DNA of 64,000 nucleotides from Coptis chinensis (taxonomy: Eukaryota > Streptophyta > Magnoliopsida > Ranunculales > Ranunculaceae), in contig CM027378.1 in the NCBI GenBank assembly GCA_015680905.1, positions 1,240,001-1,304,000 on the forward strand, given 5' to 3'. Shown piece after piece: positions 1-64,000 of the stretch. How positions within the stretch are numbered: position 1 is the stretch's first letter; the number at the start of each line of letters is the position of its first letter. The translations under genes and the position numbers were made by a program. The notes beneath the pieces are model-generated. The model saw only the letters and a program-made list of their open reading frames with translations. It did not search any database and was not told the origin of the DNA.

Positions 1-370
1 GATTTGGGAATAGTGTGTTCTCCGGTTCCAAGTTTCAACTCTCACGCCAATGTGCTTGAGATGGAAATTTCATCGCGAATGCTACAATCTCTTTATAGCC
101 ACATTTTGAATTTCTCATGATGATGATCCCGATGTCCCTTTGGTTTTGGTTCTTTGGATGTTAGAAGTCATTTTGTATGGTGCAATTTACCTGTATGGGA
201 AATTTTCAGCGGATTGCTGCTTTGTCGTCATGAAAAGCTTCCTTAGTATTCATATTCACACATGCCTTAGTTTCCTTTGAAGAGGCACTATAATCTTTTA
301 TTATTTTTTTTTTATGGTGAAAAAAGCCTAGAATGAAGTTGGTTTTTGGTTTGAACTGTGAGACTTGACA
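1..370. other. No recognisable feature
   Basis: The stretch is AT-rich with a T run near 300. The one short minus-strand ORF has no recognisable domain. I see nothing assignable before the palindromic array begins. Confidence 0.6.
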
Positions 371-379
371 TGTTCTATT

Positions 380-717
380 TTCATTCATACCCACAATAGG
401 TATGAACAATCAGCTATGAACATTGATTGTGGCTATAAAAACATGAACCCAAAACAGATATGAACAATAACTGTTCATACCCCAAATTATGAACATTAGC
501 TATGAACAATAGGTATGAACAAAATAGATATGAACAATAAACGTTCACACCCAAAATCAGATATATGAACATTGATTGTTTATACCTAAAACATATATGA
601 ACAATAAATGTTCATACCCAAAACAGACATGAACATTGATTGTTCATACCAAAAATACATATATGAACAATAAATATTCATACCCAAAATATATATAAAC
701 ATTGATTGTTCATTTTT
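380..717. repeat. Palindromic minisatellite array, cluster 1
   Basis: About ten degenerate copies of a short inverted repeat of the form TATGAACA-N4-TGTTCATA are packed into ~340 bases, separated by short A-rich linkers. One unit reads ATGAACATTGATTGTTCAT. Each unit can fold on itself. The minus-strand ORF here is repeat-encoded (ILGMNIY-type repeats) and is not a gene. Related clusters occur near 16.33-16.64, 20.24-20.50, 21.6 and 22.1-22.5 kb. The family is not known to me. Confidence 0.85.
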
Positions 718-1299
718 TGGGGTAGCGCCGCAGGCGCGTCGAGGTCTCGTGGGCCGTAGGCACGGGCATACCCTAGTGAGGAAACATGGGGGATCCCCTA
801 GGGATGTAAAAAATAACTTTTCTTTCATGTTGCGAGCAAATGTGTTCTATAATGGGGCAGCAAGCCCAAGCCCTGTGTCTGTTACGATATCAGGAACACC
901 ACAAAAACTGAGACATGATCAGATTCCATCAAGGAATAGAGGCTCACCGGTGAAACGGAATTGGAATGGGACTGGGATCCTGGCGACACCACCAAGACGA
1001 AGAACACACGTGGAACAGTCCAATCGACAACGAGAACGATGGCAGGTGAGGAGATAGTCGAGGTTTGGCGATTGAAACGAGAATGGATATTTTCAAAAGG
1101 ATGTGTCGGTGACCGTTGTTGGGTATGGGCAAGGGGCCCGATAATAAACAAGTCGGGGACATGGGCCAGACATTCAAGGCCCAACCCAAGAGGCACGAGA
1201 GGGACACATGGGCTCTACAAGTATGATAGGACCAAGCGAGGGGCCTTGGTGGTATGGAGCCCGAATATAGCAATCGAATCGGTCATGGATGTGGATGAG

Positions 1300-2775
1300 G
1301 TCATGGGTATAAAAAATGGTTCGATGGGAGACAAGATGGGTCTCCGGGTATGATCCGGCTTACGGAAGCAAGACATATAACCCAGACACGGAGTGTGTCT
1401 TGGGGAAAGTGGAAACAGGATACCTAGGCTTGGAGGATACTAGCTTGGGAAATGGAAAAGCTATAGGGAATGATTATACCTTGCCGAAAAATAGTTTTTC
1501 TTACCTTACCGAGGCAAATATCTCTCATCTTGATTATCAAAACTCAGATGGGACTAAGCGTGTTTTCAGCCAGTCTGGACCTGATAATCCTGGGTTTTGC
1601 TTCATTGGGCAACCAACACGAGGTAAAAGGGGTAGAGCTGTGGTGGCTCGAGGAGGAAAGCATAAAAGAGGTTTTTTCAGAGGTATTAGAAAAGAATCAA
1701 AAGAGGTTGGTGTGGGAAAGAAAAGGAAAAGAGTTTAGTGGTTCGAGAAACGACCAAAGAAAGAAAAAGGATGGGTGATAATGGATGGCGAAGGATCAGT
1801 TGGAGGCTGGCAGTACAGAAGTCCATGAGGGCAAAACTGGAAGCGGATGACCTCAGGGCTAGGGGTATGGGGAACTTGCTGATACCGGAGAATGCCCGAG
1901 TATACCCAATATCGAGTGGGTTTGTGGAGTCCAGTGTACCATCTGAAGGGTCGTTGGATTCTAGTGAGCCCTACGTGGATGAAGGAGGGATATCCCCACG
2001 AAGAAGGCATTCCCTCGGATGCTTTTACTGAGATGAAGAAGATGGGTATTCAACAAGTGAAGATGATGAAGTGGACCCATATAATGAAGAAGAGCAAGGT
2101 ATGGTGGTGTATAATGGGAGCCATCAAGAGGGAGGTCTCCAGCGGCAATGCCCTCTCGTGATTTGGTCTATGAGTCGGGAGGATAGTGTCACACAACCCG
2201 ACCTCGGCTTTTGATGATTCAACGGTGGGGGAATCTTCTCAACCCGACTTTTCGAAAGAGATGGAAAAGCAAGAAACCTAAGAAATCAAGGGGTGAGTGC
2301 AGTGGCTATGGTGGAAGTGCTAGAGTTAGAGGTAACAACAATGTGATTCAAACAACAGTGGGGGTCTGTGTAGTCCTCCCCCAGGGTTTGCGGCGGCTGT
2401 CCCCAAACAGCTGCCTCGACAGAAATGATAGAAGCCTGGAATTGCGGGGAATAGGTTCCTCCACGGCAATTCAAAATCTAAAGGATCTGGTGGTCTAGCT
2501 ATGTTTTGGAAAGGAGTGCAGCTGGAGGTCCTTGGAGCCACGGCACACATCGGTTCTGAGGGAAACGAAGAACTGGCTGCTTTTGGGGCTTTGGCTTGGG
2601 ATGGGGAAGGCAAGTTGGTGGAGGCAGCTACTCGTGATTTGAAATTTGCTAGTAGTAGTCTTGAGGAGGCTGAGTTGGTGGCAATGGAAGTGGCAGCAAT
2701 GCTAGCAAGGACCACAGGCAGAACCTCTTTCCTTTTTGAAGGAGACTGTAGGCAGGTTGTGCAGTCTGCTTGAGA
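1300..2775 (+). pseudogene. Internally deleted LINE remnant: ORF1 tail, endonuclease start, RNase H
   Basis: The 1316-1738 frame ends in a basic Lys/Arg-rich tail of the type seen in plant L1 ORF1 proteins. After several frame breaks a short GGLAMFWK-type stretch near 2490-2520 resembles the start of an L1 endonuclease. About 30 codons later the frame at 2501-2773 reads like a plant RVT_3 RNase H domain: AAFGALAWDGEGK, then EAELVAMEVA, then FEGDCRQVV. The rest of the endonuclease and the whole reverse transcriptase are missing. This is inferred from motif order, without alignment. No poly(A) or target duplication was identified. Confidence 0.55.
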
Positions 2776-2869
2776 ACTCCATGTAAATTAGAATACCTAA
2801 ACTGGAAATTAGACTCTATTGATTGTATGATTTTGGGCTTGTGTCGACCTTTCACCTTTTGTAATTTTA

Positions 2870-3700
2870 ATGCTCAAATGTTGAAGCTCATGATTTAGCT
2901 AGGTGGGCATCAAAGAACCTTGATGAGAGCCTGCTACGCTGAACATATGTTGAAATGTAGTACAATACCTTTGATGTATGAGTTATGGCATGTTTTCTAC
3001 CGAAACAAAAAAAAAAATGATCACATTGCACTTTTTAGCTTTTTACTTTTTAGGATACACAAAAAGGCTCACACAAAAAAATCACACAAAATGATCACAC
3101 ATACTTTTTGGTTTTTTTGACGACTGTGATCTGATAGCCCATGCAACATGGTGGTTTGGATAGTAGTCACTATGGTTAATTCTCTAATTCATGTCTCTCT
3201 CTCTCTCGCTCGGAATGAAACGATTAACATCATGTTAGTTTAGATGGCGAGATTACTATTCTTAATCGTCGGATAGGCTCGGTCATAAATGAACAATATT
3301 TTTTGTCCTCCTTGTTGTATGTGATGGTGATGGTGATGGTGATGGTGTTGGTGGTGATACATGGTGTTAAACTAATAAAACAAGGCTAAATCATGGTGTT
3401 AAACTATGGTATGCTATCAAATCTGGGCCAAAACAAAAACAAATAATGCAAATAAAATAGATGGGATAACAAACAAATATGAGTAAACAAATAATAAATG
3501 AGGATAATAAATATAGAAAAATATAAGCTAAATATAAGCACTTAAGTTGGGAATGCGCAGTTAAATCGGTACTCGGTCACTACTCGTTTGAAGAGTGACT
3601 AGGTGTAATTGGTCGGGGATTAATCGACATTAATCGGGCGATTTTTCAAAACACTATATTTCTTTAACATCATAATGAAGCCAATTAAGAACTCAATCAA
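2870..3700. other. Intergenic, simple repeats only
   Basis: It contains an A-run at ~3006, a short CT microsatellite at ~3194-3211 and a TGATGG-type microsatellite at ~3325-3355. The rest is AT-rich unique-looking DNA without supported coding. Confidence 0.6.
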
Positions 3701-3709
3701 TCAATAAAC

Positions 3710-4378
3710 TGTTGGTTTTTTCCCTCACATGAGGAGGAAAGGAAAGGATTTCATTATGCGTGGAAATGTTTGAGCGCTACCCGCGCTCAGATTGGCCTTG
3801 ACCAAGGCACGACCCGCGCCCATGCCGTGGAAGACTTCCAGTACTTTCAGCGCGACACGCGCTCAGTTTGTTCTTGCCCGAGGCGCGACCCGTGCCCAAG
3901 TCTATTTTCATAAGAAATTTGGGACTGCGAGTTTGCAATAAGAGTTAGAGTTTTTGGCAAAACCTAACACCAAGAAAACACAAAGTCGAGAAAAACAAAA
4001 AAGTCGAGAAAACCAATCTTGAAAGCTATCAAGATTGAGAAAGAACCTTTACAGAGAGACAACCCTGTAAAGAGATAAGAGTGATCTAGTAAGGTTAGAG
4101 ACTGAAAGGAGAGATTGTAATCTTCCTTTCCACTTTATAAAGAACTAGCTCTTGTGGAAGTAGGCACCATTGGCCGAACCACGGTATATCTTTGTGTTGT
4201 GGTTTGCTTTTCTTTTACATTATTATTATTTGTTGTTAATAGTTGTTTTTTAGCGAAATTTGGGCATGTTAGTATAGGTTGTAGTTGATATTTAGAATTT
4301 GTCTGGAGTTGAATTGTGTTCAAATACAAGTTATCTGTGTAGTGGGGGAATCGATTGGTATTGGTATAAACCCCAACA
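3710..4378 (+). mobile_element. LTR of an LTR retrotransposon (5' LTR)
   Basis: The segment starts TGTTGG and ends CCAACA, a perfect 6-bp terminal inverted match of TG...CA type. Two bases after its end lies TGGTATCAAAACAC, close to the tRNA-iMet primer site TGGTATCAGAGC. A TATA-like box (TTTATAAAG) lies at ~4133. Together these make it a 669-bp 5' LTR, most like a Copia element. No gag or pol follows, so the element is truncated. Two diverged ~50-bp GC-rich units (each with CGCGCTCAG and CACGACCCG-like words) repeat at 3769-3822 and 3849-3900. Confidence 0.75.
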
Positions 4379-4380
4379 AG

Positions 4381-4396
4381 TGGTATCAAAACACTC
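4381..4396 (+). other. Primer-binding site, tRNA-iMet type
   Basis: TGGTATCAAAACACTC sits 2 bases after the LTR end. It matches the start of the plant iMet primer site with A for G at position 9 and later drift. It sets the element's orientation as plus. Confidence 0.7.
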
Positions 4397-4480
4397 AATC
4401 AGCTAAAATAAATAAAGAGGACTGAAGTGTTGATTGATCGGCAAAATGTCGAGTTAGATGTTTAACAGGGGAATAGTCAA

Positions 4481-4674
4481 GTGAGCGGAGCGAACGATCT
4501 GGGCAGAAGGGGGGGTTATGCGGACAAAAATGAAATTGGTTGGTTTTTGTCTGTCTGTCCTCACCTATCCCTCTCTCTCTCTTCCTCTCCCTCTCCCTCT
4601 CAACCAAACCCTAACTCTCTCTCTCCCCCCCCATAAACCCATCTCTCCCTCTCTGTTCTCCACCCTCCGCTCAC
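4481..4674 (+). mobile_element. CT-rich TIR repeat, copy 1
   Basis: This 194-bp unit starts GTGAGCGGAGCGAACGATCT and ends CTCCGCTCAC, giving a 10-bp terminal inverted repeat. The interior contains a GGTTGGTTTTTGTCTGTCTGT-like block followed by a long CT tract. The segment at 21929-22120 is the same family inverted: same ends, same TGTCTGTCTGT block, same CT tract, 192 bp. Both have GGGGC next to the tract-side end. It is MITE-like; the superfamily is not assigned and no clear target duplication was seen. The ORFs here are low-complexity. Confidence 0.7.
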
Positions 4675-4704
4675 GCCCCAACTGCTTAGCAGTTATCTAG
4701 TTGA

Positions 4705-4905
4705 GTGAGCGGAGGCCGAAACGATCTTAGCGAAAGGAGGGTATCGCGGAAAAAACCAAATTGGTTGGTTTATGTGCAATGCAATGCATCCTCAACCTCT
4801 CTCTCATTTTTTCTTTCCCCCAATACCCTTTCTCTTCTTCTCCCCAATACCCTTTCTCCTTCCCCCCGACTCTCTCTCTCCCCAGCTCAGCTCCTCCCCC
4901 CATTG
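4705..4905 (+). mobile_element. CT-rich repeat, copy 2 (degenerate)
   Basis: It begins GTGAGCGGAGGCCGAAACGA, followed by an AACCAAATTGGTTGGTTTATG block and a CT-rich tract, in the same order as copy 1. The far inverted end is not clear. It lies 30 bases after copy 1 in the same orientation. Confidence 0.55.
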
Positions 4906-4969
4906 CCATGCGGTATACTAGTACAATTACTTTCGGCTAATTAGCACGTATTTAATCGGGAGTTGGAGA

Positions 4970-5225
4970 CTTAGTCCAAACGGTGTGGCCATATTGTTGG
5001 GGATTTTTCTAAGTCCAAATCCCAAACGACATGGCCACATCGTTTTGGACTAGTCTAGACGGTGTGGCCATGTCGTTTGGGATTTGAACTTTGAAAAAAT
5101 ATAAAGTTCTGATTTTTGGGCTCTTGACCGGTGTGGGTACATCGTTTGGACTAAGTCCCAAACGGTGTGTCCAAGTCGTTTGGGACTTAGTCCAAATGAC
5201 CTAGCCGGGTCGTTTAAATTTGGGG
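4970..5225. repeat. Alternating inverted repeat of GTGTGGCCAT...CGTTTGGG units
   Basis: At least five variants of a ~30-bp unit, for example GGTGTGGCCATGTCGTTTGG or its reverse complement, lie head-to-head and head-to-tail near 4978, 5020, 5055, 5127 and 5160, with a weaker one at 5195. The words AAACGGTGT and CGTTTGGGA recur at unit ends. The unit resembles sub-repeats seen in non-autonomous plant transposons. No coding. Confidence 0.65.
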
Positions 5226-5239
5226 TTTTCGAATTCAAC

Positions 5240-5498
5240 ATTTTGGGACCAATGGCACACTTGTCGTCAGTGGCCGAGGCGAACGATTTTAGCTATCTTG
5301 AGACAAAAACCAACTTGGTTTGGTTTACGTTTCCTCAATCTTCTCTCTTATTTTTTTTTCCCAAATACCTTTCTCCTTCACCCATCTCTTCTCTCTCCCA
5401 CCCCCCAACTCTCTCTCTCCTCCAACTTTTCCCCAACCCCACAGATATATAGGAATTGTTTTTTTTTTTTAATTTTTGGGACCAATGGCACACTTGTA
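5240..5498 (+). mobile_element. CT-rich repeat, copy 3, flanked by a ~24-bp direct repeat
   Basis: The unit GTGGCCGAGGCGAACGATTT... with an ACCAACTTGGTTTGG block and a CT tract runs 5270-5450. TTTTGGGACCAATGGCACAC stands just before it (~5241) and again just after it (~5475, preceded by a T run). This looks like an insertion with a long target duplication, which argues against a simple cut-and-paste element for this copy. Confidence 0.6.
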
Positions 5499-5502
5499 AT
5501 AA

Positions 5503-5790
5503 TTGTTTTTTTTTTGCAATGACCACAATATAAGTCCGTCGATGCCAGGACCGAATGCATTACAACCAGCGTTCTCAAACTCAAATTCCCCTCGCTTTCG
5601 ACTCAACTTTCCAAGAACTCCTCCCTCAACTACTCTCTCCCTAAACTATTCCAAGGTAACCCACAATTCTTTCTCGTTCTCCTCAATAATGATCCGCACA
5701 CCGGTTGAAGTGCATTTTGACAAAGACAACTACCTTATCTCCACACTTCACTCCTCTCTTTCTTCTTGTCTCACTAGATAAAAACTAGAT
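5503..5790 (+). CDS. Unrecognised short Ser/Pro-rich ORF
   Basis: The reading frame (92 codons) is rich in Ser, Asn, Phe and Pro, resembling a transit-peptide-like first exon. It lies between repeats with no identifiable domain and no clear continuation. It may be a captured first exon or chance. Confidence 0.2.
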
Positions 5791-5899
5791 CTCTTTGAAG
5801 AAGAGCCTACGGTTCCTCCTCCTCAATGGTTGAATACCCCGAGTTGAAACTCCCCAAGGTATATATGCAATTTTAAAGTGAAAGTTTTAGTTTTTAGAT

Positions 5900-6620
5900 T
5901 TTTTTGTGATTTGAGATGATGGAGTACAGATAATTTTGATTGTTAGCATTTACGGCGTGTCATTTGTCTAGGATCGATAATTAGTAATCCGTTGGTCATC
6001 AAATGTGAAAGGTAAAGAAAACTTGAATGGATTAATTTTCGAATGGATTAATTTTCCAATGGGCCGTTGGATGGTTTTTGCCATTAAATAAGCATATGAG
6101 TTTGTCGAATTACCCTACATCTCTACGCACCATAGATTTAGCCTAATTTTCCAACATATGGTTAAAACAAGCATGTTTTGAATTCATCGTGTTGCACAAA
6201 CACAATTAAAATTTGAGTCTCGTGATGGTTCATCTAATTGTGTAATTTACTACAAGTGACTAATTGTATAATTTACTACAAGGTTAATGAATGTTTTACG
6301 CTTTCTATAGATATATTTGAAGTTTCTTGGTGCACACTACTTTCTTCTGATTACTCTGTCCAACTTATAATTGAGTTCAATGAAATATATACAAATTTAT
6401 ACACTAAGTTGTTCTGAACAATGTTTAGGTCCCCTTAAAGTATTAACCTCATTGAGACTAGATAAACAAAACTAAGGGACCCTTAAGGCCTTAAATGATG
6501 TTTGATGTATTTTGTCTCCTTCTCCTTCAAAAGGTTCTTGCGGCCATTCTTTGAGTCTCGTGATGGTTCATCTTCTTTGTATAATACCTTAGTTAGTATT
6601 TTAGATTCTCATCGCTCACC
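5900..6620. other. Intergenic, no supported feature
   Basis: AT-rich DNA with short local repeats (GAATGGATTAATTTTC twice near 6030; CTAATTGTRTAATTTACTACAAG twice near 6240-6280). No coding signal. Confidence 0.55.
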
Positions 6621-6628
6621 TGTCATGT

Positions 6629-6818
6629 GGAATGTAGTATGTACCTGACCTTGAAATAATTGGTGATCCTAATAAATGAGTGAAGTTCTTGGTACTATCT
6701 TGATGCGAAAGAGACAAGCGATTAATGCGTGGTAGGAGGAGCCATGTTACATACCAAGAACTTCACTCATTTATTAGGATCACCAATTATTATTCAAGGT
6801 CAGGTACATACTACATTC
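6629..6818. repeat. Hairpin: 66-bp inverted repeat with 57-bp loop
   Basis: The left arm (6629-6694, GGAATGTAGTATGTACCTGA...) and right arm (6752-6818) are reverse complements with only a few changes around an A/T run. The loop contains GAGACAAGCGATTAATGCGT... (6711-6752), repeated almost identically just outside the hairpin at 6834-6872. The high arm identity suggests a recent origin and a transcript that would fold into double-stranded RNA. Confidence 0.85.
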
Positions 6819-6957
6819 CTATTGATCGTTCATGAGACAAGCGATTAATGCGTGGTAGGAGCCATGTTACATGCCGGTTTGTAGTCGATGGATACAATAT
6901 GTGTGTGTGCTTGAACAGACAAAAAGCTGTTAAATTTTGTAATCTCTATTGATGTAG

Positions 6958-8645
6958 GTGCTTGTTAAATCTCCATGGATAGAGTGCCAATAAATAGATC
7001 ACATTTGTATATGCGGGGATGACCACATTTCTTCCTTACTCTTGGCTGGAGAGGTAACTATCCTCAAATAATTAATCTTATTATTAGTTTTTTAGTATTT
7101 TCAGATTGTTAATTTATTTTAGAATCAGTAACTCTTCTAATTGACTAACAACCTAGACCAATTGTGCGCACACACGACCACAATTTGAAACTAAAGCTAT
7201 GGGAGCTGTCGAAGACCCAAGAGGAGATGATCGAAGATATGGGCTTCAAGCAGCTGAGGAACATTGGGCATTTTCAAGCAGATAAACACCTTGTATCTGC
7301 TTTAGTAGATCGTTGGAGGCGGAGACCAATTCTTTTCATTTTCCTGCTTTCGAGATGACCATTACGCTTGAAGATGTAGCGTATATACTGGGCTTAAATG
7401 TGTTTGGGAAAGCGGTGGTCGGAAATCAAATTATGCGCAAGTCGAGCATGTAAAAATATTTGGGTGCACAACCTCCAAAGACAATGATCATGAGGGAAGA
7501 GTGTTAAACTATGTTGGTTGACACAGACATTTTCCACAGTTCAAGCTGGTTTAAATGTTGACGAAAGACAACGCACAATAGCGTATGTGCTCTTCCTAAT
7601 TGGAAGCACAGTTTTTTCAGAGCCCGGAGGCCATAATGTACAAACTAAGTACCTACCTCTCCTTGCAAATACGCTCAAGTGTGGTCAGTATGCTTGGGGC
7701 AGTGCTGTTCTTGCATTCCTATTCAACGCACTTTGGAGGGCGTCACTTTGTGAAACCAAACATGCATGGTCGAAGAAGTAATTGCATTGTTTCAAATCTG
7801 TGTGGCTCTTCTACTCTGTTGTCGGTAGGTATTTTTGGTTCCAAACTTAATCGTTTTAATTATTAACTGTGTATTGATGAATTGTTGTTCCCTAATGAAA
7901 ATTTGGTTGTAGTCGTGGTTTTACGAGAGGTTTAGCAAATGGCAACCGAGGCGTCAACCAGCGATTGTATTCCCTGCTGCTTGCCGATGGAACAACTCCT
8001 TAAACCGACCTTGCAAGCACACATACGGATTTTTGAGTGAGGAGTTGGACAAACTTTGGGAAGATCAGGTTAGTTGTGTGTTTGATTCTCAATTCAACTT
8101 TTTAGTGGTCATGTGAAAAAGTAGTTAATAATACCAGTCATATTATATATATCTAACATGAAGCCATCCTTTATGATTATGAGTCGGGTATTCTTGAATT
8201 TGAAATAAATGTATACGTTAAATATAAACTAACGTGTATTTCATTAGGTAATTTGGCTGCCGTGGGATTCATGGGGGGATGCTCCTAAGTTAGCCCTGGA
8301 TTCTTCTTGTATTCAACCCTTGTCTACATGGTTGATCCACTTTGACATCCTCGAGAGGTTTATGCCTGAGATGTTTTGAGGCGATATGGGTTACAACAAC
8401 ACATACCGCCTAGCCCACTTAGATGGAACCGGAAAGCAAAAGGAGCTGATATGACGGCCGCATGCACAGAGTGGGATCAGTGGCGGTTGTGGGACTGTGT
8501 CGAGGCGGAAGTAAGATTTTCTGCGGCAACACAGGCAGCGTATCTTGAATGGTATGAGATTCATAGTGTCACTCACATCAGACCATTGTCTAGTCGCGAG
8601 TCATTGCTAAAGGATAGACTAAACGAACAGGTGATACTTTTATAA
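6958..8645 (+). pseudogene. Plant mobile domain (PMD) gene, exons decayed
   Basis: Exon 1 (ATG at 6975, donor GAG|GTAACT near 7052) carries SHLYM then DDHIS-like residues in shifted frames. The exon from ~7150 reads GFKQLRNIGHFQADKHLVSALVDRWR, then in another frame ETNSFHFP...ITLEDVAYILGLNVFG, the PMD core. The 7518-7781 frame continues with RTIAYVLFLIGSTVFSEPGG and YLPLLAN. Later exons give WFYERF (7915 on) and RRYGLQQHIP (from ~8376), the PMD C-terminal signature. A relative on the opposite strand at 17.5-19.3 kb aligns exon by exon. Frameshifts and stops at several points make it a pseudogene. PMD occurs in MAIN-like proteins and in transposon genes; the Ulp1 part downstream favours the latter. 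Confidence 0.75.
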
Positions 8646-8649
8646 ATCT

Positions 8650-9024
8650 GCGAGTTTGTTTGCTTCCGGTACTTCTTTACTAATTTATTCAATAACTAAT
8701 TGGTTATGCAAAATCGGCGCTTAATAGTACTTAATGTTGTGGTCAGTGCAAAATATCCATAGCATGTTCTGCTGTGTTCAAATTTGTAGAAGTAGTACAT
8801 GTTGTGGAAATATATGCCTTTGTGAGCAATAGTAAATAATCTCTTAAAACCTCTGCACTTTGTGTTCATCGTCAAATTGAATGCCTCATGATTTATTCAT
8901 TTGCCTTATTGCCCGCAGATCTATTGATTTTGTATTGATTGAATGCCATGATTTCTTTTACACGACCTCTGATTAATCAAACTTGATCATTCATGACTTA
9001 AGGGTTTAAGTCGTTGAGGGGTCA

Positions 9025-9063
<39 letters not shown>

Positions 9064-9410
9064 TATTATTTTTTTTTTTTATTTTTTTTTTTTATTTTTT
9101 TTTTAATTTTTATTTATGGTATTAACTTGATCATGCATACACATTATGGGCAATGGGCCTAGGCAGTAGGCCATATAATATGGCATAAATCAGGTTATAT
9201 ATGTAGTAATTGTGAATGCATAATGCCATGCTTTTGTGATTTTATAAAAAAAATTGGATTTTGTATCTTTATAAAGCTTGAACTTTGGCACTTTTATAGT
9301 TAACCTTAACTACTTATGTGAGTTTTTCTTGTCCTATGGTTTATACCTTGCATATGTGTCAAGTCCCAATATCTTTGTAACTAACACTACTTATGCTTTC
9401 TAATAGAGTA
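8650..9410. other. Probable intron or spacer with TA microsatellite
   Basis: AT-rich, with a (TA)n run at ~9029-9060 followed by a T-rich tract to ~9110. It lies between PMD exons and the acidic linker exons. No coding seen. Confidence 0.5.
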
Positions 9411-10262
9411 ATCGTTGTTTTCGCCTAGCGAGAATGCTTGAACCTGTTTTTCAGCAAATCCCTGGTGTCATTATCCCTCAAGAGTTGAGAGACTTGCACA
9501 ATGAAATATTAAGAGATGCGGCAGAAGGCGTGACGGTTGAAGAAAGTGGTTTGCAAACGGACCATCTGGAAGTGGATCCTTATGCGGCACCCACTTATTC
9601 CTCCCCAACTAGTGGTAGTGACACTGATGGATAGGCTGAAACCAACCGTCACCCAAAAACTTCCATGCGGTCACCACTTGAGCATGTCCATCTTCCTCAA
9701 GGTAAATGCAGTTGTGCATTAAACATGTTCTGTCCATTTCTAATGCATCTGATATTTTTGTGTAGATAGCAATAATAAAAACAAATCGATTGCAAGAGAA
9801 GCAGTTCAGGGGGATAGTGGAATGGGTTTGTTGAGTGAGCATGGTGCTAGAAGGTCATATAGTGGTAGAGACTCAGAAGAAGACACTGATGAAGCTGGAA
9901 ATGGTCAGTATCACTTTTCAGTTGTCAATACTTGTGTATATAACATGTTTGTCTATAACAATCCCTTTTCTTATATAGATGTTCCATTGAAGAAAGGAAC
10001 TACAAAAACCCAAAGTAGAGGTGATCCAGGAAAGATTGCCACCGTCGAGGGAAATGAAAGGCTCGGTGAGCAAAGTTTGGCTGCTTGTACTAAAGGTAAG
10101 TTTTTTTTTTTTACCTAATTCTTACTTTGTCAGTTGCATATTGTTTACTCTTTTTTTGTTGTATGCGTCACGGATGCAGTGTCGGGTTTGGTCACGGTAT
10201 ATAGGGAGTCATACGATGAGGTCGATCGTCTGAAATTGTTTCAAGGAGTGATTGTCATATAG
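9410..10262 (+). pseudogene. Linker exons between PMD and Ulp1 parts
   Basis: Short open segments are bounded by plausible splice signals. 9416-9634 contains SGSDTDG just before a stop, matching SGSDTDGEAE in the minus-strand relative at ~17.15 kb. 9764-9901 is Ser/Arg/acidic, 9979-10094 is Lys/Gly-rich, and 10176-10262 follows an acceptor GATGCAG. The shared SGSDTDG words tie this block to the PMD gene. Exon ends are inferred. Confidence 0.45.
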
Positions 10263-10680
10263 ATAGTCTTATCATATATATAGATAATGTCTTAAAAGAT
10301 TGTTTTGGCGACACAATTTTGTTTCGACTCCTGACTCCTGAGGTTTTATTTCTTGCAGTTTTGCAATGTATATACTTGGGAAAACTGTCATACTCTTGTT
10401 TGTTATTGTTGGTTGTGTGTGCTGACTTCAAGTTGAACCCATATTGCTCAAGTCGAAATTCTTAAACCATGTTGAGTCATGTGGGGTTAGGATAGCTGTT
10501 ATGAATTATGACCATGTTGAGGCTTACACAATTCTTTGGCATGGCGATCCAACTCATTGAGCGAATGGCGAACTATTTACTTTGAATGCAGTAAGAATGT
10601 AGTTAGTTAAATTTCTTATAAGTCTCACTCATAAGGAATTGTGTCATTGTGATTTTTTTTGTACGTCGTTTCATGGCTTA
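10263..10680. other. Probable intron, no feature seen
   Basis: Unstructured AT-rich DNA between linker exons and the basic exons of the Ulp1 part. Confidence 0.4.
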
Positions 10681-10689
10681 TTTTATTAG

Positions 10690-12020
10690 TCTTTCTCCGC
10701 GGAAGTCCATCTATTGCGGGATCCTCACAAGAAGTAGTGCAAGAGCAACAACCATCGGACCTCTGATTGAAATTGGACCCACATTGAAGCCACCCGATGG
10801 CGGAGTAAGTAGTTGTAAAAAGCGGTCTTTGCTTGTTGCTTTAGAAGAAACCACGTCTATCTACTTCTTCACCAATTGTTGGCGAGAATAACCGGATCAA
10901 AGAAGGGTTTCTTCATGTATCCGGGTGAAGCGAGGGAGCAACAACGAAGTGGTAGGGGAGAAAAACAAGAAGAAAAGGATTTCTCTTGAGAAGAATAAGA
11001 AAGAGGTCAATGTTATTGATCTCGATGATTTCACTTTCGTTAGTCGGCGGGAAGTGAGGTTGAAAAAGCTAAAACGATCAAAATGCTTGAGATATATCGG
11101 GGGCGATGGCCAGAGAAAAGATTAACGCAATGCTATAAAAACATTTTCAAGAGCACAATATTATGGGAGGACAAAGAAGGAGAAAGTTGTTTGGCGGGAG
11201 TGGAGCTTGAGCGGTTCTTTGCATAGTAATATGCTCTCGAGCAACGTAAGTTATTACCTAAATTCTCAATCATACACTCTGTAATTCAACATTTTACTAA
11301 GTACACAACTTTTTCTTTTATTTTATTTTTTTTTCAGTTAGTCAATGAGATGCGGAAGTTATGTTGAAAATAACCCAAGAACCGAAATCAAATGCTCGTG
11401 TTTTAGTTCTTGGGCATTACGTAAGAACATCAAACTCAATTCCACATACTTATAGTTTATGAGGGCAATATATAGTCTATAACACCTGACATCTAATATT
11501 ACAGTTTTTTTTTTTTTTCCCATAGAGATATATATCACACGGCGAAAGATCGAGAAGTTAAGAGAAAAGTGTTTTAAGCGCTTGGTGACGAGAAGGTTGG
11601 AAATGATGGCCAAAGACCATAGCGAGGTGCATCATGTGCTCTTCCCTATCGTTGTGGATAGCCACTTCACACTATTGGAGCTAGATTTGAGTCTAGCAAT
11701 GAATTGGAAATTCTACAACTCCATCAAAGCAAGAGGAAATCCAAATAATTGCCCACAGTACAAAGTTTCACTGCAAATGGTAAACAATGAAAATAGAATA
11801 ACACGTGTAATATGTCTTCCATAACCAAATTTATTAGTTAGCTCCTTCAATCTAATATTAAGCTTAATATTTATACGTGTATTTTCTCATTCAATAGAAG
11901 GCAAAGGTTTAGGAAGAAGTTGCAAACACTCAGTTGGAACCTCCACATCATGATCAGAATCTACGAAAAGCCATATCGATTGTTGATTGCCCACAACAAC
12001 CTTCGGATTCGTAAGTACTA
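10690..12020 (+). pseudogene. Ulp1-type (C48) SUMO-protease domain remnant
   Basis: A Lys/Arg-rich segment (10925-11125) precedes the protease part, as in plant transposon Ulp1 proteins. The 11582-11824 frame reads VLFPIVVDSHFTLLELDL followed by WKFYNSI, the catalytic-His block of C48 peptidases with Asn where Asp is usual. An exon at ~11899-12013 ends DCPQQPSDS, the oxyanion-Gln block. The following Cys block (DCG) is not preserved. Stops and frame changes interrupt the gene. With the PMD exons upstream this matches the PMD plus Ulp1 coding of certain MULE-related plant transposons. No MuDR transposase core is visible, so the element itself is not proven. Confidence 0.65.
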
Positions 12021-13440
12021 AGAACTATTTCATTTCATCCCAAGATATAAAGTTTTGTGCTGAATACTACTAGTATTTGGTTTGTTTGTGTTTTAGTCTA
12101 GTGGTACTTGTTGTGCAACGGAAGTCTAGTGGTACTTGTTGTACTAAAACAATGTTCCCTTATATAGTGTGGGTACATATGCGAGGTCTAAGTTTTGTCG
12201 ACCATGACATTATAAAAGCCATACTTCAATGTTATGTCACTTCAGCAGGCCACTTTTCTCATTGGAACTGAAACACGAACAGGACATAATTCTGCATGTA
12301 TGTTGCCAACATGTCATATTTTTCATTTGGATTTGTTAGGCTCTGTAATGCGAAACAGATTCAAACATATGTCGCCAACAAGTGGCATACTCTAACGATC
12401 TTGTGGTAAGGACTTACAAGATATTAAGATTCATAGTTATCAAATGTATATCATTATCATATATCGTTTTCCATTCTTAAATTTCTTAGCCTCATAATTA
12501 TAATAGAAAAATCCAAATTTATCTTTGCTATAAAGTGTGACATACATCGGTTTGAATTCATTAACTTATTACTACGTGGCGGAAAAAGGTAAATAAGCGA
12601 ATATTCAATAACGAGTTATATCATGCAAGTTATTGAACCTATTTTGTAACCTAGTTAGGAGCAAGGTTGAAGGAGGATCCTATTGGGGGCCTTGAGAATT
12701 GAGGTTCGAGTGGGTGCAACACGTGTGGTTGGTATACAAGGATCACGTAACTAAGTGTCAGCGACCTTTGTCAAAAATCGACAACGCCCCCTTAGTTTTT
12801 CTAGTATTAGTTTATTTTAATTTCTTACCAATTAATGTTGTCATGTAGTTCAGTAGTTAATAGTTTATCCCCTCAATAGTTTATATTTAATTATTTAGAA
12901 AATAAAATTAATGGTTATTTTGAGTTCTACTATTGGTAGGAAGTTGTTTTCTACCAGTTTACCTAGTTGAATTCAAGTCTTAGACAACACATTAAAAGGA
13001 GACTAAGCTTTGAAAACGTACACAATTTGTTGATCATTAATAGTATTTTTTGTGCCCCTCTCCCATTCAATTACCTTATTTAACTTAGTTGAAGTGTTCT
13101 TCACTTCTGCTATGTGAAATGACACCATTGCTCAAGGGTTGGTGGAGTTTCTCATGAAAATGGGCAACTAGGTAACTTTATGATCAAACCATTGAAGTTT
13201 AGGGGCCTGAATGGCATGTCATGGGCTCACCAAAGTTGTAGATCAAAAGTTGACATGGTAGAGTTGAATTCATTGCTTTTGAGATGCTTTCGGCAGGTTT
13301 AGGGGCCCAAATTGGTTAAGATGATTTTGATTATTCTTACGAGTCTAAAGTAAGAACTCTTTTCATATTTTAGAAGAATATATCATTTGATGAGTCATTT
13401 GTGGCTGTATATTAGTTTTTTTGTTATCGATTTGGACTAT
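12021..13440. other. Spacer after the Ulp1 remnant
   Basis: A duplicated word (GGAAGTCTAGTGGTACTTGTTG-like) occurs near 12100-12140. Otherwise this is AT-rich DNA without supportable coding or terminal repeats. Confidence 0.45.
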
Positions 13441-13457
13441 TGAAACTTTAGCTTCAT

Positions 13458-14733
13458 CCATGGTGGCTTGGTCATGCAAGATAGAAGGAAACTTGAATGG
13501 TGATAGTCTTTATATATATATATTCTTTGTGTTTAGTTTGGCTTTTAGGTGGGATATTCTTATATCCTTTTATATTCTTATATCCTTTATATTATATGTA
13601 TGCAGCGTGTATTAACTTGCATTTCAAATCAAGCGTGTGTATGTACATACACATGTCATATATTCTGAGTATCTTAGAGAATTTATTAGAAATCTTGAGT
13701 TTCTTCGATATTAGAAAATCTTGAGTATCCGCAGTATCTTAGAAATCGTCATAGTATCCGCGAGTATCGTCATAGTATCAGAAATTTATTAGAAAATCGT
13801 CATAGTATGACAAAGTATCTTCTACTAAAAATTCTCATAAATTCTCGAGAAGATATCGAGAAAGAAGCTTTCTAGTCAAGGATATTTTACTTTCGGGATG
13901 ACTATATTCTTCAAAGTTACCCGTCCCCCAAATTGCATGTCAATACCGAAATTTCGATGGAATTAGCATGATGTCATCTGTAAGTTCTTACTTAATGTCA
14001 TGACTATAATTTCCCAAGTTATGGAATGGTGCTTTCAGGTCTTGGTGGTAAACTATTTCTTGTCGACCAACTCTTGTAGGTGAACCTTATTTAGTTCGTT
14101 ACCTTCTCTTCAAATGTAATCCTTTGGGCAATTTCGGTGGCAAACCAATTTCCGGGATCTTTATCAATACTCGGAAATTTCTTAAACAAGTGGAAATTAT
14201 AAAGAGCTCAAGATTGGGTCATCCAAATTTCAAGTCTCATCGGGTTGAAGTGAATAAAATTGGTGCGCGCCACTTTCGAAATTGCTGAATGGATTACATT
14301 TGAAGAGAAGGTAATTGAGCGAAATAAGGTTCACCTACATGAGTTGGTCAACAAGAATTAAGAACCACCAAGACTTGAAAGCACCGTTGCATAACTTGAG
14401 AAATAATAGTCGATGACATTAAGTATGAACTTATAGATGACATAATGCTAATTCCATCGGGTTTGCATTTCGGTATCGATAGGCAATTTGGGGAACGGGT
14501 AACTTCCTCGAGAATATAACCATCATCGAGTAAAATATCCTTTACAAGATAGTTTTTTTTTTCTGGTTTCTTCCTAGTATCTTCTGAATTTCTGAGTAGA
14601 TAATGTGTGATAGATAATGTACACATGTTCGATTTGAAATGCAAGTTAATACACTGCGTCGTGTATAATTCATGGTGGTTTGGTCAAGCAAGCTAGAAGG
14701 AATGGATGGTGATTGTCATCTTAGCTTTATATG
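13458..14733. mobile_element. Large foldback structure flanked by ~55-bp direct repeats
   Basis: The left arm (13602-~14152) and right arm (~14262-14658) are inverted repeats over ~370 bp. Matching words include TGTATTAACTTGCATTTCAAA at the outer tips, GATATTTTAC, CTAATTCCATCG and CTCTTCAAATGTAATCC at the inner ends. The left arm has an extra ~150-bp block of CGTCATAGTATC-like repeats. The spacer is only ~110 bp. Outside the arms CATGGTGGCTTGGTCATGCA (13460) and its near-copy (14671) form a direct repeat. Arm identity is moderate, so it is older than the 6.6-kb hairpin. The minus-strand ORF at 14348-14644 lies in the arm and looks accidental. Confidence 0.75.
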
Positions 14734-14739
14734 GATCAT

Positions 14740-15690
14740 ACTGTTATTGTTAGAGATGTTTAAGAACTAGTTCATTTCATCGCATACAGATAAAGTTAGG
14801 ATACTAATAATATTTTCCATGTAACGGGGGTGGGTATGGCGTATTTATTTGTGTGTAGGATTATTATCGCGAAAAATTGCCAATTGTAAAGAGCTCAATA
14901 AGAGTAGCTTCACTCCACAGAAAATGTTGAAACATCGTGCAAAGATGGCTATGAAGATTTTGAAATGTAATGAATCATTGTGGTGTTAAAATGAGTCTTT
15001 GATAGACATGATACTAAGATTTGGTGGAAGTATGGGTTCATGTAAGCTAAGAAGATTAAAGTGAATTATATGGTGTTGATGTGATGATAGTGGTGGCTGG
15101 GAGGGTGTTATCCTAATTGACTAGGTCTGATGTATTAGGCGGGGCTTGTAATCCCATGTGCGTGGTTAAACTAAAGCTGTCTGGATGATGGCTTGAATCC
15201 CTCAATGGATGTATGCAATCAAGGCTTCTTTTCATTTCATGTCTGATGCATGAGTCTCTGTTGGGTTTGGTTTTTTGGTAAATGGTGGTACAATTGATGT
15301 AGGGAGGATTGATTGCAGCGGTTTAGCATTAAGTTAACATAAAAGTCATATACATGATGATTGATTGATTATAGGTTTTCATGGATTTTCATGGCTTAGA
15401 ACATGCGGAGATGTCTCAATAGTAACAGAATTGAATTTCAATTGGGACATATAGTTGCCATGGAATCTATTTGATTATGCATTGATTAAACATCTTTCTT
15501 TAGTTTCCAAGTCTTGAAGAAGCTTACAATCTTCTGGATTTGCATCGGCTACTTCAAACTCAGATTGTAACTTTGTCACCTGATTATTTACATTGCCAAA
15601 ATACTTGATGAAGAGAAACACTCATCTGTTTATGAAGAGAAACACTACGCCAATGTAACATTGCTTTGGCGTAAAACTCCACAAATGTCA
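14740..15690. other. Intergenic, no supported feature
   Basis: Mixed-composition DNA. A doubled word (GAAGAGAAACACT) occurs near 15610-15645. No coding frame worth calling until the terminal exon at 15.69 kb. Confidence 0.45.
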
Positions 15691-15692
15691 GC

Positions 15693-15960
15693 CTTCCAGA
15701 CGCTTCATCGATCTTGTAATCCTGGCAACTTTAGGAGTGGAATTTGACTCTTCAACACCAAGCTTCTGCTTATTCTCCTTCTTTTGTTTGCCAACGTCAA
15801 CTACATCTCTTTGTAGTTGCTGCACCAAGGGTCCTTCTTGCTGAAAATCTGATGCCCCTTACCTTTGTCGTTGCACTTTTGCTTGTGTTTCCTTGACAAT
15901 TGTGGAATTAGGCAATGGAGTTTGGATGCCTCGAGAACATCGATATATGTGAAAAACAAT
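15693..15960 (-). pseudogene. Probable last exon of the minus-strand PMD gene
   Basis: Read on the minus strand the segment gives QQEGPLVQQLQRDVVDVGKQ then ARITRSMKRLEG and a stop. It is a Gln/Lys-rich tail with a basic end, plausible as a nuclear protein terminus. One stop lies upstream in the same stretch. The link to the PMD gene rests on strand, position and style, not on a seen splice. Confidence 0.35.
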
Positions 15961-16324
15961 AAAATACAATTAAGAACACTATATTGTCTTTAGATATATT
16001 GTCAAAATATATCGGATGTTCTCTAATATACGAAATAACAAATTGAACTATTTAAGTAAAGAACAAATTCACGATCAACCCGAATCTCAAGCGGCCGAAA
16101 TATAGATATAGGGAAGGGATCGGTTTACTCACTTTTCGTTACTCTAAATAGGCGTGTCGGATCAATTAATCTAATGGCTAGTTTTTTGCTTAGGTGGACA
16201 GCCATGTACTTTGTTCAAAGGAATATGACTTTGAGCTTGAGTCGAGAACTCAAGAGCCGAAACTAGTAATGAGTTAAGGACAATCATGGGTCCCATTTCT
16301 TCTCTCTCCTTCCTTTCCTTTGTT

Positions 16325-16640
16325 GTTCATACTTTCAGTGTTCATAGTCCACTAGGAGTTTGAGCACTGAATGTTCATACTATTGTTGGACTATGAACAT
16401 TCAGTGTTCATACTCTTAGTGTACTATAAACATTGAATGTTCATACTCTTGTTGGACTATGAACAATCAGTGTTCATACTCCTAGTTGACTAAGAACATA
16501 GAATGTTCATACTCTTGTTGGACTATGAACAATCAGTGTTCATACACTATGAACACTGAATGTTCATACTCTAGTGGACTATGAACAATCGGTGTTCATA
16601 CTCTATGGACTATGAACACTGAATGTTCATACTCTTAGTC
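16325..16640. repeat. Palindromic minisatellite array, cluster 2
   Basis: About eight units of the form GGACTATGAACA-N-TGTTCATACTCT, ~35 bp apart, with alternating cores (CATTCAG, CAATCAG, CACTGAA). The unit is a longer version of cluster 1. It lies in the probable intron immediately 3' of the MuDR-N-like exon of the minus-strand PMD gene. Confidence 0.85.
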
Positions 16641-16689
16641 TTTCAGTCCTTCTCAGTTTCACCCACTGAACTTAGGAAAATCATGTGAC

Positions 16690-17284
16690 AATGACAAGTG
16701 AAGATGGAAAAGGAATACTCACCATCTTGGCTGGTTGGTTGAATTCTTGGTAGCACCGTCTCTGTCAGATCTTGCACAAAGTCCACATAAATATGAACGA
16801 GCCCATCTTCGTGAGGAGCCGAATTGGCAAAGAACTCTATCACCGCGTCGTCAGTCTCTAGTGTAATTTTCATGCCCCTAACCAGCCAACAAATAGTAAC
16901 ATTTTCATCAGAGGGACATTTAATAACTTCTCGTATCCAATTAAACAACTTCACTCTTGTCATTTCATTAAGCTGCATCTCTGGAGAATCAACAACTTGA
17001 CCACCATTGTACACCCACACTTTCATCCCTCTCATCTTTTTACCAACCCAAATCCCTCCATAATGGGCCCTAATGGATTTGCTATCAAGATGAGTGGCGA
17101 AAGTGCCACCAGTTAGAGCATCATCATCACTGTCATCTTCAGCCTCTCCATCCGTGTCACTGCCACTATCGGAGCTTGTATAAGTTGATACCAATCCAGG
17201 ATTAGTTGTAGTCAGGTCACATTGCTCGCTACTCGTACGTGGGTTTTGCTGTATTGAGGAATATTTTAATATCTCCGCAAGCAT
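16690..17284 (-). pseudogene. Exon with acidic linker and MuDR N-terminal (PB1-like) domain
   Basis: Open for 213 codons. The N-terminal part is Ser/Asp-rich (SDSGSDTDGEAEDDSDDD). The C-terminal ~110 residues read HYGGIWVG, VWVYNGGQVVD, then KLFNWIREV, LETDDAVIEF and VHIYVDFVQD. That is the pattern of the MuDR N-terminal/PB1-like region of plant MULE proteins (GG-W..., Y-GG-VD, ...DD...). SGSDTDG is shared with the plus-strand PMD gene linker. The exon is the best preserved of this gene and probably splices to the PMD exons at higher coordinates. Confidence 0.55.
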
Positions 17285-17560
17285 CGAACGAACCTTATTG
17301 TGGAGAGGGATTTCTTGATCCGCGAGTATTTAGCAGTATTGTTTCAACCAACTTTGCAAACTGAACAGAGCACTCCCTCTGCAAGAAAGACGAAACTTAC
17401 AATAACCTATTAATGATTACATCAATTATAGAACTAACCATAAGTAAACAAAAATAACGAGACTATTGTAATGACACGTCCATCATAGATTGACAACAAT
17501 AGGGCATGGGTAGGTCACCACCGGACTATTTATTTGAACACCAATTTTAAATTTTTTTTC
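17285..17560. other. Probable intron of the minus-strand PMD gene
   Basis: A short segment with degenerate sequence similar to the plus-gene exon around 9410-9500; otherwise non-coding. Confidence 0.35.
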
Positions 17561-17570
17561 AAGTCATTCG

Positions 17571-19285
17571 TCACATCATAGTAGAAGTTGGGGTATAAAG
17601 CAAACTAATAGATTCACAAAAAATCACCTCTCGATGCCATCTATCCATGAACAACAACTCGCCAAAAGCCAGTGGTGTAACTCGAGTCAAACAGTGATCC
17701 AGGTACCAATCCAGATACACTTCACTCGTATCCTGAGGGTAGTCTACTACGTGTTCACAATGACCCATCCACCAATCATTCCACTCCTAACACATCTTTC
17801 CATGAATTCGATTTTGCTTCCACGGTCCCATCTATCCGGGGGGCTGGTATATGTTGTTGAAACCCAAATTGCCTCATACAACGATCGGGCATATACTTCA
17901 CTACATAATCGAAGTGGATCAGCCATGTAGGTGTCGGGACCAAGAGTGAAGACAAAAGGCAAAATCGGGAGTATTGCAGCCACTTATCCCATGGCTGCGC
18001 GGACAACCTAAGAAACAAATTAATATTAGTAACGGTATGCGGACATAATGTGTTTTATAAATTGTTGATGCGATAAGGCGCTAACCTGATCCTCGAAGGT
18101 GTGTTCAACTCATCTCGATAACTTGATCACGATTGCTTTTCGTGAGGTCGATCCACGATATATTTCCATCGCAAGCGCGCAGGGAATACAACTTTTGGTT
18201 CACAAGTCAATGGATACAAAGCGGAACCTCTCATAAAACCAAGTCTACAGTCAAAAATTTTAAAAGTTACATCAATTCCACAATATACAATTAAGGCTAA
18301 ATCTAAAGGCCCATACATCTTGCGTACCATACGGCAAGCATGCGGAAGACATGCTCTACAATTAATCCAAAAAAGTTCAACTATACCCAACAATACGTAC
18401 CAACAACAATGTAGAAGAACCATACAAGTTGAGTCGAAAATTTGATTTTGTTCCTCTCTTGCACTCATTTGGTGTACAGCGGATTGATGCTCCCTTTAGG
18501 GCCTTAAATAAATCGCCAAAGAGCAAACACTAGCCCAAGCATACATGGCACAAGACTCAATATTGTTCAGAAATTGTAGGTACTTGGTATGGACCGCGGT
18601 TGCCCCCCTCCTTCAGAAAAATATGGTGCTTCCAATGAGGTACAGGACATATGCAATTGTGGCCCTTGTCTGATGTTCAGATCCAACATTGGAAAAGGTA
18701 TCTGTCAACCATCGGTTATCAACGCTTTTCCCTCTTACTTTGTCTTTAGGGGGTGAAACGCCCAAAAATTTTGAGCAAGCCTTTTCTGCACTCCAGTCCA
18801 AGTTGTCAACAAGGGCATTCCCAAAAATGTTCAAGCCTAATATATGACCTACATCCTGAAGAGTAATTGTAAGTTCAAACGATGGGAAGTGGAAAGAATT
18901 GGTTTCAGGTCTCCATCGGTCAATCAGAGCAGATATCAACTCTCTGTCCCCTTGGAAATGTTGAATTTTTCTAAGGTATTGAAACCCCATTTTTGAAACC
19001 ATCTTCGTTTGGTTTCCAGATAACTTCCACTGATGTAAATTTTTAGTGTGCTCATGGGTATGAACCACTGGATGATCCTGTTTATCATTTACACGAGTTA
19101 TTGGTTGTGAATCGATATGTGCAATAAAATTAAAGCAGAGTAGAAATCGAAATAAATTACCACTCCCTCCACAAGTAACGACGATATATGGTCATCTTGC
19201 ATATACAAGTGACTGCTGGTCCCCCTCGATATGACCGTTCCCATTTCATGCAGACCACTTCTTTTGGTTCTAGTAGAAGCGCTGC
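17571..19285 (-). pseudogene. Plant mobile domain gene, minus-strand copy
   Basis: Reading right to left: exon 1 (~19285-19161) gives HLYMQDDHISSLL. The exon from 19068 gives MGFQYLRKIQHFQGDRELIS, ALIDRWRPETNSFHFPSF, ITLQDVGHILGLNIFG and RATIAYVLYLIGSTIF. A later exon gives VVFPARLRWKYIVDRPH (~18200), then TWLIHFDYVVKYMPDR and MRQFGFQQHIP (~17840-17900), then SEVYLDWYLDH (~17700). These are the PMD hallmarks, and the exon order equals that of the plus-strand gene at 7.0-8.6 kb. Frames change at several places, so it is a pseudogene or needs sequence correction. No Ulp1 part is visible; a MuDR-N-like exon follows instead. Confidence 0.75.
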
Positions 19286-19289
19286 AACG

Positions 19290-19990
19290 TAATCATTTAG
19301 ATGTCAGCTATAACCAAGTGAGGATCATCTCCCATCACTAGAACGTTTACAATAATTTTGTGATGCATAATTGTATTTGTAGGTGTTTACTGTTTATATT
19401 AAAACATAGTTTAAACTGTGCAACCACCTCAAATAAATAATAATTAAAAGATTGAGTATACTCCAATAAAACTATCTTAAAATGAATGATCAGTTTGGAT
19501 GCTTATATGTAACACAAAAAAACACATTAACAGGGGCAAACAAAAATAAGAGGAAAAATAATCAACCAAATAAGTTAATAAGTTAATGCCCTCGTATGTT
19601 AATAAAAACAATGCAACAAAAGAAAAAAATAAAATAAAAAAAGAGTTCGAATGGTGCGGTGATATCTCCAAATCCCTAATTCCAAGTATATATGTTTAGA
19701 AACAAGAAGAGTGAAAAATAATTAAGAGACTAAAGAGAATACTTGTTACCTTTTGAAAGCCGGTAGAGTTTGGAGAAGAGTTTAAAGATAAATGAGAGAC
19801 CGAAAGTGAAATAATCACTCCCAAACCCAAGCTTATTTCATAATCACTCTCAAGGACAGGGGCGGGGAAAGTTCAAGTTTTCCCTTGAATACGTGTACAC
19901 AATCAAACACCCCCCCCACAAAAAAAAAACCCCACAAACTCCCATAAAAAAACTCGACAAACCCCGAAAACCTAAGCAAAATCTTAAATT
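19290..19990. other. AT-rich spacer between divergent genes
   Basis: Between the start of the minus PMD gene and the plus DUF1985-like gene, with A-rich tracts at 19.5-19.65 and 19.91-20.0 kb. It could hold divergent promoters, but no motif is convincing. Confidence 0.4.
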
Positions 19991-20009
19991 TCCATCAAAA
20001 CAAAACAAA

Positions 20010-20190
20010 ATGTCAAAATCACCGTTGAGAACTGAAGAGAACACATGCAACACTGAAAATTGCACAATAGGTCTTCAAAATCAAATTTATTGTGAAGAAC
20101 ACCAAGATAAATTAGACCAACAAATTGTGTTATTTTCACAACTTGGACGGGGAAGAAGGCAAACTACCATTATGGGTACATTTCAATGAT
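20010..20190 (+). CDS. Possible first exon with Cys/His cluster
   Basis: An ATG at 20010 opens 60 codons. The residues CNTENCTIGLQNQIYCEEH give C-x4-C-x9-C-x2-H, suggestive of a small zinc site. It ends in TTTCAATGA or could splice near ATTATGG|GTAC. It precedes the Lys-rich exon at 20.58 kb by one apparent intron that carries palindromic repeats. The assignment to that gene is inference. Confidence 0.35.
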
Positions 20191-20239
20191 GTTGAATTAT
20201 ATTTTTCATGTTATAATTATTGAAATTCGTGATTTTTTT

Positions 20240-20505
20240 GCTAGAAAAAGATATGAACATTATTTGTTCATATCACTATTTGGATTTTCATGGTAACTTG
20301 CACAGTTTACATGTTAGGATATGAATGTTAGGAAATATATGTATGAACATTCATTGTTTATACTCTTGTTGGACTATGAGCATTCAGTGTTCATACTCTT
20401 AGTGGACTATGAACATTGAATGATCATACTCTTGATGGACTATGAACATTCAGTGTTCATACCATTGAACTATAAACAGTGAATGTTCATACCTAACCAT
20501 ACATC
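20240..20505. repeat. Palindromic minisatellite array, cluster 3
   Basis: Six or so units of TATGAACA-N-TGTTCATA with the TGGACTATGAACATTCAGTG linker style of cluster 2. It sits in the apparent first intron of the DUF1985-like gene. Confidence 0.8.
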
Positions 20506-20577
20506 AACAGACTAATGTTTGTAGGGTACTTTGCTATTTTTTAATTTCGATATCTGATGTTCATTTATTTGTAGGAA

Positions 20578-21490
20578 TTACTCCAAGGGATGAAAAGCAA
20601 ATCAAAGAGGAAGAACAAATCAAAGAAAAATAAGTCCCCAGGGAAAAGAGCATGTTCGAAATCTGCAACTAAGTAACAGAAGCCAGAATCGAGTAGCACT
20701 CCTACCAAGAAAAGGAAGAAAGAGTCAAGAAGCAAAGTAGTTCCTAAAAAGAAGAGTAGGAAAACAGTTTCTAAAAAGAAGGCAGAAGAGGAGAGTGAAA
20801 AGGAGAATGAAGAGGAGGAGAAGGAAGATCAGGGAAAGGAACTAGTATCGACCAAGGCACAGGCACCTCAGCTGCGAAGCAGCCTCTCCTGTATGATAAA
20901 ACTAGTAAAACTTCTAAAGGAAAAGAAAATTCCAGAAAATTATGTTGAGGCAATGAAGAAGACACCATTCTGGTTGTTGTTTAAAGCATTGTGGGAAGGG
21001 GAGATTGTAGAAGGTAACGTAAACAAGCCCAACAAAGAAATATTTAATCTCTTGGACAAATATGATTTCAACTCTAATGAATTTCAGATAGATGGAAAAA
21101 GTTTAAAGCTGACTTATGAGGAGATAAGTCTAATGTTTGGGCTGCCTGTAACAGAAATGTTTTTTAATCCAACGGAGACTATTGGTTCTAAAGATAAACA
21201 AACAAGATTCATATCAAAGTACTTGGGTGGTGGGGAGAAATCAATAATCAACAAGGCTGATATAAGGGGTGCAATATTGCAGACCTTGAATGAGACAAAT
21301 GATGAACATGCAGCTGAAGATTTCTCAAGGCTGATGTCGCTTTACATGTTCACCACTTGCTTCTTTGCTAACGCTAATTCCAGAGTAACTTGGCCCTTAA
21401 TCAAGGCTGTAGAAGACTTGGAATCATTGAGAAAGTTGTCTTGGCCCAATGCCATACCACGGCCAAATTGATTGATTTCGCAGCTAAAAA
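20578..21490 (+). pseudogene. DUF1985-like exon with Lys-rich nuclear N-terminus
   Basis: After an acceptor (TTTGTAG|GAATT) the frame is Lys/Ser-rich with repeated KKRKK-type basic clusters, then Glu-rich, with one in-frame TAA near 20675. From 20893 it is open for 192 codons: FQIDGKSLKLTYEEISLMFG, LPVTEMFF, then DFSRLMSLYMFTTCFFANA and DLESLRKLSWP. The order (IDGK..LT.EE..LMFGLP, a serially conserved D-x-R-L helix, then L..LSWP) resembles DUF1985/PMD-like regions of plant Ulp1-family transposon proteins. I cannot confirm the family by search. The early stop suggests a pseudogene or a later start. Confidence 0.5.
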
Positions 21491-21699
21491 GCACAAAAGG
21501 CGAAGATAAAGACGATCGATGGATGCACAATAATGTTTATGGTATAGTATTTCAACTGCATCTCCTTAATATATATGTTTGTATGTGTGTATAACAATTG
21601 GTGGAGTATGAATAATGATTGTTCATATATGAAATCTTTGTAAATGCCTGTTTGTATAACATTTTTAGCACTAAATATGGGTTTCATCACACACATTGC

Positions 21700-21845
21700 A
21701 GTTTTGGATATGTGAGCACACCACACTCATTAAAAAGGTGGAAAATCATGAAAGAAAATTCCCAAGGTGTGCGAGATGGAATCTGAAGAAATTGATTGGA
21801 CAATTTCGAAGCACAGCACTTAACATGTTAAAAGATGATCAGGTA
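21700..21845 (+). pseudogene. Continuation exon of the DUF1985-like gene
   Basis: The segment reads LQFWICEHTTLIKKVENHE, then KFPRCARWNLKKLIGQF, following an apparent acceptor (CACATTGCAG|TTTTGG). L-x-W...EH followed by P-R-x-x-x-W is the usual continuation of this family after the core. It ends at GATCAG|GTAGATTT, a donor-like site that is repeated at 22.30 kb. Confidence 0.5.
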
Positions 21846-21928
21846 GATTTCAACCTATATGAAGTGTATAAATACACACTATAGTATTAGTGTATAACTA
21901 GAATAACTGCATATATAGTAGTAGGGGC

Positions 21929-22120
21929 GTGAGCGTAGCAAGGGAGGAGATAAGAGGAGGGAGATGAAGAGATGAGAGGAGGAAGATGAAGGAGGGAGGA
22001 GATGAAGGGCGGAGAAGAGAGAAAGACTATTAGAGAGGGGGGGTACGGTACAGACAGACACCAACAAAGTGGATTTTAGGGGGGCTTTTGAAACTGACCT
22101 CAAGAGTTCGCTATGCTCAC
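21929..22120 (-). mobile_element. CT-rich TIR repeat, copy 4 (inverted)
   Basis: Ends are GTGAGCGTAGCA and TTCGCTATGCTCAC (12-13 bp imperfect TIR). The interior is GA-rich and, in reverse complement, matches copy 1 at 4481-4674 in the same order, including TTGTTGGTGTCTGTCTGTAC. It is inserted inside one copy of the tandem duplication but absent from the other, so it arrived after the duplication or was lost from one unit. Confidence 0.75.
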
Positions 22121-22389
22121 GGATGAACACTGAATGTTAATAGTCCAATAAGAGTATGAACATTGATTGTTCATGGTCCAAATTTCAAACACTAATTGTT
22201 GATGCTGAATTTTATCAGGTAATTGTTGATGCCGAAGCTATAACAGATGAGGAAAGAGCATTGCTGCAAAACATATCCAGTGACGTTGTACCCTCTGATC
22301 AGGTAGATTTCAACCTATATGAAGTGTATAAATACACACCATAATATTAGTGTATAAATATACTATAGTATTAGTATTATTAATATCCA

Positions 22390-22530
22390 ATAGTAGTTAT
22401 GAACAAATATTGTTCATACCACTAAACTGGCTATGAACAATCATTGTTCATACCCCCAAATAGGAATGAACACTGAATGTTCATAGTTCAATAAGAGTAT
22501 GACCATTGATTGTTCATGGTCCAAATTTCA
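22390..22530. repeat. Palindromic minisatellite, cluster 4
   Basis: Four TATGAACA/TGTTCATA units, one of which supplies the codons MTIDCSW at the start of the following open frame. The matching unit at 22155-22180 supplies MNIDCSW in the first duplicate. A single unit also lies at ~21605. Confidence 0.75.
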
Positions 22531-23035
22531 AACACTAATTGTTGATGCTGAACTTTATCAGGTAATTGTTGATGCCGAAGCTATAACAAATGAGGAAATA
22601 GCATTGCTACAGAACATATCCAGTGACGTTGTACCCTCTGATCAAGAAATGATTGTCCAGCCTACGACTGAAGAAGATGATGAGGCCATGTCAATAAGAC
22701 TGGAGAACCAAATTTTGAGGGAGAAGGTCAACACACTCGAACAAGACCTTCTGTTGTGCAAAGAAGAAATTGAACAATTGAAGGAAGAGTTGAGGGAGAA
22801 GGTCAACACACTTGAACAAGAACTTCTTTTGTGCAAAGAAGAAAATGAAAAGTTGAAGGAAGAGTTGAAAAAGAAGGTCAACACACTCGAACAAGACATT
22901 CAGTTGTGGAAAGAAGAAAATGAAAAGTTCAAGGAAGAGTTGAGGGAGAAGGTCAATACACTTGAACAAAAACCTAAATTGAGACTTCTAGACCTATTTC
23001 ATCATCGAAAGGGTATCAAACATTTATTATCATAA
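22499..23035 (+). CDS. Coiled-coil exon with 25-residue tandem repeat
   Basis: Open for 178 codons. From ~22711 a 75-bp unit repeats three times plus a fourth partial: (R/K)(E/K)KVNTLEQ(D/E)..L.KEE.E..KEEL. The 25-residue period is 7+7+11 residues, compatible with an unbroken left-handed coil with a hendecad. The unit is Glu/Lys-rich and would be fully helical. It probably forms the C-terminal tail of the DUF1985-like protein. Translation ends at HHRKGIKHLLS, close to where Athila sequence begins (~23045), so the original C-terminus may have been cut off. The true start is probably an acceptor near 22561 rather than the ATG at 22499. Confidence 0.55.
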   Translation: MTIDCSWSKFQTLIVDAELYQVIVDAEAITNEEIALLQNISSDVVPSDQEMIVQPTTEEDDEAMSIRLENQILREKVNTLEQDLLLCKEEIEQLKEELREKVNTLEQELLLCKEENEKLKEELKKKVNTLEQDIQLWKEENEKFKEELREKVNTLEQKPKLRLLDLFHHRKGIKHLLS

Positions 23036-23439
23036 GAATCCCATAGTTGAAATCTAGAACACCATTTTTTTTTTAAACAAAAATCATACACATCAAAGAG
23101 AAAATTTTAAATCTCAACACCCCCAAACCTAAATGAAACATTGTCCCCAATGTTGAAAACTAAGCCACCAAAATGACAATAATGATGTTAAGGACAAAAT
23201 GAACGTAATCTTGGAAAGAGAGAAATTAAAACATTTTACCTTGTTTGATGCTTATTTACTAATCACATTTCCTGCCAATAAGAATGAAAGCACAAGGAAA
23301 TGCAACTATACTACAACGATTTTATATACAAGTGCACCCCCAAACCTAGAGTTTGGAATAGGTATAATACTTTGGGTTGCCTCCTAAAAATCGCTAAGGT
23401 TTACGTCGTCAGCCCGACATAACGGTGATCAAAGAGATG

Positions 23440-24794
23440 ATCAATCTTGATAGACAGGATCTTCCAGAAGTACTTCCTCTACTTCTGGGGAACATAACTC
23501 CAAAAATGGCTTCAAAGGTTGACCATTGACTTTAAAAGTACTACCATCTTTTGGGTTCTCAACTGTAATTGCTCCATAAGGAGTGACATGCATGTGTGAC
23601 TATGAAAGAACCAGACCAACGAGTTTTCAATTTCCCAGGGAACAAATGAAGACGGGAATTATAAAGTAAAACTTTTTGACCAACGAAAAATTTATTTCTC
23701 ATGATTTGGTTATCGTGCACCCTCTTCATATTGGCTTTGTACTTTTTAGAGAGGTCATATGCATCATTCCTAAGCTCCTCGAGCTCATTCAATTGCAACT
23801 TCCTATGGTCGCCAGCCTTAACAAGGTCAAAATTAAGGCTTTTTACGGCCCAATAGGCTTTATACTCTAACTCTACAGGCAAATGACAAGGCTTACCAAA
23901 GACTAGACGATAATGTGACATACCAATGGGTGTTTTGAAAGCAGTTCTGTAGGCCCAAAGTGAATTAGGGAGTCTTAAACTCCAATTTTTCCTATCTGGT
24001 TGGACCGTCTTTTCAAGGATTTGCTTAATTTCCCTATTGGAGACCTCGGCCTGGCCATTGGTCTGGGGGTGGTAAGGTAAGGCAACCTTGTGAGTAACCC
24101 CATATTTCTTCGTTAAACTTTCAAAAGCCTTGTTGCAAAAGTGTTTTCCTTCATCACTAAATCTAGCAAAAATGTGTTCCCTTAGAAAATTGACAACAAC
24201 TCTGTGGTCATTGGTCCTACATGCAATAGCCTCAATCCACTTTGAGACATAGTCAACTGCCACTAAAATGTACTCAAAGCCATGAGAGTTAGGAAAAGGT
24301 CCCATAAAGTCAATACCCTACACATCAAAAACTGCCACAATCAGAATAGGGGTAAGAGGCATCATGTGTCTACGAGACATACGCCCTAGGTGTTGACATT
24401 TACTACATGCTTGACAGTAAGTATGGGCATCATGAAATAATAAAGGCCAATAAAATCCGCATTGCAACACTTTTGCAGCGGTCTTTTTGGAGCCAAAATG
24501 GCCACCACATGCATGATCATGACAAAATGAGAGAATAGCTCTCTGTTCCCACTCAGGAATGCATCTACGTACTATCTGGTCTGGACAACACTTAAAGAGG
24601 TAGGGGTCATCCCAAACAAAATATTTGGCAGTGGCCAAAAACTTAGACCTGTCGTGCTTACTCCAATGATTGGGTAATTGAGTGGTGACAAGGAAGTTCA
24701 CTATGTCAGCATACCATGGGGTCTGGGCAACAGCCATCAAGTGCTCATCAGGAAAACTCTCAGAAATAGGCCAGTTTTCAATGGCCTTAGTCAT
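23440..24794 (-). pseudogene. Athila-like integrase
   Basis: The 24794-24318 frame has the zinc-binding HHCC region (CHDHACGGHFG ... CQACSKC). The 24305-23559 frame has the catalytic core: D in VAVDYVSKW, a second D in SDEGKHFCN and E in [11 protein letters not shown]. About six residues usual before SDEG are missing. The GPF tail continues out of frame as [20 protein letters not shown] to ~23440. A stop separates zinc and core regions (~24310). It is dead as a single ORF. Confidence 0.85.
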
Positions 24795-25260
24795 TAGCCT
24801 AAACAGATGATCGGCAACTACATTTTCAGTTCCTTTTTTATCACGAATCTCAAGATCAAACTCCTACATCAACAAGATCCATCGGATCAATCGTGGTTTG
24901 GCATCCTTCTTAGAAAGAAGATGCCTTAAAGCCGCATGATCAGAGTAAACAATCACTTTGGAACCAATCAAATAGTGTCAAAACTTATCAAAAGCAAAAA
25001 CAATTGCTAACAACTCTTTCTCGGTGGTTGAGTAGTTAAGTTGGGCATCATTGAGAGTTCTACTAGCATAATAGATGACGTGAGAGAGTTTATCAACCTT
25101 TTGACCTAAGACTGCACCAACCGCGTAATCATAAGCATCACACATCAACTCAAAAGGGAGTGACCAGTTAGGTGGTCGAATGATGGGTGCAGTGGTCAAA
25201 GCATTTTTCAGATAGTCAAAAGCTTTGTTACAAGCCTCAGTGAAATCAAAAGGAGCATCC
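24790..25260 (-). pseudogene. Athila-like RNase H
   Basis: Residues FELMCDAYDYAVGAVLGQ (catalytic D) and LNYSTTEKELLAIVFAFDKF (catalytic E) are in the 25199-24978 frame. [20 protein letters not shown] (catalytic D) and NVVADHLFRL follow after a stop, with another stop in IRWILLM*EFDLEIRD. Motif order is complete; two nonsense codons break it. Confidence 0.8.
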
Positions 25261-26240
25261 TTAGCAAATAAGTTACTCAGAGGCCTAGCGATTTGACTAA
25301 AGTCCTTTATGAACCGACGATAAAAACCCGCATGCCCTAAAAATGATCTAACATCTTTAACAGCTTGGGAATGGGTAGAGTAGAAATTACATCAATTTTA
25401 GACTTGTCAACTTGGATACCCTCACTAGAAACAACGTGACCCAAGACAATGCCTTTCTTCACCATGAAGTGCCATTTCTCCCAATTAAGGACTAAAATTT
25501 TCTCCTCACATCTTCCTAAGACAAGACTCAGATGGTTCAAGCAATCATCAAAAGAAGAACCAAAGATAGAGAAGTCATCCATGAAAACTTCTAAAAACCT
25601 CTCTACCATGTTAGAAAAGATACTAACCATACACCTTTGAAAAGTCGCAGGTGCATTACAAAGCCCGAAAGGCATGCGTCGATAAGCAAATGTACCAAAA
25701 GGACAAGTAAAGGTAGTTTTTTCTTGGTCTTCTGGGGCTATAACAATCTGAAAGTAACCTAAGAAACCATCTAAGAAACAATAGAAAGCATGACCAGCTA
25801 ATCTATCCAACATCTGATCAATAACTGGGAGAGGAAAATGATATTTTCTTGTTTGTGCATTAAGCTTCCTAAAATGAATGCACATTCTTCATCCGGTTTG
25901 AACTCTGGTAGGGACCAACTCATTCTTATCATTTGGGACAACAGTTATCCCAGATTTCTTGGGTACAACTTGTACAGGGCTATAACCCACTGGCTATCTG
26001 AGATGGGGTAGATGATACTTGCATCTAAGAGCTTCAAAACTTCAGCTCGGACTACCTCCTTCATGTGTGGGTTCAATCTCCTCTGGGATTCTCTAGAAGT
26101 TTTAGCATTATCTTCCAAGTGAATTTTATGTTGAATCACTAAAGGATTAATACCTTTGATATCACTAAGGGACCAACCAATGGCAGACTTATGCTTTTTC
26201 AAAACTTCAACTAACAAGATCTCTTGTTCATCTGATAGAT
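25260..26240 (-). pseudogene. Athila-like reverse transcriptase
   Basis: Upstream part: HKSAIGWSLSDIKGI and LNPHMKEVVRAEVLKLLDA (26240-26000). After a frame break the main part (25885-25337) holds KYHFPLPVIDQMLDRLAGHA, a domain-A region with D in FLDGFLGYFQI, the MPFGLCNAPATFQR block and the catalytic VFMDDFSIFG. The usual second motif after VVSSEGIQVDKSKI is followed by a frame break near 25337, with SFLGHAGFYRRFIKDF continuing in another frame. Confidence 0.85.
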
Positions 26241-26619
26241 CCGAGGCAACAATAACAAGGTATGTCTCATTAGGTCCTAAGAAAACATACTTGAGTTCAG
26301 CTGGCAAAGGTTTAAGTTCTGGGCTTGATGGTGAAGGAGTAGAAGCAACATTGGGCTCACTACTAGGCTCAACCTTGGAATCAACACTCAAAATTGTTTC
26401 GGGAATAGGAAGGTGGAGTGGTTCTACCTTAGCTTTCCAGTTTTTGGTCTCTAGAATAGGTGTAGAATCTAATAACTCATTCACAATAGTAATAAATCCA
26501 TCTATGTCAAAGTCACAAGCAAAATGGGTTAAACAGGCTTCTAATGGGTCATCCACTTGTGGGGTAGGGGCCAAACTATTGAGGAGACAAACTTCACCAA
26601 TATCCTCATCATCACTGTG

Positions 26620-27010
26620 TTTCTTCATAAGGTGGAAAACATTCACATCTGTAGACATATTCCCAAAGGACATCTTCATCTCACCATTTCTACAGTTTAT
26701 CAAGGCATTGGCTGTGGCTAGAAATGGTTGGCCTAAAATGATTGGAATTCTATTATCTATCAACTCATGAGTATCCAAAACTATGAAGTCTACAGGGTAG
26801 TAGAAGTCAGCTACTTTGACTAAGACGTCCTCAACTATACCACACAGAATCTTAACAGACCGGTCTGCTAATTGCAAGGTGACTCTTGTGGGCTTTAAAT
26901 CTTGTAGGCCTAACTCCTGATAAACATAATAAGGTAACAGGTTGACACTAGCACCAAGATCTAACAGAGCATTGCCCTTGAACTTGTCTCCAATGTGGTA
27001 AGAGACTGTA
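26620..27010 (-). pseudogene. Athila-like protease
   Basis: Reading frame from ~27005: KFKGNALLDLGASVNLLPYY places the active site as DLGA, the variant usual in Athila, then VTLQLADRSVK, VDFIVLDT and PIILGQPFLATANALI with the flap and second-half glycine. The frame is open into the RT linker to ~25945. The C-terminal end of the domain is not sharp. Confidence 0.8.
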
Positions 27011-27045
27011 GGGTTCCCAGGGTCTTTAAGCTTAACTGTGGTTTT

Positions 27046-28954
27046 CTAGTGGATTAAGGATGTGGCTTGAGTAGGAAGAAAGGCTTGCTTAGGGACATGG
27101 GTGTTCCTCTTAATAGTGCACAAGTCTTTCACAAATTTCGTGTAGGATGGGATCTGCTGAATTGCACTGAAAAAGGGAATATTAATGCTCATATTTTTTA
27201 AAACCTCCATAATCTCAGAAAACTGTTTATCCTTCTTATTTTTAGCAAGTCGCTCTGGGAAAGGGGCTTTTGGCACGACAGTTCTAATCTGGGACTCTGG
27301 CTTAGTCTGGGAGTCATCTGGCTTTCACTTGGTATCCTAACCTGATTGTCAATTTGTTTCCCTGATCTTAGTGTTGTGACTACTTTCATCTCCCTAGGAA
27401 AAGTATTATCTTGAGAACTTGAAACTTCAAAGGCATTTTCCTTGGTGTTCCCCTTTGGGTTAGCTAATGGTTGACTTGGGAACGTTCCTTTCTCTCTAGC
27501 GGCTACAAGGTTAATGAGTTGACTAATCTGGTTAGACTGTTAGCTTACTTGTTGTTCAAGCTTATGGAAGGCTTCTTCCCATGGTTGTCTTTGTTGTTGT
27601 TGGGATGGAACATATTGGGAACTAGAAGATGGGTTGTACTGGCCTGGGTTCATCTGCTGGTTCATGGGGAATTGGTTTTGTTGCCTACCTTGGTTGTTAC
27701 TAGAAAAGCTTGGTGGACCTAACTGTTGGTTTTGGGGCAAATTCTGTCTCCAAGAGAAGTTAGGGTGGTTTCTCCAATCCTTGTTGTATGTTGGACTAAA
27801 AGCTCTTGGGGGTGTTCTCCTAAAATCATTAAAGGCACACACTTGTTTCATGGTGGATTCACATTGGTGAACAAAGATGGGACATGAATGGGCAGTGTGG
27901 TCTGGACCTGAACAAATTGTGCACGGAAAAGTGTTTGGTTCATTGTGCACACTCATCACGGAACTAGAAGCAGATGTCACTTGTTGACTTTGGGCCTTAT
28001 TAGATGTTAAGGCAAAAGCATCAAACTGCTTAGTCAAATTGTTCAGACTATCCAACACAGTTTTGAGTTTGTCGGGATCTCTCTTCACTTCGTACATGCC
28101 TCCTTTCCTAGGTTCACTAGTCTGTCTCTCGTAGATTGGGGTGGTACTAGTACTAATACCCCACTGTTGTGAATCCTCAGCTAAGTCTTGGAGGAATGTG
28201 AATGCCTCTGATCCGGTCAAATAAGTGAACTTTCCCTTGTGCATGGATTGGATCATTTGGCATTGATCTTGCAAAAGTCCGTTAGTGAAAAATTAGACTA
28301 ATTGCCACTTTTCATAACCATGGTGGGGACACTTCAAAAGGAGAGTGTAAAAGCGGTCCCAACACTCATAGTAATGCTCGTCCTCAACTTGCTTAAAATC
28401 CATTATCGCCGCTCTCATCGCATTAGTTTTCGAAATGGGATAAAATTGTCCCATGAACTTTTTCAATAGCTCATCCCAGGTGCTAATGGGCTTGTCCGGG
28501 AAAGAATTAAGCCACAAAAGGGCTTTGTCCGAAAGGGAGAATGGAAAAGCCTCAACTTCACATTGTTCTCATCCAAATTTTGATTTTTAAAAGTACCACA
28601 AATGTTGAGAAAGTTGATTATATGGGCATATGGATCTTCATTATCCAAGCCATGAAACTAGAGCTGAGCAAGCATATTAATGATGGGTGGCCTAATCTCA
28701 AATTAAGCCGCCTCCACGGGTGGGTAATTGATGCTTGAGGGTAGGTTTGAAGCAATAGGGGCAAAGTAGTCCCTTAGTTGCTTTTCAGCTGGTTGATTAT
28801 TTGCAGCCATGGTGAATGGTCTTGGGCTGACTGGTGGAGAGAAACTTTTGATTGTGGGAGAAAAAGGTGGATTTCGCTCAGACTTACCGTATGGAGTCCA
28901 AGATCGAGTTAGCCGTTTGTTAACTCGTTTCCAACGAGGCATAAACGAATGCAA
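27046..28954 (-). pseudogene. Athila-like gag with zinc knuckle
   Basis: The frame starts around 28954 and shifts several times (28703, 28648, 28517, 28274). FLNICGTFKNQNLDENNVKL, PFSLSDKALLWLNSFP-like and STWDELLKKFMGQFYP mark the capsid-like region. CTICSGPDHTAHSC (27.9 kb) is a CX2CX4HX4C knuckle. A Gln/Asn/Pro-rich linker follows to ~27540, then LRSGKQIDNQ (27.37 kb) leads into protease. At least four frame breaks. Confidence 0.75.
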
Positions 28955-28999
28955 ATTCTAACTTATATGCACACACACTTCCTAAACATTCACCTAGCA

Positions 29000-31280
29000 A
29001 ACAATTTTTTTTTTTAGATGCACAATACAAATGCCAAGCAAAATGCAATAAATCATAAAGTCTGACTGAAAGGGTCTACACTTGAATCTCCGTCAAGGGA
29101 GTTTGTGTTCCTACCAAGAGCAGGGGTCTCGCCTGGGCTTTACCACTATGAATAACTGCTCACACCCACAAGGTGGTCAATGGTAACTCCAGTGGGGCTA
29201 TGCGTACTCTAAGTTCACTGAACTTTCCGCATTCCACTGAAATTTTTTGGCGGTTGCACCAGTAGTCACCGAAGTGAAATCATGTGTTCCAAGAACTTGA
29301 AAAATGTTTACATCCAACAGTGGGGTTTTCCCGGCACTCTACCCTTTAGTTGAACACCGATCTAATTATTTGGCTCTAATCTTTGTCAAATTTTAAGTCC
29401 AGGTCAAAAACTCAAACAAGTCAGAATTAGGTGATCACTTGTAGGCTGGGTCTGCCTTTAGTTAAATTGGAAATTTAAATTGACTCGCGAAATTTAAAAT
29501 ACCCAGCACACAATATGCATTTGAACACAAAAAGAACTCCTCTGACAGGGGATTTGAGGAGGGCTATTAAAAAGAACAGTGGCAAGTTAGAGTCGAGCCA
29601 CACCTTGAAATGGAGAAATTCAAGCGAAGAGAATTAATGAACCAATTACTAACTAGATTGATTTTAAAACAATTTTTGGATTTTTGATTTTATCATAAAT
29701 AATTTAATCTAAGAATGAAAATTTAATTTCTAAATATTTTAACTAATTTAACTAAATAATTGTTGTTCAAGAAATTAATGAATGAAGAAATCCTAATGGT
29801 GAAAGACTTCAACCCTAATTAAAGAAAATATAACTTTTATATTTCCAAATGTTCATTCTCCAATATTAAAACTACATCAAACTACGACCCTTGCCAAAAG
29901 TTCGATGAATAATTTTCAATTAATGATTTTCAATTAAAACAACATTTATAGACGCTAGTCTCATTTTAATTTCTAAGATATATATGTCCTCCAATTCTTC
30001 TAGCATTGATATTTTCGCTATCTAAGCATGGAAAATCACTTCATAGAAAAATGTATTAACCATCAAGGATAGTAAATTAAACAATAGTGAATCATGCTCT
30101 AATTAATATAAAGAAATAAATGAACTATGAGAAATACCCCAAAGTGGTGATAGAACTCATGAAAACTTGTCTCAATATATTAAATAAGAAGAACATCATT
30201 GGAACGCATTAAACACAAAATAAATATTGGAGAATTGAAACATATAGAAATATAAAAGTTAATCTAACTCTTCATGTTGGGGTATTCATCTTCCACCATT
30301 AGGGTGGAGATTTTAGCCCGACATGCTTAAAGAATGCATAAAGGAATAGAGTAAAGTAACCATTGAAACTTGAACCGATTCCTTTATTGAATTGTACGTC
30401 GAGAGCAAATTGTACACACTCCAAAACTCTTCCTCACTATGTAACAAAGGGAACAAAAGATAAAACTAGCCTAACACTGTGATGTATTTTTCTTCTCCTA
30501 ACTTCGATGCTTTCAATGTAAATTCTCTTCTCTATTTATAGCTTCTACAAAGAATATCTTGGTGCATAATATCTTCACATGAAATGGAAACAATCTTTGT
30601 GATATGGAAAGAGAATATAAGATAAAGAAATTTTGGAAATGGAATATAGAAGAGATATTATCAAGGCATGATAAGGGAAGGAAATATAAATTGGTAATCA
30701 AATAAAGGATGAAGTAGAATGATATGGTTTTGAATTAGGAATGGAGTGATTGGCAAGAATATGGAGGATATGGTGGAATATATATGGTGGCAAAAATATA
30801 AGGTATTAAGGAATGATTTGATGTGATAAAATTAAGGGAATAAAGGATTAATGGAAATGGGGATATTTAATTGGGTGAAAATGGTAAGGATATATAGTGG
30901 TAGTTGTGATTATCCTTTCTTGATTTTCTTCCATAATTATCAATTCTCTAACATTTCCTTCCATTCTTGATAGCAGAATTTATTCCATGAGCTCTCAGTT
31001 ATTGATTCTTTAAGTGATCCTCTTTGGTTTATGGGATCGGGCTTTGATCGGGCTTTGACCACCATCTTTATTTCCTATAAAAAAAAAATTAAACCAAATT
31101 AAGAAAACATATTTTGCATGGGATTTTTCCAAAGACATGCACATATATGTAAATAAACCTTTATGACCAAAAAATGTGCATAATGCCATGGAATAAAGCA
31201 AATGTATGGTTTTACATTAAAAATACGCAATTAATCATAAATGATATTATAAAGTGCCTATAAAACTATATATAAAATAT
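29000..31280 (-). other. Probable leader and 5' LTR of the Athila-like element
   Basis: Non-coding, ~2.2 kb upstream of gag. On the minus strand a TATA box (GCTATAAATAG) lies at ~30540. A stem CTTCCACC-ATTA-GGGTGGAG lies at ~30293-30315 within a longer imperfect palindrome, CATGTTGGGG...CCCGACATG. I could not find an intact Athila primer site (tRNA-Asp type) or a second LTR, so ends are not given. Confidence 0.35.
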
Positions 31281-31286
31281 ACCATT

Positions 31287-31530
31287 TTAGGCAATTATCA
31301 GCATGCCTTTCATGCAATGCCAACAATAAATAAAATTATATCGATTATTGTTCATGTTAGCCCAAGCACGATATGTTTCTCTAACAAGAAGTTTATCAAC
31401 AATAATTGTTTTGGATTTACCTGTATATCTATGCTTTGAAAAATATTCTTCAACTAAGTGAATCCAATAATCAATATGATATTGACCTTCAAAGTATAGA
31501 AACTTGAATTTTGGATGGAGTACGTTGAAA
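31287..31530 (-). pseudogene. Gag fragment of another LTR retrotransposon
   Basis: Residues HPKFKFLYFEGQYHIDYWIH then LVEEYFSKHR and DKLLVRETYRAWANMN follow the Ty3-type Retrotrans_gag pattern (P.F.G..P..W......YF......K......L.G.A..W). It lies ~500 bases downstream of a minus-oriented primer site and LTR, in the same orientation. Confidence 0.5.
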
Positions 31531-32051
31531 ACCATTGCATTGATCTTCCTTGAATTTTGTATGATCACGAACAAGATCTCCATGGAGACGAGGTTGAGTG
31601 ACAAGAGCATTAAAAATCATGATGTCACTCTTAGTGTACCATAAATCAAGATGTGATAATAAGGAATGGGTAGAAGAACTCAGCTTTATTTGTTTTTCTT
31701 GTCAAACTTGAAATCTGTCTAAAATTGACACCTTAGACAAAAACTGATGTATCTTTTTACTCCGATATCGAAACGTGTATCCATTTTTTTTTCTTAAAAA
31801 CTAGATTCAACAAGCTTCGTTTTGATATATGGATCGCAATCTAATTCAAAGTATTCCGATCTGGAGATGTTTTCAAAGACGGCATTTTATTTTTTGTGGT
31901 GAAGATGTAAATGATGAAAATTTTTAAGTGAGTTGAAGGTGAAAGTGAACGGAAGCGATTTGATGATGAAAAAAACTAATGGTGATGAGGTGGTGGGCAA
32001 ATAAAAATAGGGTGGTGATTGATCATTTTCTAGATGGGAATCGAGAAAGTG

Positions 32052-32069
32052 TGGCTCTGAATACCAATA
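32052..32069 (-). other. Primer-binding site, tRNA-iMet type
   Basis: On the minus strand the sequence is TGGTATTCAGAGCCAC, the iMet primer site with one inserted T, directly adjacent to the LTR end. Confidence 0.75.
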
Positions 32070-32070
32070 A

Positions 32071-32447
32071 TGTAGAACAATGTAGAGATTTAAAAGAAAG
32101 AGATACGAAAATCTCGATTAGAAGAGAAGTGAAGAAGAAAGATAAGAGATTTAGATGAACAAGAACAATAAGTAAGAAGAAGATGAAGATTTAGAGTAGA
32201 AACATAGATAATAACAAAGATAACTAAATTGAGAAATTTTTGAATAATAATCAAATCATAATAATCATAATGGGTTGGTTCACAAAATACTAGAGAAGAA
32301 GCCATATTTATAAATATGGTTTCTTGGACTCTAAGCAATACTAATTAAAAACTACTTCTAATTCTAATTATACACAAAATAAGAAATAACTTAACTGCTA
32401 ATTAAAACTCTTCTAAAACCAACTAGAGATAGCTATCCTATCCTACA
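32071..32447 (-). mobile_element. 5' LTR of a minus-strand LTR retrotransposon
   Basis: In minus orientation it starts TGTAGGATAG and ends TTGTTCTACA (TG...CA with 5-bp inverted ends), followed by two bases and the iMet primer site. A TATTTATAAATA box sits at ~32310 inside a 26-bp palindrome. With the gag fragment at 31.3-31.5 kb it defines a 5' end. The right-hand length (377 bp) rests on the TGTAG/CTACA match only. Confidence 0.65.
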
Positions 32448-32459
32448 TCATCACTTACA

Positions 32460-33100
32460 AGTTACCACATCTTGATCATCGTCATTCCTTTTTACTAGAT
32501 TGTTTAGCATTTGTGCACTCACTTCATCCGCTCATTTCATCGATCGTTTGGTCATATCCGCAATGGCCTAACCAAATTGTTACCATATTTCATTATTTCA
32601 AGATATATTGCTCTAGCAATGCAATGAGTAGATAGAATGGGGCTAATCAACCATGTATCTTACCTTACACATAAAATTTTGATAGAATTTGAACAATAAA
32701 TTTGTAATCTGTTGCAGCCAAAAATAAAAGCTCAACATGCAAATATCGGTTCACTGATTCGAGAAGGGTAGCAAAAGAATCTCTTTGTCGATCAGCTGAT
32801 CATAAAATAACCAAAAAGTATCTACCATATCGAAGACCAAGAGATGTCAATGGTATCTAAATTCGTAATGACTAGATTCATAATGGCTTTCTAATATTAG
32901 TAAAGCTCAGGAAAAACAATTCGCTGTTTGAAGTATACACCTACACCTACATTCGCTGAAAACATTGATCTCGGAACTTCCTCAACTGTCGGTTCTCTCA
33001 AAAAAATACAAGTAAGCCATGTCTTTAGGCGGGTTAATGGGTGCCCCAACATTGTCGTCATTGAAGATATCCCATGTCTTTTAGGAATTGAGTCTAATTA
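32460..33100. other. Intergenic, no supported feature
   Basis: Mixed AT-rich DNA with no ORF, terminal repeat or simple repeat of note. Confidence 0.5.
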
Positions 33101-33390
33101 GTGTTTCTAGGTGTTTTAGGCTATTTCTATTTTTGTGGTTATTTTAATTACGAATTTAATGTTTATATTTTGATTAGGGTTGGTTTTAGAATAGGTTTCT
33201 AATTTTGAAGTTGTAGGAAACTATAAATTGAGTTGTAGGCCATTGGCCATAGTTGGTGTTGGAGATTAATAAAATTTAAGTTTAGAGAAAGATTTTCTAT
33301 GTGTGAATTCTTGTGTGAGAGTGTGTTCTTCGCAAGGAACAAGGTTGTCGAACCCTAAAATCAACAAAGGTTTCGGAATTCGGTTCCAAA
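33100..33390 (+). other. LTR-like or promoter-like fragment
   Basis: A TATA-like ACTATAAATTG at ~33220 is followed by AATAAAATTT (~33268), then TTCTTCGCAAGGAACAAGG. The arrangement of T-rich U3, TATA and a short poly(A)-like signal is that of a small LTR. No terminal pair was found. Confidence 0.3.
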
Positions 33391-33494
33391 ATCATATCTA
33401 AGTCATACGTGACCATTATCCCCACTCACCCAGCAAATGATACCCGGTCTTTCCCTTTGTTATGTCTCCTCTTTTTACAAGTGTCAAATTATAT

Positions 33495-33945
33495 ATGTGT
33501 TGGTACAACTTCTGCCAGAAAACACCAATGGTAAACCATTACTTTTTCTATAAAGGACTGGCTTACAATCTCCAAGTCTAGTTGTGTTGTAGTAGACGCA
33601 CGCAAGTCGGAAAGATCCGAGTCTGTAATATCATTGAACAACACCACAAGCGGTTCAGCAGGCACACGCGGTTCAACCGGCACAAGCAGGATAAGTTTAT
33701 CGACATAATCTTTCAAAAGTCCATATAGTGATTCCATTACTGATTCTGCAAAAAATAATAATTTATAGTGAAAAACCCATACTAATTTAAATATAAACAA
33801 TTAAACAAAGTACAGAGTATACGATATGTTGGGCCAGCTTCCACAATCTGCACAGACAAACCCGACTCCCACAAGGCTACCTGAGCTGTAGTAGGCAGGC
33901 CATATTCTGAAGAAGATTCTTCACGAATGCCTTTCGACTAGAGAA
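33495..33945 (-). pseudogene. Two orphan exons of an unrecognised gene
   Basis: On the minus strand an exon after TATTCTCTAG (33938) reads SKGIREESSSEYGLPTTAQV, then ALWESGLSVQIVEAGPTYR. After an intron with acceptor TTTTTTGCAG (~33750) the next reads ESVMESLYGLLKDYVDKLIL then RVPAEPLVVLFND. Both acceptors have good pyrimidine tracts. I do not recognise the protein. It lies just outside the left end of Helitron 1 and could be host or captured. Confidence 0.35.
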
Positions 33946-34520
33946 TAAAACAAAAAAAAAATAATCAAACAACAAATCCCATCAAAAAATTAACCAAGAT
34001 AGATATGGAAGGTTAGTAACCAAGATAGATATGGAAAGGTTAGTTACTAACTGGAAGTCCCCAAGTGCATCTATTATAACATTGCACAAAAGACAAAAAA
34101 AATTACCTTCACGAGAATACAGAGAAACAAATTCCATAAACACCTTAATTTAAGAGGCCAAAACAAACAAGAAAGATATGATAGAGATATGAAATAAAAA
34201 GTAAAAATTAAAGCACTCGTAAACATATCCAAAACACCTAAACAAATTTTATCAACTACAAAATTTTCAAAAACAAAAAGACCTACAAAATCTATGATTA
34301 CTTTATTTTCTAAAAACAAAAATATAATACCAGATTTCCAACAAAAACAAACTTCATAAACAAATCTAAGATGATACAAAGCAGATTTTAAACAGGAAAA
34401 CTAAAATAAACACATCAGCAAAAAAAAAGAAAAAAGAAACAACAACAACAACAACTTTAAAACTTTTGACAATTCTCAATAAACTTCAAACAAAACCGAC
34501 GAGGTGGAAAACATCATCTA
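33946..34520. other. A-rich flank of Helitron 1
   Basis: A repeated word (CCAAGATAGATATGGAARGTTAGT, twice near 33990-34045) and A-rich tracts. The 34074-34379 minus ORF is low-complexity and hydrophobic and is not supported. Confidence 0.4.
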
Positions 34521-34799
34521 CTATCTATATACTAAAGCAGAGACCTTTAAAGGAAGATTTTCTCTCTCATATGTGGCACTCTAATATGAGAGATATACTA
34601 AAGCAGAGACCTTTAAAGAAAGATTTTCTCTCTCCTATGTGGCACTCTAATATGAGAGTTAGCCTTTTTTCTATCATATGTGACACTCTAATATGAAAGA
34701 TAGTATTTTTTAATAGCCTACAATCCCACGCACATGGAACATCTTTGGAGAGTTTGAGTGTATTTTTAATTCCTATATTTGGAGAGTTTGGGTGTATTT

Positions 34800-35040
34800 C
34801 CAATTCTTATATATTTGATCAAATAAAAAAAAATTACTAAAAAAATAGGTAATTTGTAGAAGGTAATTTTCTATTACTACGAATCAAACACTTTTAGTGT
34901 TCCAATTCTTATATATTTGATCAAATAAAAAAAATTGCTAAAAAATAGGTGATTTGTAGAAACTAATTTATATTTGATCAAATAAAAAAAAATTGCTAAA
35001 AAATAGATGATTTGTATAAACTAATTTTCTATTACAAATC
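34800..35040. repeat. ~60-100-bp direct repeat in Helitron 1
   Basis: ATATTTGATCAAATAAAAAA followed by TTRCTAAAAAATAGGTGATT recurs three times with an inner TGATCA palindrome. It separates the 5' terminus from the minisatellite. Confidence 0.6.
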
Positions 35041-35219
35041 ATACAATTTTAGTATCTATGATAAAACACCGACTTATTTCGAATATATCCTTAACATGGC
35101 CTCAAAACATAGTTAAAAACAATTATACAAAATATATAATAGAAAATAAAAAAAAAATTACAGCAAAGCAATAATGACAAATATTTTAAAATATATATAA
35201 TAATTGAATGAAACTAACG

Positions 35220-38090
35220 ACAAAAAAAACAATTAATGGGGAACGGAAAACTGGATGCAAATGCATCAACTAACCTCAAATAATATTTAACGGAAATCGG
35301 AAACTGAATGCAAATGCAAGCATTAAACTAATCTTAAAAAGTAATTAATAGAAAATCGAATACGGATACAACCTGTATTAAACTAACCTCAAAGAATAAT
35401 TAATGGAAAATCAAAACTTGGATACAAATACATCAAAAAATTATTGTCGAAAAAATCGAAACGGATGCAAATGCATTGAGCTCACCCTCAAAGATTAAAT
35501 TAACGGGAAATCGGAAACTGGATGCAACTGCATTGAACTAACCTCAAAGAAAAATTAATTATAAATTGGGAACATAATGCAAATGCGTGGAACTAATCTT
35601 AAAAACTAATTAATGAGAAATCGGAAACCGGATGCAACTGCATTGAACTAATCTCAAAAAATATATTGGATGCAAAACCTCAAGAAATAATTAACGGAAA
35701 ATCGGAAACTGGATGCAAACTCATTGAACTAACCTCAAACAATAATTAACGGAAATCGGAAACTAGATGCAAATGCAACTTTATCAAATAATAAATACGG
35801 AAAATCAAAACCGGATGCAAATGTATTAAACTAATCTAACATAATAATTAACGGAAAATCGAAACCGGATGCAAATGCATTGAATCCGACCTCAAAGAAC
35901 AATTAATAGAAAATTGGGAATTTGATGCAAATGTATTGAACTAACCGAAGAGAATAATTAACGATAAATCATAAACTGGATGCAACTGCATTGAACTGAT
36001 CTCAAAAAATAAATAACGGGAATTGAAAATTTGATGCAACTGCATTGAACTAACCTTAAAATATAAATAACGGAAAATCAGAAACTAGATGCAAATGCAT
36101 TAAACTAACCTCAAAACATAGTTGGGTTATATGTTGTGGGAATGTCTCGATAAATATAGTTTTGTATTTAAAATGGTGTTTATCTTATCTCTTTTCGTAT
36201 TCAAGTAGCTTCAATATATATGAACTTCGCTTTATTAGGCAATCTCACAAAACATCAATCAAACTTCTATTATTAAACAACAAAATGAAGTTGAAGGATT
36301 TTATCAAATGCAAGTTTTTTTTTAAATGGAGAGTGAGGTTTTCACGTTATAAGAAATTTGGTTTAGTGATAAATATAGTATTAATATATAATAGTTCTCA
36401 AGATATTTGCAAATATTTTTCAGAATAATTAATATAACAACACCCGCTAAGTAGATAATCTTTGAAGATCGATTCCATATAGTGAGTCATGCATAATTTA
36501 AAGAATAATTAACTGGAAATCGAAAACTGAATAATCTTCGATGATCCCACATAGTAAATTAAGCATAATTTACTTTTATGTCATATTTGCAATGACACTA
36601 CAGATGGATCAGTAGAACTTGGTATTACACACCACATTAGATAATTATAAAGAAATCGAAAACTGGATTCAAATACATAACTGAGCTCAAAGAGTAATTA
36701 ACGGTAAATTAGAAGCTTTATACAAATTGCATTAAACTAACGACAGAGAATAATTAATGGGAAATTAGAAATTGGATGCAAATCTTTGAAAAATATTTAA
36801 CGAAAAATCGAAAATAGTATGCAAATACATCAAACAAACCTCAAATAATCATTAATGGGAAACCAAAAACTTGATGCAAATGCATTGAACTTAACTCAAA
36901 AAATAATAAACAAAAAATAAAAAACTGAATGCAACTGCATTGAACTAACCTCATAGAATAATTGGTAGAAAATTGGAAACTAAATGCAAATGCATTGAAA
37001 TAACCTCAAAGAATAGTTAACGGGAAATCAGAAACCGGATATAATTGTATCGAACTAACCTCAAAGCATAAATAATCAGAAACTAGATGCAGATGCATTG
37101 AACTAACCTTAAAGAGTTATTAACGGGAAATTGAAAAATGGATCCAAATGCAATGAAGTAATCTCAAAGACTAATTAACGAAACATTGAAAAATGGATGA
37201 AACCGCACTGAACTAACCTTAATGAATAATTAACGAGAAATTATAAATTTGATGTAACTACATTGAACTAACTTCAAAAAAATAATTAATGGGAAATCGG
37301 AAACTTGATGCAAATGCATTGAACTAATCTCAAAAAACAATTAACATAAAATCGGAAATCGGATGCAACTGCATTGAACTAACCTCAAAGAATAATTAAC
37401 GGAAAACCAAAAACTGGATGCAATTGCATTAAACTAAAATCAGAGATTAACTAACGGAAAATCAAAAATTGGATGCAAATGCATTGAAATAACCTCAAAA
37501 AATAGTTAACTAGAAATCGAAGTCGGATGTAACTGCATCGCACTGACCTCAAAGCATAAATGTCCACTTTTTTAACCTTCTCACATGAATAATTACGAGT
37601 AATTAGGAACCCAAAACGAAAGTGAATTTATAAAAACAGACCTTTACATATATGTAAACTGTATAGAAATTGTAAACTATCGAACTAACCTAGAAAAACA
37701 ATTAATAGGAAATCGAAAACCGGATCTGAGGATGTATTAAACTAACCTCAAAGAGTAATTAACGGGAGATTGGAACATGGATGCAAATACAATGAACTAA
37801 TCTCAAAGACTAATTAACGAAACATCGAAAATTGGATGCAACTGTACTGAATTAACCTTAATGAATAACTAACTGGAAATCATAAAGTGAATACAATTGC
37901 ACTGAACTAACCTCAAATAATAATTAACAGAAAATTGGAAACTTGATGCAACTGCATTGAACTAGCCTTAAAGAATAATTAATGAAAAATTAGAAACTGG
38001 ATGCAACGTACTACATTAAACTAATCTCAAAGAATATATAATTAATGGAAAATCAAAAACTTGATGCAAATGCATTGAACTAATAACTCT
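35220..38090 (+). repeat. ~55-bp minisatellite inside Helitron 1
   Basis: Dozens of diverged copies of a unit of ~55 bases. Its parts are AACTAACCTCAAAGAATAAT, TAACGGGAAATCGGAAACTG and GATGCAAATGCATTG, the last containing ATGCAAATGCAT. Blocks run 35.22-36.12, 36.50-37.56 and 37.69-38.09 kb, separated by ~300-bp spacers (36.12-36.50, 37.56-37.68, 38.09-38.5). The spacers contain GGAATGTCTYGAYAAATATA and TATTCAAGYAGCTTCAATAT at more than one place, giving a higher-order unit. The same unit in reverse orientation fills 46.2-49.25 kb. Confidence 0.9.
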
Positions 38091-38571
38091 AAAACATATG
38101 TGTATTATATGTAGAGAGAATAAATGTCTCGACAAATATAGTTTTGCATTTTAAATAGTATTTATTATAATTTTTTTTATTGTGATTGGGAATGTCTTGC
38201 TATTCAAGCAGCTTCAATATTATTTTGGCCACATTGGACATTCTCACAAAACTTTAATCAAACTTATATTATTAAACCTAACAATAAAAAGAAGTCAATG
38301 AGTTTTATCAAGGTTTGGTGCTTCCTTTTTATAGAGAATGGTGCAAAAAATTTAAATGAGTAATTAATATAATTTTTATATTTTTCATAGTTATGCATAA
38401 TTGCTAATATTTTTTAGAATAATTTAATATAATGATACCCGTTCATAGGACACGTTCATGTGATAAATCTTTTCAAATGAGAGTAGTGTATTTTTTGATG
38501 ATATGAAAATAATCAATCTGTTTTAGTGATTTGTACACATTAGTACATAAGCTGAATGGTGATGATTTACA

Positions 38572-39007
38572 GCTAAATCACCATAAATCTAATAAAACTA
38601 TTATACAAGCTAGATTAAGTTTAAGATAATTCTATTTGAAAATTATGGATTAATATTCTAAACCATAAAGTGAAAAGGTTATCTCAATTTAATCCCTTAG
38701 TTTCCAAGTACTTATACACCATAATCGCTGCTCATTAATATATTTCGGTTTATTTTCAATAAAAATATATTCTGATTCGAAAATTTGCCGCTAAATCACT
38801 ATAAATCTAAGAAAACTATTATACAAGCTAGACCGAGTTTAAGATAATTCTATTTAAAAATTACGGATTAATATCCTAAACCACAAAGTGAATATGCTAT
38901 CTCAATTTGATCCCTTAGTTTCCAAGTACTTATGCACCATAATCGCTGCTCATTAACGTATTTTGATTTATTTTTAATAAAAATATATTCTGATTCGAAA
39001 ATTTGTG
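38572..39007 (+). repeat. 218-bp tandem duplication near Helitron 1 3' end
   Basis: GCTAAATCACYATAAATCTA begins a 218-bp unit repeated twice end to end (38572 and 38790), sharing TTATACAAGCTAGA and TTTCCAAGTACTTATRCACC. It ends at TTCGAAAATTTG, ~45 bases before the terminal stem-loop. Confidence 0.85.
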
Positions 39008-39084
39008 TGAGACATTTTGTAAAGCTTTTTCAGCACACAAAATATTTAATAGATCCCGGGCGTATGCCCGGGTCCAAAATCTAG

Positions 39085-39450
39085 TTATAAACTAATTTTA
39101 AGTGTTCAAATACATCCACTATAAAACAAAAACCCCTAATCTCAGTAGATTTCAAACAACCAAAAAAAAAAAAAATAGACGAGAAACGCAACATTATAAA
39201 CTCACAACTTAGAAAAACACAAAAACTCAACTGATTTCAAACCTTACAACTCATAAAACACCTTCTATAACTTCCAACATCACCATTTGTACTACAAACA
39301 CAATAAAACATCATAAACCACATTTTTATACAAATATAACTTAAACAAAATATCAAAACCATAAACACACAACAACACAATATTTCAACAAAACAAAACA
39401 CTTTAAACAACATCAGTAGATTTCAAACTATTTCAAAATATTTAACAAAA
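39085..39450. other. A-rich spacer between Helitrons 1 and 3
   Basis: AC-rich on the plus strand with a repeated CAGTAGATTTCAAAC word (39145 and 39412). No coding. Confidence 0.5.
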
Positions 39451-39712
39451 CTAGTCTGATGCAGGTGCTACGCACCTCTGGCCCCATTCTATAAAATAAT
39501 CTACAAAAATTGAATTACTTATTTAACCTTTTTGTATGTAGTATTTATTTATTTTTATTTTGCTTTGGGTGTAGAGGTAAATTCGTAATTATCACATAAT
39601 TATAAGGGCAAAACAGTCACAAAAAAAGTGACCAAGAGTCACACATTTTTTAATATTAAATTACTATTGCAGCACTGTAGGTAGACGTCAGGATTTTTAA
39701 AATAGTAAAAGA
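39451..39712 (-). mobile_element. Helitron 3, 262 bp, non-autonomous
   Basis: In minus orientation it starts A|TCTTTTACTATTTTAAAAAT and ends with the stem AGGTGC-GTA-GCACCT, then GCATCAGA and CTAG|T. A before and T after fit Helitron insertion. Short internal sequence without ORF. Confidence 0.8.
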
Positions 39713-39733
39713 TAGTTTGTAGCTAAAAACTTA

Positions 39734-40618
39734 GAGCATCTCTAGGTGGAGTAATCAACTACATATTTGCCTCCACCATTCGAAATTTCGCCAAAAACCA
39801 TCTCTAGGTGGAGGCAAACATAGAGGCATCAACTATCTAGATGCATCCGTGGAAGCAAATTTGTGGTTTTGGATGCGGATACGGCGCGACACTACCAATG
39901 TTGTGCAACAGTGGGAGTGTTACGTTGGTTTTTTTTTAGGTGGAAATTTTATTGATAATGATAACGAGGATTACAAATAATTAGGACAAGCGTGCAACAA
40001 GCTGCGCCGCAAGTCCTTTCTGAATAGCAAATCCTATCCTTCTAAACACAAACTCGTTGGAACCAGCTGTCATAACGTTACTGTCCATAACCTTCTGAAG
40101 TCTCTTGAGAAGCTCAACCGACTGTTGTTCCAAGAAACCGAAAGTGTCAAAACTAAACGGAATGAAACAATGTTGGTTAGCTATACAAGCTTCCTCATGC
40201 TTCTCTATCTTCCCTGCCGCTGCTCTCTTAGCTGCTTCTCCCACCTCAAACAATGTTGCAAACTTTTTTTTTTTTTTTTTTTTTTTAACTTTGACCAGAA
40301 CAGCAGCCATGACACTAGTAGTGTCGTGCTGCATTGGGAGTGTCACGTGGATTTTTTTTTTTTTACTTTTAATTTGGAATGGTGTATGCGACATTGGTAG
40401 TGTCGCTCCAACACTTTTTGCAACTATTCACCATTGTTTGCAACTGTTTGCTTTTGATTATTTTAATTTTCTCTTAGTTTACTTTTGCACCTGCCACACT
40501 ACAACTGTCGCGTGGGTTAGTCCCTTGATAATTTGCGATTTCCCACCTAGAGTTGGTCATTGTTTGCAAAAAGTTGCCTCAAACATGTAGTTGATGCCTC
40601 CACCACCTAGAGATGCTC
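39734..40618. mobile_element. TIR DNA transposon (MITE-like), 885 bp
   Basis: Both ends carry GAGCATCTCTAGGTGG (right end in reverse complement), and similarity continues inward to ATCAACTACAT, ~38 bp. TTA precedes the left end and TTT(TA) follows the right end, suggesting a degenerate TTA target typical of PIF/Harbinger-like elements. Interior words such as GACACTACCAATGTTG and ACATTGGTAGTGTC are also inverted. The left TIR region is duplicated (CCATCTCTAGGTGGAGGCAA, 39799). A retroelement coding fragment with T runs on both sides is embedded at ~39930-40290. Confidence 0.7.
39981..40290 (-). pseudogene. C-terminal fragment of a retroelement-type ORF
   Basis: Minus frame ends VFRRIGFAIQKGLAAQLVAR, LS and stop, preceded by CFIPFSFDTFGFLEQQSVEL and KHEEACIANQH. 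The F.P..F.T.G......L...IQ.../...RIGFAI..GL.AQLV.RL arrangement recalls C-terminal segments of reverse-transcriptase-type polyproteins scattered in plants. On the minus strand an A run (39930-39940) follows its 3' side, as after retroposition. Identity is tentative; the frame above 40270 is poly-Lys from a T tract. Confidence 0.4.
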
Positions 40619-40619
40619 T

Positions 40620-41820
40620 TTTACGATGTTTCGACAGTTTTTATTTTTTTATTTTCTACCTTTTTTTTTCTCTCTCACTTTCTCTCTCCCCTACAATTTT
40701 TTTTTGGAGAGAAAAAAAGTTAAGTGGGAAGGAGGGAAAAAGAGGCTGAGCATCTATTTATGAGCAGAGAGATATTATCTAATACACAATGGGTTTAAGT
40801 GGTTTTTTTTTGTGGAGGATGCCCCTTGATTTAAGTAGAGAGTGAGGCAGTTAGGAATGGAATGGAGGTGTGAGATTTTAAGATAGTGATGTAGCGGATT
40901 TGAAATTTGCATTTCAATTTGGTTTTTTGATACAATTGTAAGAAAAAGTTGTGTTACTATTTTGGGTAAATGTCATTTTTATTGTGTACGGGTGAAATCT
41001 GAGCCATTTGTTTTGTGATGGAAATGCATGTTTTGATTTAAAATATTCTACCGGTGCGCAGCGAAAGATTAAGGTGATGATATTGGTAATGTGTGGTTTA
41101 ATTTTATTCCAAAACTTCTCTGTGCTATCTACGTGGCTACATAACCCTCCTACACACTCTGGCTAGCAAGCATTCAACGCCAATTCGAGCATGTTGCAAA
41201 TCTTCAACCAAGCACATTGCACCATTTTGTTGGTGGCGCGCAATATTAAGGAGTTTAGCACTTTGGCACCATTTAAAAACCAAAATTTAGGGCTTCCAGT
41301 ATCAATTATATAAGGAAAATAAATCCTAAAAAAACACGATTATCAAAAATACATTCTTTTACCAAAATAATTAAAAACCGTACTACTATGGAATAGTGAA
41401 ATGGTAGTGTGTGTATTACTCATATAGAAATACGACTTTATCAAATTTGAAAGTGGTCAACCGTTGGTTCCTGGCTTTCTGCCAAATGTCCTTACCTTGT
41501 ACTCTACTCCTATGCATGATCATATAACTAGATAGCTCTGTTGTTGAAGGTAGGTACTTTTCTTATATATAGCTTCTACGCATTGGACTATTGGTGTTGT
41601 GCATACTTAAGAGTTAAGAGTTAAGATTCATTATTTGTTTTTTGTTGTGGATACTGACAAACGACGGATCATTCTTCATGCATGGTGGCCGATTTAGTTT
41701 CTCAGTTGTTCAAATGATTGGTTAAGCGTGCGAATAGCTTTGAATATTACTCTAGGTGTGTTTTTTGTATAACTTATTTCAGTTTAGGATAAGATAAAAC
41801 ATGTCTATGTTTAATAATTT
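40620..41820. other. Intergenic, no supported feature
   Basis: T-rich and CT-rich tracts at 40.63-40.70 kb, then unique-looking AT-rich DNA. Possibly promoter and intron of the MATH-like pieces that follow. Confidence 0.45.
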
Positions 41821-41829
41821 GAATCTTAC

Positions 41830-41985
41830 TCTTCCTGCAGAGACACAACACCAATTTAGTGCAAAACATCCTAATTGGGGATTTTGAAATTTTATTCCCC
41901 TCAGTGAGCTAAGGGACCCTGACAGAAAGTTTCTTCTTGATGATACTTTAATTCTCGAGGAGGAGGTTAAGGTCATGAATTGAAG
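41830..41985 (+). pseudogene. MATH domain, C-terminal half
   Basis: After an acceptor-like TTCCTGCAG the frame reads ETQHQFSAKHPNWGF, stop (TGA at ~41885), NFIPLSELRDPDRKFLLDDT and LILEEEVKVM, then stop. That is the W-GF...F.PL.EL.DP...LL.DT...E.EV end of a plant MATH domain as in UBP12/13 and MATH-only proteins. The premature TGA inside the W-G-F/F-I-P block inactivates it. Confidence 0.7.
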
Positions 41986-42094
41986 TTTTTTGATGGTACG
42001 TTTTTGTTCATTCGAAATCTAAATATTTTCTCATAGATCGAAGAGTTTAAACATGTTTTGATTTGCTGTCTTTTTCTTGATTGATGGATAGTGC

Positions 42095-42490
42095 AAGCTA
42101 TAGCAGCTGCTAGCATTGTGGTCATTTAGCACACTATTGATCTTCCATTGTCAAGATTCACATGGACTGTTAGAAACTTTTCTCAGTTGAATAACGAAAA
42201 GTATTATTCAAACATCTTTCTAGCTGGCAGTTTTAAATGGTATGTTATTTTCTCTCCCTCTATTGAATATCTTTAGGCTGTTGGAAATATCTGTTATAAT
42301 CAGTTATTTTCCTTCTCTGATCAGTGCGTGTTTTTGTTAGAGGAGTGCTGATTTTTCCAAAGGGGAACAATGTAGATCATTTGTCTATGTACCTAGATGT
42401 ACCAAATTCATCTAATTTGCCTGATGGTTGGAGTAAATATTCTGAGTTCAGTTTGTCAGTGGTTGATCAAGTGCACAACTATTGTTCGTA
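42095..42490 (+). pseudogene. MATH domain, N-terminal half
   Basis: Two exons: 42095-42240 gives LSRFTWTVRNFSQLNNEKYY then SNIFLAGSFKW. After an intron (GGTATGTT donor at ~42239) 42325-42475 gives VLIFPKGNNVDHLSMYLDVP, DGWSKYSEFSLSVVDQVHN. FTW..rNFS, GG..W...IFPkGN, LS.YLDV and GW..y..F.LsVV are MATH hallmarks. It lies after, not before, the C-terminal half, so these are remnants of two neighbouring copies or a rearranged gene. The second exon runs into a stop at CSY*. Confidence 0.75.
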
Positions 42491-42499
42491 TTAAATTAA

Positions 42500-43835
42500 C
42501 TATTCCATTTGGTTTGAGTTCGTATTAAACTAACTGTTGTTTGTTTTCTAGAAAATTGCCAGTTTCATAGAGTTATAGGTATTTCTTTCATCAAATATGG
42601 ATGTGCTCATCTTCATTGGCTTCTTCATGGATCTAGCCCAAAGTACCACCTTATGTCATTGTACCACAAAGCCTTGGTGTACTTTTCTTTCTTTAGACTA
42701 TTTTTTCCCCCCCAGAAGTTAGAGTTATTGGGTTTTGGTTTTTAGGGTTTATCTTGAATTGGGTGTGGATTTGAGATAATCTCTCCTCCTTTTTGTATTA
42801 TATTGGCTTCCACAATTTAGTATGCATCTGAGATCCTCTTCGTGAACAGGTTGTTCGATAGACTACTGCAAACTTTTGTTGTAAGGGTTTCACTTCGAGT
42901 AGGAACGTAACTGTGTTGTTCCTGGAACCTTTTCATACACTATTTTTAAAGCTTATGCCTCAATATCATGAGGTGTTCTTTCAAACTGTTCTTCCCTCAA
43001 ATAAACCCGATATATGGATACTAATGGGCATGTGGTCGATTTGGATGTTCAGTAAGTTCTGCTCCAACTTTTATTTAATAGTATTGCTTCTTATTTTAAT
43101 GATATTATATATTATTGTTCGCTTCAATCAAAATAGATTATAAATCTCTTTAAAACTGAATTTTGTGGACTGAGACCATTTAAATTGGTAGCTAGCCAAC
43201 TATATATGATCTACTCATTGTTTAATTGTGCTGCACACTAGCTAAGATTGATGACCTGGTATGTTCATTAGAGATAATACAAAAGGCCCTTCTAATCATC
43301 CTAGGATTGGTTATGTCTCATTTTGGTTTAGATTAGCAATTATTCATTTTCATCTATATATTTGAGATTTCTTCTGAATTTGCTTATCAACTTTGATTAC
43401 ATACGTTTTATTTGATAACTTTGTATAATTTGTTTTATTTGGTTGAGCAAATTTGAGTTTTGGTTTGTCTTTTCTAATTTATAGTTTTCTTGGTTTGTCA
43501 TCTGAATATGCTTAACCATAACACTACCTTTGAACTAATTATCAGTTTCTAATTGAGTAGTTGAAGGAAAACAAGTAATGAAACACAACTGGGTTTACTG
43601 CAGCTCACGTGAGGCTAAAGAACTAACACTGAAAATACGAACAATGCACTAGGTGTGCTCTTTCATGTATTTAATGTTTCTTATGACACCAGACAACGAG
43701 ATATGATATGTTAATTATTGCAACTTCATATTCTGATAGTCTACGGACAATTTATGCTTCATTGATATACCATATTTAGAATATCTACATAGAGCAAAAG
43801 CCCTAATCGTAATGTGCCTTTACCGTCTTTGGTAA
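42500..43835. other. AT-rich DNA, possible introns of the MATH pseudogene
   Basis: A short open frame at 42913-43143 (FFQTVLPSNKPDIWILMGMW) has no recognisable domain. The remainder is AT-rich without repeats of note. Confidence 0.4.
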
Positions 43836-43842
43836 AGTGTAG

Positions 43843-45895
43843 CGCCCCGATTTTCCAGACAATTGAATATTCAGATAAAAGAGCTCGATCTAAATATTTA
43901 ACCATCTAATAAACCAAGACGTGTGCAGTTTTGACTCATATGAGTCCAACTATAACTAAAATATAAAACACCCCTTTGAATATCGCGTTCAAAGAAATTT
44001 CGACAGAGTTTCCTCTGTATTTCCAACATTTCATAAATTTACAACCTGTCATAACCTGAAAATCAAATAATATACTTCCATTTAATATATTAAAACCTCA
44101 GCCGTAAACCCAACTACTAAAATATATTGATTCGTGGCACCGACTACTTAGCCATCTCGACAAATGATAGTTAAATCAAGTAGCTGTAGCGCCCCAAAAC
44201 CAATCTCTTACTCTAGATCAGTCTTTCACACTTGGAATGCTCATCAACATCATAATTTCTACCTACTAGATGCATTATAATATGGATTCATTCTTAAAGA
44301 CAGTAAAGAAATAATAATTTATTAGAACACACTCTTAGAATGAATAAATTTGAAATTAAAATAAATAGGTAAAGGAACCATTGTATCACTCAGAGTGAGC
44401 TTCATTCACGTTATATTGTTCTTAACTTGCCCGTACGCCTGCTTTTCTTGTCTTATGGGAGCACTTGTTCATCCCTGTGAAGATACTCCAACGCTCAACA
44501 TTGCCAACGTAGTCAATATATAATAATCAACTTGAAATGAAATTGAAAACAAAAGACAAGGTTAACACATACATTTAGCTGCTTAATACCACTTACCGTT
44601 TCCTTATTAAATCCTCGTGAGTTCATCGATTAACATAATCTCAAGAAAAATGTTAGCATTCAATATATCCATGCATAACACGTACAATTATATATTTCTC
44701 ATGCCCAACTTCAACATCAATAAAAAAAAATATTAAACATTCGGTTTCCTTTCTCAAAGGGGTAGGGGTCTTCCTATGGAAGCGGCTGAGCCGGGTGGCT
44801 GCCTACGTACCCATTTAGGGATCAAGCCAATCGTAGTTCTCCTATTGATAAGGTGGTTCTAGAGGAATGGATTAAGCCATTTCCGATGAGGAAGGTGGTA
44901 TGGGTTCCGCACTCATGTTCTAATTATGTATCGTCCACTAATTAACCGATTTCCTACCTTGAATCGGTATACTATATCGTACATCCCTTTACTTTAAATC
45001 TTTCGAGGATTTTCCCGAATCCTCAAGCACACGAACAAAATCTCAATACCAATAAAAGAATATTAATTCATTACTAATCTAACTAACATATATAGTTACG
45101 CGAGAAAAATCAAACGATAATTAATTAACTAGATAAGAGAATAGAAATCTGGAAATGGCCTGGGGTGGCTTGGCATGTGGCCTGTAACTGCTGGAGACGA
45201 CTTAATGCGGCTAAGCAAATGGCCTGTAGCGGCCCCAATAGCAATCGTATGAAATACAACGGAAACTATGGTTTTCAGTATTAGGTGGTTTCTTCCACTC
45301 AATGATTTCTCAGCTCAGTTGGTTTCGTGTTATCTACAATTTTTATTCCCCGCTACTTAATTGAAACAATTGATCAAATGCCTTACGTACTCTAAATTGC
45401 CATAAAATTGAGATATGTAGTAAACTAATTAAATGAACCTCGAGGAATCCCCTGATTCTAAACTTCACTACCATCTTAATATCTATTCATAGAAATCACT
45501 AGAGTGGTTAAATGAACTTAGCTCTTATAGTGGACCACACAGTGGAAATACGAGAGTTGAATCTCTATGTTGAGGCTTTGAATTCGTTCCCCTTCTATAT
45601 ATGTAATCTGGTGGAGATTCAAAGTGAGGCCAGCAATCCCCATCCAGCATCTCTCCCAGTGTTTCTTTTTTTCCTTTCTCACCGCTAGCTCCTCCCACCA
45701 ATTACTAAACAAGCAAGTAAAGAATTGATTTTAGAGCATTTCAAATAAAAAGTAAATGCTTCCCAACCAAGAAGGTTCGTTATTTTTGACTCAAAACCCA
45801 ACATTTCGTGAAGCAAACAAGAAATATCTACAACACAACTTAACAAAAAAAATTCATCAAACATTCATAGTCCAATTCTCTAATAAAATATAATT
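43843..45895. other. Non-coding retroelement-like region with TGTAGCGCCCC repeats
   Basis: TGTAGCGCCCCGATTTTCCA (43840) and TGTAGCGCCCCAAAACCAAT (44185) share an 11-bp start of the TGTARCGCCCC type seen at LTR ends, and CCTGTAGCGGCCCC recurs at 45.22 kb. 44.75-44.95 kb holds a GC-richer block (GAGCCGGGTGGCTGCCTACG) resembling retrotransposon leader sequence. A TATATATG near 45.595 and AGTTCATTTAACC words are present. No coding or matched LTR pair was found. Confidence 0.4.
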
Positions 45896-46229
45896 ATACT
45901 AGTTTTCAAACCCGTCCTATGAACGGGTGCCGTTAAATATTACATTATTTTAAAAAATATTTGCAACTATGCAGAGCTATGAGATATAAATATTATATCG
46001 ATCTTGCAATGTGAAAACCCCAGTTACCATAAAAATAAATAATCCCTTCTACTTTTTTTTGTTTTTTAATAATAGGCATTTGATCAAAGTTTTTTTGAGA
46101 ATGCCAAATTGAGGTAAAGATCATATTGCACCTAGTTGAATAGCTAGGCATTCCCAATGATACGAATAAAGATATGGTAAACATCATTTTAAATGCAAAA
46201 CTATACTTGTCGAGACATTTCGACTACAT

Positions 46230-49200
46230 ATAATATGACTATATTTTGAGGTTAGTTCAATACATTTGCATCCAGTTTCCGATTTTTCGTTAATTATTTT
46301 TTAAGATTAGTTAAATGTTTTTAAAAAAAAATTAAGCTAGGGTTAGGCAGACCCCCACTTGTATTAATATAATATATCCTTACATTTATAGTACCACTCG
46401 CATCCTCGTTTACAATGTTCTGTACAACAAATCACGAGGATATGCAAGTGAACCATGGAAAATTCAACATCTTGGTGCAATTAAGTAACTATGTTGGTAC
46501 TAACTATGTTGAAACCCCGTTAGGCAGAGCTCAAACTAGGTTCAAGCATAGGAGACCAAAAGCTGGTGAAAATCCCCTTAGCCAGGCTTAAGTCTATGCT
46601 CTAGATATCAGCTAATAAACCGGCCCAACTATTCAGCTGGGGACAATGACCGATATCCAAACAACCCGAGCCCAACCAATACAACCCTTTGAAGAAGATG
46701 GGATCGATCGAGACAACCCACCACCATCTTCTCTACCCGCCAACAAACAGCCAACACCAACTATGGCAGCAGCTCTTTCCAAGTGCCACCAAACAACCAA
46801 CCAGCCCCTCCATTCAATGTCATTTGCCCCACCTCCTGACAGAGCCCCCAACCCACCATAAAAACCAAATTTCAACAGCCAAGAAGCTAACTCTCGATCC
46901 CAATCCATAACAAACCCATCCAGAGAGGTTGTAAAGGACATCTCCTGCCAATGGTCACCTCCAGAGTTCCAACCAGTCGCATCTTTAAGTTAAATGTTGT
47001 TGCATCCAGCTTCTGATTTTTCGTTAATTGTTTCGATACATTTGCATCTAGTTTTTAATTTTCCATTAATTATTCTTTGAGATTAGTTTGATGCATTTGC
47101 ATTCAATTTCTGATTTCTTGTTAATTATTTTTTGAGGTTAGTTCAATGCATTTTCTTCTAGTTTATGATTTCCCGTTAATTGTTTTTTGAAGTTAGTTCG
47201 ATGTTCCCGTTAATTGCTCTCTAAGGTTAGTTCGATGCATTTGCATCCAATTTTTTATTTTCTATTAATTATTTTTTGAGATTAGTTCAATGCAGTTGCA
47301 TCAAGTTTCCAATTTTTCGGTTAATTATTTTTTGAGGTCATCCTGAAAAATATTTGCAACAACTATGTAAATCTATGAGATATGAATAATATATTGATCA
47401 TTCATCCAAATTTTTCGCAATGTGAAAACCCAACTCTCTATAAAAAGAAAGAACCCACCATTGATAAAACTCTTCAACTTCTTTTTGTTATTTAATATTA
47501 GAAGTTGATTGAAGTTTTGTGAGAATGCCAAATGAAGTAGAGATCATATTGAATCTACTTGAATAGCAAGACATTCCCAATCATACGAAAAGAAATATGA
47601 TAAACGTCATTTTAAATGCTAACTATACTTGTCGAGACATTCCCAATATATAAACTGTGTTTCTTTTAGGTTAGTTCAATACATTTGCATCTAATTTTCG
47701 ATTTCTCGTTAAATATTTTTTAGGTTAGTTCAATGCATTTGTATCTAGTTTCCGATTTTTCGTTAATTATTCTTTGAGGTTAATTCAATACATTTGCATC
47801 AAATTTTTTATTTCCCGTTAATTATTCTTTGAGGTTAGTTTAATGCAAATTTTTTATTTTCCATTAATTATGCTTTAAGGGTAGTTCAATGCAGTTGCAT
47901 CAACATTTTGATTTACTGTTTATTGTTCTTTGAGGTTATGCATCTAATTTCCTGTTAATTATTCTTTGAGGTTAGGTCAATGCAGTTGCATCTAATTTCC
48001 GATTTGCCGTTAGCCGAATGCAACTTCCGATTTCTCATTAATTATTATTTGGGGTTAGTTCAGCCTTCCCCTAACAACTACCTTAATATAAATATATTTA
48101 TCAAATTGGTTTTATTTTCAAAGGACGTTTCTGAATAACCAATGTTAAATATTTATTTCCAAATTATTATCACTGTGTACGATTTGATTTCCCAATAATT
48201 ATTCTTTGAGGTTAGTTCAATGCACTTGCATTCAGTTTCCGATTTCCCGTTAATTATTCTTTGAAGTTAGTTCAACACATTTACATCCAGTTTCCGATTT
48301 CCCGTTAATTATTCTTTGAGGTTAGTTCGATACAGTTGTATTGAGTTTCCGATTTCCCATTGATTATTCTTTGTGGTTTGTTCGATTCATTTGCATCTAG
48401 CTTCTAACATATAGTTATTTATTCTTTGAGGTTAGTTCAATGTAATTGCATCTAGTTTTTGATTTTTTGTTAATAATTCTTTGAGGTTAGTTTAATACAT
48501 TTGTATACAGTTTTCAATTTCCCGTTAATTATTTTTTGAGCTTAGTTCGTTGCATTTGTATTGAGTTTCTGATTTTCTGATTTTCTGATTTTCTATAATT
48601 ATTCTTTCAGGTTAGTTCAATGCATTTCCTTGTTTCCTATTTTCTATTAATTATTTTTTGAGGTTAGTTCAATGCAGTTACATCCAATTTCCGATTTCCC
48701 GTTAATTATTCTTTGAGAGTAGTTCAAAGCATTTTCATCCAGTTTCTGATTTTCCGTTAATTATTGTTTGAAGTTAGTTGATCAATGCAGTTGCCTTTTG
48801 AATTTCTGTTAACTGTTATTTGAGGTCAAGTTCTAGTTTCCTATTTCACTTTAATATTTTTTAAGGTTAGTTCGTTGCGTTTGCATGTAGTTTCCATTTT
48901 TTCATTAATTATTCTTTGAAGTTAGTTCGATGCATGCAGTTGCATTGAGTTTTTGATTTCCCATTGATTAGTCTTTGAGGTTTGTTCGATGCATTTGTAT
49001 CTAACTTCTGATTTACAGTTATTTATTATTTGAGGTCAGTTCAATGCAATTGCATTCAGTTTCCGATTTTCAGTTAATAATTCTTTGAGATTAGTCAATG
49101 CATTTGCGTCCAGTTTTTTATTTATCGTTAATTATTTTTTGAGATTAGTTCGCTGCATTTGCATCCAATTTCTGATTTTCCCCTAATTATTTTTTGAGGT

Positions 49201-49250
49201 TAGTTGGATACATATTTCCTTATTGTTTCCAATTTTCTGTTAATTATTTA
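46230..49250 (-). repeat. ~55-bp minisatellite inside Helitron 2
   Basis: Units read GGTTAGTTCAATGCATTTGC, ATCCAGTTTCCGATTTCCCG, TTAATTATTCTTTGA, the reverse complement of the Helitron 1 unit. Several dozen copies are present, interrupted by a spacer at 47.34-47.67 kb and an insertion at 46.32-46.98 kb. Neighbouring copies differ at many positions, so the array is old. Confidence 0.9.
46315..46990 (-). mobile_element. Inserted segment within Helitron 2 satellite
   Basis: AGTTAAATGTT lies on both sides (46308 and 46986), a likely ~11-bp target duplication, with an A-rich tract just inside the left edge. The left 3'-UTR-like block reads, on the minus strand, ATTAATACAAGTGGGGGTCT, as in 3' ends of plant non-LTR elements. 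The long frames on both strands (46633-46941) are Pro/Gly-rich without domain. Probably a 5'-truncated retroposon. Confidence 0.5.
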
Positions 49251-49270
49251 CAAACTCAAGTGCTCTTCCA

Positions 49271-49308
49271 ATTGTGCTAAATATCCACTTTAAGAGGCTC
49301 AAAAGCAT
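49271..49308 (+). repeat. 38-bp direct repeat, left copy
   Basis: ATTGTGCTAAATATCCACTT continuing to AGCAT is repeated at 62258-62295 with one change. The pair brackets the LINE plus ~350 bases of other sequence. Confidence 0.85.
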
Positions 49309-49594
49309 CTCATCAATTGCATTATTCTAGTGGCATAATGTGGGAAGTTGGACTAAGTTAGCGGTGTATAGGACAGGGTGCAACATAACGAAGGAAAAGG
49401 AGGAGCATGGTAGCGTAGCCGCCGAACCCTAGACCGCGGACGTGGCAGGTGTGGAGAGCCATGGGATGATAAGACAGATAGACGGTCCAGATAGAAGAGG
49501 GAGGATATAAAAAGAAGAGAAAGAGGAGAAAAAAAGAGGCCGCTAGTGAGAGAAAAGAGAGGAACAGTGAGAATTAGTGAGAATTAGTGAGACC
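49309..49594 (+). promoter_or_regulatory. Promoter-like segment with TATA box
   Basis: GGATATAAAAAGAAG at ~49503-49517 is a good TATA box, followed by a purine-rich leader and two copies of GAGAATTAGTGA. The segment is bracketed, with 62199-62257, by the 38-bp repeat. It is either the upstream part of an older small element into which the LINE jumped, or a LINE 5' promoter. Confidence 0.4.
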
Positions 49595-49970
49595 GATTAA
49601 GCGTATTATATAACTTGAGATATACATCAATGGGGACCATATTAGATGCGACTGGGTGTGATATTACATAAGCTGCGCTTATGATCCTGTACACCTCTCT
49701 TTTTTGCCGCTTTTAGCAAAAACAAAAGATAAGAGACTCTTCTCTATCTCCTCAACTCTCTATTCATAGCTATTTCGGGTAAAATCCTACACTAAACAAC
49801 AGTGTTAGTTCTAGAAAATTCTTCTCTCCTTGCCTTTTGGGTCAAATCCTTCATTGCTTACAGTGAAAGTTCTAAAAAGGCTAGTTTCTATTCTCTCTAT
49901 GGTCGGTTTCTTCTAGGGTAAAATCCTCTACTGTGAACATTACCGAGTTTCGAAAAGAAACAGGACAAAC

Positions 49971-51092
49971 ATGGATATCTATGAGTTCGAAAGCTCCTTT
50001 AATGGGAAAAGAAGCATACAAAAGGAGATGAGAAACACTCAGGGCATCGACATTGGTAAGGAACCAAATCAGCAAAGTCAGAATATGGTACAGGAAACAG
50101 CGCCAAAAATCTCTTATGCTGAGGCAGCAAAGAAAGCCACACAACAACAAGCAGAACTTCAAGAGCTTCCAAACCCTGAGAAGATGGGGGACTATCCAGC
50201 CATCACCATTCCAGAAAAGGCGTATGAAAAGGGGTTGCTCTATTGTAAGTTCTGTTTAGTGGGTAGAATTGATTTACAGAAAGTACCAATCGAAAAAGTG
50301 CATGAAATAGCAAGGAAAATCTGGCAGCCCTCAGGTGAGTGGATTATTACTCCCATTGGTAAAGGATATCTATTTCTGCGATTTTCAAATGCTGAGGATC
50401 TGAATAGGGTGTGGGCGAAAGGAATCTGGGACTTTGATAAAAGTCCAATGAGAATAAGTCAGTGGACACTGAACTTTTGTCCGGATAGTCAGAGGCAGTC
50501 CCACGCTTTAGTATGGTTTCGGTTTCCAGGACTTGGTCAAGAATTCTGGGAACCAGAAATCCTTATGTCCATTGCAAGAGGGGTGGGTTATCTGATACAG
50601 ATTGATGAGAAGACGCTAAGCCGAGAATACGGATATTATGCGAAAATTCTGGTAGATGTAGACCTTTCAGAACCCATACCTGACCAGATTTATGTGCAAA
50701 CAAAGTCGGTGAAGTTTTGGCAGACAGTGGAGATAGGGAAGTTACCAAAGATGTGTACCCACTGCAAAATTGTCACGCATCTGGTTACTGAATGTAGGAA
50801 ACTAAAAGGTGATATGCAAACTTCTCGAGGGAAAGAACATAAAGGCAAAGATGTTGTGATTGACCTTACCCCTGATGCCGATTTTCGAGGAGGGAAGACG
50901 AGAAGGAAACGAAGTCGAAAACAGACGCAAGCTGAACCTAGTAAACAAGTAGAGACAATTTGGAGACCAAAATCTAATGAGCAACCGGTGGAAACACAAA
51001 CTCAGAATAGGTTTGAAAATCTTGAGATTGAGGAAATACAAACCATAGAGGTGCAGGAGCTAGGCTGCCAACAACACAAGGACAAGCAGTAA
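49971..51092 (+). CDS. LINE ORF1: DUF4283 and CCHC protein
   Basis: 373 codons. Residues ~75-190 form the DUF4283 region (AYEKGLLYCKFCLVGRID ... GYLFLRFSNAEDLNRVWAKG). Residues 160-270 include WFRFPGLGQEFWEPEILMSI. CTHCKIVTHLVTEC is the CX2CX4HX4C knuckle (~residues 263-276), and a basic RRKRSRK tail follows. It is the nucleic-acid-binding ORF1 of plant L1 elements. It is cut by a TAA at 51090-51092; the tail continues in another frame at 51212-51601, so one frameshift truncates it. TATA and leader lie upstream, with no intron. Confidence 0.85.
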   Translation: MDIYEFESSFNGKRSIQKEMRNTQGIDIGKEPNQQSQNMVQETAPKISYAEAAKKATQQQAELQELPNPEKMGDYPAITIPEKAYEKGLLYCKFCLVGRIDLQKVPIEKVHEIARKIWQPSGEWIITPIGKGYLFLRFSNAEDLNRVWAKGIWDFDKSPMRISQWTLNFCPDSQRQSHALVWFRFPGLGQEFWEPEILMSIARGVGYLIQIDEKTLSREYGYYAKILVDVDLSEPIPDQIYVQTKSVKFWQTVEIGKLPKMCTHCKIVTHLVTECRKLKGDMQTSRGKEHKGKDVVIDLTPDADFRGGKTRRKRSRKQTQAEPSKQVETIWRPKSNEQPVETQTQNRFENLEIEEIQTIEVQELGCQQHKDKQ

Positions 51093-51211
51093 ATGGGGGG
51101 ACATACAAAGATAGAGAATCATTTCAGGAAGCAGACCAAGACCAAAAAAAAATGCAGAGTCAGTCAGGGAGGAGGAAGTAATTTCTCTGGAGAGAAACAA
51201 GGAGACTGACA

Positions 51212-51601
51212 GTGCTGGAAACGAGGGGACTGAGCATGAGCATAATCCCAACTCAAGAGCGGCGAAAGCGCATCATCGCTCGAATCCATGAAGTTTACGC
51301 TGAAAAAACTTTGGTCGAGACTGAAGCGGAGAAAGTTCTTCAAATGATGGTACGCAAACAGCATTCTGGAGTGGATGATAAAGAACCTCCTGACCCAGAA
51401 ACCCCTACTTCCAGATGGGGAGACATGGCGGAGGATGATGAACAAGAGGAACAAGATCCTACTGTGGGCTTGATGGTGAATGACACTCAAGAATCCGATA
51501 TAATCTTCAGGAGTCGAAACAGACCTCAATGGCAGATGCAACAAACATATCCCCCAGTTACCAGGTCCAAATCACGATCTCGGGCTGGGAAAAAGGGATA
51601 A
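51212..51601 (+). pseudogene. Out-of-frame C-terminal part of LINE ORF1
   Basis: Open 129 codons, Glu/Asp-rich then Arg/Ser-rich (TRSKSRSRAGKKG), typical of the variable tail of plant L1 ORF1. The frame differs from ORF1 by +2. Fewer than 60 bases separate it from the ORF2 start at 51651. Confidence 0.65.
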
Positions 51602-51650
51602 TTAAAGGTGGTTTACACCTTCACTCACAATAAAAAAAACCTCGATCTCA

Positions 51651-52340
51651 ATGAGGTGCATATTTTGGAACATCAGAGGAATTGGGAACGACAAGTCACA
51701 AAATAGGCTTTCGAAGCTCATCAATAAATGGGATCCTGACATAGTAGGTATTGCCGAACCTATGATCAGCCCTGATGATTTCTCCAAGTCTTATCTCCAA
51801 TCACTGGGAATGAGCTCTTGCTTCTTCTACAATACTAGTCCAAATAGAGTTCCTAACATTTGGCTTTTCTGGAAGACAACAGTTGCTACTCTGAATCTGA
51901 TACATTGCTCCAATTAACAGTTAACAGTGGAGATAGATGGAGTTCTTTTGTCTATTATTCATGCTCATTGCATCTATGTGAATCGGAGGCAACTATGGAT
52001 GGATCTTCATCAGCTAAGCCTCATGAACCTTCCATGGCTAATTCTTGGTGATTTTAATGCTTATCTGAGTTAGTCAGACAAACAGGGAGGCCATCGACCA
52101 TCTACAGCAGCGATGTCTGATTTCAGAGATTTTGTTGGTTCCAATCACTTGATGGAAGCTCCTTGCAATGGGTTTCACTTCTCTTGGTGGAACAAGCAAG
52201 TCATGCGACTTAAAATTCTGGGTAAACTGGACAGGATGTTCTTCAATATTCTATGGAGCTCCAAACCCGGGATGGAACTATAAGGTATGCAACAGGCAAT
52301 GCTCGGATCACTCTCCTATAGTGGGTTGAAGCGTAGATAT
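51651..52340 (+). pseudogene. LINE ORF2 endonuclease domain
   Basis: The ATG at 51651 begins MRCIFWNIRGIGNDKSQNRL (catalytic N) and DIVGIAEPMI (E). After frame changes PWLILGDFNAYLS (D, N) and GFHFSWWNKQ, KLDRMFFN and finally CSDHSPIV (D-H) near 52298-52325 follow. All APE-endonuclease blocks are present in order, broken by a TAG after AYLS and at least two frameshifts. Confidence 0.8.
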
Positions 52341-52377
52341 TCCTCGACCAAAAAATATTCCCTTCGAATTTTTCAAC

Positions 52378-54066
52378 ATGTGGTGTTCACACTCAACTTT
52401 CAGAGATACGGTTCAAGCAAATTGGGATGTTCCTGTGTCAGGACATTCAATCTATATTCTGACACAAAAACTTAAGCGACTGAAAAGTGCTTTGAAAGTT
52501 TGGAACAGGGAGATATTCGGTAACATCAAATTTCAAGTTGAAGAAGAATCCAAGAGTCTAGAGCAGATGCAAAAACATTTTGAACAAGGGAACATGAATG
52601 AGGAGTTCACTATGCAAATGGTGAATCAAGAGAACAAGGTTGAGCAATTGCTAGAACAAGAACAGATGTTCTGGAGGCAGAAAGCAGGAGCCAGCTGGGA
52701 TAATGATAATGATCGAAGCACCAAGTTCTTTCACGCAATGGCGAATAGCAATAGAAGCAAATCTATGATATTGGAACTGAAAAACAATGAGGGGAACACA
52801 CTCAGCACTCAGGAGGATATTGGAGAGTTCTTGGTCAAGCACTATGAGGATAAATTCAAAAAATCGGAGCATGAGATTGATTGGAGTCTAATTCAAAATA
52901 TGCCTCAGGCAATTTCAGATGAAGACAATGAAAAGATATCTTCCATCCCATCAGCACAAGAAGTGAGGGCAGCGGTTTTTCACCTTAAAAGCGGATGACT
53001 CCCCCAGGCCCCGATGGTTTTACGGGCTTTTCTTTCAACAATGCTTTGGGACATTGTGGAATATGATTTGGTCGAGCTATAAGATATTTCTTCATCAAAT
53101 CTCGGCTACCTATGGGGAGTTAACTTCGAACTTCATTGTGTTAATCCCTAAAGAAAAAAGAATGCCAACCGGGTTAACAAATTCAGGCCTATTTGTCTTT
53201 CTAATTTTGTGTTCAAGATCATCACCAAGATTCTCGCCATAAGATTGAGCCCAATTGCAGAAAGGATCATTAGGAAGGAGCAATATGGTTTCATCCCAAA
53301 TAGAAACTCTCAGCAAGCCATTGGGTTAGCCTCCGAGTTAATCAATGAGCTGCAAACACCTCGGCATGGGGGAAGTTTAGCAATCAAGATCGACATTTCT
53401 CAAGCTTTTGATACAATGGATTGGGAATTTCTATGGGCAGTCCTACGGCATGTGGGATTCTATGATATATGGATTCAATGGCTACAAGGAGCTTTCTCTA
53501 GCAACTCAATGTCTATAATGCTCAATGGTGGACCGAAAGGTCATTTTTCTGCTGAGAGAGGGCTGAAACAGGGTGATCCACTATCTCCAATGCTTTTTAT
53601 GATAGCAGAGGACTTAAGCAGAAACATCAGGAAGCTTGTCCACGAGAAGAAGATTCGGCATATGGTGGTTAATGGTAAATACTGCAGTCCATCACACCTA
53701 ATGTTTGCCGATGATATTTTCTTGTTCATCAGTAATGCTAACATGAGATGCACCAGACAGATTGTCAAGATTCTTAATAGATATCAAGACTCGTCTGGAC
53801 AAATCATTAACAAGGACAAATGCAAGATTTTTCTCAGCCCAATGACAAACAGACGGAAACAGCTAATACAGGAGACTTTGAATATCAAGGAAGGAAAACT
53901 GCCTGAAAAGTACCTAGGGGTACCTCTAGTCATGGGGAGAGTAACGAAAGTAGCACTTGCTCCTTTGGTGGATAAGATCAGAAGAAAAGCTTCGGGATGG
54001 GCCGACAAATTACTATCTTTCCAAGGAAGGGTAGTCCTTGCACGACATGTTCTAAACAGCATCCCA
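52378..54066 (+). pseudogene. LINE ORF2 reverse transcriptase, N-terminal to thumb
   Basis: The 52378-52998 frame is the ORF2 linker (FWRQKAGASWDNDNDRSTKF, HAMANSNRSK). After a frame break at ~52998 the RT region follows. The 53209-54066 frame has QYGFIPNRNSQQAI, KIDISQAFDTMDW (catalytic D), GLKQGDPLSPMLF and LMFADDIFLF, with FADD at 53704-53715, then KYLGVPL. It stops at codons NSIP at the CACTA junction. Removal of the CACTA and one CCA copy joins ...NSIP to VHNMAIYKW in the same frame, showing that the ORF was open there at insertion. Confidence 0.9.
54064..54066 (+). repeat. CACTA target duplication, left
   Basis: CCA immediately before CACTACACCA. The matching CCA is at 60388-60390. Confidence 0.9.
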
Positions 54067-54089
54067 CACTACACCATAACAACCAATTT

Positions 54090-54430
54090 GTAACGGATAT
54101 GCATCCGTTACAAAAAATATTAGTAACGGTTATCTTGCGTTGACACAAAAGCGTGACTAATATTAATAACGGATATTTGTAACACTTATTATCCGTTACA
54201 AAATTTACTAACGGTTATAAAGTGTCACTGAAATTAATTTTAGTGACGGATACATAACCGTTAGAATTTATTAGTAACAGTTATCAAATTTGTTTATCAT
54301 CTGTTAGTAACGAATATAAGCGTCACTTTGATTTTTTGTTGCTAACGGTTTTATATCCATTACTAATGAATTTTCATTGTATAAAAAAAATTATGTTACT
54401 AACGGTTCCGTATCCGTTACTAACAAATTT
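54090..54430. repeat. CACTA left subterminal repeats
   Basis: At least eight occurrences of GTAACGG, AACGGATA or reverse complements, including the palindrome TAACGGATATGCATCCGTTA. They are similar to the right subterminal words at 60.18-60.34 kb. Confidence 0.8.
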
Positions 54431-54464
54431 TCATTGTATAAAAAAAAAAATTGGTTTCTCTGGC

Positions 54465-56395
54465 TCTACAATTCAACCAGAATAATCTCTTCAAAGTGAA
54501 CCAACAGTGATACTAACAAAGTAATTACTAAATTCCATCAAATAGTATACATTTTTCATCCAACCACGATCCTAAAAAAGTAGAGACGGTCAAACCATAA
54601 ATTTAAGTTTGTCACAACAAATCAATAAACAATTCTTACAAATATGTTGTTCCACACTCACTTCTTGGCATTGTATTCACGACGTACTCTTCTAAGATCT
54701 GCGGTCTGAGGGAAAGACCCAATAGTGGTTGTTGGAAGGATGGGAAGGTTTAACTTCTTCTGTTGAGCATCCAACCTCACACTCACATTTGTAGCCCTAC
54801 GATGGTCAGAACCCTTAAAAGCAACAGCCTGCACAAGCATGAGAACAATAACAGGGTAAATACCAGGTTTATTTTCCGTACAATGATGATACCACGAGAC
54901 GTTTGACTAGCCCATGACATAAAGCGTAAGGCGTAAGCCTCAAGTGCATTACTTCTTTTTTCAATTCTCAAGACTTTCTATTATACGCATATAGAATTCT
55001 AAGTCTTACAAATTAAAAGTAACACAAAAAAACATAAATAAAGTGAAGTAAACTAAATAATAGAATATAACAGCACAATGAGCTCTTCTAATATGGTGTT
55101 AGGTGTTATAACCATTTCAATTATATATAACAAAGCCCAAACTAATTGAAAGATCACAAATGATATGAATCTTCATAGACAAATGGAAACAGTAAAAGCA
55201 AGTTAAGACAAACTGTAGAAAAGCCCCAATGAACATACCGCCTTGGCCTCCTTGTACTCGATTCTCTGCCTTGTGAGAAGCATAAGTGAACTTGGTGTCG
55301 GGTCCCAACTTCGGGGAACGATGAAATGGCTGCACCAATAACAAAGCATGTCAAATAACATTTACAAATGAAAGTAATGAAATAGGTGAAAAGAATCGGT
55401 ACTTACTAGTTGGTGTCAAACCACTTGGTCATTTCCATAGCAGGTATAGAGGCATTTCCTCTAGCCATGGAGAAGTAAGTGTCAAAGCCAATCTCACCAC
55501 CAGTCAATTGTACCGGAAGGAGCAGCTCCAAAGCAATGCTGTGTCGTGTCAAGTACACGGTCATAGTACGAGAAGGTGTTGTTGGGGATATACTTGATCC
55601 GGCCTTTGGACATCTGTTTCGGATGGACGATCGAAGATCAGCAGAAACCTTTTGTAAATCCTCGGCACTGCTCTTTCCATCCCAGAATGATTCCAAAGCA
55701 AACTTGAGCTCTCTCTTTGTCCCCATACGAGGGTATCCAATATGTGATGCCATTATACTGGTTCATCAAATAAAGCCCAAGAATAATCAGTATCTTTTCT
55801 TAAACAAATAACTCAATAATAAGATTTCAATAAGCCAGATCCAAATATCTCTTTTAAATAAATCGGATCCAAATAGTAGCTTTTTTACTAGATTCATGAA
55901 AACGGATCTAAATCAGATCTAAATGTACCAACTCAAATAAGTTATACTCACCAATAACAAGTATACTTTATAAACAGAAAATCTTTATTACAAATGCTAG
56001 CAGAAGAGATCTAATGGTTTCCTCCAAGAGAACGAGAAGAAGAAACGAGAAATATATCATAAAAGAAATATATCATAGAATTTGATCCTCTGTAGAAAAT
56101 ATATCATAACAGGTAGTTTTTCAATTAGTATTTGAAGAGATCTAAATTTGTTCTATTGCATTCTCTTGCATCCACAATTCAGATTGAAGTTAAACCTACA
56201 GTCAAATACAAGGGGCAGACAACACCCCACAAAAATAAATACACGTGGCATCACCAATCACAAGTATATCTACACTTAAAAACAGATTTGAGAACTACAA
56301 TTCAACAAGAACAATCTCTTCAAAGAGAACCAACAGTGGTGCTAACAAAGTAATTACTAAATTCCATCAAATAGCATACATTTTTCATCCAACCA
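54465..56395. repeat. ~100-bp direct repeat bracketing the MetE fragment
   Basis: CTACAATTCAAC ... CCAACAGTGRT ... AAAGTAATTACTAAATTCCA ... TTTTTCATCCAACCA occurs at 54465-54566 and again at 56295-56395 with ~10 differences. The methionine-synthase exons (54.66-55.75 kb) lie between the two copies. Confidence 0.8.
54658..55753 (-). pseudogene. METE: Captured methionine synthase (cobalamin-independent) fragment
   Basis: Minus strand, three exon-like pieces. (1) ATG at 55753: [33 protein letters not shown], then after frame breaks [20 protein letters not shown] and [10 protein letters not shown], the N-terminal domain. (2) 55331-55235: GPDTKFTYASHKA and EYKEAKA in adjacent frames. (3) 54822-54658: [38 protein letters not shown] and [11 protein letters not shown], the interdomain linker. 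The central N-domain and the catalytic C-terminal domain are absent. Intron-like gaps between pieces show capture at DNA level. Frameshifts make it a pseudogene. It belongs to the CACTA cargo. Confidence 0.85.
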
Positions 56396-56613
56396 AGAGA
56401 TCAAAACAAGATCATTAATTAAAAATTTAAAGTTTTAAAAGTTTCCAGCAAGTTTCTAATTTATTGCTAACTATATGAAATCTTTGCTTTATTTTCTCCA
56501 ATAGGTTGTCTATCATTGAATTCTACTAGTTTTCGTGGACCTAGGTAATTCAGACAAACACTTTAGCAAGCAATAAAAAACATTTGTAAGAGAATTAATG
56601 AGTAACAGTTTAC

Positions 56614-57062
56614 CTCGTTCTTAGGTCTCACTGCCTCTTTCATCTGGTGCCTCACTTTGGTCATGCCGAATGAATGATATAACGCCTTTAAGGTATGTAT
56701 GGGAGATGAAGTCGGTTCTTTCATCCAATTCTTGCTTGGAATTGTCGAAGACATTATCTACTTATATAGATTCAAAGAAAAAGAAGGAACAATATTAATA
56801 TGAAATTAGGTGGAATATACAAGTCAAAACCTTAAAGGTTTTAGCAAAATCAAAGATCCTACGAAATGCACAAATTAAAAACAAATAGTAAATAATAAAT
56901 TAACATTCATCCATTAAAACAGATGCTCACCCTATTGAGATCTGGAATACCTCCATCTCCTTGATCAGCTATGTTAAAGCTTCCAAGTAATACTCTATGA
57001 GCTATGTGGGTGCCTCCATTTTGGCCAGCACTTACAGCAGAATCACTTGCTGTGAATTCCAT
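56614..57062 (-). pseudogene. Second captured gene fragment, two in-phase exons, unrecognised
   Basis: Exon A 57062-56931 (44 codons, from ATG): MEFTASDSAVSAGQNGGTHI then AHRVLLGSFNIADQGDGG, ending at donor ATAGG|GTGAGC. Exon B 56757-56614 (48 codons) starts after acceptor AAGTAG and ends at donor ACGAG|GTAAAC. Both have phase-0 borders and no stop, so 92 codons are open across the intron. I do not recognise the protein; it may come from a host gene or from the CACTA's own minor gene. It lies upstream of the MetE ATG on the same strand, so a chimeric transcript is possible. Confidence 0.5.
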
Positions 57063-57099
57063 AGTGTCTTAAAGTTAGAAGTTGTAAAAGGTAAAGAAG

Positions 57100-60060
57100 C
57101 CTTTCAGTTGCCATAGTGTCTTAACCATTCAGTTGTTGGCCTTTCTTTTTAACTGAAAAATCTCATATATTGATATATTAAAGAAATGAAATTAATGCCA
57201 AGATGGCAGGCCAAGGCTGACCCCTACCCACCACAACCCCTCCGAAGCAAAGATACCATAATGAAAGGCACAATTGTTGACCACATATAACAAGTTAACA
57301 ACGGCACTTGTCTAGGGTTCAGTGTGATACCTGTTGCAACACAGGAGCTATAGGGACTTTTTTTTTCATAGGATAAGATTAAGACTGATTATATTGATCT
57401 AATCAAAAGTTGCTTCGGACCACACCCCAAGAAAAACAAAAATAAAGCGCCAGACAGAGATATGCCCATCCAAAGCAACTCTTTGCATCTTGAAAGTTGA
57501 AACACAATATGACGTAAAATTATTTTTATAATACCAAGTTTTGGAAAAAGAAATATACTAGGGGAAAGTTGTATCATGTATTTTGGGTGCACCCTTAAAC
57601 GGCTTAGAAAGTGAATTTCCTTATATAAGGGGCATAACATGTGAAAAGCAATTAGTGAAGGGCAAAGCAGAAAAAGAAGCTAAAAACAAAACAAACGTGT
57701 TGCAGATAGATGTAGCATACACATTGTAGAGAGAAAGCCATTATACGTTCTTAACCCAAATTTTGGAATAAATGTTTGGAAACACTATTTAGAATATTCA
57801 AAAAAGGATAACAATGAATACCAAACTTTAAAAAGGCAATCAGCCTACTTTGAAAACAAGTAGCAAAGGCACATGGATTATACATGGGGTGCCAAAATAT
57901 CTTAAATCTTGCTCTACGAATAAATTCAAAGGGACATGTATGGCCAACTGCTAGTACATACATATGAACTAGGTTCTGAATGGAAATCAAGATTTTGGAC
58001 ATGTTTGTTTCTGACTGGATCCCTAAATAGTACTAAAAATAACAATATTATTAATAGTAATAGTAATAGTAGTAAAAACTATTCAAGGGGAAAAAATTAT
58101 TAACTTTCTAATTGAAATTACAGATTCACAAAGAACATTTGTTCGAATTTGGATCAAGCAAACTAATAAGCTTTAACATAGAAAACCCGGATTATCGGTG
58201 AGCTCTCGATGATGGAGGAATGGGTTGTCTAACAACCAAATGCAGCGTGTGACCATCTTCCACATCTAGATAGAGTCAAGGACAAAACTCAAAATCCACG
58301 CAGTTAACTAAAATTTTAAACACATAATAACCTTAAAAGCTTACGATACATATAACTGCACTTCGAATCGTGATAAAAATGACTTCATGCCCATGCACCA
58401 ATAAATCAAACGGGAACAAAAAAGGCATCCGCTTAAATGGGTTAAAATTATGATTCTTAAAAGTACTCTGTTTGTGCCCAGATCATGAAAGTAATTCCAT
58501 TCACATTAAAATGTACTTTATCACATCTGATTAGAAAAATAATACGTAAGCACCAAATTAGACAGTAGATGGGTCTTAAATCCTATTTTCCACAATAAAC
58601 TGTGTCTGACACCTCTATCCATGTTGGATTATGACATACATATCATTGCCCATCCCCATAACATCTATATGCCTATGACACTAGGTTGGTCCCCTTACAC
58701 CACTTATCCGGTGATTTCCTTTCTGGAAAAAAAAGGCGGGGGCAAGAGGGGATGCAACCAACCCCACTCTACAACACCCTTAATCTTGGAGACCTCTTAC
58801 TGTGTCTCATTGTTTCCAATCAACTACAAGATCCTCTAATAAAAAAGTCCTCTACTCAACGCCATTCAATGTCCACCAGCAAGAAATGCTTTGAAAATAT
58901 CATTAATTGTGTTCGAGACATCCTTAAAATATTGCTCTATTAGTCTATTTCTATCAAGCCACCGGACCAGCACGTAGTATAAAAGCAAAATCTTCCAAAT
59001 ACCAATCTCATAATTTTAAGTTGCGACTTTGGCCCACCCTTACCAGAATAGGCCTACAAATCTTAATCTCAAATCAGAACATGTACACCAAAGGTCAAGC
59101 AGCTGAGTTGCTGAAAACAAAAAGCTCGAGCAACCAAACAAACCAAGAAAAGATGATAGATTCCTCGAGTCAGTACACAAAGAACATATTTGGTATCCTT
59201 ATTCGCCTCTCCCCTAAGATTCATAATCAACATTTTGCCTTGAAGGGAGTACCTTGAGCCATTGAGTCTACTCAGCCAGGGAAGTTGCTCTATACCAAGT
59301 TTTTTTGTGCATATACATATACAGTGGCCCTTCTGCGTTAAAGAAGAATGTGCTTAAAAAATGGACAAATGGAGAAAACAATGGTAGCAGAACTTCAAAA
59401 ACTTATTATCAAAACTGCAAAGAGAGCAGTTTCCTCAGAGCCTATAATGCACATCATATGATATAAAGCATAAAACTGAAACGAATTTGTAACAAATTTT
59501 ACCAAAAAACTAAAAAGTTGCTCGATGACCATTCTTCAAGAACCAACAATTTTTTTTAAAAAAAAAAAAATCAGCTTAGACTTCACATATGAATCGGAAT
59601 CAAAAGAATATATAATGCATATTCTCTAAAATACTGAATCTATAATGCCTTAATATTTGAACTTCCATCATCACCACAAACCAACAAAGATCACGCATAT
59701 CTAAGGATATAGTATGCTGAAAGAAACTGATTATCTTTCAAACACAAATCTAAATTTGTTTTCAAATCAAACAACTGATAACCATAAAAGATACTTCTTT
59801 GATCTGATAATTCGAAGTGTAACCAACCCTATAAGCTAAACACCCAATTTCAATAAATCGGTATATAAAGTTGTTACCTTGAGCAAATTGAACTCTTTTG
59901 AGAATCGAAAATCTTATGGATCTATTCAAAGCTTTGTGATTTCCATCGATCTAGATTTGAATAACCAATATTCTATCAGCATTCAAGCCTAATTCAATCA
60001 AATCTCACAATCTCCAGCAGGAAACTTGTAACACATGAGAAGAGAAAGAACAAAAGGAGG
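57100..60060. other. CACTA interior, non-coding
   Basis: No supported exon. T-run plus TTAAAG... at 57.15 kb and TTTTTTTTTCATAGGATAAG at 57.35 kb resemble 3' ends of plant non-LTR retroposons on the minus strand. The GC-poor remainder looks like a long first intron. On the minus strand, 60.06-60.11 kb reads GCTGCTGCTGCTAGGGTTTT, a 5'-UTR with a telo-box style AGGGTTTT. Confidence 0.45.
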
Positions 60061-60390
60061 GAGAGAGGACGACTAACCAAAATCAAAACCCTAGCAGCAG
60101 CAGCGGCGTCAGCGCAACAACTCATTTCTATTTTTCTTTTTGAGGGCATATGTTTCGTTTTTTATTCCAATGTGATTTTTATTTTGATTTTTAACTTTGT
60201 CACACATTCGTAAGCGTTACTAAATATCCAATAAATGTTACAAAATATAATAAGTATTTGGACTGATACTTACTAACGGTTAGAAACATTGCTAACGGAT
60301 AAAAAGTGTGACAAATTACCTAACGGATCAATATGTGTTACAAATAAAAAATCCCAAATGTTGCAAAATCACCCAAATGGTGTAGTGCCA

Positions 60391-61510
60391 GTGCATAATA
60401 TGGCTATATACAAGTGGCTGAAATCAGTGATAAAGGAATGTGAAGCTAATATCATAAATTTCATTTGGAGCGGAAACCCGGCAGAACGGAAATCTATCAC
60501 GGTATAATGGGAGAAAGCATGATATGCAAGCCTACAGAGGAAGGGGGACTGGGGTTAAGGAGACTGCAAGATATAAATCTCTCAATGCTTATGAAACAAG
60601 CGTGGAGTCTTCTAATAGAGGATTGTGATTGGGTGTCCTTCATGAAAGGTAAATATACCAATCGAACAGGGGGATGGTCAAATTACAAAACCTCCACTGT
60701 TTGGAATGGTATCAAATGGGCACTAAGTGAGATGAAACATCTTCATGGATGGACGGTGGGCAATGGCACCTCTATCAATCTCTGGAGAGAGAACTGGATG
60801 TTGAATAAACCGCTCTACGACTTCTTTCAGGAAGAGCGAAAAGAGATTGTCAAGTTTCAGTCAAAGCTCAGTGAGTGTATTCAGGGAGATAACTGGAATT
60901 TTTCGGTAAACATGACTCAACTGTTGCAGCAAATGGGCATAGAACTAGGCACTCTCTCGCAGCCAAATAGTGCAAGAGAGGATACAAGGGTATGGGTAGG
61001 TTCTTCTACTGGGAACTTCACAGTTTCGGAAGCTCATGACGCCATCAGAAAGAAATTAGCCAAACTAGCATGGTGTAAATTCATATGGGGCTCAAAAACT
61101 CTACCGAAAACACAAGGGATTGCATGGAAGCTGGCACACGGCGCAACCCGAACAGATGATCAACTCCAAAGGCGAAAAATGCAGCTGGCTTCTAGATGTT
61201 GCATCTGCCTCAATCAGCAAGAAACTCTGGAGCATATTCTCTTTCAATGTACTCTGGCCAAAACAGTATGGAACTATGCTCGAGACATTTTCAGCACTTG
61301 CAAGAACCCAGAATCATTTCAGGATGTGCAGCAGCAAGGTAAACACTACAGCTCCCTCATACTTGATATGTGTAAAGCTTGTTCTATTGCTACGATGGTG
61401 AGTTTTTGGAAGAACCGAAATAGAGTGCTTTACGACAATAAAGCCTCAAGCTTATCGCACATTTGCTCACCACAGATCTACAGGGCATATGGAGAACTTG
61501 GTTCATGATT
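60391..61510 (+). pseudogene. LINE ORF2: RT thumb and zf-RVT part
   Basis: 60391-60507 reads VHNMAIYKWLKSVIKECEAN then FIWSGNPAERKSITV, stop. The frame resumes at ~60465-61508: GGLGLRRLQDINLSMLMKQA, SVWNG-like, NGTSINLWRENW, then zf-RVT AWCKFIWGSKTLPKTQGIAW and CCICLNQQETLEHILFQC, with the Cys/His set C-C-x2-C...H...C. It is the C-terminal part of ORF2 resumed after the CACTA. One stop and one frame step separate it from the RNase H part. Confidence 0.85.
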
Positions 61511-62080
61511 TAAAGATTCTTAGAGTCTTCAACCTTCAACACAAGCTGAGAAGAGCACCGAAAATCATTGAATGTTTCTGGACTCTTCCTCCACCTGGAA
61601 TATTAAAGGTAAATACTGATGGGTGCTCGAGAGGGAATCCTGGGAGATCAGGTTGGGGAATGGTTATGCAAAACTATAAGCGTGAATTCTTAGGTCTCTG
61701 TGGGGGAGGTCCGGGGGTCAATACTAACTACATGGCTTAAACGATTAATGCTATTGTGGAAGCCGCATACCGTATATTTGGACTTGGGATGGAAATATAT
61801 ATGGGTGGAAAGTGACTCGAAATCTGTAGTCCAAGCTTTTCAGGAGAATAAAATACATTGGAGAGTCCGAGAAAGGTGGCAAACTATGATGGAGCAGGCA
61901 GCATGGATCAATGTCACAGCCACTTAGAGAGAGACTAACCTTGGAGCTGATAGCTGCTCTAAACATGGGGCTAACTTGGCTCAAGGTGAAAGAAAATGGT
62001 GGGATAGTAGACCTGCACTCTTCATGAAGAATCTAGAAAATCACTACACCACTTATTTTCGTTTTGTCCACTAGATCATT
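61489..62080 (+). pseudogene. LINE RNase H domain
   Basis: Frame 61489-61740: PPGILKVNTDGCSRGNPGRS (catalytic D) and FLGLCGGGPGVNTNYMA, then a stop where the catalytic E region should be. The neighbouring frames give YIWVESDSKSVVQAF (catalytic D) and RETNLGADSCSKHGANLA with the terminal D. Plant L1 elements often carry this RVT_3-type RNase H. The stop at 61738 kills it. Confidence 0.85.
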
Positions 62081-62198
62081 GATGTTTTAGTAAAGGTACA
62101 CATATGATGTAACCTTCATTAAGCAGTTCTTAATATGTAACTTCCACTTTTGTAACCCTTATTCTTTATTAATCGATTACCTTTAGCAAAAAAAAAAG

Positions 62199-62295
62199 AG
62201 AATTAGTGAGAAAGAGAGAGACTTGTAAGTTTGAGATATTTTATGTTCATACAAATTATTGTGCTAAATATCCGCTTTAAGAGGCTCAAAAGCAT
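62199..62295 (+). repeat. LINE target duplication and right copy of the 38-bp repeat
   Basis: GAGAATTAGTGAG directly follows the LINE poly(A). 62258-62295 repeats ATTGTGCTAAATATCC(G)CTT...AGCAT from 49271. Confidence 0.8.
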
Positions 62296-62299
62296 AATA

Positions 62300-63015
62300 T
62301 TAAAGACAATTGACTATGCATTTTTTTTTTAACTCTTAAATAACAATCAGTAATTTAGTCAATGTGAATATTATATTTGACATAAATCTTAAACCCGTAA
62401 TTACCACCGTTGTTGTTGTTGTTGTTTTTTTTTTTTTTTTTGTTTTGTTTTTTTTTTATAACATGAAAACTATAATATTTATGTTGGTTTCTTACCCTGC
62501 ATATGTGCACACATCTTCCTATTGCAGAAGAATTCCGTAAATTATTTAATAATTTAATTCATTTTCTTACTAAGTACATTTTTATCATATAATGTTTTCG
62601 CATGTATAATTTGTACAGGCGGCGGTTTTATTAACCGATGATTCAATGTATGAACTTCTTTTCTATCCTTCTCCAAACCAAGAGCTAGATGAGGAATGCG
62701 TATTTACATTTGATAATTAGAATATAAGTCGTCCTTTTAAGACTGCATGTAGCCTCAGACGTACATACGACACCCATGCATGATATAACCTGAGTTATTT
62801 ATAATAATAGTCCCTTTTTTAGCTCTATTAGATTGTCCACGCCAGCTTCTTTACTCACGACAATATAGGGAAAAAAAGCACATAATTTTGACAAATATTT
62901 GACGAATATTTAGAAATCTCCTTTATTTACTAAATAAAATCTTAGAATCCATATAATTTAACTTACTAAATAAAGGGTAGTATTAAAGTTCTTCTACATT
63001 CAATCAATTTTCTTA
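62300..63015. other. AT-rich intergenic DNA
   Basis: Contains a GTTGTTGTTG microsatellite and a long T run at 62.41-62.46 kb. No coding frame or terminal repeats. Confidence 0.6.
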
Positions 63016-63020
63016 ATTAG

Positions 63021-63420
63021 TGGCCGTTTGGCAACTATTATTGTAAGAACTAATTTTATTCTTAAAATCAATTTTCACATAAATGATTTTGAATTAAACC
63101 TTTATGGAAGAAATGATACCAAACAACCAAATACAAAAAAAAAAAATTATGATTTAATGACTGGAACAAATATAGAAAGAGAAAATTACTAAAAAAGGAA
63201 AAAAAAAAATGAAAATAAGGTAACTCATTTGAAGAGGAAAGCTCCACAATTTATGTTTCTTTTTTTTTTTTTTTTTTTATTATTATCTCATTTTGAGAAT
63301 GAGATGATGGTTTTAAAAATTCTCTACCAAACACATGTTTTTATACTAAAAAACAATTATGATAACTATAATAGATTATTTGTCATATAATCCATTATCA
63401 TAATGGTTTCCAAACGCCCC
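63021..63420. mobile_element. MITE-like TIR element, 400 bp
   Basis: Left end TGGCCGTTTGGCAACTATTA and right end TAATGGTTTCCAAACGCCCC are imperfect inverted repeats (shared GGCGTTTGG-AAC-ATTAT). Both are flanked by TTAG (63017-63020; 63421-63424). The interior is AT-rich with an A run, a T run and no ORF. Typical of hAT- or Harbinger-like MITEs; superfamily not decided. Confidence 0.65.
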
Positions 63421-63424
63421 TTAG

Positions 63425-64000
63425 TCAATCAATTAAGCTTGAAGAACAGGTATTTTTTTCCCCCAAATTTGCAACCTACTCATATACATATACTAAAAGT
63501 CTCTTCAAGTTCAATAATGTTTGGGTGTCGATCAATCTATTTGTACATCACTAAAGAAGCAGATCGATCAGAACCCAATATCAATATGGATGATTAGTTT
63601 AGTAAAGGGTCGAACTTTCGATCGAGGTAGAGGTAACATATAGTCGAAACTACTCCTGCATGAGGACTGTTTCTTCACATTTATGCAGCTTCATGTCAGT
63701 CATTTGTGTTTTATTACTTGAACACTGTCGTCAGCAAATTGGTAAATCAGGGGAGACGGAATCCCCGATTTTTTTAGTCCCATAACCTAGCCAACTTTTC
63801 GATGAATGATCGCTACTCCCTTGGACTCCGGCCACCATCCAGAACGTGAAGCTAGCTAGCTAGCAGCTAGGTAGCTTTAACTAAAAGACGATGGGGAAGC
63901 TCAAAAAATGAGAAAGTGTAAAGCTTCTATTCCTTCTCTTTGAGGCGATCTGATCATGTTATTCACATGTGCACTGATATATTCACTCCCATGAAAAAAA
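63425..64000. other. No recognisable feature
   Basis: Unremarkable sequence; one 64-codon frame at 63403-63597 starts in the MITE end and has no domain. A short AGCTAGCTAGCTAGCAGCTAG repeat lies near 63850. Confidence 0.5.

Follow-up and report, generated by a model that had tools for sequence, protein, structure and literature searches.

The palindromic minisatellite of the window, by which we mean the whole 64-kb stretch of Coptis chinensis DNA that was analysed (64,000 nucleotides), belongs, as an internal module of variable length, to at least two families of transposable elements. In one of these families the arrays occupy fixed places, namely the introns and edges of a plant mobile domain (PMD) gene and an Ulp1-type gene. 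The elements spread the minisatellite, and gain and loss of units alters the length of its arrays. The unit reads TATGAACA-N5-TGTTCATA and recurs in 33-bp steps. The five clusters described in the initial annotation were recovered at 0.37-0.72, 16.32-16.64, 20.25-20.49, 21.61 and 22.12-22.52 kb, and the features of the region are as follows.

365 to 721, no strand: palindromic array B, with ACCCAAAACATAT-type linkers; seven units with at most two mismatches, plus half-units
16324 to 16636, no strand: nine-unit palindromic array at the 3' portion of the PMD gene; same site in element copies L025-L027
16643 to 19191, minus strand: the element's PMD gene, with several exons (PF10536, E 1.2e-27 and 2.7e-8)
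19805 to 19888, plus strand: stretch related to the left flank of a second element, TE-A (nhmmer E 1.3e-10), between the two divergent genes
20010 to 23035, plus strand: 5' part of the Ulp1-type gene of the element, with a basic exon, a putative DUF1985-like region and a coiled coil
20253 to 20271, no strand: solo unit ahead of the intron array; present in L025 and L026, absent from L027
20343 to 20490, no strand: palindromic array of five units in the apparent first intron (judged by eye) of the Ulp1-type gene
21608 to 21626, no strand: single unit with one mismatch; present in L025, L026 and L027
22123 to 22174, no strand: two units with reverse-oriented linkers, within the first copy of a 179-nt duplication
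22399 to 22517, no strand: four units, two of them within the second copy of the 179-nt duplication

All 15 exact cores of the window fall in the clusters, and none appeared in 30 dinucleotide shuffles. When up to three mismatches were allowed, ATGAACA-N5-TGTTCAT had 40 matches in the window against 8.5 expected (the maximum of 100 shuffles was 16); the clusters hold 30 of these, and the remaining 10 correspond to chance level. The inverted core reported earlier is real, with the correction that the exact cores have a centre 5 nt long throughout and mostly of the form nTSAn (S = C or G), so that the 21-mer is nearly one dyad. A core with a 1-nt centre, a possible reading of the initial annotation's title, was rejected, having a single match at chance level. 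Units are mostly bordered by TA, and all six of those tried folded as DNA hairpins (-2.4 to -5.8 kcal/mol), as had been anticipated. Six repeat sequences of 19-28 nt had no occurrence in a literature text search, and word searches likewise gave no recognised description.

The PMD/Ulp1 element is repeated in the genome. Forty copies were scored for each of its two gene regions: 36 of those representing the 3' portion of the PMD gene were nearly full length (89-96% identity with the window's own left out), as were all 40 copies of the Ulp1-type gene region, fully or nearly so (91-97%, with the same omission). In 17 of 40 copies, the window's included, the two regions lie on opposite strands 2.6-5.2 kb apart. 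The array sites between 16.3 and 22.5 kb recur in the three other element copies L025-L027 with varying numbers of units, which bears out the earlier suggestion that these clusters are a sub-repeat of gene-carrying transposons. At the 16324-16636 site, at least one unit was present in 18 of 20 stretches (L030-L049), with a range of 0-11 units over the set of 21 copies; the intron array of the Ulp1-type gene holds 3-8 units across 21 copies, the solo unit counted, and that solo unit is exact in 14 of 20 stretches (L050-L069). The region at 22.1-22.5 kb carries 6 units in the window, 2 in L025, 11 in L026 and 10 in L027. The 28-mer that represents the linker subtype of the window lies within 10 kb of 8 of 11 Ulp1-region copies (C1/C2, window's own counted), compared with 0.55% of random positions. 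The proposed link to PMD genes consequently stands for this subtype; genome-wide it fails, the first-listed C1 arrays lying in TE-A.

The Ulp1-type gene is truncated in the window by a Gypsy-like region after ~23.1 kb. Ulp1 exons were found in the L026/L028 copy only, with PF02902 at E 0.006 and 0.022, both below the cut-off. Pfam gave no confirmation of the DUF1985-like label that the gene had received: its DUF1985 model left this gene of the window unmatched even at an E limit of 10, in a search where HMMER filters drop most weak matches. In 4 of 40 copies a Pfam DUF1985 match does occur downstream, at a distance of 5-14 kb and on the same strand, a number reached by none of 5000 random placements (150 of 476 DUF1985 candidates were scored for this count), and this gene is only a neighbour, putatively linked to the element. 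Neither the ends nor a target duplication could be located for the PMD/Ulp1 element. No transposase was tied to this element or to TE-A; the genome has 4,347 MULE candidates, and among the 150 of them that were scored one candidate transposase (C5:73458475) was noted by eye ~3 kb from a PMD/Ulp1 copy.

The repeat extends well beyond the window. Within the window it does keep to the first 23 kb, but two further arrays lie in L015, the 10 kb preceding it; a 93-94% identical counterpart of array B is present there directly before the window, split in two pieces ~0.7 kb apart. In the 935.6-Mb genome there are 21,884 exact cores, against 10 for the reversed control. Nine 10-kb stretches at arbitrary round coordinates held no exact core and only one core with at most two mismatches, which indicates that the repeat is clustered in the genome.

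Among the first 100 matches listed, all C1 arrays lie inside TE-A, the second and more numerous element, where they occupy the middle. In ten C1 stretches the left flank of TE-A was found in 11 of 11 elements and the right flank, at least partly, in 10 of 11; the flank models were built from these same 11 elements, and BLAST shows the same result. Genome-wide, the two flanks gave 1,542 and 1,334 first-look candidates, 40 of each being scored. With three of the 11 elements left out for want of a complete right end, and with shifts of a few nucleotides allowed, 9-bp target duplications were perfect in three of eight elements and matched at 8 of 9 positions in four of eight, two of the stretches (L012 and L013) sharing flanks and hence not being independent; mismatched flanks reached 8 in 2 of 56 pairs. 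In these 9-bp target-site duplications TE-A, a non-autonomous element, resembles Mutator-like elements (MULEs). Its left and right flanks match as reverse complements over ~80-130 nt in several elements (best E ~1e-7), and their outermost bases hardly pair. Pattern searches revealed no TE-A ends in the window save one chance-level match, the internal stretch at 19.8 kb excepted; that stretch recurs in the L026 copy of the PMD/Ulp1 element (E 3.6e-8).

On sequence comparison, the palindrome is common to three contexts while its linkers are almost unrelated. Linker identity between contexts is 0.57-0.61 (shuffled, 0.48-0.54), and since linkers within TE-A, at 0.567, are as unlike one another as those of different contexts, linkers may simply change fast. 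The explanation that we rank first, though at a little less than an even chance, is a VANC-like target-array mechanism. On this view the 21-bp dyad would be bound by a protein that the element family encodes, the best candidates being a VANC-like anti-silencing factor and the transposase. Through dense arrays of sites in non-coding parts, this protein would find the elements of its own family along with those that depend on it, and would keep them unsilenced or mobilise them. A target of this kind would account for the same dyad being kept in several elements with otherwise dissimilar linkers. The arrays may instead be a passenger minisatellite, ranked behind the target-array mechanism and plausible if somewhat doubtful: a hairpin-prone seed in an ancestral transposon would have grown by slippage and unequal exchange and been copied by transposition, with no function at all. 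Array lengths that vary by whole units and a 66-bp higher-order period in the arrays fit such an origin. Diversity in orthologous copies fits it as well, pi being 0.060 in the arms, 0.065 in the linkers and 0.086 in the intron flanks; because the arms vary little less than their surroundings, present constraint on them is weak at best, in a comparison that is itself biased upward by the choice of units by their arms. Compensatory change in the stem was considered and rejected: double changes numbered 6 in 354 units, no clear excess over the 4.5 expected, and although complementary pairing was kept in five of the six, they are too few to support selection on pairing. Neutral drift would nevertheless hardly leave one dyad among near-unrelated linkers in three contexts, unless exchange between elements were frequent, and no array-free TE-A was seen, the one exact form of empty junction sought occurring 0 times against 308 occupied (reversed control, 3).

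It is improbable that the arrays act by giving rise to hairpin or double-stranded RNA, in which case those in introns, including some whose linkers are inverted, would feed small RNAs to the benefit or the detriment of the element. As minus-strand RNA the 16.3-kb array folds at -145 kcal/mol (z = -15.7), and inversion of its first linker creates a 49-nt inverted repeat (86%) at its start; such folding is expected of palindromic repeats anyway, and Rfam microRNA matches in the arrays all fell below gathering scores (best 48 bits, with 130 needed) and rest mainly on hairpin shape. A known RNA family was accordingly rejected as the identity of the arrays. More improbable still is a palindrome that is itself mobile, inserting singly and then amplifying. 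The initial annotation had offered this possibility, and the single units at 20,253 and 21,608 in unrelated surroundings, the TA borders and the several contexts are consistent with it. Yet the 21.6-kb unit sits at the same place in all three other element copies and the 20.25-kb unit in two of three, filled and empty sites paired by a target duplication were looked for without success, the empty TE-A junction is wanting in the form just cited, and the sole array-free copy with both flanks, L047, carries a 22-nt stretch at the place of the array.

An extended form of the target-array mechanism, which we consider rather unlikely, is a VANC-like control network. In it the dyad would serve both kinds of element as a common address for an anti-silencing or mobilising protein that an element encodes; the small elements would exploit the address belonging to the large one, and array length would set the response strength of each copy. 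If the target-array mechanism is true, the genome offers another motif system besides that of VANDAL elements, one that has ~22,000 natural sites, copies with 0-11 units and a non-autonomous family bearing the same motif, and the dose-response of motif number on methylation or mobility could be assessed within a single genome. Should the arrays be no more than passengers, they still show transposons seeding thousands of palindromic repeat units, some of them in introns.

Three known systems invite comparison. The tandem repeats inside Tetris and Galileo foldback transposons (PMC4079207) can seed satellites, and those of Galileo hold extra transposase-binding sites; they are, however, ~220-bp units in terminal inverted repeats of Drosophila elements, whereas the 33-bp palindromic units described here lie in the middle of elements or in introns. 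Short Interrupted Repeat Cassettes (SIRCs) of Arabidopsis (PMC10342631) resemble our arrays in having short repeats, some with palindromes, between diverse spacers, and in occurring within MITEs, MuDR elements and Helitrons. A SIRC, however, comprises 2-8 repeats between diverse spacers, and the repeat sequences are many and unrelated; here one sequence dominates, and in array B and the PMD/Ulp1 element the linkers fall into families whose length is almost constant.

Transposon-encoded, sequence-specific anti-silencing has been described for VANDAL elements of Arabidopsis (PMC5735166, PMC10398659). VANC, their DUF1985 protein, binds tandem arrays of target motifs, which occupy introns in VANC21 and VANB21 and an upstream position in VANA21, are gained and lost between copies and are present also in the unrelated element AT9TSD1 (PMC5735166). 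The VANC21 motifs are described there as short and arrayed in a single orientation. Non-coding motif repeats gained and lost between copies, as in VANC/VANDAL arrays, are found here. The likeness extends to a short motif densely repeated in non-coding sequence and in the introns of transposon genes and occurring also in an unrelated element, to terminal inverted repeats that are degenerate and here putative, and to a DUF1985 gene at hand, which in our case is only nearby. The differences are that the motif here is a 21-bp dyad and that of VANDAL is YAGTATTAY, that the element here carries PMD and Ulp1-type genes, and that here an array also forms the centre of a non-autonomous element with more than 1,000 candidate copies. 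Overall, the VANDAL tandem target-motif array is the closest known kind.

The palindromic clusters described in the initial annotation are confirmed: the core ATGAACA-N5-TGTTCAT occurs 15 times exactly in the window and not once in 30 shuffles. With up to 3 mismatches there are 40 core matches, 30 of them inside the clusters and the remainder at chance level. Units repeat with a period of 33 bp, composed of the 19-bp core and a linker (mostly 14 nt in the PMD/Ulp1 element, the multicopy element of the window), and a 66-bp alternation is superimposed on these steps. Extension of the core by one base per side gives a nearly 21-bp dyad, TATGAACA-n-TSA-n-TGTTCATA, and, as had been anticipated, each of six units put to a folding test forms a hairpin as DNA. 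The window carries plant genes and plant repeats. The genome (935.6 Mb, 116 contigs) holds 21,884 exact cores, against 10 matches to a reversed pattern of identical composition. These cores are clustered: in nine 10-kb stretches placed at arbitrary round coordinates across six contigs (C1-C6), there was no exact core and a single one with up to 2 mismatches. Six repeat sequences of the array had no match in the literature searched.

The arrays of the window are part of a transposable element. The guess that they were a sub-repeat of transposons is supported for the clusters from 16.3 to 22.5 kb: in three further copies of the PMD/Ulp1 element (L025, L026 and L027), the arrays at 16.3, 20.34-20.49 and 22.1-22.5 kb recur at the same sites, as does the single unit at 21.6 kb; the single unit at 20.25 kb recurs in two of them. 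The best 40 of 162 first-look candidates for the Ulp1-gene region (20,560-21,560) were scored, and all were nearly full length, with 91-97% identity when the window's own is set aside; for the PMD 3' region (16,640-17,640), 36 of the best 40 of 118 candidates were nearly full length (89-96%). At least 17 of the 40 Ulp1-region copies, window included, have the start of a PMD copy on the opposite strand at a distance of 2.6-5.2 kb upstream. A 28-mer of the window's linker subtype (535 occurrences genome-wide; reversed control, 0) lies on the same strand, no more than 10 kb away, in 8 of 11 copies of the Ulp1 region from C1 and C2, the window's own among the 8 and two further C2 copies beyond the range of the 28-mer matches excluded; 0.55% of random positions have it within 10 kb.

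The array is a module carried by elements, and it gains and loses whole units. Counted in 21 copies each (window included), units range from 0 to 11 in the 16.3-kb array and from 3 to 8 in the 20.25-20.49 kb region. Two copies have no unit at 16.3 kb, one (L045) without the usual left flank and the other (L047) with both flanks and 22 nt between them; this left flank is also absent in L039 (1 unit) and L042 (2 units). Across L029, L026 and L028 (C4:64590000-64617999), parts of the L026 element are repeated at 11.9 kb downstream and at 17 kb upstream, both in direct orientation, and these are incomplete neighbouring copies. Two of the repeats contain a fragment that appears F-box-associated-like by eye, for which Pfam gave no match at L028:1772-2104. 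At 13607-14654 the window holds an element of about 1 kb that consists of imperfect inverted arms in five pairs (84-94%); L027 has a match at the corresponding site, L025 and L026 do not.

The PMD gene of the element is clear (PF10536, E 1.2e-27). By eye, the Ulp1-type gene encodes a coiled coil; two exons of the L026/L028 copy, in order, have the Ulp1 catalytic domain as best match, below the cut-off. The DUF1985 affinity proposed for this gene was not recognised by Pfam. Genome-wide there are at least 149 DUF1985 matches (best 150 of 476 candidates scored); with this set, a match lies 5-14 kb downstream on the same strand at 4 of 40 Ulp1-region copies, and random placement gave 0.2 copies on average and never reached 4 in 5000 draws. 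Fragments of a second PMD gene lie at 7149-9634 on the plus strand (PF10536, E 4.5e-15 for 7494-7781), and this second gene, at 7.5 kb, also matches DUF1985, weakly (E 0.0068) and below its PMD match. By eye, open frames resemble a Gypsy polyprotein at 23559-28292 (minus strand) and a LINE at 49917-61508 (plus strand), and the Gypsy-like region truncates the Ulp1-type gene. A 55-bp tandem repeat with a ATGCAAATGCAT-like palindrome forms two blocks in opposite orientation, at 35254-38083 and 47032-49213. The blocks are separated by about 9 kb and agree at 72-74% over 750-900 bp, and they look like a foldback element with long inverted ends made of repeat arrays. At 6655-6791, a 57-nt loop is enclosed by a perfect inverted repeat of 40 bp, for which an Rfam hairpin match is sub-threshold.

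The array has a second and larger home in TE-A, a MULE-like non-autonomous element. The first 100 core matches listed, on C1 up to 2.59 Mb, are all covered by ten 10-kb stretches (L005-L014), which contain 12 arrays in 11 elements of this one family, laid out as follows.

Left flank, about 212 nt
Array of 2 to 30 units (up to 3 mismatches)
Right flank, up to about 275 nt

The left flank is present in 11 of 11 elements and the right flank, at least partly, in 10 of 11, by models built from the same 11 elements, with which BLAST was concordant. These elements are not all independent: L010 nearly duplicates L009, and the outer flanks of L012 are shared by L013. In L014 the array of a single element is interrupted by about 1.9 kb. 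In the 8 elements with a complete right end (the other three being left out), 9-bp target duplications were perfect in 3 and matched at 8 of 9 positions in 4, a level of 8 that mismatched flank pairs reach in 2 of 56. The eighth, L005, failed in the automated comparison, in which its right end had been truncated; a 9-bp repeat is visible there by eye. The flanks bear a GTAACTCTCAAGGACA-like motif, in direct orientation in the left flank and in inverted orientation in the right one.

First-look candidates genome-wide number 1,542 for the left flank and 1,334 for the right (40 scored each), and in 7 elements with both flanks among the matches listed these are 183-814 nt apart. The flush junction of left flank and unit has 308 exact occurrences (reversed control, 3), and the one exact form of an empty junction searched genome-wide had none. 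Within the range of complete listing, 8 of 13 left-flank copies have an exact flush unit; in L007, one of the other five, an array is present and its first unit is inexact. Three consecutive right flanks in steps of about 1.2 kb (C2:76297282-76299941) are probably tandem TE-A copies.

The TE-A left-flank model matches the window at 19,805-19,888 (E 1.3e-10), between the divergent genes of the PMD/Ulp1 element, and also the L026 copy; the array downstream has the same orientation as in TE-A. Common descent is likely for this part of the two elements. A third context is array B (365-721; also in L015, the 10 kb before the window), which has linkers of its own and is 93-94% alike between the two places. 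In L015 (7423-8152) about 0.7 kb of other sequence divides it in two; the window copy is continuous. A GC-rich hairpin stretch ending CTAG-T adjoins it in the window (720-780), and a stretch 85% similar adjoins it in L015 (7001-7039), on the opposite side of the array; it resembles a Helitron 3' end.

Across contexts, arms are alike, a likeness biased by the picking of units by their arms, and linkers are near the shuffled level (TE-A versus PMD, 0.569, shuffled 0.480; array B versus PMD, 0.581, shuffled 0.530). The genome-wide core count with its reversed control is free of this bias. Linkers are common to both PMD/Ulp1 element arrays (0.768, shuffled 0.557) and differ among TE-A arrays (0.567, shuffled 0.465). 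The 20.3-kb region was aligned in 19 copies (the 21 minus four with rearranged arrays plus two 10-kb copies), giving a pi of 0.060 for arms, 0.052 for centres, 0.065 for linkers and 0.086 for intron flanks. Minor variants were present in at least two of these copies at 7 of 84 arm, 7 of 53 linker and 34 of 163 flank sites. Constraint on these units is at most mild. Double changes at stem pairs numbered 6 in 354 units (4.5 expected), and pairing was kept in 5 of the 6, too few to weigh.

Why one dyad persists in several elements is a matter on which we infer a cause. With a probability that we would put a little short of an even chance, the array may work like a VANC-type motif array. A reading as a neutral passenger minisatellite is nearly as likely. 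Minisatellites and other tandem repeats within transposons are already known (PMC4079207, PMC10342631). What would be new is a single palindromic address that an abundant small element has in common with one that carries genes.

VANC is the nearest documented case (PMC5735166, PMC10398659). There, the DUF1985 proteins that VANDAL elements encode bind short motifs, tandemly repeated within VANC21 and VANB21 introns and upstream of VANA21; the repeats differ from copy to copy. VANC6 acts also on AT9TSD1, an unrelated element with the motif. Our arrays are like VANC motif arrays in where they lie, how dense they are, how their copy number varies and in occurring in a second element as well. They differ in their dyad form and in the accompanying PMD and Ulp1-type genes. 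Given both this fit and these differences, we say only that the array may work like the VANC scheme, and do not file it in the VANDAL family.
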